Positions 1-64,000 of a DNA stretch of 64,000 bases are shown one piece after another. A program made the translations under genes and the position numbers. A model generated the notes under the pieces. The model did not search any database and was not told the origin of the DNA. It saw nothing but the letters and a program-made list of their open reading frames with translations. Within the stretch, counting starts at the first letter, position 1; each line of letters opens with the position of its first letter. The stretch comes from Pseudoclavibacter triregionum (GTDB lineage Bacteria > Actinomycetota > Actinomycetes > Actinomycetales > Microbacteriaceae): positions 558,001 to 622,000 of the forward strand of contig OU365335.1 in assembly GCA_910822395.1 (NCBI GenBank). Direction: 5' to 3'.

Positions 1-1047
1 CCCGCGCCGGACATCCTCCGCTGCGCCTACATGGAGCTCGTCGTCACCGACCTCGCCAAGTCGCGCGAGTTCTACGTCAACGTGCTCGGCCTCACCGTGA
101 CGGAGGAGGACGACGAGGTCATCTACCTCCGCTCGCTCGAGGAGTTCATCCACCACAACCTCGTGCTCCGCAAGGGCCCCGTCGCCGCCGTCGCCGTGTT
201 CTCGTACCGCGTGCGCACGCCGGAGGACGTCGACAAGGCCGAGGCCTGGTACCAGGAGCTCGGCTGCCGCGTCGAGCGCAAGAAGGACGGCTTCACCAAG
301 GGCATCGGCGACTCGGTGCGCGTCACCGACCCGCTCGGCTTCCCCTACGAGTTCTTCTACGAGACCGAGCACGTCGAGCGTCTCGCGTGGCGCTACGACC
401 TCTACACGCCTGGCGCGCTCGTCCGCCTCGACCACTTCAACCAGGTCACGCCGGACGTCCCCCGCGCCGTCCGCCACTACCAGGACCTCGGCTTCCGCGT
501 GACGGAGGACATCCAGGACCAGGAGGGCACCGTCTACGCCGCGTGGCTGCGCCGCAAGCCGACGGTCCACGACACCGCCGCGACCGGCGGCGACGGCCCC
601 CGCATGCACCACGTCGCGTTCTCGACGCACGAGAAGCACAACATCCTCGCCATCTGCGACAAGCTCGGCGCGCTCCGCATGTCGGACGCCATCGAGCGCG
701 GCCCCGGCCGCCACGGCGTCTCGAACGCGTTCTACCTCTACCTCCGCGACCCGGACGGCCACCGCGTCGAGATCTACACGCAGGACTACTACACGGGCGA
801 CCCGGACAACCCGGTCGTCACGTGGGACGTCCACGACAACCAGCGCCGCGACTGGTGGGGCAATCCGGTCGTCCCGTCCTGGTACACGGACGCATCGCTC
901 GTCCTCGACCTCGACGGCAACCCGCAGCCGGTCGTCGCGCGCACGGACGCCTCGGAGATGGAGAAGACCATCGGCGCCGACGGCTTCTCGTACACGCGCA
1001 AGGAGGACGGCACGGCCGAGGGCTTCAAGCTCGGCAACACGCTCTAG
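1..1047 (+). CDS. hpaD: 3,4-dihydroxyphenylacetate (homoprotocatechuate) 2,3-dioxygenase, 5' end outside window
   Basis: Extradiol ring-cleavage dioxygenase of the vicinal oxygen chelate fold, which opens homoprotocatechuate to 5-carboxymethyl-2-hydroxymuconate semialdehyde. The frame is open from base 1 and reads PAPDILRCAY before the first ATG at 31, so the true start lies upstream; only about 10-20 residues should be missing. Numbering from that ATG, the metal triad of the Brevibacterium fuscum type enzyme is visible: His135 in RLDHFNQVT, His194 in MHHVAF and Glu247 in HRVEIYTQ. The C-terminal lid segment NQRRDWWGNPVVPSW is also typical. From memory the whole sequence is very close to the Brevibacterium enzyme. 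It belongs with hpaH and hpaI, but those lie 7.5 kb away behind unrelated genes. Its stop overlaps that of the convergent membrane protein gene in a CTAG. Confidence 0.96.
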   Translation, partial: PAPDILRCAYMELVVTDLAKSREFYVNVLGLTVTEEDDEVIYLRSLEEFIHHNLVLRKGPVAAVAVFSYRVRTPEDVDKAEAWYQELGCRVERKKDGFTKGIGDSVRVTDPLGFPYEFFYETEHVERLAWRYDLYTPGALVRLDHFNQVTPDVPRAVRHYQDLGFRVTEDIQDQEGTVYAAWLRRKPTVHDTAATGGDGPRMHHVAFSTHEKHNILAICDKLGALRMSDAIERGPGRHGVSNAFYLYLRDPDGHRVEIYTQDYYTGDPDNPVVTWDVHDNQRRDWWGNPVVPSWYTDASLVLDLDGNPQPVVARTDASEMEKTIGADGFSYTRKEDGTAEGFKLGNTL

Positions 1048-2618
1048 GCCGCTCGGCCGTCCTGCGGCCGCCCGTCCCGCTGCGCTTCGCGCTGGGTCGC
1101 TTCGCCCTCGGCGATCTGGCGCAGCGCGAAGCGCAGCTCGCGCGCGACGGTCTTGCGCGCCGACCCCGGCGTCAGCGTCGCGCCGCCGCGCACCTGACGC
1201 ACGAGCCAGCCCTGCACCGCCACGACCGGAATCGCAGCGAGCACGAGGGCGCCGACGGCGATGAGGGCGGCGCAGGCGAGCTGGGTGGGCTCGTCCCACG
1301 TCGACGTCGGAAGGGCCGAGTCGACCGCGACGATCGCGAGTTGAACGACGGCCAACCAGGGGGCGAGTGTCGCCGACAATCCGAAGGCGGCGGATCCGCC
1401 CCAATCCCAGCATGTCGGCGCGGGGCGGTGAGGCGCCGGTGCCGCGAGCGCCATGACGCCGTAGGCCACGCACGTCATCCCGATCAGGATCACCGACGTC
1501 GCCGTCGAACCCGCCTCGTGTGGCTCCACGCCCGGCAGCACGCCCTTCAGCACCATCGCGCCCAGCACGCCCCCCGCGGGGACGGAGAGCCCCGCGAGCA
1601 CGAACGCCCGCTTGACGAAGCGGGCGAGCGAGGGCGACCGATCAACGCTCCTGAGCGCGCGGAGCTGACGAGCGAGCCCCGCCGCACGCTCCTCCGCGTA
1701 CCGCGCTCGACGTGCCCGCTCGCCGGAGGTGAGCCCGAAGAGCCAGATGAACCCGGCGGCGACCGCCGCGACGACGAGGGCAAGCGCGCCTATCGCCACG
1801 TCGGCGAAGCTGAGGCCTCGCCCGAGGGGCAGCCCGACAAGCGAGAGCGCGAGGTGCGCCATCGCGGCGAGCCCAGCGAGCAGCTGGACGCCGAGGTGCA
1901 TGCCGGCGAAGCCCGAGGCGCTTCCGCCGCCGGCGTCAGGTACCGCCTGCTCGATCACACCGGCGATCCCGAAGCCGACCGAGAAGGCGGTGATGATGCC
2001 GAGCACGGCGATGGCGTCGTATTGGCCGCGTGTGCAGTCCACCCACGCGGCCACCGCGCCGATCCCTCGCCGCAGATCGGGGCCGTCGTCGCTCCCGAAC
2101 TCCGCGACGAAGCCGGCCATGGGGACGAGGAGGGCGATGACGAGGAGCCACGCGAACATCGTGATCGCGATCTCGCGCCCCGACCGGCTGCTCGGCGCTC
2201 CGCCGAGGTCGGGTCCCGCGAGCGCGGCGGCATGGCGCGGGGCGCGGAGATCGCATGCCGCCGCGTCGAGGAGCACCGGTCGCCAGGCGTCGCGATCGCG
2301 GCGCCCTAGGCCGCTTCGGGCGAGCGCCTCGAGCGGCTCGCGGCCGTCGAGCGCGAGCATCGCCGATTCGAGCCGCGCCCGCCCCTGGCTCGGCGCGGCG
2401 ACGGTCACCGTCCGACCCGTCGCTGCGAGGAGCCAGATCCCCGCGAGGCGAGCGAGCGCCTTTTCGCGCGTGGCCGCGTTCGTCAGCGACTCGACGGCGG
2501 GAGCCGCGACCTCCGAGGCAGGCTCGCCGGACGGGGCCCACCGGATCGCCCCGCCGTCGCGGAGGCGGAGCGTGGCGCGCTCGTCTTCCAAGACGACGCG
2601 CCGCGCTGCGCTCGACAT
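1044..2618 (-). CDS. polytopic membrane protein of unknown function
   Basis: A 524-residue protein I cannot place in a named family. Residues 1-140 are soluble, with an early DERATLRLRDGG segment and a weakly hydrophobic stretch near residue 60. From about residue 147 there are roughly eight hydrophobic segments suited to membrane helices, for example around IAITMFAWLLVIALLVPMAG and ALIAVGALVLAAIPVVAV. The region after the fourth helix is basic, with many Arg residues, and probably faces the cytoplasm. It ends in a charged tail. The ATG at 2618 was chosen because a TAGGGT -10 box lies about 48 nt upstream on the minus strand. It converges on hpaD with a 4-nt stop overlap and diverges from the adhesin gene. 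No catalytic motif is apparent. Confidence 0.75.
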   Translation of the reverse strand: MSSAARRVVLEDERATLRLRDGGAIRWAPSGEPASEVAAPAVESLTNAATREKALARLAGIWLLAATGRTVTVAAPSQGRARLESAMLALDGREPLEALARSGLGRRDRDAWRPVLLDAAACDLRAPRHAAALAGPDLGGAPSSRSGREIAITMFAWLLVIALLVPMAGFVAEFGSDDGPDLRRGIGAVAAWVDCTRGQYDAIAVLGIITAFSVGFGIAGVIEQAVPDAGGGSASGFAGMHLGVQLLAGLAAMAHLALSLVGLPLGRGLSFADVAIGALALVVAAVAAGFIWLFGLTSGERARRARYAEERAAGLARQLRALRSVDRSPSLARFVKRAFVLAGLSVPAGGVLGAMVLKGVLPGVEPHEAGSTATSVILIGMTCVAYGVMALAAPAPHRPAPTCWDWGGSAAFGLSATLAPWLAVVQLAIVAVDSALPTSTWDEPTQLACAALIAVGALVLAAIPVVAVQGWLVRQVRGGATLTPGSARKTVARELRFALRQIAEGEATQREAQRDGRPQDGRAA

Positions 2619-2773
2619 CGACTGCCCCCTTGCTGAGGTCCGGCAACCTCGCCTCCGATCCGGACCCTAGCTCATCTGCACCGCCGAGCAATGGGGAGGA
2701 CTCCCCTTGTGCCGAGCTGGACGCCGCCTGTATCTTCATCGTGAAGACGGCGCGAAACCGTACCCAGAAAAGC

Positions 2774-2777
2774 GAGG
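2774..2777 (+). promoter_or_regulatory. Shine-Dalgarno that fixes the adhesin start
   Basis: GAGG lies 7 nt before ATG 2785. The upstream TTG at 2707 in the same frame has no such site and would put 26 polar residues before the signal peptide, so the later start is preferred. Confidence 0.6.
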
Positions 2778-2784
2778 TATACTT

Positions 2785-4206
2785 ATGTCCCTTCGTCGTC
2801 GGCGCCTCGGCGCCCTCGCCACGGCCGCGCTCGCGACCGCATCGCTCGCGTGGCTGCCCGCCACGTCGGCCCAGGCCGCCTCGGCAGGCGACCCTGTCGA
2901 GATCATCGGCGCCAGCATCGCCGGCTACTCGATCGAGACGACGCAGGGACGCCATTCGCCGCAGCTCTACGAGGTGCGCATCAACGGCTCCGTGACGACG
3001 CAGTCCTACTGCATCGAGACCCAGGTCTTCTTGGGCAGGAGCACTGCCGGGAGCGTGCTGCGACCGTGGGCCGACTTCGCGGGGACGAACGCGTTCAAGA
3101 CCGACGCCTCGGTGCGCGAGCACGTCTCGTGGATCACGCGCAACACGTACCCCGCCGTGTCGCTCGACGCCCTCGAGCAGGCCTCCGGCATCGCAGACCT
3201 GTCGACTCGCGAAGCGGTCACCGCCTCGCAGGCCGCCATCTGGGCCTACACGGACGGGAGCATGCTCACCGGGGTCATCGACGCCCCGCTCCCGGACGCC
3301 GCCGACATCAAGGCGCTCTACGAGTACCTGCGCGGTCCGGCAAACGTCGGGGCCCCGGAGAACACGGGCACCGACTCGCTCGAAGTCGCCCTCGACGGCC
3401 CTCGCACCGCCAAGCCCGGCGAGCGCGTCGGCCCCTACACCCTCGCGGGCACGCACTCCGCCACCGTCACGGTGCCCGGCGGTCTCACGGCGGTCGACGA
3501 GCAGGGCGCTCCGATCGACCTCACGAACGTCGCCGTCGGCACTCGCTTCTACCTCCAGGTGCCCTCAGATGCCGCCCCTTCGACGAGCTACGAGCTCGCG
3601 GCGAGCGCCAAGGCGATCTCGCTGTCGAGCTTCATCGTCCACACGCCCGGCGACCCGAGCACGGGCGCCGACCACCAGCAGACGATCATCGTCGCCGACG
3701 ACGCGACCCGTACGACGCGGACGGCCCTCACGCTGACCATCCAGAGCGCCCCCACGCCGACGCCGACGCCGACGCCCACAACGCCGGCTCCGACGACCCC
3801 GGCCTCGACGACCCCGGCCTCGACGGCCCCGGCTCCGACGGCCCCGGCCTCGACGACCCCGGCTCCGACGACCCCGGCTCCGACGACCCCGGCTCCGACG
3901 GCCCCGGCCTCGACGACCCCGGCTCCGACGGCCCCGGCTCCGACGACCCCGGCCTCGACGGCCCCGGCTCCGACGGCCCCGGCTCCGACGGCCCCGGCTC
4001 CGACGGCCCCGGCCTCGACGGCCCCGGCCCCGGTCCCGACGACCCCCGCGACGACGAGCCCGGCCTCGCCCGTCCCCACGACGCCCGCTGAGGGCACGGG
4101 CCTCGCCACCACGGGCGCGGATGCCGCACCCGGCATCGCCCTCGCGGCGGCCGCCATCGGCCTCGCCGCGGCCGGCTTCATCCTGCGCCGCCGCGCCCGG
4201 GCGTAG
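2785..4206 (+). CDS. thioester-domain (TQXA-type) surface adhesin with LAxTG sortase anchor
   Basis: Predicted cell-wall-anchored adhesin of 473 residues. A signal peptide with an Arg-rich n-region ends near residue 32 (ATSAQAAS). Residues about 40-170 look like the thioester domain of Gram-positive adhesins: Cys76 in SYCIETQ and Gln149 in TASQAAIWAY are the expected partners of an internal thioester that can bond covalently to host or matrix amines. A beta-rich domain follows to about residue 325. Then come 16 pentapeptides PA(P/S)T(T/A), residues 334-413, forming a stalk. The tail has LATTG at 440-444, a hydrophobic helix and a basic end: a sorting signal of the class E (LAxTG) type. ATG 2785 was chosen over an upstream TTG because GAGG sits 7 nt before it and the signal peptide begins there. 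A perfect 50-bp palindrome follows the gene. Confidence 0.85.
   Translation: MSLRRRRLGALATAALATASLAWLPATSAQAASAGDPVEIIGASIAGYSIETTQGRHSPQLYEVRINGSVTTQSYCIETQVFLGRSTAGSVLRPWADFAGTNAFKTDASVREHVSWITRNTYPAVSLDALEQASGIADLSTREAVTASQAAIWAYTDGSMLTGVIDAPLPDAADIKALYEYLRGPANVGAPENTGTDSLEVALDGPRTAKPGERVGPYTLAGTHSATVTVPGGLTAVDEQGAPIDLTNVAVGTRFYLQVPSDAAPSTSYELAASAKAISLSSFIVHTPGDPSTGADHQQTIIVADDATRTTRTALTLTIQSAPTPTPTPTPTTPAPTTPASTTPASTAPAPTAPASTTPAPTTPAPTTPAPTAPASTTPAPTAPAPTTPASTAPAPTAPAPTAPAPTAPASTAPAPVPTTPATTSPASPVPTTPAEGTGLATTGADAAPGIALAAAAIGLAAAGFILRRRARA
3784..4023 (+). repeat. 15-bp tandem repeat, 16 units, coding for the adhesin stalk
   Basis: Sixteen units of 15 bp on the theme CCGGC(T/C)(C/T)CGACG(A/G)CC, each coding PA(P/S)T(T/A). 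Units vary only at the third and fifth residues. A 15-bp unit keeps the frame on gain or loss, so stalk length can change by slippage. The array is open on several frames of both strands, which creates long spurious reading frames here. Confidence 0.92.
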
Positions 4207-4211
4207 CGACG

Positions 4212-4261
4212 GCGACGAGCGGGGGCCGAGGGATGCGCATCCCTCGGCCCCCGCTCGTCGC
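4212..4261. terminator. perfect 50-bp palindrome between convergent adhesin and fruA
   Basis: Two 25-nt arms, 4212-4236 and 4237-4261, are exact reverse complements with no spacer (centre GGATGC|GCATCC). It starts 5 nt after the adhesin stop and 70 nt before the fruA stop on the other strand. There is no T-tract on either side, as in many actinobacterial hairpin terminators, and it could serve both genes. Confidence 0.75.
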
Positions 4262-4331
4262 GTCCATCCCATCTCCGCACGGCCCCTCGGGCGGGCCCGG
4301 AGGCACACCGGCCGGGCCCGCGGTCGGCCTG

Positions 4332-6452
4332 CTACGCGCTCGCGGCGAGCTCCGCCGCGGGCGCCGGCGCCACGGCGTGCGCCGGCTCGGCCGGACGGGG
4401 GCGCAGCGACTTCAGCACGATGACGAGCACGGCCGAGACGAGCACCCCCGCAGCGAGCGCGACGAGGAAGCCCCAGAACGGGTCGATCGCGAACCACACG
4501 AACAGGCCGCCGTGCGGGGCGCGGAGGGCCACGTTGAGGACCATCGTGAGCGCGCCGGTGACCGCGCCGCCGGCCATCATCGAGGGGATGACGCGCAGCG
4601 GGTCGGCCGCCGCGAACGGGATGGCGCCCTCCGAGATGAACGAGGCGCCGAGCAGCCACGCCGCGCGGCCGTTCTCGCGCTCGACCGGGGTGAAGAGCTT
4701 CGGCCGCACGGCCGTCGCGAGCGCGAGGGCGAGCGGCGGCACCATGCCGGCGGCCATGACCGCGGCCATGATGTGCATCGAGGCCTCGGTGCCGGCCGAG
4801 AGCCCGGCCGTGCCGAACAGGTACGCGGCCTTGTTGACGGGGCCGCCGAGATCGAAGCACATCATGAGGCCGAGGATGGCGCCGAGCAGCACCGCGCTCG
4901 CGCCGTTCATGCCGTTGAGCCAGTTCGTGAGGCCGGTCATGATCGCGGCGATCGGGCCGCCGAGCAGGAGGTACATGAGCAGGCCGACGATGAGCGTCGT
5001 GACGAGCGGGATGATCACGACCGGCATGAGGCCCGACAGCCAGCGCGGCGCCTTGAGCCCCGCGAGCCACATGGCGATGAGACCCGCGAGCAGGCCCGTC
5101 ACGAGACCGCCCAGGAAGCCGGCGCCGAGCGCGACGGCGATCGCGCCGCCGATGAATCCTGGCGCGATGCCGGGTCGTCCGGCGAGGGCGTAGGCGATGT
5201 AGCCGGAGAGCGCGGGCACGAGGAAGCCGAAGCCGAGCGCGCCGATCGTGAAGCAGATCGCCCCGAGGTACGCGGCGAGGCCGCCGTCCGCGGGGAGGTT
5301 CGTGAGGCTGCTGTTCGCGAGGATGTCCTTCGCGGTGTTCGCGATCTGGTAGCCGCCGAGCGCGAAGCCGAGGGCGATGAGGAGGCCGCCGGCCGCGACG
5401 AACGGGATCATGTAGGAGACGCCGGTCATGACGGCCTGCTGGATGCGCTTGCCCCAGCCGAGCCGGCCCTCGGACGATCCGGACTCGGCCTCGGAGCCCG
5501 CCTCGGCGCCGCCCGCGATGCGGTGGCCCCTCGGATCGTCGACGGCGGCGAGCGCCTCGTCGATGAGCGCGTCGGCGTGCGAGACGGCGCGCTTCACGCC
5601 CGACTCGACGCCGGGCTTGCCCGCGAAGCGGGCGCGGTCGCGCACCCCCACGTCGGTGGCGAGGATGACGGCGTCGGCGTCGCGGATGACCGCGGGGTCG
5701 AGCGCCTGGTAGCCCGAGGACCCCTGGGGCTCGACATGGAGCTCGACGTCGTCGCGGCGCTTGCCCGCGAGTTCGAGCGCATCGGCGGCCATGAAGGTGT
5801 GGGCGATGCCCGTGGGGCAGGCCGTGACGGCGACGATGCGGCGGACGCGGGCGGGGGCCGAGGAGGCCGTTCCGGGGCCGGCAGCGCCGGCGCCGGCGGC
5901 CGCACCGGCGGCGGGCGCGGCCGCGGAGGCGCCGGTCTCGGCCTCGGCCGAGGCCGCGGGCGTCTCGGCGACCTCGGCTGCCTCGGCGGGCTTCGTGCCG
6001 ATCGCGCCGTCCACGATGTCGACGATCTCCTGCGACGTCGACGCCGAGCGGAGCGAGTCGAGGAACTCCGGGTGGACGAGGCTGCGCGCGAGCTTCGAGA
6101 GTAGGGCGAGGTGCTCCTCCGCCGCGCCGTCCGGGGCGGCGATCATGAAGACGAGGTCGGCGCCGCCGTCGCCGCCGCCGAAGTCGACCTTCGGGGCGAG
6201 CCGGGCGAAGGCGAGCGAGGGCTCGCGCACGGCGGCCGACTTCGCGTGCGGGATGGCGATGCCGTCGCCCATCCCGGTCGCGTCGGACTCCTCGCGGGCC
6301 CACGCGTCGCGGGCGAGCCCCTCGGCGTCGGCGCGGCCGTCGGCGGCGACGAGTCCGGCGAGGGCGGTGATGACGTCGCGCTTGCCCGGCCCGAGGTCCG
6401 CGTCGAGGCGGACGAGCTCGGGCGCGATGAGCGGCCTGGTCGGTTCGGTCAT
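4332..6452 (-). CDS. fruA: fructose-specific PTS permease, EIIABC fusion
   Basis: Imports fructose with phosphorylation to fructose-1-phosphate. Length is 706 residues. The N-terminal EIIA domain (about 1-155) has the phosphorylated His69 in GIAIPHAKS. An Ala/Gly-rich linker (155-202) leads to the EIIB domain with phospho-Cys212 in AVTACPTGIAHTF. A second linker (about 305-333) leads to the EIIC membrane domain (335-690), with roughly nine helices starting at GKRIQQAVMTGVSYMIPF and containing the GFIGG segment. ATG 6452 was chosen because GGAAGGAA lies just upstream and the EIIA domain begins there. It follows the DeoR and 1-phosphofructokinase genes on the same strand after a 125-nt gap with 15-bp repeats. 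No ptsH or ptsI follows, so HPr and EI must be elsewhere. Confidence 0.95.
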   Translation of the reverse strand: MTEPTRPLIAPELVRLDADLGPGKRDVITALAGLVAADGRADAEGLARDAWAREESDATGMGDGIAIPHAKSAAVREPSLAFARLAPKVDFGGGDGGADLVFMIAAPDGAAEEHLALLSKLARSLVHPEFLDSLRSASTSQEIVDIVDGAIGTKPAEAAEVAETPAASAEAETGASAAAPAAGAAAGAGAAGPGTASSAPARVRRIVAVTACPTGIAHTFMAADALELAGKRRDDVELHVEPQGSSGYQALDPAVIRDADAVILATDVGVRDRARFAGKPGVESGVKRAVSHADALIDEALAAVDDPRGHRIAGGAEAGSEAESGSSEGRLGWGKRIQQAVMTGVSYMIPFVAAGGLLIALGFALGGYQIANTAKDILANSSLTNLPADGGLAAYLGAICFTIGALGFGFLVPALSGYIAYALAGRPGIAPGFIGGAIAVALGAGFLGGLVTGLLAGLIAMWLAGLKAPRWLSGLMPVVIIPLVTTLIVGLLMYLLLGGPIAAIMTGLTNWLNGMNGASAVLLGAILGLMMCFDLGGPVNKAAYLFGTAGLSAGTEASMHIMAAVMAAGMVPPLALALATAVRPKLFTPVERENGRAAWLLGASFISEGAIPFAAADPLRVIPSMMAGGAVTGALTMVLNVALRAPHGGLFVWFAIDPFWGFLVALAAGVLVSAVLVIVLKSLRPRPAEPAHAVAPAPAAELAASA

Positions 6453-6497
6453 GGTCGGTTCCTTCCGTGGGGTCCGCGTCGTCGCGGGGAGAGGCAG

Positions 6498-6572
6498 GCG
6501 GTGCAGTTCGATGCGGTGGGGTGCAGTGCGGTGGGGTGCAGAGCGGCGCAGTGCTGTGCGGCGCGCGGTCGT
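6498..6572. repeat. degenerate 15-bp tandem repeat upstream of fruA
   Basis: Five imperfect 15-bp units beginning GCGG(T/C)G, for example GCGGTGGGGTGCAGT, then GCGGTGGGGTGCAGA, fill the gap between fruK and fruA. On the mRNA strand this is a run of CACCCCACCGC-like sequence with little folding potential. It lies in the untranslated spacer of the operon. Confidence 0.7.
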
Positions 6573-6577
6573 GGCCG

Positions 6578-7546
6578 TCAGACCCGGATGGGCCGGACGA
6601 CGGTGCGCTCGAGGTCGAGCTCGTCGGGGGCGGGCACGCCGCTGCCGGGGAGCGCGGCGGCGGCCGATCCGCAGGCGACGGCCATGCGGAGGCGCTCCGC
6701 GGGGCCGAGGCCCCGCGTGCGGGCGATGAGGTAGCCGGCGAGGGAGCTGTCGCCGGCGGCGACGGTGCTCCGGGGCCGGATGGGCGGAGGCGAGGCGAAC
6801 CAGACGCCGTCCGGCTCGGCGAGGATCGCGCCGGCGCCGCCGAGGGTGAGGAGCACGGCGCCCGCACCGCGGGCGACGAGGGCGGCGGCGAGGCGGGCGG
6901 CCGGGGCGGGTTCGCCGGCTGCCGCGAGGGCCTCGAGCGCGTCGCCGCTCGCGTCGGCGGGGGCGTCCGGCCCGAGCAGCTCGAGCAGCTCGCGGGCGTT
7001 CGGCTTGAGGAGGGCCGGCAGCGGGCCGCGCCCGACGGCCGCGAGCGGGGCGCCCGAGGTGTCGATCGCGACGGGAATGCCGACGTCGGCGAGGCGGACC
7101 GCGGTGCGGGCGTGCCAGTCGTCGCCGAGCCCGGGCGGGAGCGATCCGGCGAGCACGGCCCACTCGGCGCCGGCGGCGAGCTCGTCGACGGCCGCGTCGA
7201 GCGCCGCGGCCTGCGCCGCGTCGAGCGGGACGCCCGGCTCGTTGAGCTTCGTCGTCCGCCCCTCGCCGTCGACGACGGTGAGGTTCGTGCGGACGGCGTC
7301 GGCGGGCGTCGCCCGGAGGTCGATGCCGAGCCGGGCGCCGAGCTCGAGGAAGCGCGAGCCTGGCGGCGCCGGCGCGAGCGCGATCGAGGGGAGGCCCGCG
7401 AGCGCGAGCACCCGCGCGACGTTCACGCCCTTCCCCGCCGCGACGTCGTCGAGCTCGCGCAGGCGGAGCACGCCGCCGACCTCGAGCGGCCCGTCGAGGC
7501 GGGCGGAGCGGTCGATGCTGGGGTTCGGAGTGATTGCGAGGATCAC
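6578..7546 (-). CDS. fruK: 1-phosphofructokinase (PfkB family)
   Basis: Phosphorylates fructose-1-phosphate, the FruA product, to fructose-1,6-bisphosphate. Length 322 residues, normal for the family. The start motif ITPNPSIDRSARL and the first PfkB signature GKGVNVARVLALAG are present. The C-terminal signature PPIRPRSTVAAGDSSLAGYL contains the catalytic base in the AAGDS segment: the Asp is kept and a Ser follows where other members often have Gly or Ala. The start is GTG 7546, whose GTGA overlaps the stop of the DeoR gene by 4 nt, indicating translational coupling. Confidence 0.93.
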   Translation of the reverse strand: MILAITPNPSIDRSARLDGPLEVGGVLRLRELDDVAAGKGVNVARVLALAGLPSIALAPAPPGSRFLELGARLGIDLRATPADAVRTNLTVVDGEGRTTKLNEPGVPLDAAQAAALDAAVDELAAGAEWAVLAGSLPPGLGDDWHARTAVRLADVGIPVAIDTSGAPLAAVGRGPLPALLKPNARELLELLGPDAPADASGDALEALAAAGEPAPAARLAAALVARGAGAVLLTLGGAGAILAEPDGVWFASPPPIRPRSTVAAGDSSLAGYLIARTRGLGPAERLRMAVACGSAAAALPGSGVPAPDELDLERTVVRPIRV

Positions 7547-8337
7547 AGCAGGAGCACCTCCACGCCGGCCTCGCGGAGGGCGGCGGCGAGCGGGGCGGGC
7601 GGGGCGGCGTCGGTGACGAGCGCGTCGAGCTCGTCGAGCCGGGCGAAGCGGTGCACGTGCTCGGCGCCGTGCTTCGAGGCGTCGGCGAGGACGGCGCGCT
7701 GCCGGGCGGCACCGACCATGGCGGCCTTCGTCGCGGCCTCGACGGCGTCGGGCGTGCTCACGCCGTGCTCGGACGAGAGGCCGTTCGCGCCGAGGAGGGC
7801 GAGGTCGGCGCGGATGCCGCGGAGCCGGGCATCCGCCTCGGAGCCGGCGATGGCGTGGGTGACGCCGCGCACGGCGCCGCCGAGCACCTCGAGCGAGATG
7901 CCCGGGACGCCCGCGAGGACGGCGGCGGCGGGGACGGAGTTCGTGATGACGAGCAGCTCCCGCGCGGGCTCGGCGGCGGGCCGCGCGGACGCCTCCTCGG
8001 CGAGCAGCTCGGCGACGCGGAGGGTCGACGAGCCGGAGTCGAGCACGAGCGAGCCCTGGGCGGGCACGAGCTCGAGGGCGCGGCGCGCGATGGCGGACTT
8101 CGCCTCGGCGTCCTGCGCGAGCCGCTCCGCGAGGGGCGACTCGACGAGCCGGAGGGCGCCCGCGGGGAGGGCGCCGCCGTGGACGCGGCGGACGAGCCCC
8201 TGCTCCTCGAGCGCGGCGAGGTCGCGACGGACGGTCTCCTCGGAGACGTCGAGGGCGACGGCGGCGCGGGAGACGCGGAGGCGGCCCTCGGCGGAGAGCG
8301 CCTCGATGAGGCGCGCGCGGCGTTCGTCGGCGAGCAT
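7543..8337 (-). CDS. fruR: DeoR-family repressor of the fructose operon
   Basis: Transcription factor of 264 residues. The N-terminal winged helix (about 1-57) has the DeoR signature, with RVSRAAVALDVSEETVRRDL as recognition region. The sugar-phosphate sensor domain follows, with LDSGSSTLRVAELL and VITNSVPAAAVL, and a C-terminal segment with ANGLSSEHGVSTPD and LADASKHG. It is the first gene of the operon fruR-fruK-fruA, so it probably represses its own promoter and responds to fructose-1-phosphate or fructose-1,6-bisphosphate. ATG 8337 was chosen for the GAGGAGG about 10 nt upstream and the HTH alignment; the longer frame to 8427 adds only low-complexity Arg-rich sequence. Confidence 0.88.
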   Translation of the reverse strand: MLADERRARLIEALSAEGRLRVSRAAVALDVSEETVRRDLAALEEQGLVRRVHGGALPAGALRLVESPLAERLAQDAEAKSAIARRALELVPAQGSLVLDSGSSTLRVAELLAEEASARPAAEPARELLVITNSVPAAAVLAGVPGISLEVLGGAVRGVTHAIAGSEADARLRGIRADLALLGANGLSSEHGVSTPDAVEAATKAAMVGAARQRAVLADASKHGAEHVHRFARLDELDALVTDAAPPAPLAAALREAGVEVLLL

Positions 8338-8415
8338 CCCAGCTGACCTCCTCGCCTCGATGCGAGCGGACCGCCGCGTGGCGGCGCGGAGTCGAAGACC
8401 GGCCCCACTGGTCCC

Positions 8416-8444
8416 ATTCACACACATTCCACCACGCCTGTCAA
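8416..8444 (-). promoter_or_regulatory. candidate promoter of the fru operon
   Basis: On the minus strand a perfect TTGACA (8444-8439) is followed 17 nt later by GTGAAT (8421-8416), a poor -10. A transcript would start about 75 nt before fruR. The T/G-rich GAATGTGTGTGAATG between the boxes and the gene stands out against the GC-rich context and could be the operator. Confidence 0.4.
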
Positions 8445-8581
8445 GGGATTCCCACAGAACCTCACATCGATCCGGTCAGGATGGCCGCCGAAGCGGCCCT
8501 GTCCGCGCCCGACATGCGATGTCCCGCCGGGAGTCGCCCACAGCCCCCGGCCGAACCGCGCCCGCGTGGGAGAATCCATGC

Positions 8582-9367
8582 ATGCTTGAGCAGTCAGTCA
8601 TCGAGTCCATCGCGGCGGAGCTCGCCGCGGCCGAGCGCGACAAGACGATCATCCCGCGCATCACCGCCCGCTACCCCGACGCGACCGTCGAGGACAGCTA
8701 CGCGATCCAGGGCGTGTGGCGCGACAAGGCGCTCGCCGAGGGCCGCCGCCTCGCCGGCCGCAAGATCGGCCTCACCTCGAAGGCGATGCAGGCCGCGACG
8801 GGCATCACCGAGCCCGACTACGGCGTGATGTTCGCCGACACGGTCTACGAGAGCGGCGCGGTCATCGAGCACGCCCAGTTCTCGAACGTCCGCATCGAGG
8901 TCGAGCTCGCCTTCGTGCTCAAGGAGCCGCTCGAGGGGCCGAACTGCACGCTCTTCGACGTGCTCCGCGCGACCGAGTACGTCACCCCCGCGCTCGAGAT
9001 CCTCAACTCGCACATCGAGCTCGAGGGCCGCACGATCGTCGACACGATCTCTGACAACGCGGCCTACGGCGGCATGGTGCTCGGCGGCAACCCGATGCGC
9101 CCGGACGACATCGACCTGCGCTGGGTCTCGGCGCTCCTCTACAAGAACGAGACGATCGAGGAGACCGGCGTCGCCGCGGGCGTCCTCAACCACCCGGGCA
9201 TGGGCGTCGCCTGGCTCGCGAACAAGTTCTCGCAGCACGGCGCGCGCCTCGAGGCGGGCGAGATCATCCTCGCCGGCTCGTTCACGCGCCCGATGTGGGT
9301 CGGCAAGGGCGACTCGGTCGTCTGCGACTACGGCCGGATGGGGACGGTCTCGTGCCGCTTCGTGTAG
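8582..9367 (+). CDS. hpaH: 2-oxo-hept-4-ene-1,7-dioate hydratase
   Basis: Adds water to 2-oxohept-4-ene-1,7-dioate, giving 4-hydroxy-2-oxoheptanedioate, the step before the HpaI aldolase. Length 261 residues, as usual for the HpaH/HpcG, MhpD-like hydratase family. Recognisable segments are GRKIGLTSKAMQAATGI, PDYGVMFADTVY, EVELAFVLKEPL with its metal-binding acidic residues, and the C-terminal GEIILAGSFTRPMWVGKGD. ATG 8582 was chosen over the overlapping ATG at 8578, which is in another frame; GGGAGA lies 8 nt upstream. It overlaps hpaI by 16 nt and so is translationally coupled to it. It diverges from the fru operon. Confidence 0.95.
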   Translation: MLEQSVIESIAAELAAAERDKTIIPRITARYPDATVEDSYAIQGVWRDKALAEGRRLAGRKIGLTSKAMQAATGITEPDYGVMFADTVYESGAVIEHAQFSNVRIEVELAFVLKEPLEGPNCTLFDVLRATEYVTPALEILNSHIELEGRTIVDTISDNAAYGGMVLGGNPMRPDDIDLRWVSALLYKNETIEETGVAAGVLNHPGMGVAWLANKFSQHGARLEAGEIILAGSFTRPMWVGKGDSVVCDYGRMGTVSCRFV

Positions 9368-10170
9368 AGCTCCCGCCCACCTTCGCGGACCGCCTTCGCG
9401 CGGATGGCCGCGACCGCGCCCTCGCGGGAATGTGGGTGTGCTCCGGCTCGCCGCTCATGGCCGAGATCGTCGCGGGCGGCGGCCTCGACTGGCTCATGAT
9501 CGACGCCGAGCACTCGCCGCTCGGCCTCGAGTCGATCCAGCACCAGCTCATGGCCGCGGCGCCGTACCCGACCATCCCGGTCGTGCGCGTGCCCGTGAAC
9601 GACGCCGTGCTCATCAAGCAGTACCTCGACCTCGGCGCGCAGAACCTCCTCGTCCCGATGGTGAACACGGCCGCCGAAGCCGAGCAGGCCGTCGCGGCGA
9701 TGCACTACCCGCCCCGCGGCATCCGCGGCGTCGGCTCGGCGCTCGCGCGCGGCGCCCGCTGGAACCGCGTGCCCGACTACCTCGCCCGCGCCTCCGAGCT
9801 CGTCTCGCTCACGGTGCAGATCGAGACGGCGCAGGCCGTCTCGAATGCGGCCGAGATCGCCGCGGTCGACGGCGTCGACGCGCTCTTCATCGGCCCGAGC
9901 GACCTCGCCGCCTCGATGGGCGTGCTCGGGCAGCAGGACCACCCCGACGTCGTCGCCGCGGTCGAGCAGACGATCAAGGCCGTGAAGGCCGCCGGCAAGC
10001 CCGTCGGCGTGAACGCCTTCGCGCCCGCGATGGCGAAGCGCTACCTCGAGGCCGGGGTCGACTTCATGCTCGTCGGCGCGGATGTCGCGGTCGTGGCGCG
10101 CGCGGCGGAGAAGTTCGCGGACGACTACTGCGCCGAGGCGCCCTCCGAGGGCGAGCGCGCGAGCTACTAG
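9352..10170 (+). CDS. hpaI: 4-hydroxy-2-oxo-heptane-1,7-dioate aldolase
   Basis: Class II, metal-dependent aldolase that splits 4-hydroxy-2-oxoheptanedioate into pyruvate and succinic semialdehyde. With GTG 9352 as start the protein has 272 residues. The catalytic His54 (IDAEHSP), the substrate Arg79 (VVRVPVN), and the metal ligands Glu158 (VQIETAQ) and Asp184 (GPSDLAASMG) are each offset by exactly nine from the known His45, Arg70, Glu149 and Asp175 of the E. coli enzyme. The start lies inside the end of hpaH; an earlier ATG at 9295 would add only an Arg-rich shadow of hpaH. A hairpin follows 60 nt after the stop. Confidence 0.95.
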   Translation: MPLRVELPPTFADRLRADGRDRALAGMWVCSGSPLMAEIVAGGGLDWLMIDAEHSPLGLESIQHQLMAAAPYPTIPVVRVPVNDAVLIKQYLDLGAQNLLVPMVNTAAEAEQAVAAMHYPPRGIRGVGSALARGARWNRVPDYLARASELVSLTVQIETAQAVSNAAEIAAVDGVDALFIGPSDLAASMGVLGQQDHPDVVAAVEQTIKAVKAAGKPVGVNAFAPAMAKRYLEAGVDFMLVGADVAVVARAAEKFADDYCAEAPSEGERASY

Positions 10171-10232
10171 GCATCCGGCGGCGGCACCTCCGGAGCCGCG
10201 ACCGAGCACGACGACACGACACGACACGAGAC

Positions 10233-10260
10233 GGACTCTCCGTCTCAGGCCGGAGAGTCC
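10233..10260 (+). terminator. hairpin after hpaI
   Basis: GGACTCTCCG (10233-10242) and CGGAGAGTCC (10251-10260) form a perfect 10-bp stem with an 8-nt loop, 62 nt after the hpaI stop. It follows a short ACGAC tandem run (10211-10229). There is no T-tract. Confidence 0.6.
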
Positions 10261-10321
10261 GGGCCGTTCCGGTCACGAATCGGGCACGGCCGATACGGGC
10301 AGGATGGCCTGCCCGGAAGCC

Positions 10322-10353
10322 CCCGCGATCCGCACGGCCGTGCGGATCGCGGG
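10322..10353. repeat. perfect 32-bp palindrome between hpaI and the transporter
   Basis: CCCGCGATCCGCACGG (10322-10337) is followed at once by its exact reverse complement to 10353. It sits 240 nt before the transporter ATG in a 422-nt gap. It may be a second terminator, or an operator of the downstream gene. The rest of the gap (10354-10592) shows nothing further except a local AT-rich patch near 10420-10455 that could hold a promoter. Confidence 0.7.
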
Positions 10354-10592
10354 CTCTCGAGACGCCCGGGATCGAGCGCATGAGCACGCGGATCTCGGCC
10401 CTCTTCGCCTCAGATATCTCACGAGCGAGAAAGAGACCTACCGTTCGGTTATCGCATCCAGTAAGCTCCCAGGCGCGGACGATGCGTCCGTGCGAGCCCA
10501 AGGCACGCCGAGCCCGACTGCGATCAGCGACGACGCACAGGAATCGGACTCGCCAGCGGCCGTTCCCGCGATTGATTGGACTCCCCCTTCTC

Positions 10593-12011
10593 ATGACCTC
10601 CACGACCGCGCCGGCGATGCCGCCGGCTGTCGCCTCGCCGGCCGAGCGCCGCCGCGTGCTCGCCGCGACCCTCGTCGGCACGACCGTCGAGTGGTACGAC
10701 TTCTTCATCTACGCCTTCATGGCGTCGCTGCTCTTCAACGAGCTCTTCTTCAAGCCGCTCGGCGAGACCGGCTCGACCCTCGTGTCGATGGCCTCGATCG
10801 GCCTGTCCTTCCTCTTCCGCCCGCTCGGCGCCTTCCTCGCCGGCCACTTCGGCGACAAGCTCGGCCGCAAGCCGGTCCTCATCGCGACGCTCATCCTCAT
10901 GGGCGCGGCGACGGCCCTCATCGGCCTCCTCCCGACCGGCTCCGAGTGGGTCACCTTCTCGGCCATCGCCCTCCTCGTGCTCCGCATCATGCAGGGCATC
11001 TCGGCGGGCGGCGAGTGGGGCGGCGCCATCCTCATGGCCGTCGAGACCGCTCCCCTCGGCTCGCGCAACCGCGCCGGCGCCTTCCCGCAGCTCGGCGTGC
11101 CGTTCGGCATGCTCATCGCCACGGGCATGCTCTCGGTCCTCCAGCTCACGCTCGGCAAGGAGCAGTTCGCGGCCTGGGGCTGGCGCATCGCGTTCCTCTT
11201 CTCGATCGTCCTCATCGTCATCGGCTACATCGTCCGCCGCGCGGTCGAGGAGTCGCCGGTCTTCAAGCAGATCGCCGAGTACGCGAAGAAGGAGACCGCC
11301 CCGATCGGCGTCGTCTTCAAGAAGCACTGGCTCCTCGTCATCCTCGCCGCGATCGTCTTCGCGGGCGACAACGCCGTCGGCTACATGCTCGTCGGCGGCA
11401 TCGTGAACAAGTACGCGTCGACCCCGCTCGACAAGGGCGGCGTCGTCGGCATGGACGGCGGCCAGGTCTCGCTGTTCATGAACCTGGCGGCGCTCTCCTG
11501 GGCGTTCTTCACCTACTTCGGCGCGTACCTCGCCGACAAGTGGTCGGCCAAGAAGGTCTTCATCGTCGGCTACATCCTCATGGCGATCTGCTCGGCCGCG
11601 CTCTTCCCGCTCGTGAAGATGGGCGCCGAGAACCCGATCTGGTTCGTCGTCGGCACCTGCCTCCTCGGCGTCCCGCTCGGCTTCTGCTATGGCCCGCTGT
11701 CGGCCTGGTACGCCGAGATCTTCCCGGCCTCGATCCGCTTCTCGGGCGTCTCGATCACCTACGCCATCGGCTCGATCATCGGCGGCGCCTTCGCCCCGCT
11801 CATCGTCCAGGCGATCTTCCAGGCCACGAAGAACGACTGGGTCGGCGCCGCGATGTACCTCGTCGGCATGTCGGTCCTCGGCCTCATCGGGTCGATCGCC
11901 CTCCGCGACCGCGACGGCATCCCGCTCGGCGCGGACATGGAGAACTCCGGCAAGTGGGAGACCTGGAAGCCGGGCGACCCGGTGCCGGCCGGCGTCAACC
12001 CGGTCCACTAG
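10593..12011 (+). CDS. MHS-family (major facilitator) carboxylate or aromatic acid transporter
   Basis: A 472-residue, 12-helix transporter of the metabolite:H+ symporter subfamily, related to ShiA, KgtP and ProP. The hallmark start of helix 1, LVGTTVEWYDFFIYAFMAS, is present, as are GDKLGRKPVL in loop 2-3, GGEWGGAILMAVE in helix 4, and ASIRFSGVSITYAIGSIIGG in the second half. The C-terminus is a short hydrophilic tail. Its position after hpaH-hpaI and before the P450 genes suggests uptake of hydroxyphenylacetate or another aromatic acid, but the substrate cannot be read from sequence. No clear Shine-Dalgarno precedes ATG 10593; it is chosen because the family N-terminus starts about 20 residues later. 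Confidence 0.88.
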   Translation: MTSTTAPAMPPAVASPAERRRVLAATLVGTTVEWYDFFIYAFMASLLFNELFFKPLGETGSTLVSMASIGLSFLFRPLGAFLAGHFGDKLGRKPVLIATLILMGAATALIGLLPTGSEWVTFSAIALLVLRIMQGISAGGEWGGAILMAVETAPLGSRNRAGAFPQLGVPFGMLIATGMLSVLQLTLGKEQFAAWGWRIAFLFSIVLIVIGYIVRRAVEESPVFKQIAEYAKKETAPIGVVFKKHWLLVILAAIVFAGDNAVGYMLVGGIVNKYASTPLDKGGVVGMDGGQVSLFMNLAALSWAFFTYFGAYLADKWSAKKVFIVGYILMAICSAALFPLVKMGAENPIWFVVGTCLLGVPLGFCYGPLSAWYAEIFPASIRFSGVSITYAIGSIIGGAFAPLIVQAIFQATKNDWVGAAMYLVGMSVLGLIGSIALRDRDGIPLGADMENSGKWETWKPGDPVPAGVNPVH

Positions 12012-12050
12012 GACGGCCGGTCTCCGGACCGCACCCGCAGCACCCTGCAT

Positions 12051-12082
12051 CGAGGGCCCGAGCGATGCCGCTCGGGCCCTCG
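12051..12082 (+). terminator. hairpin after the MHS transporter
   Basis: CGAGGGCCCGAGCG (12051-12064) pairs perfectly with 12069-12082 across the loop ATGC. It lies 40 nt after the transporter stop. Confidence 0.75.
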
Positions 12083-12136
12083 GTCCGTTCCGGGCGCGCC
12101 GGCCTCGCGCAGCTCGCCGCGGCACCGCCACGCAAG

Positions 12137-12190
12137 TGCGCGAAATACGGGGGTCCGGGGGATACCCCCCGGACCCCCGTATTTCGCGCA
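12137..12190. repeat. palindromic repeat family A, copy 1 (likely bidirectional terminator)
   Basis: A perfect 25-bp stem with a 4-nt loop (ATAC at 12162-12165). Arms begin TGCGCGAAATACGGGGGTCC. Extending outward gives an imperfect AAG/GTT pair. It lies between the convergent transporter and LysR genes. Copies 2 and 3 are at 16212 and 51356. Confidence 0.85.
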
Positions 12191-12231
12191 GTTCGGTGGG
12201 GCCATCGCGCGGCCGTCGGAAGCGGCCGCGG

Positions 12232-13143
12232 CTAGGGGTGAGCGCGGGCGGCGTCGGCGGCGATGGCGACGAGGGTGCGCAGGCGCGGCGAGCGCGCCGC
12301 GGCGCCGGAGCGGACGGCCGCGACGAGGCTGATGGCGCCCGGCTCGCCGTCCGCGAGCTCGATCGGCACTGCCGCCACCGGCCGCCCCGACTCCGTCACG
12401 TCGCTCGCGGGCACCTGGTAGACGAGCGACCAGCCGAGCCCCTCCCCCACGAGCGAGCGCACGAGCTCGAAGTGGTGGGTGCTCAGCCGCGTCGGCGGCG
12501 CGATGCCCGCGCGGGCGAAGAGCGCCGCGGTGTTCTGCGAGCTCGGGTGGTAGTCGAAGCGCACGAACGGCTCGTCCGCGAGCTCGGACAGGCGCACCGA
12601 GCGCCGCTCGGCGAGCGGATGCCCGTCTGGCAGCAGCGCGTGCGGCCGCCGGGTCGCGATGGGCCGCGCGGCGAGCTCCGGCCCGAGGTCGACGTCGTAG
12701 ACGAGCGCGACATCGAGCTCGCCCTCGCGGAGCGCTCGGAGCAGCTCGTCGTGCTCGTCGTCGACGATCCGCACGCTCGCCTCGGGGTGCTCGGCGTCGA
12801 GGCGGGCGAGGATGCGCGGCAGCAGCGTGCCCGCGAACGGCCCGTAGACGCCGATCGAGACCGGGCCGGCGAGCCCCTGCTCGGAGCCGATCCGCTCCAG
12901 CTCGCGGCTCGCCTCGAGGATGGTCCGCGCCCGCTCGAGCGCGATGCGCCCATCGGCCGCGATGGTCGCGCCGTGCGCGCGGCGACGCACGAGCAGCGCG
13001 ACGCCGAGCGCCCGCTCGAGCTCGCCGAGGGCCGCCGCGATCGTCGACTCCGAGACGTGGCAGGCGCGCGCCGCGCCCGCGATCGAGCCGGCCTCCGCGA
13101 CGGCGTCGAAGTACTCGAGCTGGCGCAGGGTGAAGCTCAGCAT
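12232..13143 (-). CDS. LysR-type transcriptional regulator, divergent from the P450 operon
   Basis: A 303-residue LTTR. The N-terminal HTH (5-64) reads LRQLEYFDAVAEAGSIAGAA then a recognition helix around CHVSESTIAAAL. The effector domain starts with PVSIGVYGPFAGTLLPRIL and shows the usual VDVALVYD-like segment (ELDVALVYDVDLGPEL). It is divergent from the P450 gene with 159 nt between, and that gap holds a two-site repeat suited to LTTR binding, so it probably activates the P450, ferredoxin and reductase genes in response to an aromatic effector. It converges on the MHS transporter. ATG 13143 gives the standard LTTR N-terminus. Confidence 0.9.
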   Translation of the reverse strand: MLSFTLRQLEYFDAVAEAGSIAGAARACHVSESTIAAALGELERALGVALLVRRRAHGATIAADGRIALERARTILEASRELERIGSEQGLAGPVSIGVYGPFAGTLLPRILARLDAEHPEASVRIVDDEHDELLRALREGELDVALVYDVDLGPELAARPIATRRPHALLPDGHPLAERRSVRLSELADEPFVRFDYHPSSQNTAALFARAGIAPPTRLSTHHFELVRSLVGEGLGWSLVYQVPASDVTESGRPVAAVPIELADGEPGAISLVAAVRSGAAARSPRLRTLVAIAADAARAHP

Positions 13144-13221
13144 CCGCCTCCGCTCCCCTCGTCATGGCGTCCGCGTCGTCGCGCGGCGGCGAGGCCCGCC
13201 TCGACAGCATCATCGCCTGAA

Positions 13222-13261
13222 CCGAGGATATCCCTCGGAAACCTTCGCTTATCCCGCGGAA
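13222..13261. promoter_or_regulatory. candidate LysR operator in the lysR-P450 divergent gap
   Basis: CCGAGG (13222-13227) and CCTCGG (13233-13238) form an inverted repeat around ATATC. The sequence TATCCCTCGGAA (13229-13240) recurs as TATCCCGCGGAA (13250-13261), 21 bp on, which places the two copies on one face of the helix. This is the arrangement expected for recognition and activation sites of an LTTR upstream of the P450 start at 13303. Confidence 0.55.
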
Positions 13262-13302
13262 GCGTCGCTGGCAGGCTCATCCCAACGACGAAGGAGTCGC
13301 CC

Positions 13303-14499
13303 ATGACCATCGAACTCGCCCCCGGCACCCCCGTCTCGGAGGTCACGCTCGAGGAGCTGCACCGCGACCCGTTCCCCGCCCTCGCCCGCTTCCGCGAGGA
13401 CACCCCGGTCGTCTACGTCCCGGCCGCGAAGCGGTTCTTCGTGACCCGCTACGAGGACGTCCACCGCGTCGACAACGACCCCGACACCTTCTCGGCCGAC
13501 GAGACCGACTCGCTCATGAAGCGCTCGATGGGCCACTCGATGCTCCGCAGGGACGACCCGGCCCACGCCGTCCAGCGCGCGAGCTACGGCAACGTGCTCA
13601 AGCCCAAGGCGATCACCCAGACGTGGATGGCGGTGTTCCGGGAGTCCTTCGAGCGCTACCTGGCGGACCTCCTCGCCGCGGGCCCCGGCGTCGACCTTGT
13701 GAGCGTCTTCGCCGGCCCTTACGCCGCCGAGAACCTCCGCCGCATCATGGGCTTCGAGAACGCGACGGCGGACGACATGATCCGCTGGAGCCAGACGATG
13801 ATCAACGGCACCGGCAACTACGCCGACGACCCCGAGGTGTGGGCGCTCGCGAAGCGCAGCTCCGAGGAGGTCGATGTCGCGCTCGACGAGATGATCGAGC
13901 GCGTGCGCCGCGAGCCCGACGAGTCGCTCATCTCGCAGATCGTCCACGGCGCCCACGGCGACGTGACCCTCGAGGACACGCGCGCGAACCTCAAGATGTC
14001 CATCGGCGGCGGCATCAACGAGCCCCGCGACGCCCTCACCACCGCGCTCCACGCGCTCTTCCAGCACCGCGACCAGCTCGAGCAGGTCCTCGCCGACCCG
14101 AGCCTGTGGAAGCAGACCATGGAGGAGGCCGTGCGCTGGATCGCCCCGATCGGGATGTACCCGCGCCAGACGACCCGCGAGGTCGAGCTCGGCGGCGTGC
14201 TGCTGCCCGCGGGCGCGAAGCTCGGCGTCGTCGCCCTCTCGGCGAACCGCGACGAGACGGCCTTCGAGCGAGCGAGCGAGTTCGACGTCTTCCGCGAGAA
14301 GAAGCCCCACCTCGCCTTCGGCGGCGGCATCCACTTCTGCGCCGGCGCCTGGATCGCCCGCGCCGAGGTCGGGCAGGTCGCGCTGCCGGGCCTGTTCGAG
14401 CGGCTCCCGAACCTTCGCCCCGACCCGGACCAGGAGGCGCAGGTCGCCGGCTGGGTGTTCCGCGGGATGACGTACCAGCCGGTCGTCTGGGACGCGTAG
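13303..14499 (+). CDS. cytochrome P450, CYP255/GcoA-like
   Basis: Soluble bacterial P450 of 398 residues. The haem-binding loop is HLAFGGGIHFCAG with axial Cys346. The EXXR pair is in EEAVRW, and the PERF-like region is in DVFREKKP. The I-helix reads IGGGINEPRDALTTAL: the acid (Glu240) is present but the usual Thr is replaced by Pro241. From memory this EP pair, the N-terminus VSEVTLEELHRDPF and the end WVFRGMTYQPVVWDA resemble GcoA (CYP255), the guaiacol O-demethylase. A Shine-Dalgarno AAGGAG lies 6 nt before ATG 13303. It is the first gene of an operon with ferredoxin and reductase. Likely O-demethylation or hydroxylation of a small aromatic compound; the substrate is not known. Confidence 0.88.
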   Translation: MTIELAPGTPVSEVTLEELHRDPFPALARFREDTPVVYVPAAKRFFVTRYEDVHRVDNDPDTFSADETDSLMKRSMGHSMLRRDDPAHAVQRASYGNVLKPKAITQTWMAVFRESFERYLADLLAAGPGVDLVSVFAGPYAAENLRRIMGFENATADDMIRWSQTMINGTGNYADDPEVWALAKRSSEEVDVALDEMIERVRREPDESLISQIVHGAHGDVTLEDTRANLKMSIGGGINEPRDALTTALHALFQHRDQLEQVLADPSLWKQTMEEAVRWIAPIGMYPRQTTREVELGGVLLPAGAKLGVVALSANRDETAFERASEFDVFREKKPHLAFGGGIHFCAGAWIARAEVGQVALPGLFERLPNLRPDPDQEAQVAGWVFRGMTYQPVVWDA

Positions 14500-14623
14500 C
14501 GGGGCTGCGACTCCGCCTGTGCCAGCGCCTGGGCCTTCCCCCGCCGCCGGCGCCTCCTCCCTCAGCCATCCGGCGCCGCCCCATGACGCGGCCGCGCCCA
14601 TCCACCAGAAACGAACCATCACC

Positions 14624-14944
14624 ATGCCCAAGATCACCTACCTCCATCCCTCCGGCGAGCGCGAGACGCTCGAGGTCGCCGAGGGCACCTCGGTCATGCG
14701 CGCGGCGCTCGAGCACTCCGTCGACGGAATCGTCGGCGAGTGCGGCGGCCAGCTCATGTGCGCCACCTGCCACTGCTTCGTCGACGGCCCGCTCGGCGAG
14801 GGCGCCGAGCGCTCGGACGACGAGGAGGAGATGCTCGAGTGCACCTCCGAGCCCGCGACCGCGCGCAGCCGCCTGAGCTGCCAGCTCGTCGCCGGTCGCG
14901 ACTTCGATGAGCTCGAAGTCGAGCTGCCCCAGTCGCAGGTCTAG
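14624..14944 (+). CDS. 2Fe-2S ferredoxin, putidaredoxin/rhodocoxin type
   Basis: A 106-residue adrenodoxin-type ferredoxin. The cluster ligands are Cys40, Cys46, Cys49 and Cys86, in the pattern C-x5-C-x2-C-x36-C (ECGGQLMCATCHCF and LSCQL). An acidic patch, SDDEEEMLE, which docks the reductase and P450 in this class, lies at 64-72. It is placed between the P450 and the reductase, with the reductase start 2 nt after its stop, so it is the electron carrier of this three-part system. ATG 14624 begins the family N-terminus; the 124-nt gap after the P450 has no terminator. Confidence 0.93.
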   Translation: MPKITYLHPSGERETLEVAEGTSVMRAALEHSVDGIVGECGGQLMCATCHCFVDGPLGEGAERSDDEEEMLECTSEPATARSRLSCQLVAGRDFDELEVELPQSQV

Positions 14945-14946
14945 CG

Positions 14947-16179
14947 GTGGACATCGTCATCCTCGGCGCCGGCCATGCGGGCGTCCAGGCGGCGGACTCG
15001 CTGCGCGAAGAGGGCGTCGAGGGCCGGATCGTCCTCGTCGAGCGCGATCTCGCGCTGCCGTACCAGCGCCCGCCGCTCTCGAAGGACGGACTGGCGGGCG
15101 GCCTCGACCCGCTGCCGCTCCGAGGCGCCGAGTGGTACGGGGATCGCGGCGTCGAGCTGCGGCTCGGCGTGGAGGCGCTCGGCATCGACGTCGACGCGCG
15201 GAAGGTCGTCACCTCGGCAGGGACGATCGCGTACGACGAGCTCGTCCTCGCGACGGGCGCGGCGGCGCGGCCCTTCGGGGGGCCGGGTGCCGGGCTGAGG
15301 GGCGTGCACGCGCTCCGCACGGCCTCGGACGCCTCGGCGCTACGCGACGCGCTCGAGACCGCCTCGCGCGCCGTCGTCATCGGAGCCGGGTACATCGGGC
15401 TCGAGTTCGCGGCGGTCGCGGCGGCTCGCGGGCTCGACGTGACCGTCGTGGCGCGGAGCGGGCGGATCCTCCGGCGCTCGGCGTCGGCGCCGGTGGCCGC
15501 ACGCCTGGCCTCGGGTCTCAAGGGGCTCGGGGCGCGGCTCGCGCTCGGCTCGACGCCGGTCGAGCTCGTGGCGGACGCCTCGGGCGAGGCCGTCGCCGGC
15601 GTCAGGCTCGAGTCGGGCGAGCTGCTCCCCGCGGATCTCGTCGTCGTCGGCATCGGGATCGCGGAGCCGGGCCATCTCGCCGCGGCAGCGGGCTTCGACG
15701 AGCCGTCCGGCGTGCGGGTCGACGCCGAGTTCCGGACCTCCGCGCCGGGAGTGCGGGCGATCGGCGACCTCGCGGTGTTCCCCTCGCCCCTCGACGGCGC
15801 GATGATCCGCGTCGAGAGCGTGCAGCACGCGGGCGACTCGGCCCGCTGCGTCGCGCGCTCGATCGCGGGGCGCGGCTCGGCGTACGACGCGACGCCGTGG
15901 TTCTGGAGCGTGCAGGGCGGGCTCAAGCTGCAGACGGCGGGGATCGTCGGCGAGGGCCGAGATCTCGTCGTCCGCGGCGATCTCGAGGGCAAGTTCAGCG
16001 TCTTCGCCTTCGAGGGGTCGCGACTCGCGAGCGTCGAGTCGATCGCCTCTCCGGCCGACCACCTCGCCGGCCGCGCGCTCGTCGCCGCAGGCGGCGGCGG
16101 GCTCACGCGCGAGCAGGCCGCGGACCCGGGCTTCGATCTCCGCGGCTTCGCGAAGGGGCTCGCGGCTCCTGCGGCCTAG
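14947..16179 (+). CDS. FAD-dependent ferredoxin reductase
   Basis: NAD(P)H:ferredoxin reductase of 410 residues, of the putidaredoxin reductase, rhodocoxin reductase type. FAD-binding GxGxxG is at the N-terminus (VILGAGHAGVQAADSLR), followed by LPYQRPPLSKDGL; the NADH-binding Rossmann motif is VVIGAGYIGLEFAAV near residue 145, and the second FAD contact is VRAIGDLAVF. The C-terminal reductase domain follows with ATPWFWSVQGGLKLQ. The start is GTG 14947, 2 nt after the ferredoxin stop. It passes electrons to the ferredoxin for the P450. A family A palindrome follows. Confidence 0.93.
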   Translation: MDIVILGAGHAGVQAADSLREEGVEGRIVLVERDLALPYQRPPLSKDGLAGGLDPLPLRGAEWYGDRGVELRLGVEALGIDVDARKVVTSAGTIAYDELVLATGAAARPFGGPGAGLRGVHALRTASDASALRDALETASRAVVIGAGYIGLEFAAVAAARGLDVTVVARSGRILRRSASAPVAARLASGLKGLGARLALGSTPVELVADASGEAVAGVRLESGELLPADLVVVGIGIAEPGHLAAAAGFDEPSGVRVDAEFRTSAPGVRAIGDLAVFPSPLDGAMIRVESVQHAGDSARCVARSIAGRGSAYDATPWFWSVQGGLKLQTAGIVGEGRDLVVRGDLEGKFSVFAFEGSRLASVESIASPADHLAGRALVAAGGGGLTREQAADPGFDLRGFAKGLAAPAA

Positions 16180-16211
16180 CCGCCCGCTTCCCTACCGCGC
16201 CTGCCCCACCT

Positions 16212-16274
16212 AACTGCGCGAAATGCGGGGGTCCGAGGGGATATCCCCCTCGGACCCCCGCATTTCGCGCAGTT
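16212..16274. repeat. palindromic repeat family A, copy 2 (likely bidirectional terminator)
   Basis: Near-perfect 63-bp palindrome, arms beginning AACTGCGCGAAATGCGGGGG, centre GGGGATATCCCC, with a single extra C in the right arm. It lies between the reductase gene and the convergent tRNA-Ser. Against copy 1 the stem changes A-T to G-C at arm position GAAA(T)(A/G)CG on both sides. Confidence 0.85.
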
Positions 16275-16328
16275 GCGTGAGGGGACCACGGGCTCACGCG
16301 CGCGCCGAGGGCCGCGGGCGCATGACGA

Positions 16329-16370
16329 AGGCCCCCGACTCCCGCGGAATCTCGCGGAACTCGGGGGCCT
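16329..16370 (-). terminator. terminator of tRNA-Ser
   Basis: AGGCCCCCGA (16329-16338) pairs with TCGGGGGCCT (16361-16370), with an inner CCGCG/CGCGG stem. It begins 6 nt downstream of the tRNA 3' end on the minus strand. Confidence 0.65.
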
Positions 16371-16375
16371 CGTGG

Positions 16376-16466
16376 TGGCGGTGACGGTGGGATTTGAACC
16401 CACGGTAGGGGGTTGCCCTACACGACTTTTCGAGAGTCGCACCTTCGGCCGCTCGGACACGTCACC
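16376..16466 (-). tRNA. tRNA-Ser(CGA)
   Basis: Read on the minus strand: acceptor GGTGACG with GTCACC, long variable arm GTAGGGCAACCCCCTAC, anticodon loop CTCGAAA giving anticodon CGA, T-loop TTCAAAT, and an encoded 3' CCA after discriminator G. All class II tRNA-Ser features are present. Confidence 0.95.
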
Positions 16467-16569
16467 GTCGTCCATCATAAGCAGGTCGAAGATGCCGGGG
16501 CAAGTCGGGGTTTCGAGGGGGGGCGCCGGCGGGCGTGTCGGAGGGCCTGGGGGTCGGATGGCCTGGGGC

Positions 16570-16608
16570 GGTGGTTTCGAGGCGGCCTGCGGCCGCTCCC
16601 CAACCACC
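16570..16608. repeat. palindromic repeat family B, copy 1 (forward)
   Basis: Starts GGTGGTTTCGAGG and ends CCCCAACCACC, with GGCCTGCGGCC between. Forward means TTTCGAG on the left and CAACC on the right. It is paired with an inverted copy 22 nt on. Confidence 0.8.
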
Positions 16609-16630
16609 TCAGGCTCGGGACGCGCGCGCA

Positions 16631-16674
16631 GGTGGTTGAGGAGCGAGCGCCGCAGCGAGCGTCTCGAAACCACC
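16631..16674. repeat. palindromic repeat family B, copy 2 (reverse)
   Basis: Starts GGTGGTTGAGGAGCGAGCG and ends CGTCTCGAAACCACC. It is the reverse orientation of copy 1 and lies 17 nt downstream of the lipid kinase stop. Confidence 0.85.
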
Positions 16675-16691
16675 GATCGACCAGCCGCTGC

Positions 16692-17816
16692 CTACCCGCG
16701 CGCCGTCCCGCGCAGCAACCTCCACGCCGCCGGCACGACCTCGAGCTCGACGCGGCCGCCCACCGCGAGCGGCTCGCCGTCCGCGTAGATCGGCACGCCC
16801 GCCGGCACCTCGACGACGAGCCGGCGCGCCCGCCGCTCCTCGAAGAACGGCAGGCTCCGGTGCATCCCCGCGAACGCGAGCGGGAAGAAGCTCGCGAGCG
16901 TCTTCCGCGCGACCGGCCGCACCATCGCGAGGTCGAGGAGGCCGTCGGCGAGGTCGGCGTCCGGCGTGATCCGGATGCCGCCGCCCACGGACGTCCCGTT
17001 CATCGCCGCGACGAGGACGTGGCTCGAGATCGCCGGTTCCGCCCCGTCGATCCCGATGCGGAACGGGATGGCCCGCAGCCGCCGCAGCGACTGCGCGAGC
17101 GCGACGACGTAGCGCGTCGTCCCGCGCAGTCGCGTGAGCTCGTTCGCGCGCCGATTCACCTCGGCGTCGAAGCCCATGTTCACCGAGTTGGCGGCCCACC
17201 CGCGGCGTCCGTCGACGGTGACGCGGATGGCGTCGATCGCGCGGATCGAGGCATCCGGGTGCTCGAGGCCGGAGAGGATCGCCTCGATGGCATCCGCGGG
17301 GTTCCGGCGCGGGATGCCCATCGCCCGCGCGAAGTCGTTGCCGGAGCCCGCGGGCACGATGCCGAGCGGCACCTCGGTGCCGGCCACGAGGCTCACGCCG
17401 AGCTGCACCATCCCGTCGCCGCCCCGGACGATGACGGCGTCGAGCCGCTCGCTCCGCGCGATGGCCCGGCACGCCGCCGCGAGCTCGGCGGGGGTCGCCG
17501 CCTCGGGCACGATCGCCTCGACCTGCATGGAGCGGCGCTCGAGGATGCGGCGCCTCGCCTCGGCGAGGTGCTCGGCGGCGCCCATCCCCGAGTGCGGGTT
17601 GAGGGCGACGAGCACGCGGCGACGCGGTCCGCCCTCCCCCACCTCCGTGCCGAGGAGCGGCGTCTCGACCGGGACGCCGGCGAGCTCGGTGGGCCGGAGG
17701 GCCGAGCCGGGCGGGGCGATCCGGGAGGTGCCGGCGTCGGCCGCGGACGGCAGGCCCGCGTGCGCGCCCGCGCGGCGGAACGGCAGCTCGGGCCGGCAGC
17801 GGCGTCGATGCGGCAT
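16692..17816 (-). CDS. diacylglycerol kinase-like lipid kinase
   Basis: A 374-residue protein of the DagK/YegS/sphingosine kinase fold, which phosphorylates diacylglycerol or a related lipid. The kinase core starts near residue 65 (RRRVLVALNPHSGMGAAEH). The nucleotide-binding loop is VIVRGGDGMVQLG (GGDGM instead of the common GGDGT), then VPLGIVPAGSGNDFARAMG. The C-terminal beta-sandwich has GGGIRITPDADLADGLLDL and PIYADGEPL. The first 60 residues are Arg/Pro-rich and not part of the fold, so a later start is possible. It is a single gene, divergent from radA. Confidence 0.85.
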   Translation of the reverse strand: MPHRRRCRPELPFRRAGAHAGLPSAADAGTSRIAPPGSALRPTELAGVPVETPLLGTEVGEGGPRRRVLVALNPHSGMGAAEHLAEARRRILERRSMQVEAIVPEAATPAELAAACRAIARSERLDAVIVRGGDGMVQLGVSLVAGTEVPLGIVPAGSGNDFARAMGIPRRNPADAIEAILSGLEHPDASIRAIDAIRVTVDGRRGWAANSVNMGFDAEVNRRANELTRLRGTTRYVVALAQSLRRLRAIPFRIGIDGAEPAISSHVLVAAMNGTSVGGGIRITPDADLADGLLDLAMVRPVARKTLASFFPLAFAGMHRSLPFFEERRARRLVVEVPAGVPIYADGEPLAVGGRVELEVVPAAWRLLRGTARG

Positions 17817-17888
17817 CGTCCGGCCCCTCTCGCTCGATCCGGCGGCCGACGGCGCCCGGCCGCGCCCGGGAATGTCCGAGGTCGAGCC

Positions 17889-17894
17889 TACTCT
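17889..17894 (+). promoter_or_regulatory. -10 box of leaderless radA
   Basis: TACTCT ends 6 nt before ATG 17901, so transcription should begin at or next to the start codon. Confidence 0.6.
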
Positions 17895-17900
17895 GGAGAC

Positions 17901-19283
17901 ATGGCCCGGCCCCGAGAGAAGACGCCCCCGTACGTGTGCACGGAGTGCGGCGCGACCTCCCTGAAGTGGCTCGGCCAGTGCCCCGAATGCCAGGCCTGGG
18001 GCACCGTCGTCGACCGCTTCGAGTCACGCACCGCCTCGCGCGCGCAGCCGGCCGCGATCCCCGTCGGCCACGAGGCGCGGCCCATCACCGAGACCCCGAT
18101 CGAGCGGGTCACCCACCGCCCGACCGGCATCGGCGAGCTCGACCGCGTGCTCGGCGGCGGGATCGTCCCGGGCGCGGCCATCCTCTTCTCGGGCGAGCCG
18201 GGCGTCGGCAAGTCGACGCTCCTGCTCGAGACGGCGTCCCGCGTCGCCTCGACGGGCGCCCGCGTGCTCTACGTCTCGGCCGAGGAGTCGGTGAGCCAGG
18301 TGCGGCTGCGGGCCGAGCGCACGAACGCGCTCCACCCGACGCTCTTCCTCGCGTCGGAGACCGACCTCGCGACGCTGCTCGGGCACGTCGAGCAGGTCGA
18401 TCCGGCGCTCCTCATCGTCGACTCGATCCAGACGGTGGCGTCATCGGAGGTCGACTCGCTCGCGGGGCAGCCGAGCCAGGTGCGCGAGGTGGCGTCGGCG
18501 CTCATCCGGCTCGCGAAGTCGCGGAACCTGCCGGTCATCATCGTCGGCCACGTGACGAAGGACGGCCAGGTCGCGGGCCCGCGCCTGCTCGAGCACCTCG
18601 TCGACGTCGTCGCGCACGTCGAGGGCGACCGGCAGACGGCCCTGCGCTTCGCGCGCACCCTGAAGAACCGCTTCGGCCCGACCGACGAGGTCGGCTGCTT
18701 CGAGATGACCGGCGCCGGGATGCGCGAGGTGCCCGACCCCTCGGGCCTGTTCCTCTCCGAGCGTGGGACGCCCGTGAGCGGCACCTGCGTCACCGTCGCG
18801 CTCGAGGGCCGGCGAGCGCTGCCGGTGGAGATCCAGGCGCTCGTCGTGCCGACCCAGGCGCCGAACCCGCGCCGGGTGACGAACGGCGTCGACGCGAGCC
18901 GCGTCGCGATGCTCCTCGCCGTGCTCGAGCGGCGGGTCGGGATGAAGCTCGCCCAGTGCGACGTGTACGTGTCGACCGTCGGGGGCGTGAAGCTCGCGGA
19001 GCCCGCCGCCGACCTCGCCATCGCGGCGGCGATCGCCTCGGCGGCCGCGAACCGGCCGATCCGGCCCGAGGCGGTCGTGTTCGGCGAGGTCTCGCTCGCG
19101 GGCGAGATCCGGCGCGTGGCGCAGGCGAAGCTGCGGGCGCAGGAGGCGGCGCGCGTCGGATTCCGGACGGCGATCGACACCTCGGCGGGCACGGTGTCGG
19201 ATGCCCTCCGCGAGGCGCTCATGCCCGGCGGCGCGAGCCGCGGGCCGGCGTCCGAGGCGCCGCCGGCCGCGCTCGCCGAGTAG
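17901..19283 (+). CDS. radA: DNA repair ATPase RadA (Sms)
   Basis: Helicase-like ATPase that promotes branch migration in recombinational repair. Length 460 residues, as expected. The N-terminal zinc finger has Cys13, Cys16, Cys27 and Cys30 (CTECG..CPEC). Walker A GEPGVGKST is at 98-106, and the RadA-specific KNRFG motif starts at Lys255. The C-terminal Lon-like domain follows, with VGGVKLAEPAADLAIAAAIA. ATG 17901 is preceded directly by a -10-like TACTCT and no leader. It is monocistronic; the 510-nt gap after it is full of repeats. Confidence 0.97.
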   Translation: MARPREKTPPYVCTECGATSLKWLGQCPECQAWGTVVDRFESRTASRAQPAAIPVGHEARPITETPIERVTHRPTGIGELDRVLGGGIVPGAAILFSGEPGVGKSTLLLETASRVASTGARVLYVSAEESVSQVRLRAERTNALHPTLFLASETDLATLLGHVEQVDPALLIVDSIQTVASSEVDSLAGQPSQVREVASALIRLAKSRNLPVIIVGHVTKDGQVAGPRLLEHLVDVVAHVEGDRQTALRFARTLKNRFGPTDEVGCFEMTGAGMREVPDPSGLFLSERGTPVSGTCVTVALEGRRALPVEIQALVVPTQAPNPRRVTNGVDASRVAMLLAVLERRVGMKLAQCDVYVSTVGGVKLAEPAADLAIAAAIASAAANRPIRPEAVVFGEVSLAGEIRRVAQAKLRAQEAARVGFRTAIDTSAGTVSDALREALMPGGASRGPASEAPPAALAE

Positions 19284-19310
19284 CCGGAGCCTCGGCCGGG
19301 CGTCAGCAGT

Positions 19311-19378
19311 TCAGAATCCGCAGATACGGGGGTGATGTCCCGAATACGAGGGCATCTCGCGCTCTTTGCGGATTCTGA
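19311..19378. repeat. palindromic repeat family F, copy 1
   Basis: Arms TCAGAATCCGCA (19311-19322) and TGCGGATTCTGA (19367-19378), with a partly paired middle (GATGTCCCG against GGGCATCTCG). It lies 27 nt after the radA stop. A second copy is at 33541. Confidence 0.75.
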
Positions 19379-19384
19379 GGTGTC

Positions 19385-19425
19385 GGTGGTTTCGAGACGC
19401 GGCCTTCGGCCGCTCCTCAGCCACC
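19385..19425. repeat. palindromic repeat family B, copy 3 (forward)
   Basis: Starts GGTGGTTTCGAGACGCGGCC and ends GCTCCTCAGCCACC. It is the left flank of the C element at 19452. Confidence 0.85.
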
Positions 19426-19451
19426 TCGACGCGCGGAGGCCCGAGGCGGCC

Positions 19452-19571
19452 GGCACAGTCTGCAGGAGATCCTCGCGGTCAGCTTCGGTGGCCGTGAGAT
19501 CGTCCGCGCCAGCATGCGGATCGTGGACGCACCCGGGGCGGGGTCCCGGCCAGCGTCCTGCAAAGTGTGCC
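19452..19571. repeat. repeat family C, copy 1 (120 bp, inverted ends)
   Basis: Ends GGCACAGTCTGCAG and CTGCAAAGTGTGCC are inverted with 12 of 14 bases matching. It is flanked by inverted family B copies on both sides, giving a composite of about 240 bp (19385-19625). Confidence 0.7.
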
Positions 19572-19590
19572 GACCTTCAGACCTGCCGAC

Positions 19591-19625
19591 GGCTGAGGAG
19601 CGAGCGGAGCGAGCGTCTCGAAGCC
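19591..19625. repeat. palindromic repeat family B, copy 4 (reverse)
   Basis: Starts GGCTGAGGAGCGAGCG and ends CGTCTCGAAGCC. It is the right flank of C copy 1. The bases that follow, ATCCGGTGACCG, recur after the B copy at 33484. Confidence 0.8.
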
Positions 19626-19670
19626 ATCCGGTGACCGAGCCGGCATCGGCGCTGCACTTCGTCTGTTCAC

Positions 19671-19724
19671 TACCGAAACGGGCGTCCGCTACCGACATCG
19701 TGCTAGCGGACGCCCGAATCGGTA
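19671..19724. repeat. palindromic repeat family D, copy 1
   Basis: The left arm starts TACCGAAACGGGCGTCCGC and pairs with the right arm TAGCGGACGCCCG...CGGTA at 19 of 21 positions around a 12-nt loop. Copy 2 is at 27613. Confidence 0.75.
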
Positions 19725-19746
19725 GCGGATGCCGGCCCGCACGCGA

Positions 19747-19782
19747 CGAGGCCCCCGGATCCGCGGGAATCCGGGGGCCTCG
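19747..19782 (-). terminator. terminator of the 5'-nucleotidase gene
   Basis: CGAGGCCCCCGGAT (19747-19760) pairs perfectly with 19769-19782 across an 8-nt loop. It lies 11 nt beyond the nucleotidase stop on the minus strand. Confidence 0.75.
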
Positions 19783-19793
19783 ATCAGCTCAGG

Positions 19794-22052
19794 CTAGGCC
19801 TGGCGGCGGCGGAGGAGCACCGCGCCGCCGAGGAGCGCGGCGAGCGCGCCGATGACGCCCGCGAGTCCCGGGAGCGCGTCCGCACCCGTGTTCGCGAGGC
19901 CCGGCTGCGCCGGAGCCGTCGGCGGGACGGTGACGATCGACGGGCCGGCCGTCGTCGTCGGCTCGGCGGTCGGCGCGACCGTCGGCTCGGCCGTAGCGGT
20001 CGGCGTCGGGGTCGGGCCGTTCACGAGGAGCGGGAGGTACGAGACCGTGTCCGAGCCGTCGAACTGGAGCACCACCGTGTAGGCGCCCGAGGCGAGGTCG
20101 GCCGGGATGGTCGCGAGGATCGACGCCATGTCCGGAGCCGAGGGGTCGATCGTCGCCGTGCCGATGGCGACCGGCGCGGCGAGCGTGCCGCCCTGAATGT
20201 AGGCGGTGACCGCCGTGTTGCGCGTGAAGCCGAGCGAGGCGAGGTCGAACTTCGACGCGTCGATCGTGAGCGTCGTGCCCGCGTCGACGCTCTCCGTGTA
20301 CGGGTAGCCCGCCGTCCCCGCGAGGGCCGGGACGATGACGCCGTTGCGCGCGTCGTCGTTCGGGAGGCTGCCGTTCTGCTTGATCCAGTTCACGAACGAC
20401 TCGAGATCGACGAGGCCGGTGTCGGCGACGGCCGAGGCGTTCCGGAAGGCGGTGAAGTTGTCGCCGCCGGCCGTGAGGAAGTTCGGCGCGACGACGTTGT
20501 AGACCGTCGCCGGGTCGAGCTGGACGCCGTTGAGCGCGATCGAGAGGATCCGGTCGCCCTCGGCGCGCGTCGGGTCGTACGTGTACGTGAGGCCGTCCGA
20601 GATGCCGAGCTGGAGGTACGGGCGCGAGACCGTCGCCGGCTGCCACTGCTGCTCGAGGATCGCCTTGATGTCGGCGCCCGTGAGCTGCGCGTACGTGAGC
20701 GTGTTCGCGAACGGGAGGACCGACGCGGCCTCGCGGTACGTGACCTGGCCGTCGTTGTTGAGCAGGTCGGCGCGGAGGCCGCCCGGGTTCATGAACGCGA
20801 TGTCGACGGCGCGGCCGGTGGCCGAGACCATGTCATACATCGAGTTCGCGACGATGCCGCCGAGGTTCGACTCGTTCGCGCGGTCGTCCTGAGTCGTGAC
20901 GACGCAGCCCGAGGTCGTGCCGTCGGCGGCGACCGTGAGCGGGACGGCCGGGTCGCACACCTTGGCGCGCGTGGCGTCGACCGTCTGCGTGCCGATGACC
21001 TGGGCGCCGAGGACGTCGGCCGTGGCCTTCGCCTCGGCCATGATCGCCTGGATCTGGAGGATGCGCGGGTCGGCCGCGAGCTCGGCCGGGACGGCCTTCG
21101 GCGTCGGGATGATCGACGACTGCGAGGCCGTGACGCTGCCGGTGGCCGGGTCGACCGTGAGGACGATCTGGCCGATCGAGGCGCCGTAGGCGTCGGCCTG
21201 GACGACCGGACGCGTCGTCGCGCCGATCGGGGCGTCGTAGGCGTACGGCATGTGCGTGTGCGCGTTGTAGATCGCGTCGACGAGCGGCGACGTGTCGTTG
21301 ACGAGGTGCGCGAAGGTGGCGTTCGTCATGTTCGTCGCGAGCTGGTCTGAGCCGGCCGTCGGCGCGCCCTCGTGGTACGAGGCCACGATGACCTGGGCCT
21401 CGCCGTTCGCGGCGTTCCCGTCGGAGAGCTGGGCGGCGACGCGGTTCACGGCGGCGACCGGGTCCTCGAAGGTGTAGCCGGAGATGCCGTCGGGCGAGAC
21501 GAGCGAGGGGACGTCGTCGGTGACGGCGCCGATGACGGCGACGGTGACGCCGTTCACGGTGAAGAGGGCGTACTCGCCGAAGGGGTGCGCGCCGGACGCG
21601 TCCGTGACGTTCGCGGCGAGGTCGACGCCGGAGGTCCCGGGCGCGATGCGGCCGGTCGCGTCGGCGGCCCCCTTGTCGAACTCGTGGTTGCCCTGCGTGT
21701 ACGACTCGACGCCGAGCGCGTTGAGGGCGTCGATCGTCGGCTCGTCGTTCTGGATGGCCGACTCGAAGAGCGAGGCGCCGACCTGGTCGCCGTTGCCGAG
21801 GATGATCGTGCCCGCCTCGCCGTACGGCGCCTGCGCCGTGAGGACGTTCGAGGCGAAGAGGTCGGCGGTCGTGATGCGGCCGTGGAAGTCGTTGAAGCCG
21901 ACGAGGTTGATCTGGGTCGCGCCGGCCGTCGGCTGGATGACGGCGGGCGAGAGGACGGCGGCGTTCGCGGGCGCTGCGAGGCCGGTCGCGAGCATGGCGG
22001 CGCCGAGGCAGGCGGCGCCGGCGCCGGCGAGGACGCGGGTGAAGGACTGCAC
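19794..22052 (-). CDS. secreted, sortase-anchored bifunctional metallophosphatase/5'-nucleotidase
   Basis: Extracellular enzyme that releases phosphate and nucleosides from nucleotides. Length 752 residues from GTG 22052 (GGAG 5 nt upstream). Signal peptide: QSFTRVLAGAGAACLGAAML, cut near APANA. The metallophosphatase domain shows the ligand blocks NLVGFNDFHGRI, GNGDQVGAS, QGNHEFDKG, SYHEG and NAHTHMPY. The 5'-nucleotidase C-terminal domain has MNPGGLRADLLN and FANTLTY. An Ig-like region follows, then a PTPTATAEPT stalk and the sorting signal LANTGAD, a hydrophobic helix and RRRQA. The LAxTG anchor matches those of the adhesin at 2785 and the protein at 57387. Confidence 0.92.
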   Translation of the reverse strand: MQSFTRVLAGAGAACLGAAMLATGLAAPANAAVLSPAVIQPTAGATQINLVGFNDFHGRITTADLFASNVLTAQAPYGEAGTIILGNGDQVGASLFESAIQNDEPTIDALNALGVESYTQGNHEFDKGAADATGRIAPGTSGVDLAANVTDASGAHPFGEYALFTVNGVTVAVIGAVTDDVPSLVSPDGISGYTFEDPVAAVNRVAAQLSDGNAANGEAQVIVASYHEGAPTAGSDQLATNMTNATFAHLVNDTSPLVDAIYNAHTHMPYAYDAPIGATTRPVVQADAYGASIGQIVLTVDPATGSVTASQSSIIPTPKAVPAELAADPRILQIQAIMAEAKATADVLGAQVIGTQTVDATRAKVCDPAVPLTVAADGTTSGCVVTTQDDRANESNLGGIVANSMYDMVSATGRAVDIAFMNPGGLRADLLNNDGQVTYREAASVLPFANTLTYAQLTGADIKAILEQQWQPATVSRPYLQLGISDGLTYTYDPTRAEGDRILSIALNGVQLDPATVYNVVAPNFLTAGGDNFTAFRNASAVADTGLVDLESFVNWIKQNGSLPNDDARNGVIVPALAGTAGYPYTESVDAGTTLTIDASKFDLASLGFTRNTAVTAYIQGGTLAAPVAIGTATIDPSAPDMASILATIPADLASGAYTVVLQFDGSDTVSYLPLLVNGPTPTPTATAEPTVAPTAEPTTTAGPSIVTVPPTAPAQPGLANTGADALPGLAGVIGALAALLGGAVLLRRRQA

Positions 22053-22287
22053 GGACACTCCAGTGGTCGGGGTGGAACGCTGAGGGGGACTCCGAGACGG
22101 CATCACGCTTCGGTGACATTCAGGTGAACCGCGGCGTGTTTCCAGGCCGACCCCATGAGGCTGCGCGGCCAGGATCGGCGTGTCGTGCATCGATTCAGAT
22201 GGACGGATGACCAGCTCGCGGCTCCGCGGTGCGCGGAGGGCGTCTACGGAACGCGCTCGGAGGTGCGCCGTCGAGCGCCCGGGCGGG

Positions 22288-22956
22288 CTAGTCGAGGGTG
22301 AACGCGACCGGCGCCGAGGCGATCCCGTCGACGGTCGCGACGAGCTGGTACGTCGCGCCGCCGCCGACGGCCGCGGGCCGCTCGCCCTGGCAGGTGTCGG
22401 TCGAGGAGCGCTCGCGCACCCAGCTGATCGCGGGCGCCGTGAGGCTCTGGCCGGGCGCGAGGGTCGCGAGCTGCGAGATCGGCTCCGTCTGGCAGTGCGT
22501 CGAGACCCAGATCGTGTCCGAGCCGCTCGTGATCGTGTAGACCTGCTTCGCCGTGCCGACGTCGAGGACGCACGGCGTCTGGCCGGCGTTCGCGAGCGTG
22601 AGCGAGAGCTGGGGCTGGACGCCCGGGGCGTAGCTCTGCGCGTCGACGTGGGCGGTCACGGTGACCGCGGGCGCGGAGCAGCGCGGTGTGACGGGCGGCT
22701 GGCCGGCGGCGGGCGCGGTGGTGGCGGGCGCGGAGGTCTCGCCGGGGCCGGGCGCGAGGTCCTCGGCGGTGACGCCCGTGGGGGTCGGCTCGGCGGTCGG
22801 GGTCGCGACGATGCTGGGGAGCTCGGGCTTCGCGCCGGCGCCGATGGCGATCCAGGCGATGACGCCGATGATCGCGGCGAGGCCGAGGAGCGCCACGAGC
22901 CGACGCCGACGCGCGACGGCCGGGGATGGCCTGCGTCGGGGGGTCGTGGCGGGCAT
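22288..22956 (-). CDS. membrane-anchored DUF4232-like protein
   Basis: A 222-residue protein with a basic start (TPRRRPSPAVARRRRL), one membrane helix at about 20-42 (LVALLGLAAIIGVIAWIAIG), a Thr/Pro/Ala-rich linker, and an extracellular beta-sandwich from about residue 95. The domain has four Cys residues (PRCSAP, TPCVLDVG, THCQTE, DTCQGE) able to form two disulfides, and a segment TLANAGQTPCVLDVGT typical of DUF4232. Function is unknown. ATG 22956 is 7 nt from a TACGGT -10 box, so the mRNA is probably leaderless. Confidence 0.8.
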   Translation of the reverse strand: MPATTPRRRPSPAVARRRRLVALLGLAAIIGVIAWIAIGAGAKPELPSIVATPTAEPTPTGVTAEDLAPGPGETSAPATTAPAAGQPPVTPRCSAPAVTVTAHVDAQSYAPGVQPQLSLTLANAGQTPCVLDVGTAKQVYTITSGSDTIWVSTHCQTEPISQLATLAPGQSLTAPAISWVRERSSTDTCQGERPAAVGGGATYQLVATVDGIASAPVAFTLD

Positions 22957-22963
22957 GCCTGCC

Positions 22964-22969
22964 ACCGTA
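22964..22969 (-). promoter_or_regulatory. -10 box of leaderless DUF4232 gene
   Basis: TACGGT on the minus strand, 7 nt before ATG 22956. Confidence 0.55.
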
Positions 22970-23011
22970 GCGGCGGCGGCCGGGCGGACGGCCGGGGCGC
23001 GCGGGACTGGA

Positions 23012-23052
23012 GGTGGCTGAGGAGGCGGCGCAGTCGCCGTCTCGAAACCACC
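23012..23052. repeat. palindromic repeat family B, copy 5 (reverse)
   Basis: Starts GGTGGCTGAGGAGGCGGCG and ends CGCCGTCTCGAAACCACC. It lies 23 nt downstream of the argA stop, where a terminator is expected. Confidence 0.85.
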
Positions 23053-23075
23053 GGCGGCACCCGGGGCGAGCGGCG

Positions 23076-23594
23076 TCAGGCCTCGCGGGGGCGCAGCTCG
23101 CAGATCATCCGGGTGTTGCCGAGGGTGTTCGGCTTCACCCACGGCAGGTCGAGGAACTCGTGCACGCCGACGTCCGGCGAGCGGAGCAGCTCGAGGTACG
23201 TCGCCTCGTCGACGAGCTGCTCCTCGACCGCGACGAAGCCGTGCCGCGCGAAGAAGGCGGTCTCGAAGGTGAGGCAGAAGAGGCGCTCGAGGCCGAGCTC
23301 GATGGCGTCCCTCTTCAGCTGCTCGATGAGCGCGTGGCCGACGCCCAGGCCGCGGTGGGCGCCGGTCGTCGCGATCGTGCGGATCTCGCCGAGGTCCTTC
23401 CAGAGCACGTGGAGCGCCCCGCAGCCGAGCAGCTCGCCGTCCGGGGCGACCGCGACGCGGAACTCCTGCACGGCCTCGTAGAGGACGACGAGGTCCTTGC
23501 CGAGGAGGATGTTCGCCTCGACATAGGGGCGGATGAGCTCCTGGATGCCGACGACGTCCCGCGTCGTGGCGCGGCGGACGGTGACGGGATGCAT
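23076..23594 (-). CDS. argA: amino-acid N-acetyltransferase (N-acetylglutamate synthase, short actinobacterial type)
   Basis: GNAT enzyme of 172 residues that acetylates glutamate, the first step of arginine synthesis. It matches from memory the M. tuberculosis ArgA (Rv2747) along its length: ILLGKDLVVLYEAVQEF, LLGCGALHVLWKDLGEIRT, the acetyl-CoA loop GAHRGLGVGHALI, FCLTFETAFFARHGF and EFLDLPWVKPNTLGN. There is no kinase-like domain, as usual for this type. ATG 23594 is 6 nt from a TAGCCT -10 box (leaderless). No other arg gene is nearby. Confidence 0.9.
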   Translation of the reverse strand: MHPVTVRRATTRDVVGIQELIRPYVEANILLGKDLVVLYEAVQEFRVAVAPDGELLGCGALHVLWKDLGEIRTIATTGAHRGLGVGHALIEQLKRDAIELGLERLFCLTFETAFFARHGFVAVEEQLVDEATYLELLRSPDVGVHEFLDLPWVKPNTLGNTRMICELRPREA

Positions 23595-23600
23595 CCGTCC

Positions 23601-23606
23601 AGGCTA
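23601..23606 (-). promoter_or_regulatory. -10 box of leaderless argA
   Basis: TAGCCT on the minus strand, 6 nt before ATG 23594. Confidence 0.6.
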
Positions 23607-23694
23607 CGCCCGCGGCCGCGCGGCGCGCGATGGGCAGACGCTTGGGCGCGCGATGACGTGCCCCGGCGGCGCGCGCGGCCCGCTCCCCCGGCGG

Positions 23695-23700
23695 TACGAT
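23695..23700 (+). promoter_or_regulatory. -10 box of leaderless ppx/gppA gene
   Basis: TACGAT, 7 nt before ATG 23708. Confidence 0.65.
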
Positions 23701-23707
23701 CGCCCCT

Positions 23708-24631
23708 ATGCGCCTCGGAGTCCTCGACGTCGGATCGAACACCGTCCACCTCGTCGTCGTCGACGCGCATCCGGGCGCCCGCCCCGTGCCGATGGCCTCC
23801 CAGAAGAGCGTCCTGCGCCTCATGCGCTACCTCCAGCCGGACGGCTCGATCAGCGACGAGGGCGTCGAGACGATCATGGCCGCGATGCACGAGGCCGCGA
23901 AGGTCATCCGCCGCTCGAAGCTCGACGAGCTCCTCCCCCTCGCGACGAGCGCGCTCCGCGAGGCGAAGAACGGGCCGCGCCTGCTCGAGCGGATCCGTCG
24001 CGAGACCGGCATCGAGCTGCGCGTCATGTCCGGCGAGCAGGAGGCGTCGACGACGTTCCTCGCCGTCCGCCGCTGGTTCGGCTGGGCCGCCGGGCGCATC
24101 ATGCTCGTCGACATCGGCGGCGGATCGCTCGAGCTCGCGGTCGGCGGCGACGAGCTCCCCGAGCACGCCGTCTCGGTGCCGCTCGGCGCGGGCCGCTCGA
24201 CGGTGAACTACCTCCGCAGCGATCCGCCCCTCGAGGACGAGATGAAGCAGCTGCGCACGCACATCCACCGCGTGCTCGGACGCCACGTGAAGCGCTTCGG
24301 CGAGCTCGATCGCGCCGACCAGTTCGTGGGGACGTCGAAGACCGTGCGCTCGCTCGCGCGGCTCGCGGGGTCGGTGACCGAGGGCATCGGGCCGAACGAC
24401 CGCGTCACGCTCCGCCAGTGGCAGCTCGAGGACTGGGTGCCGCGGCTCGCGCAGATGCCGTCGAGCGCGCGGCCGGCGCTGCCGGGCGTGACGGCGGATC
24501 GGGCGTTCCAGATCGTCGCGGGCGGCGTCGTGCTGCTCGAGGTGATGCGGATGTTCGACATCCAGGAGCTCGACGTGTGCCCGTGGGCCATGCGCGAGGG
24601 CGTGCTGCTCGACTACCTCGACCGGCTGTAG
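23708..24631 (+). CDS. Ppx/GppA family exopolyphosphatase / pppGpp phosphatase
   Basis: A 307-residue ASKHA-fold phosphatase that hydrolyses polyphosphate or pppGpp. Motifs: the N-terminal phosphate loop LDVGSNTVHLVVVD, LATSALREAKN, the catalytic SGEQEASTTFLAVRRWFG, and the second phosphate loop MLVDIGGGSLELAVG near residue 140. The short form without the C-terminal HD-type domains is usual in actinobacteria, where two such paralogs exist. It is a single gene and leaderless. Which of the two activities it has cannot be told from sequence. Confidence 0.9.
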   Translation: MRLGVLDVGSNTVHLVVVDAHPGARPVPMASQKSVLRLMRYLQPDGSISDEGVETIMAAMHEAAKVIRRSKLDELLPLATSALREAKNGPRLLERIRRETGIELRVMSGEQEASTTFLAVRRWFGWAAGRIMLVDIGGGSLELAVGGDELPEHAVSVPLGAGRSTVNYLRSDPPLEDEMKQLRTHIHRVLGRHVKRFGELDRADQFVGTSKTVRSLARLAGSVTEGIGPNDRVTLRQWQLEDWVPRLAQMPSSARPALPGVTADRAFQIVAGGVVLLEVMRMFDIQELDVCPWAMREGVLLDYLDRL

Positions 24632-24641
24632 CCAGATCGCA

Positions 24642-24679
24642 GGTGGTTGAGGAGGCCGCGCAGCGGCCTCGAAACCACC
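24642..24679. repeat. palindromic repeat family B, copy 6 (reverse)
   Basis: Starts GGTGGTTGAGGAGGCCGCG and ends CGGCCTCGAAACCACC. It sits between the convergent ppx and MFS genes, 10 nt from the first stop, and is the only hairpin there. Confidence 0.85.
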
Positions 24680-24721
24680 GGAGTTGCCTGTGGGTCGGTG
24701 GCCACCCCGCGCCTCCCGCCC

Positions 24722-26290
24722 CTACTCCCGCTTCGGCCCGTAGCGCGGCGCGTAGCACGCCATGAGCCCCGTCCCCGCGACGCCGATCGCCGCGAGCGAG
24801 GCCGCGACCGCCGGCAGCCCCGCCACCGCCGCGAGGCCGGACACGAGGAACGGCACGACGCCCGTCGCGAGGTCGGTGATGAAGTGCCATGCCGCGAGGA
24901 AGGGCGCCGGCCGCTCGGGCGGCGCCGCATCCGCCCCGAGGGTCATGATGATCCCGGACCCGATGCCGTTCGCGAGCCCGATGACGATCGCGACGGCGAC
25001 GAACCACGCCTGCGCGCTCGCGAGGTCGTGGGTGAGCGCGAGCGCCCCGAAGCCGAGCGTGAGGCCGGCGAGGGCGGGGACGCCGCTCGCGGCGCGACCC
25101 CAGCGGTCCATGATCCAGCCGGAGGCGAAGAAGAGGGCGAAGTCGAGGCCGCCGGAGATGCCCATGACGAGGGCGACGTCGGCATCCGACATCCCGATCG
25201 AGAGGCCCCACACGGGCAGCAGCACCTGGCGTGCCGTCCGCAGCAGCGCGACGATGCCGACGGTCGTGCCGAGGCGGGCGAGGACGGCGCGCGAGCGGCG
25301 CATCTCGGCGAAGATGCCGCCCGGTTCCTCGGCCTCGAGGTCCTCGAGGAGCTCGGACGAGCGCGGATCGCCGGGGACGGGCTGCGCCTCGTCGAGGGTG
25401 GCCTGGCCGACGACGCCCTCGGCCTCGGCGGCCGCGGCCACGGCATCCGTCGGGCCATGGGCGGCCGAGGTCGCGCCTTCGGAGGTGACAGAGGGAACAA
25501 GCCCGGCCGAGGCCGCCGCGGCCTGCGCCTCGGCCGCGATCTGCGCGCCGGGGGCGGCCGTGCCGACGACCGCGCCGCCCGGGGCCGCCTCTCCGGGCAT
25601 CCGCTCCCCCACCGCCGCGCTCGCGACGGTCGCCGCGCGTCCCGGAGAGCCCGGACCCTCGGTCGCGAGGGCCGCGCCGGGCGCGGGGGCCATCTCCTCG
25701 GGATCCGGCGCGAGCAGGAGCACGGCGATCGCGACGAGCTCCGCGACGAGCGCCGCCCAGAACACGGCCTGCGGCGAGCCGGTCGCGGAGATGATCGCGG
25801 CCGCGATGAAGGGCCCGACGAAGGCGCCGGCGCGGAAGACGCCGCCGAGGGTCGAGAGCGTCCTGGCCCGGTACTTCACGGGGACGGCGAGCGTGAGGTA
25901 GGCGTGGCGGGCGAGCGCGAAAGTCGCCGAGCAGACGCCGATGAGGAGGACGCCGGCGAGGATCTGCCACTCGGTCGGCGCGATGGCGCCGAGGACGACG
26001 CCGATGATGGAGCCGACCGCGGCGACGAGCATGGAGCGGCGCTCGCCGATCCGCGCGACGAGGGCGCCGGCGGGCAGGTCGCCGAGGATGCCGCCGAGGA
26101 CGACCGCGCCCGCGATGAAGGCCGCCGACTCGAGCCCGCCGCCGAGCGCGCGCACGGCGCTCGGGATGATCGGGACGACGGCCCCCATGCCGATCGAGGC
26201 CGCGAGCGTCGGCAGCATCGCGATGACGAGGACCCTCCGGAAGCTCGGGTCGAGCCCCGCGGGGGTCGGGGCGGTGCGGGTGGCGGGCAT
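24722..26290 (-). CDS. major facilitator transporter with a long central linker
   Basis: A 522-residue, 12-helix drug/sugar-type MFS protein. First half: PTLAASIGMGAVVPIIPSAV (helix 1), ILGDLPAGALVARIGERRSM (helix 2 and signature loop), and YRARTLSTLGGVFRAGAFVGP (helix 5). Helices 6 and 7 are separated by an unusually long hydrophilic Ala/Gly/Pro/Glu-rich segment, about residues 199-325, ending SSELLEDLEAEEPGG. The second half follows from about 335. Substrate unknown; similar sequences are efflux pumps. ATG 26290 lies 7 nt from a TACGGT -10 box. Confidence 0.85.
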   Translation of the reverse strand: MPATRTAPTPAGLDPSFRRVLVIAMLPTLAASIGMGAVVPIIPSAVRALGGGLESAAFIAGAVVLGGILGDLPAGALVARIGERRSMLVAAVGSIIGVVLGAIAPTEWQILAGVLLIGVCSATFALARHAYLTLAVPVKYRARTLSTLGGVFRAGAFVGPFIAAAIISATGSPQAVFWAALVAELVAIAVLLLAPDPEEMAPAPGAALATEGPGSPGRAATVASAAVGERMPGEAAPGGAVVGTAAPGAQIAAEAQAAAASAGLVPSVTSEGATSAAHGPTDAVAAAAEAEGVVGQATLDEAQPVPGDPRSSELLEDLEAEEPGGIFAEMRRSRAVLARLGTTVGIVALLRTARQVLLPVWGLSIGMSDADVALVMGISGGLDFALFFASGWIMDRWGRAASGVPALAGLTLGFGALALTHDLASAQAWFVAVAIVIGLANGIGSGIIMTLGADAAPPERPAPFLAAWHFITDLATGVVPFLVSGLAAVAGLPAVAASLAAIGVAGTGLMACYAPRYGPKRE

Positions 26291-26297
26291 GACGGAG

Positions 26298-26303
26298 ACC
26301 GTA
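26298..26303 (-). promoter_or_regulatory. -10 box of leaderless MFS gene
   Basis: TACGGT on the minus strand, 7 nt before ATG 26290. Confidence 0.55.
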
Positions 26304-26513
26304 TCGAGGCGCGATCCGAGCGGGCTGGGGCGGGCCGGGGCGGGGGTGGACGGTCGCGTCGCGGGGTCGAGCGCTGGGACCTGACCGGATTCCGGCCTTC
26401 GAGCCGAATGCGCGCTCGAGTGCCGAAATCTGGCCGGATTCCAGCGCCGGCGCCTGCCAGGCGAGCTGGCCGAAGCCGGAGGTGCGGCGGGCGGAGGGCG
26501 GAGGGCCGCGCCC

Positions 26514-27506
26514 CTAGGCCTCGGGCCCGACCGTCGGCGCCGAGCCGCGGCGGCGGCGCAGCTGGCCGGCGGCGCAGCCGCCGAGGATGAGCGCGCACGA
26601 GGCCAGCAGGAGCGCCGGCGCCTGCTCGCCGAAGAACATGACGCCGAAGATGACGCCGAAGACGATCATGAGCGCGTTGAGCATCATCGCCGCGGTCACC
26701 GTCGTGAAGCGGACGGCGAGGGTGAGGCATCCGAGCGCGACGCCGTTGAGAGCGCCGGCGCCGAGGAGCGTCCAGAGCTGCCGGCCGTCGAGCTCGGCGA
26801 AGTGCCGCCAGGCGTCGCCGCCGTTCGCGACGACGATCCAGAGCGCGAGCGAGATGCAGGCGCCCAGCGTCATCGAGCCGAGGACGGGCACGAAGCGGCC
26901 GCCGCCGCTCTGGGCGCGACGGTTGATCGTGGTGCCGATCGCGTAGCTCGCGCCCGTGAGCACGGAGAAGACGAAGCCGAGGATGGCGAGGGCGAGCTCC
27001 GTCGGCGTCCCCGCCGCCGAGGCGCCGGCGAAGACGAGGCCGGCGAGCATGAGGCCGATGCCCGCGAACTGGGCGGCGGTGGGGCGCTCCTTGAGGACGA
27101 TCCAGCTCAGCATCGCGCTCGTGACGAGGTTGCCGCCCGTGAGCGCGGCGGTCGCGATGCCGAGGCCGACCCAGCCGAGGGCGGCGAAGAGGAGGGTGTT
27201 GCCGAGGAAGAGGGCGACGATGCCGCCGACGAAGGCGGCGCCGGCGAGCTTCGGGCCGATGAAGGCCGGATGGCTCGGGCGCATGGAGGCCGGCCGCAGC
27301 GCGATCGCCATGATCGCGAGCGCGAGCAGGAGCGGCACCTGGCGCAGGAGCGAGGAGACGAAGGGGTCGACCTCGTGGGCGACGGATCGCAGGAGCGCGT
27401 TCACGCCCGCGTAGGCGACCGCGCTCGCGAGGGCGAGGAGGTTGCCGAGCGTCGCGTCGCCGAAGCGCCCGCCGGGTCGGTTCGGGTCGGGCGCGGCCTG
27501 GGTCAT
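26514..27506 (-). CDS. EamA/DMT-family transporter
   Basis: A 330-residue, 10-helix drug/metabolite transporter built of two EamA repeats, about residues 20-155 and 170-310. Helix 1 is LGNLLALASAVAYAGVNALL; the end of each repeat has the typical WIVLKERPTAAQFAGIGLM and VMFFGEQAPALLLASCALIL. The C-terminus is basic (QLRRRRGS). Substrate cannot be inferred. ATG 27506 is 6 nt from a TAGCCT -10 box. It is monocistronic; a 494-nt repeat-rich gap separates it from clpC. Confidence 0.88.
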   Translation of the reverse strand: MTQAAPDPNRPGGRFGDATLGNLLALASAVAYAGVNALLRSVAHEVDPFVSSLLRQVPLLLALAIMAIALRPASMRPSHPAFIGPKLAGAAFVGGIVALFLGNTLLFAALGWVGLGIATAALTGGNLVTSAMLSWIVLKERPTAAQFAGIGLMLAGLVFAGASAAGTPTELALAILGFVFSVLTGASYAIGTTINRRAQSGGGRFVPVLGSMTLGACISLALWIVVANGGDAWRHFAELDGRQLWTLLGAGALNGVALGCLTLAVRFTTVTAAMMLNALMIVFGVIFGVMFFGEQAPALLLASCALILGGCAAGQLRRRRGSAPTVGPEA

Positions 27507-27512
27507 GGAGCG

Positions 27513-27518
27513 AGGCTA
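27513..27518 (-). promoter_or_regulatory. -10 box of leaderless EamA gene
   Basis: TAGCCT on the minus strand, 6 nt before ATG 27506. Confidence 0.6.
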
Positions 27519-27556
27519 CGCCCGTTCGCGGCTCGCGATGCGACCGAGGGATCTGA

Positions 27557-27597
27557 GGTGGTCGAGGAGCGAGCGCGGCGAGCGTCTCGAAACCTCC
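27557..27597. repeat. palindromic repeat family B, copy 7 (reverse)
   Basis: Starts GGTGGTCGAGGAGCGAGCG and ends CGTCTCGAAACCTCC. One end base pair is lost (GGTGG against CCTCC). Confidence 0.8.
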
Positions 27598-27612
27598 GGA
27601 CTCCAAGACATG

Positions 27613-27672
27613 CGCTACCGAATCGGGCGTCCGATGCCGGAAACGCGGTAGCGGACACCCGCATCGGCAGCG
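27613..27672. repeat. palindromic repeat family D, copy 2
   Basis: The arm GCTACCGAATCGGGCGTCCG pairs imperfectly with GCGGACACCCGCATCGGCAG. It shares the core GGGCGTCCG with the copy at 19671. Confidence 0.6.
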
Positions 27673-27684
27673 AACGCGGCCGGC

Positions 27685-27742
27685 GCTGGCCGATCGCTCG
27701 ACGGCTGGCGGATGTCGGCCAGCGAATGAGCGAACGGCCAGC
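27685..27742. repeat. palindrome E
   Basis: The outer arms GCTGGCCGATCGCTC and GAGCGAACGGCCAGC match at 14 of 15 positions, and inner GGCTGGC/GGCCAGC arms continue the stem. It is single-copy in this window. Confidence 0.65.
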
Positions 27743-27766
27743 ACGACGGCGAGGCGACGCACGTGA

Positions 27767-27807
27767 GGCGGCCGAGGAGCGAGCACAGCGAGCGTCTCGG
27801 AACCGCC
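27767..27807. repeat. palindromic repeat family B, copy 8 (reverse)
   Basis: Starts GGCGGCCGAGGAGCGAGC and ends GCGTCTCGGAACCGCC. Its outer arm has changed from GGTGG/CCACC to GGCGG/CCGCC on both sides, a paired change. It lies directly left of C copy 2. Confidence 0.8.
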
Positions 27808-27822
27808 GGCGGACCCGGAAAC

Positions 27823-27931
27823 GGCACAGCCTGCAGTGGATTCGGACCCAAGCGGGAGCGGGGAACTCGGCGATCCGCGGGATCACGAGGCTCGCCGAGT
27901 GCAAGCCGCGGAATGCACTGCGAAGTGTGCC
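27823..27931. repeat. repeat family C, copy 2 (109 bp, inverted ends)
   Basis: The left end GGCACAGCCTGCAGTGGATT and the right end GGAATGCACTGCGAAGTGTG with CC are inverted. It has the same length as copy 3 at 53636, with which it shares CTGCAGTGGATTCGG. Confidence 0.7.
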
Positions 27932-27954
27932 GCCTAGTCTCCGGGAACGCCGAA

Positions 27955-27982
27955 GGCCCCGAGACCGTGGGGTCTCAGGGCC
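27955..27982 (-). terminator. terminator of clpC
   Basis: GGCCCCGAGACC (27955-27966) pairs with GGTCTCAGGGCC (27971-27982) with one mismatch and a GTGG loop, 18 nt beyond the clpC stop. Confidence 0.7.
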
Positions 27983-28000
27983 CTCGCGCGTAGAGCCGGG

Positions 28001-30517
28001 CTACTCGGCCGAGTCGCCCGCGGGGGCCTCGGGGCCGGAGCCGACGCCCGCGCCCGCGCCGACCGGCTCGAGGCGGCCTCGCGTGGTGAAGGTGAACTCC
28101 GTGCCGTCGTAGTCGACCGACACGTGGTCGCCCGCGGTGAGGTTGCCGCGGAGGATCTCCTCCGAGAGCAGATCCTCGACCTCGTGCTGCACCGCGCGGC
28201 GCAGCGGTCGGGCGCCGAGGGCCGGGTCGAAGCCGATCTTGATGAGCTGCTTCTTCGCCTCCTCCGACACCTCGATGGTCATGTCGCGGTCGAGCATGCG
28301 CTCCGAGAGGCGCTTCACGAAGAGGTCCACGATCTGCAGGAGCTCCTTCGAGCTGAGCTGCGGGAACACGATCGTGTCGTCGACGCGGTTGAGGAACTCG
28401 GGCTTGAAGTGCTTCTTGAGCTCCTCGTTCACCTTCGCCTTCATGCGGTCGTAGGACGTCTGGGTGTCGCCGTCGGCCTGGAAGCCGACCGGGCCGCCCG
28501 CGATGTCCTTCGTGCCGAGGTTCGTCGTCATGATGATGACGGTGTTCTTGAAGTCGACGATCCGGCCCTGGCCGTCGGTGAGGCGGCCCTCCTCGAGCAC
28601 CTGGAGCAGCGAGTTGAAGATGTCCGGGTGCGCCTTCTCGATCTCGTCGAAGAGCACGACGGAGAACGGCTTGCGACGCACCTTCTCGGTGAGCTGGCCG
28701 CCCTCCTCGAAGCCGACGAATCCGGGAGGAGCGCCGAAGAGGCGCGAGACCGTGTGCTTCTCGCCGAACTCCGACATGTCGAGCGAGATGAGCGCCGACT
28801 CGTCGTCGAAGAGGAACTCCGCGAGCGCCTTCGCGAGCTCGGTCTTGCCGACGCCCGTGGGGCCGGCGAAGATGAACGACCCCGAGGGGCGGTTCGGGTC
28901 CTTGAGGCCGGCGCGGGTGCGGCGGATCGTCTTGGAGAGGGCCTTGATGGCCTCGTCCTGGCCGATGACGCGCTCGTGGAGGGCGTCCTCCATGAACACG
29001 AGGCGGGCGGTCTCCTCCTCGGTGAGCTTGTAGACCGGGATGCCCGTGGCTTGCGCGAGCACCTCGGCGATGAGCCCGGCGTCGACGGTGCCGGACGCCT
29101 TGACGTCGCCGTCCTTCCACTTCTTCTCGAGGCGTACGCGCTCGTCGAGCAGCTGCTTCTCGTCGTCGCGGAGGCTCGCGGCCTTCTCGAAGTCCTGGGC
29201 CTCGGCGGCCTGCTCCTTCTCGCGGCGGACGGACGCGATCTTGTCGTCGAGCTCACGCAGCTCGGGCGGCGAGGAGAGCACCGAGAGGCGCAGGCGGGCG
29301 CCTGCCTCGTCGAGGAGGTCGATGGCCTTGTCCGGGAGGAAGCGGTCCGAGACGTAGCGGTCGGCGAGGTTCGCGGCCGCGACGATGGCGTCCTCGGTGA
29401 TCGTCACCTTGTGGAAGTCCTCGTAGCGGTCCTTGAGGCCCTTGAGGATGTTGATCGTGTGGGCGATCGAGGGCTCGTCGACGGTGACCGGCTGGAAGCG
29501 GCGCTCGAGCGCGGCGTCCTTCTCGAAGTGCTTCTTGTACTCGTCGAGGGTCGTGGCGCCGATCGTCTGGAGCTCGCCGCGCGCGAGGAGCGGCTTGAGG
29601 ATCGAGGCGGCGTCGATCGCGCCCTCGGCGGCGCCCGCGCCCACGAGGGCGTGGATCTCGTCGATGAAGACGATGATGTCGCCGCGCGTGCGGATCTCCT
29701 TCGTGACCTTCTTGAGGCGCTCCTCGAAGTCGCCGCGGTAGCGCGAGCCCGCGATGAGCGAGCCGAGGTCGAGGGAGTAGACCTGCTTGTTCTTGAGCGT
29801 CTCCGGCACGTCGCCGTTCACGATCGCCTGCGCGAGGCCCTCGACGACGGCGGTCTTGCCGACGCCGGGCTCGCCCACGAGGACGGGGTTGTTCTTCGAG
29901 CGGCGCGAGAGGATCTGCATGACGCGCTCGATCTGCTTCTCGCGGCCGACGACCGGGTCGAGCTTGCCGTCGCGCGCGGCCTGCGTGAGGTTGCGGCCGT
30001 ACTGGTCGAGGACGGCCGAGCCCTGCTGCTGGCTCGAAGGGGCGGGCTGCTCGCCGCCGGCGGCGACGGGCTCCTTGCCCTGGAAGCCGGAGAGGAGCTG
30101 GAGCACCTGCTGGCGCACGCGGTTGAGCTCGGCGCCGAGCTTCACGAGCACCTGGGCGGCGACGCCCTCGCCCTCGCGGATGAGGCCGAGGAGGATGTGC
30201 TCGGTGCCGATGTAGTTGTGGCCGAGCTGGAGCGCCTCGCGGAGCGAGAGCTCGAGCACCTTCTTCGCGCGGGGCGTGAAGGGGATGTGGGCGGTCGGAC
30301 GCTGCTGGCCGGTGCCGATGATGTCCTGCACCTGCTCGCGGACCGCGTCGAGGGAGATGTCGAGCGACTCGAGCGCCTGGGCGGCGACGCCCTCGCCCTC
30401 GTGGATCAGCCCGAGCAGGATGTGCTCGGTGCCGATGTAGTTGTGGTTGAGCATCTTCGCCTCTTCCTGGGCGAGGACGATCACTCGACGCGCGCGGTCG
30501 GTGAAGCGTTCGAACAT
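28001..30517 (-). CDS. clpC: ATP-dependent Clp protease ATPase subunit ClpC
   Basis: Hsp100 unfoldase of 838 residues that feeds substrates to ClpP. Two Clp_N repeats (1-65 and 78-145), each with [17 protein letters not shown]-1 with Walker A GEPGVGKT (215-222); a UVR-type coiled segment near residue 430 ([18 protein letters not shown]); AAA-2 with Walker A GPTGVGKT near residue 555; and the ClpP-loop region [19 protein letters not shown] nearby. ATG 30517 was chosen for the perfect AAGGAGG at 30523-30529 and the family start [11 protein letters not shown]. In actinobacteria the gene is usually under ClgR control, and a matching site lies upstream. Confidence 0.98.
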
Positions 30518-30621
30518 CGATTCCTCCTTGCTTCGCGGCCATGGAGCTCGATCGTCGAGGGATCGGCCGCGAGCCGTCGCGATCAAAGATACGGACGGCG
30601 ACGGGCCCGCGGGGGGCTGTT

Positions 30622-30632
30622 CGCCAGGGGCG
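30622..30632. promoter_or_regulatory. candidate ClgR operator upstream of clpC
   Basis: CGCCAGGGGCG matches, as I recall it, the corynebacterial ClgR core CGCYNANRGCG at all but one of its fixed positions, and TT precedes it. It is 105 nt upstream of the clpC ATG. A TATCTT hexamer at 30592-30587 could be the -10. The rest of the 233-nt gap shows only loose GCGGGCATCCGG-like repeats. Confidence 0.35.
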
Positions 30633-30750
30633 GAGGGGGCTTCGGCGGGCGCTCAGGCCGGCGTCGCGGCGGGCATCCGGACAGCCGACCCGGCGAGCAT
30701 CCGCGCAGGCGACCAGGCGGTCATCCGGGCGGGCGTCCGGCGGCGCGCCG

Positions 30751-31953
30751 CTACGGCTGCGGCGAGGCCGAGCCGCCCGCCGCCGTCGGGTCGGCGACGA
30801 GGCTCGGCGACACCGAGCAGCGGCCGGTGGCGACCGAGCGGGGATCGACCGTGGCGCGGTGGCGCAGCCACGACTCCGCGAGCGCCGAGCTCGCCTGCGG
30901 CCAGTCGGCGTCGCCCGTGAGGACGCAGCCGCGCACGCTGAGGCCGAGCTCGAAGTTGCCGGCGTCCTGGAGCGGGTTGGCGAGGAGGGCGACCTCGAAG
31001 TCGGATCCCGTCTCGTCGAGGCTGTCGACGAGCGCCGTGAGCGGCTGCCACGCCGCGCTCTGCTCGAGCTGCGCCTCGGCGGTCGACTTCGTCGCGCTCG
31101 CGAGGGTGTCGTCGAAGACCATGAGCTCGGCCGAGAGCGGCGGGGAGGCGGCCGGGTCGGCGTCGAGCTGGAATGCGGCGTGCGCGTCGAGGGCGGCGAG
31201 CGCGGCGCCGAACTCGGCGAATCGCGACACATCGCCCGCGGTCGGGAGGGCGGGCTGCGCGAAGGTGGCGCGGGCCTGGTCGTCGTAGGCCGTGAGCTCC
31301 CACTCGCCGTCGGCGACGCCGGGGTCGCCCGCGGCACGGGCCTCCTCGACGAGCGAGGCGAGCCCGGCGGCGTCGGCCTCGTCGGGGAGCTCGAGGAGCA
31401 CGTAGCGCCCGGCCGCGCTCGGAGAGGCGGGTTCGGCTCCTGTGCCCGAATCGTCCGTGTCGGCCGACGAGCCGGTCGTCGTGTCGGGCGAGGACGCGAA
31501 GGAGTCGTAGGAGGCGATCTCGCGCATCGTCACGCGCTCGAAGCCGAGGCGGGCGAGGGCGAGCCAGTAGTCGAGCTGCGAGGCGATCGCGGCGTCGTCG
31601 CCGGCGTCGAAGTAGGAGAACTCGGATTCGCCGAAGGCGATGACGCGCTGCCCCGGCAGCGATCCGTCGGCGAGGCGCTGCTCGCCGAAGGCGTGGACCG
31701 CGCTCGCGATGATCGAGAGGTCCGGCGTGGAGACGTCGTCGCGGAGGACGACATCGAGGTCGACGCGCCCGGTCGTCGGGTTCTCGCTCGTCACCGCGGA
31801 GAGGACGCCGGGCAGGGCGGCGATCTGGTCGCCGGGCGCGGCGCCGGGGGCGACGAGGGGCACGTGCGCGCCCTCGGAGCAGCCGACGAGGCCGGCGGAC
31901 ACGGTCAGCCCGAGGGCGCACGCGGCGAGGGCCGCGCGAACGGTGCTCCGCAT
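30751..31953 (-). CDS. lipoprotein of unknown function
   Basis: A 400-residue exported protein with a lipobox at the end of its signal peptide: RAALAACALGLTVSAGLVGC, cysteine 25 being the lipidation site. The rest is hydrophilic with no catalytic motif I recognise. A Ser/Thr/Asp-rich linker (SSPDTTTGSSADTDDSGTG) at about 153-175 divides two similar-sized halves. The preceding GGGAGG supports ATG 31953. It is upstream of clpC on the same strand but 233 nt away, so probably a separate unit. Confidence 0.75.
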   Translation of the reverse strand: MRSTVRAALAACALGLTVSAGLVGCSEGAHVPLVAPGAAPGDQIAALPGVLSAVTSENPTTGRVDLDVVLRDDVSTPDLSIIASAVHAFGEQRLADGSLPGQRVIAFGESEFSYFDAGDDAAIASQLDYWLALARLGFERVTMREIASYDSFASSPDTTTGSSADTDDSGTGAEPASPSAAGRYVLLELPDEADAAGLASLVEEARAAGDPGVADGEWELTAYDDQARATFAQPALPTAGDVSRFAEFGAALAALDAHAAFQLDADPAASPPLSAELMVFDDTLASATKSTAEAQLEQSAAWQPLTALVDSLDETGSDFEVALLANPLQDAGNFELGLSVRGCVLTGDADWPQASSALAESWLRHRATVDPRSVATGRCSVSPSLVADPTAAGGSASPQP

Positions 31954-32100
31954 GATCGCCTCCCTTCGGCATGGCCGCGGACGCGGTGACGCTGAGCCGA
32001 GGCGGACCCGCTCCGGATTGAGGACACGCTAGGTCGCCTGCCCCGGAGCGGGCTGTATGGGAGGTGGGAGAAGCGAAGCTTCTTCAGCGATGCGCGTCGA

Positions 32101-33240
32101 TCAAGCAACCGAGTCGGGCGTCGCGGCCTCGTCCTCCGGCCCGTGCTCCCCCGCGGCGCCGATGGCCGGGATCATCCGCCACACGATCGCGAGGACGACC
32201 GCCGTCCCGATGCCCGCCCACCACATCGTCGTCGTGACGCCCGCCTGCTGGGCGAGGAGCCCGCCGAGCGGCGAGCCGAGCGCCGTCCCGCCGAACATGC
32301 CGAGCAGGTAGACGCTCGACACGCGGCCGCGCATCCGCGAGGGCACCGCGCGGCCCCGGATGGTGCCGGAGATCGTGCCCCAGATCGTCCCGTAGGCCCC
32401 GAAGACGAAGAGGATGGCGGCCGCCACGGCCCAGCTCGTCGTGAGCGCGAAGCCGAGATGCACGAGCACCTCGACGCACAGGAGCGTGCGCATCATGCCC
32501 GCATAGCTGAAGCGCCGCTCGAGCATCCCGTAGCACGCGGTGCCGAGCAGCCCGCCGATCGCCGACGCGGTCATGAGGAGGCCGTAGCCGGCGGCGTCGA
32601 GCCCGAGCACCTCCTTGGCGTAGACGACGAGCACGCCCCACGTCATGCCGAAGGTGATGTTGAAGGCGAAGAGGATGATCGCGAGCGAGCGGATGGCGGC
32701 GTGGCCCCACAGCCACCGGAACCCGGAGCCGAGCTCGCGCCGCACGCGCGCGATGGCGCCGCCGACGGGCATCGAGCCGGTCGTCTCGTCGCGGTGCTCC
32801 GGCATCCGCAGCCCCGCGATCGCCCAGAGGGCGAGCAGCGTCGTGACGCCCGCCGCGCCGTACGGAAGGGCGGCGCCGAGCGCGAAGAGCGCGAGGTAGA
32901 GGAGCGGGATAGTGAGCGCGCCCGTGAGCAGCAGCGCGACGAGGCCGCCGAGCACGAGCGCGCGGCACGTCGACGCGAGCACCATGAGGCGCACGCGCGG
33001 CATCCGGTCGGCGAGGATGCCGGCGAACAGGCTCAGCGCGATCCACGGCAGCTGCGAGGCGACCGGCGCGAGGGAGATGAGCAGCGGGTCGGGCGTGAGG
33101 CGCGCGACGAGGAGCGGACCGGCCGAGAGGAGGAGCCCGTCGCCGAGGTTGCCCGCGAGCGAGGAGGCGAAGACCCGCCGGAACGGTCCGCCGAGCTTCG
33201 CGGGGAGGAGGCGCTCGAGGACCGGCTCGAGCGCCGGCAC
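32101..33240 (-). CDS. MFS transporter (MFS_3, enterobactin-exporter type) with an apparent internal deletion
   Basis: A 379-residue transporter; relatives have about 420-440. Helix 1-2 begins FRRVFASSLAGNLGDGLLLSA, and the signature loop is LADRMPRVRLMVLAS. After helix 4 the sequence jumps from YLALFALGAA straight to LPYGAAGVTTLLALWAIAG, so the usual segment of about 55-60 residues (the T-E-F-D-N-A type loop, the PRERLERANG region and helix 5) seems to be missing, in frame. The second half is complete: FAFNITFGMTWGVLVVYAKE, MRGRVSSVYLLGMFGGTALG. The start is 1 nt after the small membrane protein gene, so the two form an operon. It may not be functional as a transporter. Confidence 0.8.
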   Translation of the reverse strand: MPALEPVLERLLPAKLGGPFRRVFASSLAGNLGDGLLLSAGPLLVARLTPDPLLISLAPVASQLPWIALSLFAGILADRMPRVRLMVLASTCRALVLGGLVALLLTGALTIPLLYLALFALGAALPYGAAGVTTLLALWAIAGLRMPEHRDETTGSMPVGGAIARVRRELGSGFRWLWGHAAIRSLAIILFAFNITFGMTWGVLVVYAKEVLGLDAAGYGLLMTASAIGGLLGTACYGMLERRFSYAGMMRTLLCVEVLVHLGFALTTSWAVAAAILFVFGAYGTIWGTISGTIRGRAVPSRMRGRVSSVYLLGMFGGTALGSPLGGLLAQQAGVTTTMWWAGIGTAVVLAIVWRMIPAIGAAGEHGPEDEAATPDSVA

Positions 33241-33241
33241 G

Positions 33242-33430
33242 CTAGCGGCTCGCCTTGGGCTCGGGGCGCGGCGGGAGGCCCATGCGGGCTCGCTCCTCGG
33301 CCTCGACCTGGGCGTGCATCCTGCGCTCGTTGCGATCGCCCACGATGCAGGCGCGGACGATGAACCCGAAGAAGGTGCCGATGACGACCGTCGGGGTCAG
33401 CGACCAGAGCGCGTTCATCCAGAAGTCCAT
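33242..33430 (-). CDS. small membrane protein upstream of the MFS gene
   Basis: A 62-residue protein with one membrane helix (LWSLTPTVVIGTFFGFIVRAC) and a charged C-terminus (RNERRMHAQVEAEERARMG). Coding is supported by its tight link to the MFS gene: its stop is 1 nt before the MFS ATG. A TAGACT -10-like box is 9 nt before the ATG. Function unknown. Confidence 0.7.
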   Translation of the reverse strand: MDFWMNALWSLTPTVVIGTFFGFIVRACIVGDRNERRMHAQVEAEERARMGLPPRPEPKASR

Positions 33431-33483
33431 GATCCCGCCAGTCTACGCGGCGAGGGTGGGGGCGGCCAGAGGTCATGGATGCA

Positions 33484-33524
33484 GATGGTTGAGGAGCGGG
33501 CGCAACCCGCGTCTCGAAGCCATC
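33484..33524. repeat. palindromic repeat family B, copy 9 (reverse)
   Basis: Starts GATGGTTGAGGAGCGGGCG and ends CCGCGTCTCGAAGCCATC. The trailing CGGTGACCG also follows the B copy at 19591, so these two share flanking sequence. Confidence 0.8.
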
Positions 33525-33540
33525 CGGTGACCGCGTGGCG

Positions 33541-33612
33541 ATTCAGAAACCGCAAATAACGGCCGATGCCCCCACGTACGGGACATCGGCCGCCTATTTG
33601 CGGAATCTGAAC
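33541..33612. repeat. palindromic repeat family F, copy 2 (likely lysS terminator)
   Basis: The arms TTCAGAAACCGCAAATA and TATTTGCGGAATCTGAA bracket CGGCCGATG...CATCGGCCG. It lies 9 nt beyond the lysS stop on the minus strand. Confidence 0.75.
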
Positions 33613-33620
33613 GCGAATCC

Positions 33621-35216
33621 CTACTTCACCAGCGGGAAGAGGACCGTCTCGCGGATGCCGAGGCCCGTGATCGCCATGAGGAGGCGGTCGATGCCCATGC
33701 CCATGCCGCCCGACGGCGGCATCGCGTGCTCGAGCGCGGCGAGGAACTCCTCGTCGAGGGGCATCGCCTCGTCGTCGCCGCGGCCGGCGAGCTTGGCCTG
33801 CTCGACGAAGCGGGCGCGCTGCTCGACGGGGTCGATGAGCTCGGAGTAGCCCGTCGCGAGTTCGAAGCCGCGCACGTAGAGATCCCACTTCTCGACGACG
33901 CCCGGGATCGAGCGGTGGTTCGCCGTGAGCGGGGACGTCTCGATCGGGAAGTCCATGATGAAGGTCGGCCGTTCGAGGCCCGACTTCACGAAGTGCTCCC
34001 AGAGCTCCTCGACGTACTTGCCGTGCGTCGCGGTCTTCGCCGGGACGTCGACCTCGACCTTCGCGGCGAGCGCCGCGAGCTCCCCGATGGGCGTCTCGGG
34101 CGTGATCTCGACGCCCGCCGCCTCCGAGAGCGAGGGGTACATCGAGAGGCGGTCCCACTCGCCGCCGAGGTCGAACTCGGTGCCGTCGGCCCACGTCACG
34201 ACGTGCGAGCCGGCCACCGCCATAGCGGCGTTCTGCACGAGCTCCTGCGTGAGGTCGGCGATCGAGTGGTAGTCGCCGTACGCCTCGTAGGCCTCGAGCA
34301 TCGCGAACTCCGGCGAGTGCGTCGAGTCGGCGCCCTCGTTGCGGAAGTTGCGGTTGATCTCGAAGACGCGGTCGAGGCCGCCGACGACGGCGCGCTTGAG
34401 GTAGAGCTCCGGCGCGATGCGGAGGAAGAGCTCCGTGTCGAAGGCGTTCGAGTGCGTGACGAAGGGGCGGGCCGCGGCGCCGCCGTGCATCGTCTGGAGC
34501 ATCGGCGTCTCGACCTCGACGAAGCCGCGCTCGGCGAAGGTGCGGCGCAGGCTCGCGTTCGTCGCGGCGCGGGCGAGGACGGTCTTCCGCGCGCCCTCGC
34601 GCTGGATGAGGTCGAGGTAGCGGGCGCGCACGCGCGTCTCCTCGGAGAGCTCGGCGTGCATGTTCGGGAGCGGGCGGATCGCCTTCGAGGCCATCCGCCA
34701 CTCGTCGACCATGACCGAGAGCTCGCCGCGCTTGGAGACGACGACCTCGCCGTGCGCGAAGACGTGGTCGCCGAGGTCGACGAGCTCCTTCCAGCGGGCG
34801 AGCGCCTCCTCGCCGACGTTCGCGAGCGAGAGCATGAGCTGGATGCGCGAGCCGTCGCCGGCCTGGATGGCCGCGAAGCAGAGCTTGCCGGTGTTGCGGA
34901 CGTGGATGACGCGGCCCGCGACGCCGACCTGCTCGCCGGTCTCGGCGCCCGGCTCGAGCTCGGCGACGGGGTGCGCGGCGACGACCTCGCCGATCGAGTG
35001 CGTGACGGGGACGGTGAGCGGGTAGGGCGCCATCCCCTCGTCGAGCATGCGCTGGCGCTTGCCGAGGCGCACCTGCTGCTGTTCGGAGAGCTCCGCGGCG
35101 GCCTCGGCCTCCGTCAGCTCCGCCTGATCGGGAGCGGCCTGCTGCGCGGGCTTGGGCGTCGAGGCCTCGTCCGTCGCGGGGGTCTGCTCGGGTGCGGTGG
35201 CGGGCTGCTCGGCCAT
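33621..35216 (-). CDS. lysS: lysine-tRNA ligase, class II
   Basis: Charges tRNA-Lys. Length 531 residues; the first 45 are a Thr/Pro/Glu/Ala-rich extension. The anticodon-binding OB domain spans about 90-190 (VGVAGRVIHVRNTGKLCFA). Class II motifs: motif 1 in VEVETPMLQTMHGGAAARPF, motif 2 FEINRNFRNEGADSTHSPEF, and motif 3 GMGIDRLLMAITG near the end. It comes after panC in the conserved cluster; 153 nt separate them. Confidence 0.97.
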   Translation of the reverse strand: MAEQPATAPEQTPATDEASTPKPAQQAAPDQAELTEAEAAAELSEQQQVRLGKRQRMLDEGMAPYPLTVPVTHSIGEVVAAHPVAELEPGAETGEQVGVAGRVIHVRNTGKLCFAAIQAGDGSRIQLMLSLANVGEEALARWKELVDLGDHVFAHGEVVVSKRGELSVMVDEWRMASKAIRPLPNMHAELSEETRVRARYLDLIQREGARKTVLARAATNASLRRTFAERGFVEVETPMLQTMHGGAAARPFVTHSNAFDTELFLRIAPELYLKRAVVGGLDRVFEINRNFRNEGADSTHSPEFAMLEAYEAYGDYHSIADLTQELVQNAAMAVAGSHVVTWADGTEFDLGGEWDRLSMYPSLSEAAGVEITPETPIGELAALAAKVEVDVPAKTATHGKYVEELWEHFVKSGLERPTFIMDFPIETSPLTANHRSIPGVVEKWDLYVRGFELATGYSELIDPVEQRARFVEQAKLAGRGDDEAMPLDEEFLAALEHAMPPSGGMGMGIDRLLMAITGLGIRETVLFPLVK

Positions 35217-35369
35217 GGGGCTCCTGCGGGTCGGGTCTCGGTCGGCGCGCGCGGTCGGCGCGGGCCGGGGTCCATTCTCCCCCGCGGGCGGGGGTGGTGG
35301 CGAACCGAGGACGCCGGCGGCCGGATGGCAGGGGCCGAAGCCCGCGTCATCCGCGCCCCGCCTGCGGCG

Positions 35370-36227
35370 CTAGCTGTTCGGGCCCCCGATGAACGTCGCC
35401 ATGTTGTCGATGAGGCGGGTCGTGCCGACGCGGGCCGCGATGAGGGCGAGCGCGGGGCCGCGGTAGGCCTCATTGACGAGCTGGAAGGTGTCGGGGTCGA
35501 CGATCGAGAGGTAGTCGAGCTTCACGAGCGGCTCGTCCATGATCGCGCCCTGGCCGAGGGCGAGCATCTGGTTGAGGCCGAGGTCGCCGTTGTCGGAGAC
35601 GGCGCGGAGGGCGCGCGCGAGGGCGAGGGCGGCCTGGCGCTCCTCGGGGCCGAGGTAGATGTTGCGGCTCGAGCGGGCGAGGCCGTCGGGCTCGCGGATG
35701 ATGGGGGCCCCGATGACCTCGATCCCCATGTCGAGGTCGATCGACATGCGGCGGATGAGGTGCAGCTGCTGGGCGTCCTTCTCGCCGAAGATCGCGAGGT
35801 GGGGGCGGGTGATGTTGAAGAGCTTCGCGACGACGGTGAGGACGCCGTCGAAGTGCGAGAGGCGGTGCTGGCCCTCGAGGATCGCGGCGGCGGGCCCCCC
35901 GACGACGCGGGTCTGCTTGAGTCCGCGCGGGTACATCTCGTCGACGGCGGGGGCGAAGACGTAGTCGACGCCGGCGGCCTCGAGCTTCGCGACGTCCTCG
36001 TCGAAGGTGCGGGGGTAGCGCTCGAAGTCCTCGCCGGGCGCGAACTGCATGGGGTTCACGAAGATCGAGACGACGACGGTCTCGGCGCGCTCCTTCGCGA
36101 TCTCGACGAGGGAGAGGTGCCCGTCGTGGAGGGCGCCCATGGTGGGGACGAGGGCGAGCGGCCCGGAGGCGCGGGCAGGCTCGAGGGCGGCGCGGGCGTC
36201 GGCGATCGTGCGGAGGATCTGGATCAC
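35370..36227 (-). CDS. panC: pantothenate synthetase (pantoate-beta-alanine ligase)
   Basis: Joins pantoate and beta-alanine in an ATP-dependent step of coenzyme A synthesis. With GTG 36227 it has 285 residues. The HIGH-like motif is in VPTMGALHDGHLSLV (HDGH 34-37), followed by VVSIFVNPMQFAPGEDF and the KMSKS-like region REPDGLARSSRNIYL. The GTG is 6 nt from a TACCCT -10 box; the longer frame upstream adds only Arg/Pro. panB and panD are not in the window. Confidence 0.95.
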   Translation of the reverse strand: MIQILRTIADARAALEPARASGPLALVPTMGALHDGHLSLVEIAKERAETVVVSIFVNPMQFAPGEDFERYPRTFDEDVAKLEAAGVDYVFAPAVDEMYPRGLKQTRVVGGPAAAILEGQHRLSHFDGVLTVVAKLFNITRPHLAIFGEKDAQQLHLIRRMSIDLDMGIEVIGAPIIREPDGLARSSRNIYLGPEERQAALALARALRAVSDNGDLGLNQMLALGQGAIMDEPLVKLDYLSIVDPDTFQLVNEAYRGPALALIAARVGTTRLIDNMATFIGGPNS

Positions 36228-36233
36228 GTGTCG

Positions 36234-36239
36234 AGGGTA
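36234..36239 (-). promoter_or_regulatory. -10 box of leaderless panC
   Basis: TACCCT on the minus strand, 6 nt before GTG 36227, which supports that start. Confidence 0.55.
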
Positions 36240-36350
36240 TCGGCGCGGGCCCGGGCGCCCCGGGCGCAAGCCGGGCGCGAGTTGCTGTTCGCGAGCCTCT
36301 CGAACAGCAGCTTGCGCCGAGTTCGGGGTCGGGGTGAGGAGCGGTCGGCC

Positions 36351-36974
36351 CTAGACCACGGAGAACGCGCCTGGGAGGCCCTCGCGGCCGGTCGCCGCGA
36401 GCAACAGCTCGAGCCGCTGTCGATCATCGGCGAGCGCGGCGACCAGGCTGAGACAGTCGCTCAACGTGGAGAGGAGCACGCCGGGAGGCTCCTGCCCGCT
36501 GGCGCGAGCGAGGTCGACCGAGTGCACGCTGAGCTCGAACGACCGCGTCGGCAGGTAGGCCGAGACCCGCATGGTGCCGAGGGGCGTCGCGACCAGCGCG
36601 TCGTCGGCGGCCCGATCGAGCACCGACCCCACCCGATCGACGATGTCGAGCGCCGCACCGATCGGGTCGTCGCCGAGCGCCGCGCCCGCTTCCCGGCCCC
36701 GATGCGTCACCGCGCTGGGTTCAGCGAGCGTCCCCACGGCCGCCCGGTAATACTCGACCGCCGACGCGATGTCGACCGGAGTCCGGTCGTCGAGTTCCGA
36801 CCCGGCGGCGAGGTAGGACTCGAGGGTGAGGCAGGCCCTGCACGTGTGGCCCAGGAGATCCCGGACGGACCACTCGCCGAGCCCCGGGGAGTCAAGGCAT
36901 CCATCGAGGCCAGGGAGGAGCGCCTGCAGTCCCGCGGACGCGGCAGAGAACCAGGATCGGGAGTCCATGGCCAA
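36351..36974 (-). CDS. mycothiol-dependent maleylpyruvate isomerase-like (DinB fold) protein
   Basis: A 207-residue protein like the N-terminal domain of mycothiol-dependent maleylpyruvate isomerase. The metal-binding block WSVRDLLGHTCRACLTLESYL holds the first His (GHT) and the second site is in TRSFELSVHSVDLARA (VHSVD). It probably handles a mycothiol- or metal-dependent reaction, but many members have no known role. It interrupts the usual DUF2520-panC adjacency. Base composition is slightly lower in GC than its neighbours, which hints at later insertion. Confidence 0.78.
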   Translation of the reverse strand: MAMDSRSWFSAASAGLQALLPGLDGCLDSPGLGEWSVRDLLGHTCRACLTLESYLAAGSELDDRTPVDIASAVEYYRAAVGTLAEPSAVTHRGREAGAALGDDPIGAALDIVDRVGSVLDRAADDALVATPLGTMRVSAYLPTRSFELSVHSVDLARASGQEPPGVLLSTLSDCLSLVAALADDRQRLELLLAATGREGLPGAFSVV

Positions 36975-37000
36975 TTCCTACCCGCGACCACGAGTTCGCG

Positions 37001-37744
37001 TCAATGGCCGGCGAGGGGCCCGTCCGCATCGCCCTCGAGGTCCGCGGCGTCGCGCGCGGTGGGCGAGGCGTCGGCGAGGGCGTTGTCGACGGCGGAGCGG
37101 ACGATCGAGGAGAGGAAGTAGCCGGGCTCCTCAACGCCGATGCGGGAGAGCGATTCGGTGGCCTGCTTCACGATCGAGCGGGTGAACGAGGTCGCGGTCG
37201 CGATGGCCTCGGCGTAGTCGGGGCGGTCCTCCTCCGCGATGACGACGGGCTCGGCGCCGAGCTCGACGACGAGCGCCTGCGCGATCGGCAGCACCGGCCG
37301 CGGCGCGGTCACGGCGCACCAGGCCTCCCGCAGCCGCACGAGGTCGAGCGAGGTGCCGGTCGACTCGATGGCCGGGTGGACGGCGAGGGGGATGACGCCG
37401 CGGTCGAAGGCCCGCGCGAGCACGGCCGTCCCGTGCCCCGGCGCCGTGTGGAGCACGAGCTGGCCCTGCACCCAGCGGCTCTCCTCGGTGAGGCGGTCGA
37501 CGAGGGCAGGCAGCTCCTCGTCGTCGGCGGCGAGGATGACGAGCTCGGAGCGCTCGACGATGGCCGCCTCCTCGGCGATGGGCGCGTTCGGCACGATCGC
37601 CTCGGCGCGCTCGCGGGCGTCGTCGTCGGCCGCGGCGATGCCGATGAGCGCGTGGCCGGCGCCCGCGAGGGCGGCGGCGAGCACGGGGCCGATGGGGTGG
37701 GCGCCGATGACGCCGATGCCGAGTCGTCCGTCGCGGCGGGTCAT
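37001..37744 (-). CDS. DUF2520 Rossmann-fold protein
   Basis: A 247-residue protein with an N-terminal NAD(P)-binding fold (LGIGVIGAHPIGPVLAAALA; GxGxxG-like GVIGAHPIG) and the C-terminal helical DUF2520 domain (AIATATSFTRSIVKQATESL). It resembles 2-dehydropantoate reductases in architecture and is commonly next to panC, so a role in pantothenate synthesis (PanE-like or PanG-like) is a reasonable guess. Its ATG overlaps the stop of the large PH protein by 4 nt (ATGA). Confidence 0.85.
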   Translation of the reverse strand: MTRRDGRLGIGVIGAHPIGPVLAAALAGAGHALIGIAAADDDARERAEAIVPNAPIAEEAAIVERSELVILAADDEELPALVDRLTEESRWVQGQLVLHTAPGHGTAVLARAFDRGVIPLAVHPAIESTGTSLDLVRLREAWCAVTAPRPVLPIAQALVVELGAEPVVIAEEDRPDYAEAIATATSFTRSIVKQATESLSRIGVEEPGYFLSSIVRSAVDNALADASPTARDAADLEGDADGPLAGH

Positions 37745-39876
37745 CGGGGGCCTGCCTCGGGACGCTGCGCGGGCTGGTGCGCGGACGGCTGCTGCGGGGA
37801 AGGGTGCGGCGGCTGAGGCGCGCGGGCTCCGGGACCTCCGGGCCAGGGAGCCTGCGCGGACGCGGGCGCGGACTGCCGCGCGGGCATGGCATCCCACTCC
37901 CGCTCGGCCTCGAGGATGGCGCGGGTGCGCGCGTCGAGCGGACCCCCCGTGCGCTCCGCGTCGGCGGCCTGCATGCGCGCCGAGGCGACGGCCGAGCGCG
38001 CGGCGGCCTCGGCCCAGCGGTGCGAGGTGTCGTCCGCGGCGGCGGCGATGGCGGCGTCGAGGAGGAGGTCCTGGATGCGGCTCGCGTCCTCGTCGGCGAC
38101 GAAGCGGAGCTCGGCGGCGACGGGGCCCGCGACGACCTGGGCCGAGACGGTGGCGGTGCCGCGCATCCGGTCGACGATCCCGCGGCCCTGGCGCACCGAC
38201 TGGATGCGCTCCGCCGGGACGATGACGGCGCGGCGGGTGAGGATGCCCGCGCGGATGACGAGCGCGCGGCCCACGAGCCGCCAGCCTACGCGCTTCACGA
38301 CGAACGGGTGGAGGATCGCGGCGGCGTGGTCGGCCGAGGCGAAGCGGTCGTCGGGCTCGCCGCGGCGGCCGAGCATGGCCCGCTCGATCGCCTGCGAGAG
38401 CTCGGGGCCGTCGTGCATCGGGAGCGCGAGGGCGAGCACGCGGCGGACGTCGTCGACCTTGCCGACGGGCAGGAGCACGTTCTGCGCCCGCAGCGCCTGC
38501 TGCTCGGCGCCCTCGCCGCTCGACTTCGCGCGGGCGGCGCGCGTGATGCGCACCTCCCACCATCCGAACGGCCGCCACAGCAGCGGCTGGCGCACCTCGA
38601 GGGCGTGGATGCGGCCCGGCGGGAGCGTGTCGTTGAGGGTGGAGACGAGGCCTCGGCCGATGCGGAGGCCGTCGGGGGTGCCGGCGATCGTGAAGCGCGC
38701 CATCTGCTGCGCGCGCGTCACGCCCGAGCCGATGAAGGCGAGCGCGGCCGGGACGGCCGAGGCGCCGAAGGCGATGAGGATGAACGGCCAGCTCTCGACG
38801 AACTCCGGATCGCCCTGGAAGGCGAGCCAGAGCACGCCGAGCCCGATGCCGATGAAGGCGCCGATGGAGAGGGCCGCGAGCGCGGCCGAGAGGAGCTGGG
38901 CGGCGAGCATCCGGCCGAAGCTCACGTCGATGACGGACGACTTCGCCGCGAGCTCGGGGTCGAGCTCGGGGCCGGTGACGGCGTTCACGCGGTCGCGGAG
39001 GAAGTCCTCGAAGCTCGCCGGCCGGGCGGGCTGCGCAGGGGCGCCCGGGGAGGCGCCGGGACGCGGGGCGAGGGCGCCGACGACGTCGGGTTCGCCGGGG
39101 CGTCCGGGGGCGTACGAGGACGGGTCGGCGAGCGCGGGGTCGCCGGGGCCCGCGTATCCGGGCGCGGCCGAGCCGGCGCCGGGGCGCGCGGCGGCCCGGG
39201 CGCCCGAGGCGCGGCGGAGCACTTCGGCGCGGAGGGCCTCGGCGACCTTCTCGCGGAGGTAGGCGAGCGCGACGTTCGCGTCCTCGCCGGCCGCGTCGAA
39301 CTCGAGACGGGCGGCGCCGACGATCATCCCGAGCACGTTCTTGCCGACGTTGACGCCCTGGATGCGGTCGAGGCGGATCTGCCGGTGGCGCCGGGCGAGC
39401 AGGCCAGTGCGCAGCTCGATGACGTCGCGGCCGACCATGAACGACTCGACCCGCCACGAGAGCCACGACCAGATGATCGTGGCGACGACCGAGAGGGCGA
39501 GGACGGCGCCGATGATGAGCGGGGCGATCACGTCCTCGCGCGCGTTGTCGCCGGCCGCGGCGCCGAAGGCCGACTGGAGGAAGCTGTCGAGGAAGGTGCC
39601 CGCGAGCCAGGCGACGATCGCGAAGACGACGATGCCGCCCTTGAGGAGCGGGGTCGCCCAGTGGAGGCGGTGCCACTCGCCGTCGGCGAGGTCGGTGCGG
39701 GGGCCGGATGGCGGGGTCTGGGGCGCGGCGGGCGGGACGGGCTGCTGCGGCGCCTGCCCGAACTGCGGCGCCTGCCCCTGCTGCGCCGGCCACGACGGTG
39801 CGGGCGCCTGGGGCTGCTGCCCGTACGGCGGCTGCGGCTGCGGCGATCCGCCCCCGCCGGGCGGCTGCGCGCTCAC
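37741..39876 (-). CDS. large PH-domain (bPH_2, YdbT-like) membrane protein
   Basis: A 711-residue protein. N-terminus 1-45 is Gln/Pro/Gly-rich. A pair of membrane helices follows (about 58-80 and 100-122), then a first bPH_2 domain (WRVESFMVGRDVIELRTGLL, with RLDRIQGVNVGKNVLG). An Ala/Pro/Gly-rich linker leads to a second helix pair (about 300-350), a second bPH_2 domain (ARFTIAGTPDGLRIGRGLVS) and a third (GRALVIRAGILTRRAVIVPAERIQS). The C-terminal 60 residues are Pro/Gln/Ala-rich. The start is GTG 39876, whose GTGA overlaps the upstream PH gene. Function unknown; the paired genes act together in many Gram-positives. Confidence 0.86.
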   Translation of the reverse strand: MSAQPPGGGGSPQPQPPYGQQPQAPAPSWPAQQGQAPQFGQAPQQPVPPAAPQTPPSGPRTDLADGEWHRLHWATPLLKGGIVVFAIVAWLAGTFLDSFLQSAFGAAAGDNAREDVIAPLIIGAVLALSVVATIIWSWLSWRVESFMVGRDVIELRTGLLARRHRQIRLDRIQGVNVGKNVLGMIVGAARLEFDAAGEDANVALAYLREKVAEALRAEVLRRASGARAAARPGAGSAAPGYAGPGDPALADPSSYAPGRPGEPDVVGALAPRPGASPGAPAQPARPASFEDFLRDRVNAVTGPELDPELAAKSSVIDVSFGRMLAAQLLSAALAALSIGAFIGIGLGVLWLAFQGDPEFVESWPFILIAFGASAVPAALAFIGSGVTRAQQMARFTIAGTPDGLRIGRGLVSTLNDTLPPGRIHALEVRQPLLWRPFGWWEVRITRAARAKSSGEGAEQQALRAQNVLLPVGKVDDVRRVLALALPMHDGPELSQAIERAMLGRRGEPDDRFASADHAAAILHPFVVKRVGWRLVGRALVIRAGILTRRAVIVPAERIQSVRQGRGIVDRMRGTATVSAQVVAGPVAAELRFVADEDASRIQDLLLDAAIAAAADDTSHRWAEAAARSAVASARMQAADAERTGGPLDARTRAILEAEREWDAMPARQSAPASAQAPWPGGPGARAPQPPHPSPQQPSAHQPAQRPEAGPR

Positions 39877-40355
39877 AGGCCCGCCCGGCGGGACTCGGCG
39901 ACCTGCACGAGGCGGTCGCGGAGGGCGTCCGCCTCGGCCTTCGGCAGGCCCGGCAGCGTCGCCTGGGTCGCGGCGGCCGCCGTGACGAGGCGGAGCTGGG
40001 CGAGGCCGAGCATCCGCATGATGGGACCCGCCGTCACGTCGACGAGCTGCATGCGCCCGTAGGGCACGGCGACGACGCGGGTGAAGAGGAGGCCGCGGCC
40101 GACGACGAGATCGTCGTCGCGGAGCGCGAAGCGGATCGAGCGGGCGCTGAAGTAGCCCACGATCGCGCCGATGAGGAGGAGCGCGGCGAGCGCGGCCGGC
40201 CACGCCCACGCCCACCAGGGCCCCTCGTTGAGGACGATGACGACGGTCGCGATGACCGCGACGACGGCCCAGATGAGGCTCGACACGACCTCGACGACGG
40301 GGTACTTCGGTGAGACGCGGCGCCACTGGACGGCGTCGATGGTCGGGGTGGGCAT
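39873..40355 (-). CDS. small PH-domain (bPH_2, YdbS-like) membrane protein
   Basis: A 160-residue protein: N-terminal WRRVSPKYPVVEVVSSL, two membrane helices (about 25-70) and one bPH_2 domain (IRFALRDDDLVVGRGLLFTRVVAVPYGRMQLVDV). Shine-Dalgarno AGGAGG lies 4 nt before ATG 40355. A TACCGT -10-like box about 50 nt upstream marks the start of the transcription unit with the large PH protein and DUF2520. Confidence 0.88.
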   Translation of the reverse strand: MPTPTIDAVQWRRVSPKYPVVEVVSSLIWAVVAVIATVVIVLNEGPWWAWAWPAALAALLLIGAIVGYFSARSIRFALRDDDLVVGRGLLFTRVVAVPYGRMQLVDVTAGPIMRMLGLAQLRLVTAAAATQATLPGLPKAEADALRDRLVQVAESRRAGL

Positions 40356-40552
40356 GCGACCTCCTGGCTCGGATCGGCGCGCTCCGCGGGGGAGCGCCGC
40401 GCGCACCCCACGGTAGCGGCGACCGGGGACACGGCGGATCCCGCGCGCGGGTGATGCTCGCGGGCCGCGAGCGGGCCCGCCTCCCCCGCGCGGCCGAGGC
40501 CCGTCGGGGGGTGGAGCCGGCGCCGGCGCGGGCGCCACCGCCGAAGCCGGGT

Positions 40553-41167
40553 CTAGTCGAGCGCCGCGATCCCGCGCGGCGCCGTGCGGCGGTCGTCCGG
40601 CGGCAGCGAGCACCACGACTCGACGAGGAGCCCCGTCGCGAGCAGCACGAGGGCCGAGAGCGCCGAAGCGCCCGCGAGCCACGCGGCGCCGGCCTCGACG
40701 AAGCTTCGGGTGAGCGCGAAGCCGAGGATCGCGAGCGTCCCGCCGCCGATGATGGCGCCGGAGAACGCGGAGGCCTTCGCGAGCGCGAGCACGCGCATGG
40801 CGATGAAGGGGTCGGGGCGCTTCGGGGCGGGATCGTCGGCGTCCGAGCTGCGACCTGCGGCCCGGGCGCCCTCGCGGCCGAGGTCCGCTTCGAGCTCCGC
40901 GTCGTCGAGCTCGGCGGGCGCGATGCCGGCGGCGAGGGCGGCCTGCGCGCGGCGGTCGCGCTCGCGGCGGAGCCAGCGCGTGTAGCGGCGGATGGGCCAT
41001 CCGAAGGCGAGCAGGATAGCGGCGATGACGACGAGGGTGATCGGCAGCGTCGCGGCCGGGATGAGCATCGCGCGGCCCTGCGCGTGGAGCCAGACCTCGA
41101 CCGCCCAGGCGAGCGCGCCGGCGGCGATCGCGAGGAGGAGGAGCGTCGTCGCCTTCGTGCGGGTCAT
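40553..41167 (-). CDS. DUF3180 membrane protein
   Basis: A 204-residue protein with four membrane helices in two pairs (ATTLLLLAIAAGALAWAVEV, TLPITLVVIAAILLAFGW; then AIIGGGTLAILGFALT and SALSALVLLATGLLVE) joined by a long charged loop. DUF3180 genes commonly follow folK in actinobacteria. Its ATGA overlaps folK by 4 nt, so it is the last gene of the folate operon. Confidence 0.88.
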   Translation of the reverse strand: MTRTKATTLLLLAIAAGALAWAVEVWLHAQGRAMLIPAATLPITLVVIAAILLAFGWPIRRYTRWLRRERDRRAQAALAAGIAPAELDDAELEADLGREGARAAGRSSDADDPAPKRPDPFIAMRVLALAKASAFSGAIIGGGTLAILGFALTRSFVEAGAAWLAGASALSALVLLATGLLVESWCSLPPDDRRTAPRGIAALD

Positions 41168-41784
41168 CGGCCGGGCTCCGCGAGGCCGCAGGCGGCGTTC
41201 GCAGGCGCCTCGCCGCCGGCGGCGCCGTCGAGGACGACCCGGACGGACCGCTCCTCCGCCTCCGCTGCCTCGCGGTCGACGACGATCCGCCCCACCGGGT
41301 CGACTCGGTCGGCCGCCGCCGCGCGCAGCTCGGCGATCGGGCCGCGGCCGGCGAGGACGGCGTCGGGCTCGAGGTCCATCCACGGGGCGAGCACGAAGGC
41401 GCGGTCGCCCGCGCGCGGGTGCGGCAGGGTGAGCACCCGCGTCGACTGTTCGAGCCCGCCGAAGTCGACGATGTCGAGGTCGAGGGTGCGGCTGCCCCAG
41501 CGCACCTGGCGCTGACGGCCGGATTCGTCCTCGAGGGCCCGGAGCACGTCGAGCAGCGCGCGGGCCGAGAGCGTCTCGGCGACCTCGAGGAGCGCGCAGG
41601 CGTTGAGGTAGCGGGGCTCGGTGTCGTCGATGCCCGTGAGGGTGAGGGCGGGCGTCTCGTAGACGCGCGAGCCGGCGACGACCGCGATCTCGGGGCGGGC
41701 GTCGAGGTCGCGGAGGGCGGACTCGATCGTCGCGGCGCGGTCGCCGAGGTTCGCGCCGAGGGCGAGGATGACGCGGCGGGTCAC
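41164..41784 (-). CDS. folK: 6-hydroxymethyl-7,8-dihydropterin pyrophosphokinase (HPPK)
   Basis: Transfers pyrophosphate from ATP to hydroxymethyldihydropterin. Core 1-165: LALGANLGDRAATIESALRD, the pterin pocket YLNACALLEV, and the ATP/Mg signature RWGSRTLDLDIVDFGG with LPHPRAGDRAFVLAPW. The last 40 residues are a variable tail. ATGA overlap with folB. Confidence 0.95.
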   Translation of the reverse strand: MTRRVILALGANLGDRAATIESALRDLDARPEIAVVAGSRVYETPALTLTGIDDTEPRYLNACALLEVAETLSARALLDVLRALEDESGRQRQVRWGSRTLDLDIVDFGGLEQSTRVLTLPHPRAGDRAFVLAPWMDLEPDAVLAGRGPIAELRAAAADRVDPVGRIVVDREAAEAEERSVRVVLDGAAGGEAPANAACGLAEPGR

Positions 41785-42215
41785 GGCCGGGCCTCCCCCG
41801 CCTTCGCGGCGGGCTCAGAACCCGACTCGAGCTCGTCGCGGCGGCGCAGGATGCTCACCGAGAGGTCGCCGAAGTCGAGCGGCACGGGCGCCTGCGGCTT
41901 GTGGATCGTCACGCGCGCCGCCTGGACGCCGCGGAACCCGAAGCACACGGCGACGAGGCGCTCGGCCACCGTCTCGAGGAGGTCGACGGGCTCGGCGGCC
42001 GCGCTCGCGTGGATGGCGCGCATGAGCTTGCCGTAGTGGACGGTGTCCTCGAGGTCGTCAGAGCGGGCGGCGGCGCGGGTGTCGGCCCACACCTCGCAGT
42101 CGACGTAGAAGTCCTGGCCCTGCTCGCGCTCGTGGTCGTGGACGCCGTGGTGCGCGCGGACGTGGAGGCGGCGGAAGCCGATGCGGTCGAGCTCGGGCTC
42201 GGGCAGGCCGATCAT
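41781..42215 (-). CDS. folB: dihydroneopterin aldolase
   Basis: Splits dihydroneopterin into hydroxymethyldihydropterin and glycolaldehyde. Length 144. Signature IGFRRLHVRAHHGVHDHERE at the start, the catalytic Glu in this segment, VHYGKLMRAIHA and the catalytic Lys in VTIHKPQAPVPLDFGDLSV. It overlaps folP upstream and folK downstream by 4 nt each. Confidence 0.95.
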   Translation of the reverse strand: MIGLPEPELDRIGFRRLHVRAHHGVHDHEREQGQDFYVDCEVWADTRAAARSDDLEDTVHYGKLMRAIHASAAAEPVDLLETVAERLVAVCFGFRGVQAARVTIHKPQAPVPLDFGDLSVSILRRRDELESGSEPAAKAGEARP

Positions 42216-43885
42216 GCGCCGCCTCCTCCGAGTCGCCCGGGACCCCCGCCGGAGGCCTGGCCGAGCCGCGTGACCCGCCGCCCCGCCGCGACCGACTCCG
42301 CGACCTCGAGCGCGAGCCGCGTGGCGCGCACGTCGTGCACCCGCACGCCCCATGCGCCGCGCTCGGCGACGAGGGCCGAGAGCACGGCGGTGAGCAGATC
42401 GCGCTCGCGCATCTCCTCGGCCACCCCCAGCATCTCGGAGCCCGGGGCGACGACCTCGCCGAGGAAGCGCTTGCGGCTCGCGCCGATGAGCAGCGGATGC
42501 CCGACGGCGAGGAACGCGTCGAGGTGCGAGAGCACGGCCCAGTTGTGGTCGCCCGTCTTGGCGAAGCCGAGGCCGGGGTCGAGGACGATCCGCTCGGGCG
42601 CGACCCCGCGCGCCAGGGCCAGGTCGCGCATCCGTACGAGCTCGTCTCGGATGTCGCGTGCGGGGTCGTCGTAGCGGGCGAGCGTGGCCATGCTGCGAGA
42701 GTGGCCGCGCCAGTGGCTGAGGATGAACGTCGCGTCGCTCGCAGCCGCGACGTCGAGCATCGCCCCGTCGGCTCGGCCGCCCGAGACGTCGTTGAGAACG
42801 CGCGCGCCCGCGTCGAGCGCCGCTGCTGCCGTCGAGGCGCGCATCGTGTCGACGGAGACGGCGACGCCGCGGGCGGCGAGGGCGCGCACGACCGGGAGCA
42901 CGCGCGCGAGCTCCTCGTCGGGGGGCACCCGATCGGCCCCGGGCCTGGTCGACTCCCCGCCGACGTCGATGATCGTCGCCCCCTCTGCGAGCATCCGCTC
43001 GGCCTCCGCGATCGCCGCCGCCGTGCGCAGCTCGGGGTCGTCGCGCTCGAAGCGGCCCCCGTCCGAGAAGGAGTCCGGGGTGACGTTGAGGATGCCCATG
43101 ATCTCCGCGGCCGGGCGGGGCGGTCCGGCCGGGGCCGTCTCGCCGGCTGCCGCAGCGGCGCGCGGGCCGACGATGCGCCCGGGCAGCGGCGCGTACGAGG
43201 TCGTGCCGACCGTGCCCCCGGTCGACGCCACATCCGCGAGTCGCGCCGGATCGCCGACGCCGAACGGAGCCGTCCCCGAGCGGCCGACGGCGGCCCCCTC
43301 CGCATCGCGCACGCGATCCAGCGCCTCGCGGCCGGCGCGCAGGCCCTCGCGGCCGGATTCGGGGCCGCCCAGGCTGCCCCGCGCGTGGGTCGAGACCGTC
43401 CGGCCGCGGCCGTGGCGTCCGCCTCGCGACGCGACGCAGGCGTGCGTGGCGTCGACCACGGCGATCGCGCCGCGTGCGTCGAGGCCCGCCATGAGCGCGT
43501 CGACCAGGAGCTCGCCCATCCGCTCCTGGAGCGTGAGCCGCCGGGAGACGAGCTCGACGAGGTCGTAGAGCCTGCCGAGTCCGACGAGATGCTCGCGGGG
43601 CTCATAGGCGAGGTCGACGGTGCCCGTGAACGGCACGAGATGGTGCTCGCAGAACGCCGTGAAGGGGATGCCGGCGAGGGCGACCTCGGCCGGCGCGTCG
43701 GCTCCCCCGAGGAAGCGGGCCTCGCGCAGGGCCTCGTCGGGCTCGGCGTCCGAGCCAGCGAACCACTCGCGCGCGGCCGCCGCGACGCGCTCGGGGGTGC
43801 GGGCGAGCTGCGGGCGCGAAGGATCCTCGCCGAGGGCCTCCAGCAGCTCCGCGACGGCGCGCTCGAGCCTCCCCGCGTCGATCAT
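42212..43885 (-). CDS. folEP: FolE-FolP fusion: GTP cyclohydrolase I joined to dihydropteroate synthase
   Basis: One 557-residue frame carries the first and a late enzyme of folate synthesis. Residues 1-165 are GTP cyclohydrolase I: RTPERVAAAAREWF, zinc ligands Cys79 and His82 region in FCEHHLVPFTG and Cys150 in THACVASRGGRH. A low-complexity linker (about 166-258) has no stop. Residues 261-545 are dihydropteroate synthase: MGILNVTPDSFSDGG at 263, GATIIDVGGESTRPGAD, RVLNDVSGG, DPGLGFAKTGDHN and GASRKRFLG. In most bacteria folE and folP are separate genes. An internal start at Met263 could also make FolP alone. It lies 9 nt after ftsH. Confidence 0.9.
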   Translation of the reverse strand: MIDAGRLERAVAELLEALGEDPSRPQLARTPERVAAAAREWFAGSDAEPDEALREARFLGGADAPAEVALAGIPFTAFCEHHLVPFTGTVDLAYEPREHLVGLGRLYDLVELVSRRLTLQERMGELLVDALMAGLDARGAIAVVDATHACVASRGGRHGRGRTVSTHARGSLGGPESGREGLRAGREALDRVRDAEGAAVGRSGTAPFGVGDPARLADVASTGGTVGTTSYAPLPGRIVGPRAAAAAGETAPAGPPRPAAEIMGILNVTPDSFSDGGRFERDDPELRTAAAIAEAERMLAEGATIIDVGGESTRPGADRVPPDEELARVLPVVRALAARGVAVSVDTMRASTAAAALDAGARVLNDVSGGRADGAMLDVAAASDATFILSHWRGHSRSMATLARYDDPARDIRDELVRMRDLALARGVAPERIVLDPGLGFAKTGDHNWAVLSHLDAFLAVGHPLLIGASRKRFLGEVVAPGSEMLGVAEEMRERDLLTAVLSALVAERGAWGVRVHDVRATRLALEVAESVAAGRRVTRLGQASGGGPGRLGGGGA

Positions 43886-43894
43886 GGGAGCGTC

Positions 43895-45868
<1,974 letters not shown>

Positions 45869-46199
45869 GCGTCGGATGGGCGAGTGGCGAGCTCGCGACC
45901 TTCTCGTGAAACGGGGCCGGATGACGGCGCGCAGGCCCGTCAGGACGGCCCCGCGCGAATAGGCGACAGCGTAGCCGAGGGCCGCCGGGCGCCTCCCCCG
46001 TGTTCGCTCCGGGCCGAGCGGGGGCGCAGGTGGTTCCTGCTGCGGCACGCTTCGCAGGAGATTTCGCAGCGCGGTGGCCTCTCGGCCGGCGCGATCCGCA
46101 TGTCCGCGCGGATCACCTCGCGCTGTCCGTCCGCCCGCACTGCAGATTGCGCCAGGCCCGCGGAGGGGGGCGCCCGGGCGGCTCGCGGAGTGCCGGGTC

Positions 46200-46205
46200 T
46201 AGGGT
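46200..46205 (+). promoter_or_regulatory. -10 box of leaderless RNB-family gene
   Basis: TAGGGT, 7 nt before GTG 46213. It argues for that GTG rather than the in-frame GTG at 46204, which would lie upstream of the transcript start. Confidence 0.55.
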
Positions 46206-46212
46206 GGCGCTC

Positions 46213-47691
46213 GTGCGAGGAGTCCATGCCCACGAGCTCACCTTCGAGGACCTCCGCGAGGAGTTCCGCCTCCCGACCGGCTTCCCGGACGAGGTCGAGG
46301 CGGCGGCGAGCGCGGCCGTCGACCGCTTCGCCGGCGAGCGCCGCGACGCCCGCGACATCCCCTTCGTGACCATCGATCCGCCCGGATCCCGCGACCTCGA
46401 CCAGGCCGTCCACGTCGTCGAGAAGGACGGCGGCGGCTGGACGCTGCACTACGCCATCGCCGACGTCGGCGCCTTCGTGCCGCTCGGCTCGCCCATCGAC
46501 CTCGAGGCCCGCAAGCGCGGCCAGACCGTCTACGTGCCGGACGGCTCCGTGCCCCTCCATCCGCTCGCGCTCTCCGAGGGCGCCGCGAGCCTCCTCCCCG
46601 ACGAGGACCGCCCCTGCGCGCTCTGGACGATCGAGTGCGGGCCGGACGGCGTCATCTCCTCCGGCACCGTCGAGCGCGCCGTCATCCGCTCGACCGCCCG
46701 GCTCGACTACGCGACCGTGCAGTCGTGGGTCGACGAGGGACGCGAGCTGCCCGAGGCGGTCACGGGGCTCAAGAGCTTCGGCGAGGCGCGGCGGGCGCTC
46801 GCCGTCAGGCGCGGCGCGATCGAGCTCGAGCTGCCGGCTCAGGAGATCGCGCGCGGCGACGACGGCAGGTGGGCCGTCCGGCTCGAGGCGCGCACCGAGG
46901 CGGACGCCTGGAACGCGGAGTGCTCGCTCGCGACCGGCCACGTCGCCGCGACGATCATGATGCGCGGGAAGGCGGGCATCCTGCGCACGCTGCGCGCCGC
47001 GACGCCGGAGTCGGAGCTCGAGTTCCGGAAGGCGGCCGCGGCCCTCGGCCTTTCCTGGCCGGATGGCGTCGCGCCGGGCGAGTTCCTCGCAGGGCTGCCG
47101 CGCGGCGACGTCCGCACGCTCGCGATCAACACGGCCGCGACGCGGCTGCTGCGCGGAGCCGACTACCTCGCCTTCGACGGCGAGGCGCCGAACGACGCGG
47201 ACGCCTGGCACGCCGGCGTCGGCCAGGTCTACGCGCACGCGACCGCGCCGCTGCGCCGGCTCGTCGACCGCTTCGTCATCGAGACCTGCCTCGCGATCGA
47301 GGCCGGCCAGGAGGTGCCGGCCGAGCTGCGCGCCTGCTACGACGAGGTGCGGCAGACGATGAACGACACGAACCGCTCGGCCTCGGCCGTCGAGCAGGCC
47401 GCGCTCGACAAGGGCGAGGCCGTCGTGCTGCAGGATCGCGTCGGCGAGGCCTTCCAGGTCGCGGTGACGCGCGCGGCGAAGCGGGAGGGCACGAAGACGC
47501 GCGCGGCGGAGGTGTTCCTCGTCGAGCCGCCGGTGTTCGCGAAGTGCGAGGGCGACTCGCCCGCGGGGGCGGTCGTCTCGGCGACGCTCGTCGAGGCCGA
47601 TCCGGCGAAGCGCGAGGTCCGCTTCCGCGCGGCCGAGGCCGCGGCCCCTGCCGTTGCGGGCGCACCGGCCGCGGATACTCCGCCCGCCTAG
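46213..47691 (+). CDS. RNB-domain (RNase II family) ribonuclease
   Basis: 3'-5' exoribonuclease of 492 residues, the compact actinobacterial form. After a short N-terminal region (ELTFEDLREEFRLPTGFP) the RNB domain begins with the catalytic acidic cluster DIPFVTIDPPGSRDLDQAVHV and continues with HYAIADVGAFVP, KRGQTVYVPDGSVPLHP, and YAHATAPLRRLVDRFV near residue 345. The C-terminal part resembles an S1-like fold. It is inserted on the opposite strand between hpt and ftsH, which are normally adjacent. Its stop shares CTAG with hpt. Confidence 0.88.
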   Translation: MRGVHAHELTFEDLREEFRLPTGFPDEVEAAASAAVDRFAGERRDARDIPFVTIDPPGSRDLDQAVHVVEKDGGGWTLHYAIADVGAFVPLGSPIDLEARKRGQTVYVPDGSVPLHPLALSEGAASLLPDEDRPCALWTIECGPDGVISSGTVERAVIRSTARLDYATVQSWVDEGRELPEAVTGLKSFGEARRALAVRRGAIELELPAQEIARGDDGRWAVRLEARTEADAWNAECSLATGHVAATIMMRGKAGILRTLRAATPESELEFRKAAAALGLSWPDGVAPGEFLAGLPRGDVRTLAINTAATRLLRGADYLAFDGEAPNDADAWHAGVGQVYAHATAPLRRLVDRFVIETCLAIEAGQEVPAELRACYDEVRQTMNDTNRSASAVEQAALDKGEAVVLQDRVGEAFQVAVTRAAKREGTKTRAAEVFLVEPPVFAKCEGDSPAGAVVSATLVEADPAKREVRFRAAEAAAPAVAGAPAADTPPA

Positions 47692-48311
47692 ACCTCCGGG
47701 TGCTCGCTCGGGCCGGCGCCCTCCTCGAGCTGCTCGCGCTCGGGCTCGACCGTCTCCTCGCCGCCGTAGACGTGCGGCTTGAGCACGACGACGTCCCGCA
47801 GGTGGCGGTACGCCTCGTCGTAGTCGAGGCCGTAGCCGACGACGAACTCGTTCGGCACGTCGTAGCCGATGTACTTCACGGGCACGTCCGACTTGAGCCG
47901 CGAGGGCTTGCGCAGGAGCGTGCAGATCTCGACCGAGTTCGGGCCGCGCGACTCGAGGTTCGACTTCAGCCACGAGAGCGTGAGGCCGGAGTCGATGATG
48001 TCCTCGACGATGAGGACGTCCTTGTCCGTGAGATCCGTGTCGAGGTCCTTCACGATGCGGACGACGCCGGACGAGGTCGTGCCCGAGCCGTAGGACGACA
48101 CGGCCATCCAGTCCATCGTGACGGGGATGCGCAGCTCGCGCGAGAGGTCCGAGACGACCATGACGGCGCCCTTGAGCACGCCGATGAGCAGCGGCTCGCG
48201 GCCCTCGTAGTCGCGCTCGATCTCGCGGGCGAGCTCGGCCAGGCGGGAGCGGATCTGCTCCTCGGTGTAGAGGACCTCGCGGACGTCGTCGCGGCAGTCG
48301 TCGGCTCGCAT
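47688..48311 (-). CDS. hpt: hypoxanthine phosphoribosyltransferase
   Basis: Salvages hypoxanthine and guanine with PRPP. Length 207, with a 25-residue acidic tail. PRPP-binding loop VLIVEDIIDSGLTLSWL is in the middle, ahead of it LLIGVLKGAVMVVSDL and MAVSSYGSGTTSSG, and the base-binding PNEFVVGYGLDYDEAYRHL near the end. Its ATG is 3 nt after the tilS stop, so it is co-transcribed. Confidence 0.95.
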   Translation of the reverse strand: MRADDCRDDVREVLYTEEQIRSRLAELAREIERDYEGREPLLIGVLKGAVMVVSDLSRELRIPVTMDWMAVSSYGSGTTSSGVVRIVKDLDTDLTDKDVLIVEDIIDSGLTLSWLKSNLESRGPNSVEICTLLRKPSRLKSDVPVKYIGYDVPNEFVVGYGLDYDEAYRHLRDVVVLKPHVYGGEETVEPEREQLEEGAGPSEHPEV

Positions 48312-48314
48312 GCG

Positions 48315-49562
48315 CTACTCCTGGGGCTGGGTGGGGGGCTGGTAGGCGGGGGCGTCGCCGGCGGCGGCAGGCGCGTCGCCCGCTGCGCCGGCGGGCCCGG
48401 ACGCGGCGGTGTGGGGCGCGGACCCGTCGGCGCCGTCGGCCGCGGGCGCCGCGATCGTCTCGCTGGGCAGCGGATCGAAGATCTGCCGCGCGCCGCCGCG
48501 GCGGGTGCGGCGCTCCGCCTCGGCGGCCTCGGCGTCGCGGGGCGCCTCGTCGAGGTCATCCGCGTGCGGCTCGACCGCGCCGAAGAGGATGCGCCCGCGC
48601 TCGCGCTCGACGCGGATGCCCGGGAGGTCGACGGGCCCCTGCCCGCGCCATTCGGTCACGAGGGCGGCGACGGCCATCGTGTGGCGGCGCGAGAGCGAGA
48701 CGCCGAAGCCCTGCTGGGCGACGATGCGGCAGATGCGCTGGCGCAGGGCCGGGGGCTGGGCGACGAGGCCGCCGACGTCGATGGAGATCCGGCCGTCCTC
48801 GTTCTCGTCGATGATCTCCCGGGCCCACTCCATGGCGAGCTCGTCGAGGGTCTCGGCGTCCTCGCGGAGGGTCGTCGCGGTGCGGGCGAGCGCGACGGCG
48901 ATGCCGGGGCCGAGCTCCTCCTCGAGGAGCGGCAGGATGCGCGAGCGCACGCGCACGCGGAGGAACTGCGGATCGTCGTTGTGCGGGTCGCGCCAGGGCT
49001 CGAGGCCCATGTCGGCGCAGGCATGGTGCGTCTGCTCGCGTCGGATGCCGAGCAGCGGGCGCAGGAGGGGGCCGTTCACGGCGGCCATGCCGTGGAGGCT
49101 CGTGCCGCCGGATCCGCGGGCGAGGCCGAGGAGGACGGTCTCGGCCTGGTCGTCGAGGGTGTGCCCGAGGAGGAGGGCGACGGCGCCGAGCTCCTCGCGG
49201 GTGGCCTCGAGCGCCTCGTAGCGGGCGGTGCGGGCGGCGGCCTCGGGGCCGGATCCCTCGTCGCGGACGTCGACGCGGACGACCATGACGGGGTCGAGGC
49301 CGAGCTCGCGGGCCTGCTCGGCGGCGCGCTCGGCGACCTCGTCGGATCCGGGCTGGAGCTGGTGGTCGATGATGACGGCGCCGGCGCGGATGCCGAGGCG
49401 GGGCGCCTCGACGGCGGTCGCGGCCGCGAGCGCGAGGGAGTCGGGGCCGCCGCTCAGCGCGACGAGGACGAGCTCGCCCTCCCGGGCGTCGGCCTTGAGG
49501 GCCACGCGGACGGCGCGGCGGATGTCCGCGACGGGGGGCGTGAGGCGAGGGCGATCGGGCAC
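48315..49562 (-). CDS. tilS: tRNA(Ile)-lysidine synthase
   Basis: Modifies C34 of tRNA-Ile(CAU) to lysidine. Length 415. PP-loop SGGPDS at 37-42; GHTLDDQAETVLLGLARGSG and PLLGIRREQTHHACADMGLEPWRDPHNDD are typical. The C-terminal part beyond residue 320 is low in complexity (Ala/Gly/Pro) and may be disordered. The start is GTG 49562, 6 nt from a TAGGCT -10 box. In related genomes dacB usually precedes this gene; here 419 nt of palindromic repeats lie instead. Confidence 0.95.
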   Translation of the reverse strand: MPDRPRLTPPVADIRRAVRVALKADAREGELVLVALSGGPDSLALAAATAVEAPRLGIRAGAVIIDHQLQPGSDEVAERAAEQARELGLDPVMVVRVDVRDEGSGPEAAARTARYEALEATREELGAVALLLGHTLDDQAETVLLGLARGSGGTSLHGMAAVNGPLLRPLLGIRREQTHHACADMGLEPWRDPHNDDPQFLRVRVRSRILPLLEEELGPGIAVALARTATTLREDAETLDELAMEWAREIIDENEDGRISIDVGGLVAQPPALRQRICRIVAQQGFGVSLSRRHTMAVAALVTEWRGQGPVDLPGIRVERERGRILFGAVEPHADDLDEAPRDAEAAEAERRTRRGGARQIFDPLPSETIAAPAADGADGSAPHTAASGPAGAAGDAPAAAGDAPAYQPPTQPQE

Positions 49563-49568
49563 GTCGAC

Positions 49569-49574
49569 AGCCTA
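49569..49574 (-). promoter_or_regulatory. -10 box of leaderless tilS-hpt operon
   Basis: TAGGCT on the minus strand, 6 nt before GTG 49562. Confidence 0.6.
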
Positions 49575-49620
49575 GCGGCGCGGCCGGGGACGGCCAGGGG
49601 CGGGGCGCCGCTGGCGGGCG

Positions 49621-49691
49621 TCCCAGAGATTCGCCATGGTGACAGCGGAGCCGTATAGGGGATCGCTGATCACCTAGACGATTTTCTGGGA
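49621..49691. repeat. palindromic repeat family G, copy 1
   Basis: Imperfect palindrome with ends TCCCAGA and TCTGGGA and a conserved core ATTCGCCATGGTGACAGCGG. It is almost identical in its middle to copy 2, 152 bp on. Confidence 0.75.
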
Positions 49692-49773
49692 AGGTTCGGC
49701 GCTGCCGGCACGGGTGGGGCTCGGTCGGGGCCGGGCCGCCTGCAGGACCGGGCTGGGTCCGGGCCCTGGCTTT

Positions 49774-49840
49774 CCAGAAATTCGCCATGGTGACAGCGGA
49801 GCCGTATAGGGGCTCGCTGATCACCTAGACGAATTTCTGG
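49774..49840. repeat. palindromic repeat family G, copy 2
   Basis: Ends CCAGAAATTCG and CGAATTTCTGG pair perfectly; in copy 1 the same stretch is mismatched. The core TCGCCATGGTGACAGCGGAG is shared with copy 1. Confidence 0.78.
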
Positions 49841-49873
49841 GCGGCCGGGGCGCTCCGGCGGGCCGGAAAGCAG

Positions 49874-49931
49874 CTCAGGTCGCAGTTTCCGCTCCAGGTG
49901 AGGACACCTGGAGCGGAAACTGCGACCTGAG
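49874..49931 (-). terminator. palindromic repeat family H, copy 1 (likely terminator)
   Basis: Perfect 27-bp stem with 4-nt loop AGGA; arms begin CTCAGGTCGCAGTTTCCGCT. It lies 50 nt beyond the stop of the PLDc_N gene. Copy 2 is at 61548 with compensated changes. Confidence 0.8.
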
Positions 49932-49981
49932 GAGTGCGGGGCTCGGCCGCGCCCAGCTGGCGGCGCTCCGGCGGGCCGCGG

Positions 49982-50485
49982 CTAGCGCTCGAGCTTGCGG
50001 CCGCCGAGGAAGTAGACGATGGGGCCGATCCAGTTGATGGTCTGGGCACCGTACCAGAGCGCCTTCGGGCCGTTGAGCTGCGACTCGTCGCGGCGGGCGA
50101 TGTCGACGATCGCGGCGACCGCGAGGCCGACCTGCGCGAGGCCGATGATCGACACGGCGGCGAGCTTCGGGGCGGAGGCGCGGAGGACGTTCCCGAGCGC
50201 GCGTCCTGCGGCGGGAGCGACGGCCGAGACGGCGGCGGTCGCGAGACCGACGAGGACGCCGCCGTTCGCGTCGCCGGCCGGGGCCGAGGCGTGGCGGGCG
50301 CTCGAGTCGGCCGTGCCGGCGAGCGGGCGGACGTCACCGCGGCAGGAGGTCGTGCCCTTGCCGGACGACTTGCCCGACGCCTTGCCCGAGCGCGCCGAGG
50401 CGTTCGCCGGGGCGTGCGCGGCGCCGTCGAGGGCGTCGCCGTGGAACTGGCCGGATCCGAAGGAGGTCGCGCGATGCTTCGTCAT
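49982..50485 (-). CDS. PLDc_N-type small membrane protein
   Basis: A 167-residue protein. The first 65 residues are hydrophilic Ser/Gly/Lys/Ala-rich sequence (SARSGKASGKSSGKGTTSC). A hydrophobic helix (about 75-95) and the C-terminal PLDc_N module follow: IIGLAQVGLAVAAIVDIARR, NGPKALWYGAQTINWIGPIVY, with the typical Trp residues and short end GGRKLER. This module usually marks a small membrane protein of unknown role. Located between tilS and ppa, where dacB would be expected. Confidence 0.75.
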   Translation of the reverse strand: MTKHRATSFGSGQFHGDALDGAAHAPANASARSGKASGKSSGKGTTSCRGDVRPLAGTADSSARHASAPAGDANGGVLVGLATAAVSAVAPAAGRALGNVLRASAPKLAAVSIIGLAQVGLAVAAIVDIARRDESQLNGPKALWYGAQTINWIGPIVYFLGGRKLER

Positions 50486-50761
50486 GCGGCCCACGCTCGC
50501 ACAGCCATCCTGGGGAAGCCTCCGAGCGACGGCGACGGATGCTCGCGAAGCCGGCCCCCTCAGGCTGGCCATCCGCCCAGGCGCCCGCGGTCCGATCCGT
50601 CCGCCCCGGCGCCCGCAGGCCCGGCCATCCGCTGCGGCGCCCGCGGCCCTGGCTGTCGGCCCCGGCGAGCGCGGGGCGGCTCGGCGCCCCCGGCCATCCG
50701 CGCCCCGCCCGCCGAGTAGCCTGGGATCCACATCATCCGCAACCGGACACAGGAGCACGGC

Positions 50762-51250
50762 ATGGGCACGTACGACGTCGTCATCGAGATCCCCAAGGGC
50801 AGCCGCAACAAGTACGAGGTCGACCACGAGACTGGTCGCGTCTACCTCGACCGCGTCCTCTTCACCCCGTTCATGTACCCCGTCGACTACGGCTTCTTCG
50901 AGCACACGCTCGCCGACGACGGCGACCCGCTCGACGCGCTCGTGCTCCTCGAGGAGCCGGTGTTCCCGGGCGTCGGCCTCAAGGTGCGTCCGGTCGGCGT
51001 GCTCCGCATGGCCGACGAGGCGGGCGGGGACGACAAGGTCCTCTGCGTCCAGTACAAGGACCCGCGCTGGCAGCACATCCAGTCGCTCGACGACGTCGAC
51101 CAGTCGACGAAGGACCAGCTCCAGCACTTCTTCGAGCACTACAAGGACCTCGAGCCCGGCAAGTGGGTCAAGGTCGAGGCGTGGGGCTCGGCAGAGGAGG
51201 CCGAGGAGATCATCGAGCGCTCGCTCAAGGCCTACAAGCCGGCGAACTAG
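50762..51250 (+). CDS. ppa: inorganic pyrophosphatase, family I
   Basis: Hydrolyses pyrophosphate. Length 162. Active-site pieces are [43 protein letters not shown] (the Asp cluster), and DDKVLCV. A Shine-Dalgarno AGGAG lies 7 nt before ATG 50762, with a TAGCCT -10-like box 40 nt further up. It converges on the M23 gene with two palindromes between. Confidence 0.98.
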
Positions 51251-51299
51251 CTCGGGCCCGCGGCGCCGGCCGCCGCCAGAGCCCCCGCAGGCAGACAGC

Positions 51300-51335
51300 C
51301 CGAAGGCCCCGATCCGCGCGGATCGGGGCCTTCGG
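51300..51335 (+). terminator. perfect 36-bp palindrome after ppa
   Basis: The arm CGAAGGCCCCGATCCGC (51301-51317) is followed directly by its reverse complement; the flanking C and G add one pair. It is 50 nt after the ppa stop. Confidence 0.8.
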
Positions 51336-51355
51336 CGTCCGGGCGAGCGCCACGC

Positions 51356-51418
51356 AACTGCGCGAAATGCGGGGGTCCGAGGTGGATATCACCTCGGACC
51401 CCCGCATTTCGCGCAGTT
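51356..51418. repeat. palindromic repeat family A, copy 3 (likely bidirectional terminator)
   Basis: Perfect stem with arms AACTGCGCGAAATGCGGGGG...GAGGTG and CACCTC...AGTT around loop GATAT. It lies 17 nt beyond the stop of the M23 gene and after ppa, again between convergent genes. Confidence 0.87.
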
Positions 51419-51434
51419 CGGCGAGCCCCGCCCG

Positions 51435-53282
51435 CTACTCCGTGTAGTGGACGCCCACCGTGTCGAGCCACGGCAGCGGGTCGATGTACGTGTCGCCGAT
51501 GAGGACCTCGAAGTGGAGGTGGCATCCGGTCGAGGCGCCGGTCGTGCCGGCGTAGGCGATGACGTCGCCGGCGTTCACGTACTGGCCCACGTCGACGGCC
51601 GTGCCGCCGTCCATGATGTGCGCGTAGGCGTTGTAGTTGCCGCCGCCGATGTCGATCATGACGTAGTTGCCGTACGTGCCCATCGGGGCCGCGTAGCTCA
51701 CGACGCCCGAGGTCGCCGCGTGGATCGGGGCGCCGCAGGTGCCGCCGGGCACGTAGAGGTCGAGGCCGTTGTGGTTCTTCCAGTAGCCGTAGACCGGGTG
51801 GAGGCGCGGGCCGAAGTAGTCCGAGATGTACGCGCCGTTGAGCGGGGCGGCGTAGCCGGGCCAGATGCCGGTGTTCGACGTCTCCGGCGCGGGCTGCTGC
51901 GTGATCGGCGGGTCGACGGGCGCCGGATCGACGACCGGGGCCGGGTCGACCGGGACGGGCTCGACGGGCGCGACCGTGGGCAGCGGCTCCGAGGTGGGGG
52001 CCGTGGCGGATCCGCCGGCGCCGCCGGGCTGGCCGGTGCCGGGGTGCTCGTCGCCCTGGTCCTCAGGGGTCGGGTTGGCGGGCGCCGGGTCGGCGGGCTG
52101 CTCGACCGGGGGCCCCGGCTGAGCCGGGGCCTGGGTCGGCTCGGCGGCCGGCTGCGACGGCTCGGGGGCCGGGGCGACCGGGGTCGCGACGGGGGCCGGG
52201 GCGGGCGCCTGCGTCTGCACCGGGGCCTGCGTCTCGACGACGGCCGGGGCCGGCGTGGCGGACGGCGCGGCCGACGGCTGGGCCGCGGCGCCGGGCTGCG
52301 CGGCGGCCGGCTGGCCGGCCTGCGGCTGGGCCTGGAGGAGCGAGGGGTTCTGGAGCGCCGGCGGGGCGGGCGGGGCCGGGATGCCGGCGGCCTCGGCCGC
52401 GGCGACGGCCTCGTCGTGCGACTGCTGCTGCGCGGCGAGGGCGGCCTGCTCGCGGGCGGCCTGCTCCTGCGCGGCCTGCTCGGCGAGGATGCGCTCGCCA
52501 TTGTGGAAGTCGGCCTCGACGACGGCGCGGTGCTCCTGGAGCGGCACGAGCATCGCCTGGAGCTCGGCGCGCTGCGTCTCGGCGGCGCTCTGCTGCTGCT
52601 GGATCTGGCTCTGCTCGGCCTGCGCGGCGTCGAGCTTCGACTTCGCGTCGCTCTTCGCGGCGGCGAGCTCGTCGGCGGCCGACTTCGCCTGCTCGGCGAG
52701 CTGGTCGGCGACGTTCTGGTCGGCGACGGCCTGCGCGTAGATGCCGTCCGTCTGCTCGGCGAGGCCGGAGAGCGTCCCGAGCTGGTCGAGGAGGTCGTCC
52801 GCGCGCTCGGGGTGCATGAAGAGGGTGAGCGAGGGATCGCCGCCGCCGCGGTTCGCCATGGCGGCCGCCAGCTGGCCGGCCTGCTCGCGCGAGGTGGCCG
52901 CGGTCTGGGCGGCCTCGTCGGCCTGCTGCTGGAGCTGGTCGTACTCGGCCTGCTGGCGGTTGAGCTTCTCGACGGCCTCGGAGTAGGCGTGGCCAGCCTG
53001 GCTCGTCTGCTGCGAGGCGGCGGCGAGCTGGGCATTGAGGCCGGAGATCTGGCCGGAGATCTCGTTGATGAGGGACTGCTGGCGGTTCACGTCGTTCTGG
53101 GCGGCGACGACGTCGTCCCAGGTCGCGTAGTCGTTCTGGCTCGCCGACCAGGCGGGGCTCGCGAGCGCGCCGCCGCCGAGGATGCCGAGCGCGACCGCGC
53201 CGATCGCGACGGTGCGCGCGCGCCACGAGAGGCGTCGTCGCTGAGGGCGCGTCGCGGCGCTCGTCGAGGTGGGCTCGGTCAT
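51435..53282 (-). CDS. secreted M23 peptidoglycan endopeptidase with coiled-coil domain
   Basis: Exported LytM-type protein of 615 residues. Signal segment about 15-47 (RARTVAIGAVALGILGGGAL, cut near SPAWSAS). A long Gln/Ala-rich coiled coil spans about 55-300, as in NlpD/EnvC or CwlO-like hydrolases. A Pro/Ala/Thr/Gln-rich linker covers about 310-495. The C-terminal LytM domain has the metal ligands in NHNGLDLYVPGG (His and Asp) and TGCHLHFEV (His-x-His), so the enzyme should be active. A Shine-Dalgarno GGAGGAG precedes ATG 53282. Probably cuts peptide cross-links during division or growth. Confidence 0.93.
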   Translation of the reverse strand: MTEPTSTSAATRPQRRRLSWRARTVAIGAVALGILGGGALASPAWSASQNDYATWDDVVAAQNDVNRQQSLINEISGQISGLNAQLAAASQQTSQAGHAYSEAVEKLNRQQAEYDQLQQQADEAAQTAATSREQAGQLAAAMANRGGGDPSLTLFMHPERADDLLDQLGTLSGLAEQTDGIYAQAVADQNVADQLAEQAKSAADELAAAKSDAKSKLDAAQAEQSQIQQQQSAAETQRAELQAMLVPLQEHRAVVEADFHNGERILAEQAAQEQAAREQAALAAQQQSHDEAVAAAEAAGIPAPPAPPALQNPSLLQAQPQAGQPAAAQPGAAAQPSAAPSATPAPAVVETQAPVQTQAPAPAPVATPVAPAPEPSQPAAEPTQAPAQPGPPVEQPADPAPANPTPEDQGDEHPGTGQPGGAGGSATAPTSEPLPTVAPVEPVPVDPAPVVDPAPVDPPITQQPAPETSNTGIWPGYAAPLNGAYISDYFGPRLHPVYGYWKNHNGLDLYVPGGTCGAPIHAATSGVVSYAAPMGTYGNYVMIDIGGGNYNAYAHIMDGGTAVDVGQYVNAGDVIAYAGTTGASTGCHLHFEVLIGDTYIDPLPWLDTVGVHYTE

Positions 53283-53378
53283 CGGATCTCCTCCGGCAGG
53301 GGATTCGCGGGGCGGGGTCGCCGGCGCTGCGGCCGGTCGTCGCGCCCAGGGGGACGCACGCGGCCCACATGCCTCATG

Positions 53379-53429
53379 GTGCGCGTCAGCGCACACAAGT
53401 CACATAGACCACACAGGGAACAGTAACAA
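53379..53429 (-). promoter_or_regulatory. candidate promoter of the M23 gene
   Basis: On the minus strand TTGTTA (53429-53424), a 17-nt spacer and TATGTG (53406-53401), in an AT-richer patch. A small GTGCGC/GCGCAC hairpin (53394-53379) sits at the expected transcript start, giving a leader of about 110 nt. Confidence 0.45.
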
Positions 53430-53511
53430 CCGCGACACGCCTTGCATAGGGCGCGGCGCGGTTTTCGGGCCGGAAGGGTGGACAATCATCGGTTCGCCTC
53501 GGGGTCCCCGA

Positions 53512-53552
53512 GGTCGTCGAGGAGCTCGCGTAGCGAGCGTCTCGGAACCACC
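53512..53552. repeat. palindromic repeat family B, copy 10 (reverse)
   Basis: Starts GGTCGTCGAGGAGCTCGCG and ends GCGTCTCGGAACCACC. It is one of five B copies in the 731-nt gap between the M23 gene and tRNA-Glu, which holds no gene. Confidence 0.75.
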
Positions 53553-53578
53553 GGACGCCAGCGATCCTCCGCTCGCCC

Positions 53579-53617
53579 GGTGGTTTCGAGACGGGCCTGC
53601 GGCCCTCCTCAACCACC
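53579..53617. repeat. palindromic repeat family B, copy 11 (forward)
   Basis: Starts GGTGGTTTCGAGACGGGCC and ends GGCCCTCCTCAACCACC. It is the left flank of C copy 3. Confidence 0.85.
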
Positions 53618-53635
53618 TGCATGCTCAGCGGGGCT

Positions 53636-53744
53636 GCACACTCTGCAGTGGATTCGGGCGGGCGGGATGGCTTGCGGCCGGGCGATCCCCGTGGTGGCGC
53701 GGATGGCGAGACGCGCCACTGGCCCCGGCGCTGCGAACTGTGCC
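53636..53744. repeat. repeat family C, copy 3 (109 bp, inverted ends)
   Basis: The left end GCACACTCTGCAGTGGATTC and the right end CTGCGAACTGTGCC are inverted. It is flanked by inverted B copies, making a composite of about 220 bp (53579-53799), built like that at 19385-19625. Confidence 0.7.
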
Positions 53745-53758
53745 GGCATCGCACTGGC

Positions 53759-53799
53759 GGCGGTTGAGGAGCGAGCGCGGCGAGCGTCTCGAAACCACC
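53759..53799. repeat. palindromic repeat family B, copy 12 (reverse)
   Basis: Starts GGCGGTTGAGGAGCGAGCG and ends CGTCTCGAAACCACC. It is the right flank of C copy 3. Confidence 0.85.
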
Positions 53800-53825
53800 G
53801 GACACCCGCGAACCGCCTGCCCCCC

Positions 53826-53866
53826 GGTGGTTACGAGACGGCGGCTGCGCCGCCTCCTCAACCAAC
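53826..53866. repeat. palindromic repeat family B, copy 13 (forward)
   Basis: Starts GGTGGTTACGAGACGGCGG and ends CCGCCTCCTCAACCAAC. It is followed at 53871-53905 by a shorter relative with GTCGAGACGGCGCCTGCGG and GTCGACCACC. Confidence 0.78.
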
Positions 53867-54013
53867 TCGGGCGTCGAGACGGCGCCTGCGGCCCCGTCGA
53901 CCACCTGGGGCCGGGGCGCGACACGCCGAAGGGGCGCTTGACGACGCGGCGAGTTTGGCGATCCGGCGATCCATCCGTATGCTTGCTCGTCGGTAGTCAT
54001 GCGACATCCGCTC

Positions 54014-54086
54014 GGCCCCATCGTCTAGCGGCCTAGGACCCCGCCCTTTCACGGCGGTAGCACGGGTTCGAATCCCGTTGGGGTCA
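54014..54086 (+). tRNA. tRNA-Glu(TTC)
   Basis: 73 nt: acceptor GGCCCCA with TGGGGTC, anticodon stem CCGCC/GGCGG around loop CTTTCAC (anticodon TTC), T-loop TTCGAAT. CCA is not encoded. First of a Glu-Asp-Phe cluster usual in actinobacteria. Confidence 0.95.
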
Positions 54087-54136
54087 CGGACCTGGGACGA
54101 AGCGGATAGAGTAGACCACCCCAGCAATTCAAGATT

Positions 54137-54210
54137 GGCCCTGTGGCGCAGTTGGTTAGCGTGCCGCCCTGTCACGGCGGAGGTCGCGGGTTCAAGTCCC
54201 GTCAGGGTCG
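54137..54210 (+). tRNA. tRNA-Asp(GTC)
   Basis: 74 nt: acceptor GGCCCTG with CAGGGTC, anticodon loop CTGTCAC (GTC), T-loop TTCAAGT. CCA is not encoded. Confidence 0.95.
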
Positions 54211-54274
54211 CGAGTCGCATCGCCCATTCGAAAGAGTGGGCGTTGCTGTCTCCGACGGAGGTTCGTCCTCCACT

Positions 54275-54347
54275 GGCTCTGTAGCTCAGTTGGTAGAGCG
54301 TTCGACTGAAAATCGAAAGGTCACCGGATCGATGCCGGTCGGAGCCA
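54275..54347 (+). tRNA. tRNA-Phe(GAA) with an unusual T-loop
   Basis: 73 nt: acceptor GGCTCTG with CGGAGCC, D-stem GCTC/GAGC, anticodon loop CTGAAAA (GAA), T-stem ACCGG/CCGGT. The T-loop reads ATCGATG, so position 54 is A instead of the near-universal T. CCA is not encoded. Confidence 0.92.
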
Positions 54348-54352
54348 CGAGC

Positions 54353-54384
54353 AGCCCCGAGATCTGATCATCTCGGGGCTTTTT
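54353..54384 (+). terminator. intrinsic terminator of the tRNA cluster
   Basis: AGCCCCGAGAT and ATCTCGGGGCT form a perfect 11-bp stem around CTGATC, followed by TTTT. It is the only hairpin seen in the window with a clear T-tract. Confidence 0.92.
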
Positions 54385-54431
54385 CGCGCCCGCCGGGCGG
54401 CGCCCCGCGTCCGTCGGCCCTGCCCGCTCCC

Positions 54432-55055
54432 CTACTGCCCCATGAGCGTCTGGAACTTCTCGAGCACTGCGGCGTCGGCCCACGACCACGCGTCGTCGCC
54501 GCGGAGGACGACGTCCGAGCCGCCGTCGCAGTAGATCGTCTGGCCGGCGCAGTGCGTGTTCTGCTCGCTCGCGAGCCAGATGAGGAGATTCGCGATCGAC
54601 TCCGGAGACTGGTGGTAGTTGAGCGGCATCGGGACGACCGCATCGACGCCAGCGGTGCTCTCGGGTGTCGCGAGGAGGTCCGTCGTCATCGGCGTCGTGA
54701 CGATGCCCGGGTCAACGGCGTTGAGCGGGATGTCGGCGCCCGCCCATTCTGGCGTCACCGAGGCGCGGCGGACCCAGCGCGAGAGGGCGTGCTTCGAAGA
54801 GCTGGAGACGAGGTTTGCGGTCTGCGGGTCGGCGGCGAGCTAGTCGGCGATCGCCATCGCGGTCGCCTCGTCGCCATCGAGGAGGGCGTCCACCAGGTGC
54901 GGCGCGTTGGGCTGGACGGGGGCCATCGACGAGACGACGACGGCGCGCGGAGCCTCCGACTCGGCGAGCGCGGGACGGAGCTCCCCGAGGACGCCGACGG
55001 CACCGTAGTAGTTCACGGCCGCGGTGACGGCCATGGGCAGCGAGAGGCCGGCGGA
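54432..55055 (-). pseudogene. decayed short-chain dehydrogenase (HsdA-like)
   Basis: Read on the minus strand, an SDR C-terminal two thirds is recognisable: NYYGAVGVLGELRPAL, AVVVSSMAPVQ, then an in-frame TAG (54842-54840) after TAMAIAD, then LAADPQTANLVSSSSSKHAL, LNAVDPGIVTTPMTTDLLA and the end GQTIYCDGGSDVV. The N-terminal cofactor-binding part with TGxxxGIG is absent. The catalytic Tyr of YxxxK is replaced by Ser (SSSSK). It resembles 3-alpha-hydroxysteroid dehydrogenase/carbonyl reductase from memory. The part after the stop could still be read from an internal start at 54758, but it would not bind cofactor. Confidence 0.85.
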
Positions 55056-55517
55056 GGCGGCCGCGCCGCGTTGCCGGGCCGCACCGCTTCGCACCCCGGC
55101 GTCAGAGCCGGAGATCGCCGTCGAGCGCGCGGAGCTCGGCGCGGTAGCCCAGCGCGCCTGCGGGGCGCTCGATCTGCTCCCACGCCCCGACGCGGAGCCA
55201 TCCGAGACGCCGGAGGCGGTCGTCGGCGGACACCCGCGTCAGCTCACGAATCCGCTAGGCGCGCCGCGCCCTGCGCGCGCATCGGCCTCGACCGCCACGG
55301 CCTTCTCGGGCTCCCGGTCGAAGCGCGGGATCGGGGCGAGCTCTCCGCCGAGCTCGATGTCGAGTCGACGGCGTCGCCGCTCGTCGGCGCCGTGCGCGAG
55401 GCGGGGATCGACGCGACCCGGGACCCGTCGAGGTCGGGGGCGGTACGTGAGGGCCTTCCTGGCGCTCGTAGAGGCGCTCGTGGAGGCGCTGGCGGCGCGG
55501 ACGGTCTCGGCGCCTCC
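55056..55517. other. degenerate region without a confident gene
   Basis: No complete gene was found. On the minus strand a short frame ending near 55096 (reading RLGWLRVGAWEQIERPAGAL then GYRAELRALDGDLRL and a stop) has gene-like composition but is cut by a TAG at 55257-55255. On the plus strand near 55280-55400 a fragment ARIGLDRHGLLGLPVEARD also looks coding. They may be remnants of lost genes. Confidence 0.45.
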
Positions 55518-55558
55518 GGTGGATTCGAGACGCTCGCTGCGCACGCTCCTCAACCACC
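55518..55558. repeat. palindromic repeat family B, copy 14 (forward)
   Basis: Starts GGTGGATTCGAGACGCTCGC and ends CGCTCCTCAACCACC. Confidence 0.8.
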
Positions 55559-55574
55559 TGCATTCCCCACACCC

Positions 55575-55613
55575 GATGGTTGAGGACGCCCGAGGGACCG
55601 TCTCGAAACCACC
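55575..55613. repeat. palindromic repeat family B, copy 15 (reverse)
   Basis: Starts GATGGTTGAGGACGCCCG and ends CGTCTCGAAACCACC. It makes an inverted pair with copy 14, 16 nt apart. Confidence 0.75.
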
Positions 55614-55632
55614 ACCACTCCAGACACCCGGG

Positions 55633-55667
55633 GGTCGAGGAGGCGCCGCAGGCGCCGCCTCGACACC
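55633..55667. repeat. palindromic repeat family B, copy 16 (reverse, short)
   Basis: GGTCGAGGAGGCGCC and GGCGCCGCCTCGACACC form the stem. It lies 15 nt beyond the stop of the CPBP gene and may be its terminator. Confidence 0.65.
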
Positions 55668-55681
55668 ACCGACCCGGCGGC

Positions 55682-56530
55682 TCAGGCCGCCTGCGGCGAC
55701 GCGCCGCGGGCCGCCGGCGCGGCCTCGCGACGTCCCGTGCGGAGCAGGATCGCCGCCGCGACGAGAAACCCGGCCCACGCGACCGCCTGGAAGCCGACCA
55801 TCCCCGGCCCGTCGGTCGGCACCGCCGCGAAGGCCTGCTGGCCGCCGAGCACGAGCGAGTTGAGGATGGCGTGCCCGACCACCGCCGGCCACACGCTGCC
55901 GGCGCGCTCGCGGAGCGCCGTGAGGAGCACCGAAGAGAAGGCGATCGATCCGAGCGCCGCAGCCCACTGCCATCCGCTCATGGCCCCGGTCACGGCGAGG
56001 AACGGGACGTGGAAGGCGACCCAGAGGCCGGCGGTGACGACGGTCGTGGCGACGAGGCCGCGGGGGCGCAGGCGGGTGTGCAGCCATCCGCGCCAGCCGA
56101 GCTCCTCGCCGGTCGCCGCGAGGAGCATGATCGCGAACTGCACGGCGATCGCGACGCCGAGCGCGGCGGGGTCGGCCGGGAGGGCGACGTCGACGATGCC
56201 GAGCGCGGGGGCGACGAGCAGCTGCGCGCCGAGGACGCCGAGGAGGGCGACGAGCGCGAGCAGGATGCCCACCCAGACGCGGCGGGGGCTGCCGCCGGTC
56301 GCGAACACCGCGGAGAGCTTCGGCCGCGGGGCGGTGCGGGCCGCGGCGCGCTCGACCTCGAGCCCGCGCGACCCGAGCTCGACGAGGATCGCGATGAGCG
56401 CCGGCACGGGCATTCCGAGCACGGCGAGCCCGGCGGCCGCCTCGGGGCCGACGAGGGCGACGAGGCCGAGGGAGAGCGCGGTGACCGCGGCGAGCGCTCC
56501 GGCCGAGAAGATGATCACGTTGCGAGGCAT
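55682..56530 (-). CDS. CPBP-family intramembrane metalloprotease
   Basis: A 282-residue membrane protein with about eight helices. The CPBP (Abi/CAAX protease) motifs are present: motif 1 EELGWRGWLHTRLRP near residue 158, with the EExxxR pattern; motif 2 FHVPF with its His near 190; and a late GHAILNSLVL with the second His. All catalytic residues are kept. ATG 56530 was chosen for the GGAGG 5 nt upstream. Substrate and role are unknown; relatives process prenylated proteins or give bacteriocin immunity. Confidence 0.87.
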   Translation of the reverse strand: MPRNVIIFSAGALAAVTALSLGLVALVGPEAAAGLAVLGMPVPALIAILVELGSRGLEVERAAARTAPRPKLSAVFATGGSPRRVWVGILLALVALLGVLGAQLLVAPALGIVDVALPADPAALGVAIAVQFAIMLLAATGEELGWRGWLHTRLRPRGLVATTVVTAGLWVAFHVPFLAVTGAMSGWQWAAALGSIAFSSVLLTALRERAGSVWPAVVGHAILNSLVLGGQQAFAAVPTDGPGMVGFQAVAWAGFLVAAAILLRTGRREAAPAARGASPQAA

Positions 56531-56690
56531 AGCCCCTCCGTTCTCCGTCGGGGCCTCCTGCCCCGTCTCGATCGACGGTACGGATCGATGCGGATCGCTA
56601 GGAGCGGGGTTTCCGTCCAAGAGCCTGGGGCTATCCCCCGGTGGCCCGCACCTTCATCATCGGCAGCTGGCCGACGGAGCCCGGACGCTG

Positions 56691-56728
56691 TTGGTCGAGG
56701 AAGCCCCAAGGGCCTTCTCGAATCCACC
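56691..56728. repeat. palindromic repeat family B, copy 17 (reverse, diverged)
   Basis: TTGGTCGAGGAAGCCCCAAG and GGCCTTCTCGAATCCACC. It lies in the 308-nt gap between the CPBP gene and the divergent VTT-like gene. Confidence 0.6.
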
Positions 56729-56746
56729 GGAGGCGCCCGTGATCCG

Positions 56747-56786
56747 ATGATGTCGCGACGCGGCCTTCGGCCCCTCCTCGACCGCC
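56747..56786. repeat. palindromic repeat family B, copy 18 (forward, decayed)
   Basis: ATGATGTCGCGACGCGGCC and GGCCCCTCCTCGACCGCC; the GGTGGTTTCGAG end is no longer intact. It forms an inverted pair with copy 17. Confidence 0.5.
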
Positions 56787-56838
56787 ATGGTGAACAGCCC
56801 CCAACTAAGGTGTACCTCAGCTCCGGGAAGGAGGCGCC

Positions 56839-57390
56839 GTGGACGATCAGCCGATCGGACTCGTCTTCGCGTTCTTCTTCGCGGGGGCGATGCTGCGCGG
56901 GCAGGCCACGTACTGGCTCGCGCGGATCATCACCGAGCAGGGCCTGAAGCGCGTCCCGCGCCGCGTCGGCCGACTCGAGAAGGTCCGCGCCTGGCTCGAA
57001 TCCGAGCGCGTCGGCCGCGGCCGCCGCGTCATCGACCGCTGGGGCTGGCTCGCGATCGCCGGCTGCTACCTCACGGTCGGCGTCCAGTCGGTCGTCATCG
57101 CCGCCGCCGGCATCATGCGGATGCGCTGGATCGTGTTCACCGCGGCCCAGATCGTCGGCGCGCTCGCGTGGGCGACGATCTACACGACGGTCGGGTTCGC
57201 GGCGTGGAACGCCTTCCTGCTCGCCGAGATCGAGAGTCCGGCCGGGATCGCGGCGATCGCGGTGCTCGCGATCGCCGCGGGCGTCGGCATCTGGATGACC
57301 GTCCGCCGCGGACGCCGCCGCACCGGCACGCGCGCGGACGGGCCCGGGTCGACGACCCGGGCCCGTCCGCGGCAGCGCGCGTCGCGCTAG
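56839..57390 (+). CDS. VTT/DedA-like membrane protein
   Basis: A 183-residue membrane protein. Helices: LVFAFFFAGAMLRGQATYWL (1), WGWLAIAGCYLTVGVQSVVIAAAGIMR (2), IVFTAAQIVGALAWATIYTTVGFAAW (3) and GIAAIAVLAIAAGVGIWMTV (4). The second and third resemble the core of VTT/DedA domains. GTG 56839 is preceded by AAGGAGG at good spacing. The last 20 residues (TRADGPGSTTRARPRQRASR) are encoded by a perfect palindrome that looks like a terminator. A TAAGGT -10-like box is at 56806-56811. It shares a CTAG stop overlap with the next gene. Confidence 0.75.
   Translation: MDDQPIGLVFAFFFAGAMLRGQATYWLARIITEQGLKRVPRRVGRLEKVRAWLESERVGRGRRVIDRWGWLAIAGCYLTVGVQSVVIAAAGIMRMRWIVFTAAQIVGALAWATIYTTVGFAAWNAFLLAEIESPAGIAAIAVLAIAAGVGIWMTVRRGRRRTGTRADGPGSTTRARPRQRASR
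57333..57371. terminator. perfect palindrome inside the 3' end of the VTT-like gene
   Basis: CGCGGACGGGCCCGGGTCG (57333-57351), one A, then its exact reverse complement to 57371. It ends 16 nt before the shared stop CTAG, so the hairpin lies within coding sequence and could end transcription from both sides. Confidence 0.7.
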
Positions 57391-58681
57391 ACGGCGCGTC
57401 GGCGCGCGATCAGGAGGCCGGCGCCGGACAGCGCGAGGCCAGCGAGGACGGCGGCGATGGCGGCACCCGAGTCGGCACCGGTGCTCGCGAGCGATCCGCT
57501 CGGGGCGATCGACGACGGCGTGACGACGGTCGGCGTCGCGGTCTCCGTGGCCGTGGCCATCGGTGTCGGCGTCGCGGTCTCCGTGGGCATGGCCGTCGCG
57601 GTCTCCGTGGCCGTCGCCGACGGAGTCGCCGTGGGCGTCGACTGCACGCGGATGGCCACCGCCGCCTGGTCGGAGGAATCCTCGACGGTGGTCGTGCCGA
57701 CGTAGGTGACGGCGGGGTTCGCCGCGAGATTGAACGTCCGCGCGTAGGAGAAGGTGCTCGGCGTGACGTCGTCGCCGATCGTGCTCGGCGCGGTGTTCCG
57801 CGTCACGGCGCAGGCCGGAGAGCCTGCGAGGCTATCCGCGGTCACCTGGCTCGCGGAGATCGCCGAGGCGAGGGGCAGATCGGGCGAGCGGAAGTCGTGC
57901 AGGCTCTGGCACCCCTCCGCATAGCTGCCCGGGCTTGCTCCACCCTCATAGCTGCCCGGGCCTCCGACGCCGACCTCCTGGGAGCACTTCCGTCCCCATT
58001 CGGCGCGGATCGCCGAGTAGGCGAGGTCGGCCGTGGCGGGCACCTGGTAGCTCACGCGCACTGTCTGCGGGGAAGGGGTGGGGGCGGCGCGACGATCTGG
58101 TAGTCCGTGTAGCCCGCGCTGATGGCGTCCTGGGACGTGGCCGTCATCGCCCCGGCGAGCACCCGGGGCCCGAGCACGGCGCCGGAGGCCTGCACCGCGC
58201 CGATCTCCGTGACGGTCGGGAGCGCCCGGAGCAGGCCAGAATCGCTCGTCACCCCGAGCGGCAGGCTCGTCGGCTGCGTGTCGGCCATCGTGAGCGTGCC
58301 CGCCGCCGTGTCGACCCACCAGGTCGAGTCGGTCAGCGCGTTCACGAGCGCGAACGACACGCCCTGCGCCTCGACCGAGATCGACAGCAGGATCCCGCGA
58401 ACGGTCTGGACGTGGTCGTCGGAGAGCATGGGCGTGAAGGTCACGTGGTGGGAGACGGTCGCGAGGTCGCCGACGGCCTGGACCACGGCATCCGGGCCGG
58501 GAGTGACGTTCACGCCGCCGAACTCGGCGATGTTGCCGGTCACGGGCACGGTGGCGGCGGCCGGCGCGGCAGCCCCGAGACCGAGACCGGCGGTGGCCGC
58601 CGCGACGAGGGTCGCGAGCGCGAGCGAGCGAGCGCTCGGCGAGGCGCCGACTGGTCGAAGGTCTCCTCCGCCGCTCGGCAC
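57387..58681 (-). pseudogene. LAxTG-anchored surface protein, frameshifted in a C-tract
   Basis: The N-terminal part (58681 to about 58085) has a signal peptide (ARSLALATLVAAATAGLGLG, cut near APAAA) and a beta-rich region with GGVNVTPGPDAVVQAVGDLA. It runs to TDYQIVAPPPPLP and then a stop at 58052. The other frame continues exactly there with APTPSPQTVRVSYQVPATAD, a Cys-containing domain, a TATETAT stalk and the anchor LASTGAD, helix and RRRAV, ending at 57387. Adding one base in the C-run (minus strand, 58084-58080) joins the two into about 432 residues. This is a true mutation, a phase-variable switch, or a sequencing error. GTG 58681 is the best start but uncertain. Confidence 0.78.
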
Positions 58682-58744
58682 TGGCCAGTCGAGCCGGCCG
58701 CCGGGCGACGCTCGCCCGCTGCCGCCCGCCCAGGGCGCCTCGCG

Positions 58745-60682
58745 CTATGCCGACGGGGCCGTCATGCAGCCCGCGAAGAACTCGCCGAGCTCCTCGGTCG
58801 CGTCGAGCGGGAGCACGTGCGCGACGTACTGGTCGGGGCGGACGACGACGATGCAGCCTTCGTCCGCAATGCCGCGAGCCGCGAAGATGTCGTTGCCGCG
58901 GCCCGTGCCGAAGATGCCCTCGAGGTCGAGGAGGTCGTACTTGCCGACCTTCGGGCGGAACGCCGCCGGCGCCATCGACACGTCGAACTCGGTGAAGTCC
59001 TGGCGATAGATGACCTTGACGTCGAAGAGGCTGGCCTCGTCGCGGCCCGCCTTGCGGTACTTCTGGCGCGGCGACTCCGCGGAGCCCCACCACTCGGCCC
59101 AGTCGGCGACCTTGCCGGCTTCGCCGGGCTTGGCCTGGTCGGCGAAGACGTAGATGCGCCAGCGGCCGTCGGCCCTGTGGAGGTGCCCGATGTGCTGGTT
59201 CGTGTCGTCCGAGATGCGGACGGCCTTCTCCGACTTGAAGCGGCGGCCGATCGGGAAGCCGGTCGCGAGCTCCTGGTGCGTCTCGGGGCCGACGATGATC
59301 GACTCGTCGTAGTCGGTGAGGAAGCCGGACGCGAACTCCTGGCGCTCCATGTAGAGGCGGCCGAGCTCGGTCGGGTCCTCGAAGTCCTCCGGCTTCTTCG
59401 CCATCGCGCTCGACCACTCCTTGTCGAAGTCGATGAGGTTCTGCGCGGCAGGCTGGCGCTCGGCGGAGTACGTGTCGAGCAGCGACTCGGGGGCGAGGCC
59501 GTCGACGACCTGGCCGAGCTTCCAGCCGAGGTTGAAGCCGTCCTGCATCGAGACGTTCATGCCCTGGCCGGCCTTCGCGGAGTGCGTGTGGCAGGCGTCG
59601 CCCATGACGAAGATGCGGGGCTCGCGGGTGTCCGAGCCGTCCTCGGGGATGTCGTCGAACTTGTCGGTGAGTCGGTGTCCGACCTCGTACACCGAGTACC
59701 AGGCCACCTCCTTCACCTCGAGCGTGTACGGCGAGAGGATGCGGCGGGCCTGCTCGACGGCCTGCTCGACCGTCGTCCTGCGGACCTCGCCCTGGCTGCC
59801 CTCGGGCACCTCGCCGAGGTCGACGTAGATGCGGAAGAGGTGGCCGCCCTCGCGGGGGATGAGGAGGATCGAGCCGTGCTTCGAGGTGATCGCGCACTTC
59901 GTGCGGATGTCCGGGAAGTCGGTGACGGCGGTGCAGTCGACGACGCCCCAGGCGTGGTTCGCCTGCTGGCCCTCGAGCTTGCCGCCGATCGCCTTGCGGA
60001 CGCCCGAGCGGGCGCCGTCCGCGCCGACGACGTACTTGCACTTCACCGTGAAGTCCTGGCCCGCGCCGCCGCCGGCGTCGCGCTCGTCGACCCACGCGGA
60101 GTCGATCGTCGAGCCGGCCTGCTCGCGCTTGCGGAGCGTGACGGTGATCGGGTACTCGCCCTCGTCGGTGCGCTCGAGGCTCACGAACTCGATGCCGTAG
60201 TCGGGCTCCATGCGGGTCGGGGCCCACTTCATGAACTCGGCGAAGTAGTCGATGACGCGCGCCTGGTTCATGATGACGTGCGGGAACTCGGAGACGCCGA
60301 TGGGGTCGTCCTCGGTGCGCGCCGTACGGATGATGTGCTCGGGGTTGTCGGGGTCGATGGACCAGAAGTTCATGACCTCGAGGTGGTACGCCTCGTCGCT
60401 CACGCGGCCGGCGAAGCCGAAGGCGTTGAAGGTCTCGAGCGAGCGGGCCTGGAGGCCGTCGGCGCGGCCGATCTCGAGGCGACCGTCGCGGAGGTCGACG
60501 ATGCGGGTGACGACGTCCGGGTACATCGACAGCTGCGCCGCGGTGATCATGCCGGCCGGGCCGGCCCCGACGATGAGGACGTCGATCTCCGAGGGGATCT
60601 CCGCGGGGCGGTCCACGCCGACGCCTGCGGCGGGCTGGACTCGGGGGTCGATGGACACGTATCCGTGGTGGTGGAATTGCAT
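58745..60682 (-). CDS. FAD-dependent aromatic hydroxylase, 3-hydroxybenzoate 4-monooxygenase (MobA)-like
   Basis: Flavoprotein hydroxylase of 645 residues in the phenol hydroxylase/MobA group. FAD motif VDVLIVGAGPAGMITAAQL-type (IDVLIVGAGPAGMITAAQL) near residue 35, the DG motif VVGADGARSGVRKAIGG, the GD motif IFVMGDACHTHSAKAGQGMN, and a C-terminal thioredoxin-like domain ending VVVRPDQYVAHVLPL. It aligns from memory to Comamonas MobA throughout, including the start MQFHHHGY. That enzyme makes protocatechuate from 3-hydroxybenzoate; no protocatechuate pathway genes are nearby. GAGGAGAA precedes ATG 60682. The 343-nt region upstream has an operator-like repeat. Confidence 0.88.
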   Translation of the reverse strand: MQFHHHGYVSIDPRVQPAAGVGVDRPAEIPSEIDVLIVGAGPAGMITAAQLSMYPDVVTRIVDLRDGRLEIGRADGLQARSLETFNAFGFAGRVSDEAYHLEVMNFWSIDPDNPEHIIRTARTEDDPIGVSEFPHVIMNQARVIDYFAEFMKWAPTRMEPDYGIEFVSLERTDEGEYPITVTLRKREQAGSTIDSAWVDERDAGGGAGQDFTVKCKYVVGADGARSGVRKAIGGKLEGQQANHAWGVVDCTAVTDFPDIRTKCAITSKHGSILLIPREGGHLFRIYVDLGEVPEGSQGEVRRTTVEQAVEQARRILSPYTLEVKEVAWYSVYEVGHRLTDKFDDIPEDGSDTREPRIFVMGDACHTHSAKAGQGMNVSMQDGFNLGWKLGQVVDGLAPESLLDTYSAERQPAAQNLIDFDKEWSSAMAKKPEDFEDPTELGRLYMERQEFASGFLTDYDESIIVGPETHQELATGFPIGRRFKSEKAVRISDDTNQHIGHLHRADGRWRIYVFADQAKPGEAGKVADWAEWWGSAESPRQKYRKAGRDEASLFDVKVIYRQDFTEFDVSMAPAAFRPKVGKYDLLDLEGIFGTGRGNDIFAARGIADEGCIVVVRPDQYVAHVLPLDATEELGEFFAGCMTAPSA

Positions 60683-60850
60683 CGGTTCTCCTCTGCCGGC
60701 GTCGTCGCCGGTCCCGTGTGAATTCTACGACCGCGTGGAGTCCATCGGCCGTGGCGCTGGCAGGATGCACAGGCTGGGCCGCCTACTCCGCGCATCGTCG
60801 CGGAGCGGTCTGTATCGAGACGCGCTCGAGCGTACCGCGCGTCCGCTCAA

Positions 60851-60878
60851 ATCGTATTTGAAACCGGATACGACGCAA
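60851..60878 (-). promoter_or_regulatory. candidate promoter/operator of the hydroxylase gene
   Basis: On the minus strand TTGCGT (60878-60873), 16 nt, then TACGAT (60856-60851). The inverted repeat TCGTAT (60852-60857) and ATACGA (60868-60873), 10 nt apart, covers both boxes, and CAAATCGTATTTG (60849-60861) is a second small palindrome. The patch is AT-rich in a GC-rich setting. No regulator gene adjoins it. Confidence 0.5.
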
Positions 60879-61025
60879 GATGCAATCTCGGGCGGATGGC
60901 CGAGGGCGTCGGCGTCCGAGCGCTGGGCGCCGCAAGACGGCCGGATCCGGGCCTACGAGCGCGATGGGGGCTCGAAGGGCCGGATCCGGCCGGCGTTCAG
61001 CAGTGTGCGGCTGGGCCGCCCCGCG

Positions 61026-61418
61026 CTACTTCGCCTCGGGGTCGGGCTGGTGGAGGCCGAAGACGTTGCCCTCGGTGTCGAGGAAGTAGCCCTGCCAGGC
61101 CATCCCGGGCAGCGCGTACTTGGGGAGGGCGACCTGGCCGCCGGCGGCGACGAACTTCTCGGTGTCGGCGTCGTAGTCGGCGGATCCCATGGTGATGACG
61201 GCGCCGGCGACGGGGGCGCCCTGGGCCGGGGCCTCGCCCTGGCGCGCCATGATCGCGCCGTCGATGCCGGGGGCCTCGGAGCCGGTCTTCACGCCGAAGT
61301 ACGGCATGCCGGCGTACTCGCTCCAGTCCTCGAGCTCCCAGCCGAAGACGGTCGAGTAGAAGGTGCAGGCGCGGGCGACGTCGCTCGCGTGGATCTCGAA
61401 GTGGACGGGGCGGGACAT
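61026..61418 (-). CDS. VOC/glyoxalase-family protein
   Basis: A 130-residue protein of one vicinal oxygen chelate domain: VHFEIHASDVARACTFYSTV at the start, FGWELEDWSEYAGMPYFGV and the end GYFLDTEGNVFGLHQPDP. Relatives of this type (like the S. coelicolor CFP-30B group) are common in actinobacteria with no fixed function. AGGAGG 5 nt before ATG 61418. It is a single gene between the hydroxylase and the efe operon. Confidence 0.85.
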   Translation of the reverse strand: MSRPVHFEIHASDVARACTFYSTVFGWELEDWSEYAGMPYFGVKTGSEAPGIDGAIMARQGEAPAQGAPVAGAVITMGSADYDADTEKFVAAGGQVALPKYALPGMAWQGYFLDTEGNVFGLHQPDPEAK

Positions 61419-61547
61419 GCTGGCCTCCTGGCGCTCGGCCGCGCGGGGCGCGCGGGCTCGGCATCAGCATCCCGCCGCACCGTCCCGGATGGCTGTGAGC
61501 CGAGCTCGCCTCCGGGCGGCCAGGCCCCGGCGGCCGTCCCCTCCAGT

Positions 61548-61611
61548 CGCTTCAGGTCGCAGGTTCCGCTCCAGGTGCGCTCACCTGGAGCGGAACCTGC
61601 GACCTGAAGCG
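61548..61611 (-). terminator. palindromic repeat family H, copy 2 (likely efe operon terminator)
   Basis: Perfect 30-bp stem with loop CGCT; arms begin CGCTTCAGGTCGCAGGTTCC. It starts 48 nt beyond the efeB stop. Against copy 1 (49874) the stem has GGTT/AACC in place of GTTT/AAAC and TTCAGG/CCTGAA in place of CTCAGG/CCTGAG: both arms changed together. Confidence 0.82.
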
Positions 61612-61659
61612 CGGGCGTGGGGCGACGGGCGCCGCGGGCGGGTCAGGCGCGGTCGCTGC

Positions 61660-62958
61660 CTACGCCCCGAAGAGCGTCTCGCCCACGTACGAGCGGTCGG
61701 TCGGCGCGCCGGGCGGGACGGCCCAGATGCCGGACCCCTCGTGCCGGATGTACTCGTTGAGGAGATCCGTCGCGAGCGAGCGCTGCACGTCGATGAACTG
61801 CGCCGGGTCGCGCTGCATCGAGATGAAGAAGAGGCCGGCGTTGAGCCGCCCGAGCTCGTCGTTGCCGTCGACGAAGTTGTAGCCGCGGCGGAGGATGCGC
61901 TTCCCCGCGTTGTTCGCGGGATGCGCGAGCGCCACGTGCGCGCGGGCGTCGATCGTCCCGGCCGCGAAGTCGGGGCTGTCGAACTCGCCGGATTTCCCGA
62001 GCGGGGCGCCCTCGCGCTTGTCGCGCCCGAAGATGCGCTCCTGCTCGCCGAGGCCCACGCGATCCCACGACTCGATGAGCATGCGGATGCGCCGCGCGAC
62101 GAGGAAGGTGCCGCCGCGCAGCCACTCCGGGCCCTCGTCGCCGACCCACACGTAGTCGCGCACGGCCTCGCGCTCCTCCGCCTTGATGTTCGCGGTGCCG
62201 TCCTTGAAGCCGAAGAGGTTGCGCGGCGTCGCCTGCGAGGTCGAGGTCGAGGAGGTGCGGCCGAAGCCGAGCTGCGACCACTTGAGCAGCGCCGTGCCGA
62301 AGGCGATCCGCGTGAGGTTGCGGATGGCGTGGACCGCGATCTGCGGGTTCTCCGCGCACGCCTGGATGCAGAGGTCGCCGCCGGAGACCGCCTCGCGGAG
62401 GTCGTCGCCCGCGAATCGCGGCAGCGGCTCGAGGCCGGCGGGCTTCTGGGCGGCGAGGCCGAAGCGATCCGCCCCGCTCTCGTCGACGAAGAGGCCGGGG
62501 CCGAAGCCGAAGGTGATCGTGAGGCCGGAGGGCGGGAGGCCGAGCGCCTCGCCCGTGTCGTCCGGCGGGGCGACGGCGGGGCCGCCGACGGCGCCGGATG
62601 CCGAGACGTCGAGGCCCTGCGTGAGGCGGGAGGCGGCGTAGCTCCACTCGCGGAGGAGCTTCGCGACGTCATCCCGCGTCTTGCCCTCGCGGATCGTGAA
62701 GGCGGCGAAGTGGAGGCGGTCCTGCGCGGGGGTCGTGATGCCCTGCTGGTGCTCGCCGAAGTAGGGGTACGAGCCGGCGACGGCGGAGGCGGCGGCCGGC
62801 CCGAGGAGGGTGCGGTCGGCCGCGGCGCCGACGCCCGCGCCGAGCGCGAGGCCGCCGCCGACGGCGAGGAGCGAGCCGAGGAGGCCTCGGCGGGAGACGC
62901 CGTCGGCGTCCGACTCGGCGGCCGCGGCGGGCTCGTCGGACGCAGGGCGATCGCTCAT
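61660..62958 (-). CDS. efeB: Dyp-type haem peroxidase EfeB (Tat-exported)
   Basis: Deferrochelatase/peroxidase of the EfeUOB ferrous iron importer. Length 432. A Tat signal is at the start: SRRGLLGSLLAVGGGLALGA after an acidic n-region. The Dyp motif GFKDG is at 250-254 with catalytic Asp253, the proximal haem ligand His346 is in ALAHPANN, and Arg residues follow (KRILRRGYNF). It is downstream of efeO on the same strand after 50 nt; a TAGGAT box lies 6 nt before ATG 62958, so it may also have its own leaderless transcript. Confidence 0.94.
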   Translation of the reverse strand: MSDRPASDEPAAAAESDADGVSRRGLLGSLLAVGGGLALGAGVGAAADRTLLGPAAASAVAGSYPYFGEHQQGITTPAQDRLHFAAFTIREGKTRDDVAKLLREWSYAASRLTQGLDVSASGAVGGPAVAPPDDTGEALGLPPSGLTITFGFGPGLFVDESGADRFGLAAQKPAGLEPLPRFAGDDLREAVSGGDLCIQACAENPQIAVHAIRNLTRIAFGTALLKWSQLGFGRTSSTSTSQATPRNLFGFKDGTANIKAEEREAVRDYVWVGDEGPEWLRGGTFLVARRIRMLIESWDRVGLGEQERIFGRDKREGAPLGKSGEFDSPDFAAGTIDARAHVALAHPANNAGKRILRRGYNFVDGNDELGRLNAGLFFISMQRDPAQFIDVQRSLATDLLNEYIRHEGSGIWAVPPGAPTDRSYVGETLFGA

Positions 62959-62964
62959 GCCACG

Positions 62965-62970
62965 ATCCTA
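62965..62970 (-). promoter_or_regulatory. -10 box of a possible leaderless efeB transcript
   Basis: TAGGAT on the minus strand, 6 nt before ATG 62958. Confidence 0.5.
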
Positions 62971-63008
62971 GCGCATCCGCCGCCCGCCGCGCGCGCCGAG
63001 CATCCGGG

Positions 63009-64000
63009 CTAGGCCCCGATCCCGAGCACGGTCGTCGTGAGCTTCGAGAGCGGCTCGGAGAGCGCGTCGACCTGCTGCGAGAGCTCGCGCACCTGCTCGG
63101 TCGTGAGCGTGTCGTACGTCACGAAGCCGGTCTCGGGCGATCCGTACTGCGTCAGGAGGTCGGTGAGCGCGAGGAACTCGGCGTCGATCTGCTCGACGAG
63201 CGCCGCGCCCTCGTCGCCCTTCGAGGCCGCGAGCTCGCGCACCTCGCCGAACGCGACCTGCGCGCCCTCGACGTTGCCCCAGAAGTCGTAGAGGTCGGTG
63301 CGCGACCACCAGTCCTCCTCACCCGTGATCTTGCCGGTCGAGACCTCGTCGAGGAGGCCGATCGCGCCGTTCGTGATGTCCTCGATCGTGATCGAGAACT
63401 CGGGGGCGTGGACGAGGTCGTAGAGCTCCTGCGCGTCGGCCTTGAGCTGCTCGCCGAACTGCCGGCGCTGCTCGGGCGTCGAGGGCGCCCAGCCGGCGAA
63501 GGCGTCGGTGTCGTCGGAGTTCTTCGCGCCCGGGGCCGGGGGCCAGAGGTCCTTCTCGATGCGGTGGAAGCCCGTCCACTCGAGGCCCTCGGCGACGGCG
63601 TCGACCTCGCGGTAGTCGAGGCGGGGGTCGAGGTCGCCGAACGCCTCGGCGGTCGGCTCGATGCGCTCGTAGAACAGGCGCGTCGTCGGGAAGAGCTCGC
63701 GCGCCTTCTCGTCGTCGCCGGCGATGTACGCGTCGGCGAAGGCCTGGGCGGCCGGCACGAGCTCGGCGACCTGGTTCTTGATGTAGGCCGTGTAGTTCGC
63801 GACGGCCTGGTCGATCGCGGCGGCGTCGTCCGCCGAGACGGCGACCTGCTCGCCCGTGACGGTGAAGGACGCCTGGCCGACGCCCTCGCCCACCATGCCG
63901 GGCTTGCAGACGGTGAAGTAGCTGCCGGGCTGGGCGACGATCGAGAGCGTGCGGCTCGCGCCCGGGGCGATGTTCTCGACCTCGCCGATGATGCGGAGGC
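63009..64000 (-). CDS. efeO: iron uptake lipoprotein/periplasmic protein EfeO (5' end outside window)
   Basis: Component of EfeUOB that binds iron outside the membrane. The frame runs off the window end: reading in from there gives RIIGEVENIAPGASRTL and the cupredoxin end GSYFTVCKPGMVGEGVGQAS, so the N-terminal cupredoxin domain is cut. The M75 (imelysin-like) domain follows, with the metal motif HxxE in WTGFHRIEKDLWPP, and PTTRLFYERIEPTAEAFGDLDPRLD. It ends with VDALSEPLSKLTTTVLGIGA. efeU is expected upstream, beyond the window. Confidence 0.93.
   Translation of the reverse strand, partial: LRIIGEVENIAPGASRTLSIVAQPGSYFTVCKPGMVGEGVGQASFTVTGEQVAVSADDAAAIDQAVANYTAYIKNQVAELVPAAQAFADAYIAGDDEKARELFPTTRLFYERIEPTAEAFGDLDPRLDYREVDAVAEGLEWTGFHRIEKDLWPPAPGAKNSDDTDAFAGWAPSTPEQRRQFGEQLKADAQELYDLVHAPEFSITIEDITNGAIGLLDEVSTGKITGEEDWWSRTDLYDFWGNVEGAQVAFGEVRELAASKGDEGAALVEQIDAEFLALTDLLTQYGSPETGFVTYDTLTTEQVRELSQQVDALSEPLSKLTTTVLGIGA

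What the first reader, a model, noticed from the sequence alone, without database searches (positions are those of the whole stretch)
12137..51418. Family A palindromes: three copies, always between convergent genes, with compensated stem changes
Copies at 12137, 16212 and 51356 share arms of the type AACTGCGCGAAAT(A/G)CGGGGGTCC. Each lies between two convergent transcription units (MHS/LysR, reductase/tRNA-Ser, ppa/M23). Differences between copies occur on both arms at once: A-T to G-C next to the G-run, and the inner part GGGGG/CCCCC against GAGGTG/CACCTC. Paired change is strong evidence that the folded form matters. The stem is far longer than a terminator needs, and the outer 12 bp are invariant, so the element may also be copied as a unit or bound by a protein.
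Basis: seen in the sequence. Interest (0 to 1): 0.8.

Follow-up and report, generated by a model that had tools for sequence, protein, structure and literature searches.

The report
REP-like palindromes behind stop codons
The three long mirror-image DNA repeats belong to a small scattered family that sits mostly just behind gene ends, much like known bacterial REP repeats, and their matched changes can be explained by DNA copying as well as by a working RNA fold.

Summary
The palindromes are real: 60, 63 and 63 nt, 25-29 bp stems, far beyond chance. A model of the family finds ten copies in the 2.36 Mb genome: five convergent, four tandem, one divergent, so "always convergent" is wrong. The stronger rule is nearness to stop codons: 8 of 10 lie within 60 bp of one (null 20%). 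A related family in congener G003 follows the same rule (25 of 30 examined, null 16%). Congeners also carry unrelated palindrome families.

Paired changes are weak proof of a functional fold. In G003 the variable block is identical on both arms in 21 of 30 copies (8.6 if arms are paired at random), and 8 of the 9 discordant copies differ by 2-5 bases. This fits template switching that copies one arm onto the other, without proving it. U-tracts are weak or absent.

Best reading: lineage-specific REP-like palindromes, spread by an unknown route, homogenised at DNA level, acting as bidirectional 3'-end hairpins. They are not canonical REPs (no Y1/RAYT gene found, no conserved GTAG/CGTC tag, longer) and not canonical U-tract terminators. 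New variant of a known kind.

The parts
12134..12193 (.). family A palindrome, 60 nt, 25-bp inner stem, one-sided mismatch AAGTG/CAGTT near the outer end
16212..16274 (.). family A palindrome, 63 nt, 29-bp stem
51356..51418 (.). family A palindrome, 63 nt, 29-bp stem
10593..12011 (+). transporter gene (Sugar_tr/MFS_1), left neighbour of the first copy
12232..13143 (-). LysR-type regulator gene, right neighbour of the first copy; its stop lies 38 bp from the palindrome
14947..16179 (+). pyridine nucleotide-disulphide reductase gene; its stop lies 32 bp from the second copy
16376..16466 (-). tRNA-Ser gene, right neighbour of the second copy
50762..51250 (+). inorganic pyrophosphatase gene (ppa), left neighbour of the third copy
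51300..51335 (.). separate ordinary hairpin between ppa and the third copy
51435..53282 (-). M23 peptidase gene (start as called by my caller); its stop lies 16 bp from the third copy

Best explanation
Family A is a small, lineage-specific family of dispersed 60-63 nt palindromes that behaves like a REP family. Copies were spread as whole units by a process that I could not identify. They are found mostly just behind stop codons, where they are often the first strong hairpin of the 3' untranslated region. There they most likely act as bidirectional 3'-end hairpins (stopping or slowing RNA polymerase, blocking 3' exonucleases) without a good U-tract. The arms stay matched mainly because DNA template switching or conversion copies one arm onto the other. 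Shown: the unit, ten copies, no genic copy, closeness to stop codons, a related family in G003 with the same rule, multi-base arm differences there, no Y1/RAYT gene found in the genus. Inferred: transcription of the hairpin, its effect on RNA ends, template switching as the cause, and the route of spread.
For: Ten copies with common ends. 8 of 10 within 60 bp of a stop codon, null 0.20, p = 9e-5; F1 in G003 25 of 30, null 0.16, p = 1e-15, convergent 13 of 30 (null 0.13), divergent 3 of 30 (null 0.32), 12 of 14 tandem copies nearer the upstream stop than the downstream start. At the ppa/M23 junction only G000 of nine genomes has family A, so the copy is lineage-specific. At the PMT gene G000 has family A and G003 the unrelated family F2 behind the same gene. 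Arms: 21 of 30 F1 copies identical in the block against 8.6 for random pairing (0 of 5000); discordant copies differ by 1, 2, 3, 4, 4, 4, 4, 5, 5 bases. REPs sit in the same places (PMC3733652, section 15 read).
Against: No transcription data. One copy is divergent, at no stop codon. U-tract poor. Six of nine relatives show no scored hairpin behind PMT, so these elements do not always fill a conserved terminator place. Multi-base arm differences are also common under random pairing of arms (64% against 89% observed, 9 cases), so block copying is not proven. Only ten copies, few for a REP family. No mobility or empty site in close strains could be tested.
Confidence: 0.5

Rival explanations
1. 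Selected RNA element: a bidirectional terminator whose paired changes were kept by selection on the fold.
For: Position behind stop codons; covariation 0.180 against 0.064 in shuffles, 0 of 500; A/T-rich step next to the inner GC stem; first scored hairpin behind the M23 stop in G000, where six of eight relatives have an ordinary hairpin starting within 80 nt and two an imperfect one seen by eye.
Against: U count 1-4 of 8 in A and 0 of 7 in 23 of 30 F1 copies on each strand; terminator scans flag none of the three; ppa keeps a separate hairpin beside the copy; 8 of 30 F1 copies carry 2-5 mismatches in the block; one divergent copy; stems longer than a terminator needs.
Confidence: 0.2
2. Purely selfish or neutral dispersed repeats without function; they persist behind stop codons only because insertion elsewhere harms genes or promoters.
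For: Lineage-specific families, decayed copies at 772 kb, a divergent copy, the same distribution as REPs.
Against: Closeness to stops within tandem gaps (12 of 14 F1 copies nearer the stop) is stronger than mere avoidance of genes requires, though promoter avoidance may give it. No mobilising enzyme found: no Y1 gene in 10 genomes.
Confidence: 0.25
3. DNA binding site for a protein (gyrase, nucleoid protein or similar) that works behind transcription units, with the conserved outer bases as half sites.
For: Outer AACTGCGCGAA and inner stem are near-invariant in eight copies while three pairs between them vary.
Against: Only ten copies in 2.36 Mb, and the sequence differs in G003 and G009, so a protein would have to change its site from species to species. 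Not testable with these tools.
Confidence: 0.05

Closest known systems
REP elements, GTAG- and CGTC-tagged (PMC3733652; abstract, passages and section 15 read)
   Same: dispersed extragenic palindromes, mostly convergent or tandem, close to 3' ends of genes
   Different: here 60-63 nt with long near-perfect stems instead of 20-40 bp; no conserved tag; no Y1/RAYT gene found in the genus; only ten copies
Intrinsic terminators
   Same: GC-rich hairpin shortly behind stop codons, shared by convergent genes
   Different: no clear U-tract, sequence conserved between unrelated sites, one copy divergent
MITEs
   Same: short, dispersed, inverted-repeat structure
   Different: no flush target duplication longer than 2 nt at 10 copies; no parent element found in the own genome
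Template-switch-maintained hairpins (PMC8794818; abstract and start of introduction read)
   Same: multibase paired changes, long matched stems
   Different: described there for histories of RNA genes; here dispersed intergenic repeats

Membership tests
REP element | dispersed extragenic palindrome | tested here: met
   10 copies, none genic by my gene caller
REP element | located behind genes, mainly convergent or tandem | tested here: met
   9 of 10 convergent or tandem; 8 of 10 within 60 bp of a stop
REP element | length 20-40 bp | tested here: not met
   60-63 nt
REP element | GTAG or CGTC tag at one end | tested here: not met
   GTAG/CTAC at 0 of 10 copies; CGTC/GACG within 10 nt of an end at 2 of 10, at no fixed place
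REP element | cognate RAYT (Y1_Tnp) gene in the genome (GTAG type) | tested here: not met
   PF01797: 0 of 10 genus genomes; 5 of 14 control genomes positive. The own genome is about 90% complete
Intrinsic terminator | GC-rich hairpin shortly behind a stop codon | tested here: met
   8 of 10 within 60 bp; MFE of three copies
Intrinsic terminator | U-tract after the stem | tested here: not met
   1-4 U in 8 nt after the inner stem in A, 0 of 7 in 23 of 30 F1 copies per strand; scans flag none of the three
Intrinsic terminator | RNA 3' ends at the site | not testable with these tools
   no transcript data
MITE | target-site duplication | tested here: not met
   flush direct repeats of 0-2 nt at 10 of 10 copies
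MITE | parent element with the same terminal repeats | tested here: inconclusive
   own genome: 13 of 14 arm matches with at most one mismatch belong to palindromes, one is a lone match; a parent may exist elsewhere or be lost

The most novel reading that the evidence does not exclude
A class of long, nearly perfect 3'-end palindromes in this bacterial family that spreads without RAYT. It changes sequence from species to species, is kept matched by arm-to-arm DNA copying, and supplies or replaces transcript ends as plug-in units. Matches in 17 genomes outside the genus hint at a shared frame GAATnCGGGGGTCCGAG across the family.
Probability: 0.25. Interest if true: 0.6.

Novelty: new variant of a known kind. 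Interest (0 to 1): 0.4.

Why it matters
Paired changes in stems are routinely read as proof of RNA function. Dispersed palindromes with dozens of copies in one genome, as F1 in G003, let one ask directly whether pairing is kept by selection or by template switching. They are also a REP-like population in genomes in which no Y1/RAYT gene, the transposase linked to GTAG REPs, was found.

Tried and rejected
RAYT-driven REP: rejected as membership, no Y1_Tnp match in 10 genus genomes. Known RNA family: only four tRNA matches in the window at Rfam gathering scores. Phage or plasmid origin: no blastn match for one copy (16200-16290) in 50,697 phage and 72,556 plasmid records; no exact pattern match in viral contigs. 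Family A elsewhere: the pattern gives 3 stretches in the species-genome collection, each a single arm without a visible second arm. Composite mobile unit of the pair 1423032/1424146: the stretch between them holds a 294-aa ORF with DUF559/MTES_1575 matches, no transposase seen. Integron attC sites: considered from memory and dropped (recalled, no call). The test for other hairpins in element-bearing gaps is not used as evidence, because segments under 44 nt were scored 0 by construction. One of the flanking proteins (L047:1984-3061) was given in a wrong frame and its empty result means nothing. Nine literature searches listed no title or abstract start that describes these repeats; that covers only the held library and these terms.

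Full report
What is there. The three palindromes lie at 12134-12193, 16212-16274 and 51356-51418. Two have 29-bp perfect stems. The first has a 25-bp perfect inner stem, a shorter inner part and a one-sided mismatch near its outer end. In 400 kb sampled evenly from the genome 8 hairpins reach score 18: three of family A, two of a second family B, three others. In three shuffles of that sample (1.2 Mb) none does; the best scores 15.

How many. A covariance model of eight copies finds ten places in the genome, each with best E below 1e-10; the next match has E = 0.7 (150 of 248 first-look candidates were scored). Two of the ten, 42 bp apart at 772 kb, are more decayed. First bases in the genome: 570134, 574212, 609356, 731130, 772480, 772585, 1423032, 1424146, 1522654, 1562963.

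Where. Genes were called with my own codon-usage caller trained on the window; it is not validated against an annotation. Five copies are convergent, four tandem, one divergent, none genic; I checked the divergent one by its ORFs. The null places an element at a random intergenic base of the 400-kb sample: convergent 22%, so 5 of 10 is a weak excess (p = 0.049). Closeness to a stop codon is the strong signal: 8 of 10 within 60 bp against 20% (p = 9e-5; 8 of 9 if the 772-kb pair is counted once).

Relatives. In an even 400-kb sample of G003 the hairpin search at score 16 lists 30 hairpins. By my reading 7 are of a related family F1 and 9 of an unrelated family F2; model R2 shows two more F1 copies in that sample. 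G009 has two families. A core pattern of F1 gives 34 places in G003. I examined the 30 that came with loci: 13 convergent, 14 tandem, 3 divergent; 25 of 30 within 60 bp of a stop codon, null 16%. In tandem gaps 12 of 14 lie nearer the upstream stop than the downstream start.

Orthologous junctions. ppa is followed by a convergent M23 gene in all nine genomes in which ppa was found, and only G000 has family A there. It lies at 17-79 nt behind the M23 stop. Six of eight relatives have a scored hairpin (9 or more) that starts within 80 nt of that stop; in G009 and G008 an imperfect one is visible by eye but not scored. At the PMT gene family A lies 22 nt behind the stop in G000, and G003 has an F2 palindrome 58 nt behind the same gene. 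G009 has an ordinary hairpin with a short T-run at 95 nt, G006 a weak one at 69 nt, and the other six relatives no scored hairpin within 200 nt. So different palindrome families can settle at the same 3' end, but they do not always fill the place of a terminator that relatives keep.

Paired changes. In family A five of 29 pairs change on both sides in eight copies, covariation 0.180 against 0.064 in shuffles (0 of 500; these shuffles ignore relatedness). Three neighbouring pairs carry 9 of the 13 such cells. In F1 the corresponding 7-nt block is identical on both arms in 21 of 30 copies, against 8.6 for arms paired at random (0 of 5000). The nine others differ by 1, 2, 3, 4, 4, 4, 4, 5 and 5 bases. 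Step-by-step compensation predicts mostly single differences; copying of a block from one arm to the other, or between copies, predicts what is seen. Random pairing of arms already gives 64% multi-base differences against 89% observed, so this is a fit, not a proof. Template switching is a published source of multibase compensatory changes (PMC8794818, abstract and start of introduction) and of arm homogenisation (PMC8604942, start of abstract in a listing only). Selection on the fold is not excluded for family A.

Terminator test. The segment next to the inner stem holds 1-4 U in 8 nt in A; in F1 it holds none in 7 nt in 23 of 30 copies on each strand. The terminator scans flag none of the three. 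Perfect inverted repeats are generally enriched 50-80 bp behind bacterial stop codons (PMC13155455, passages), and in E. coli most such repeats there belong to intrinsic terminators (PMC6060812, abstract), so position alone is compatible with termination.

Known kind. REPs sit in the same places (PMC3733652, abstract, passages and section 15), but length, tag and transposase do not fit; that paper's main text has no word beginning with 'actinobacter'. Model R2, built from 20 copies of three species, matches 20 of 398 genomes of the family at E below 1e-4, 17 of them outside the genus (only 13 candidates scored per genome, so misses are likely). A shared frame is visible by eye in several. As a control, families B and F2 do not match R2 above 18.8 bits, but an unassigned palindrome at window 4212 reaches 36.8 bits, the level of the weaker hits, so the wider family is suggestive only. 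No call names the organism; that it belongs to the Microbacteriaceae is my guess from recall.

Noticed in passing
49874-49931 and 61548-61611: A second palindrome family (B, CAGGTCGCAGnTTCCGCTCCAGGT arms), 12 arm matches forming six pairs in the genome, also with paired changes between copies; of five with a scored hairpin one is convergent and four tandem.
   Followed up: partly
4212-4261: A 50-nt perfect palindrome between convergent genes, 36.8 bits with model R2: a possible far relative of family A.
   Followed up: partly
16570-16674, 19385, 23038, 53538-53840, 55518-55670: Another interspersed repeat (GGTGGTTTCGAGACG with GGTTGAGGAGCGAGCG), 18 matches with up to three mismatches in the window, some perhaps chance.
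   Followed up: no
G003 F1 copies L162, L165, L168, L177: The two main arm types look like flipped versions of one block (CGAAAACC against GGTTTTCG), as an inversion inside the stem would give.
   Followed up: partly
L136-L140, downstream of ppa in G001, G002, G005, G007, G008: The same junction holds other imperfect palindromes, with outer arms like TGTCCAACATGAGTGCA: perhaps one more repeat family in these congeners (by eye).
   Followed up: no
L050:1721-2602: A DUF559/MTES_1575-type gene lies between two family A copies 1.05 kb apart.
   Followed up: partly
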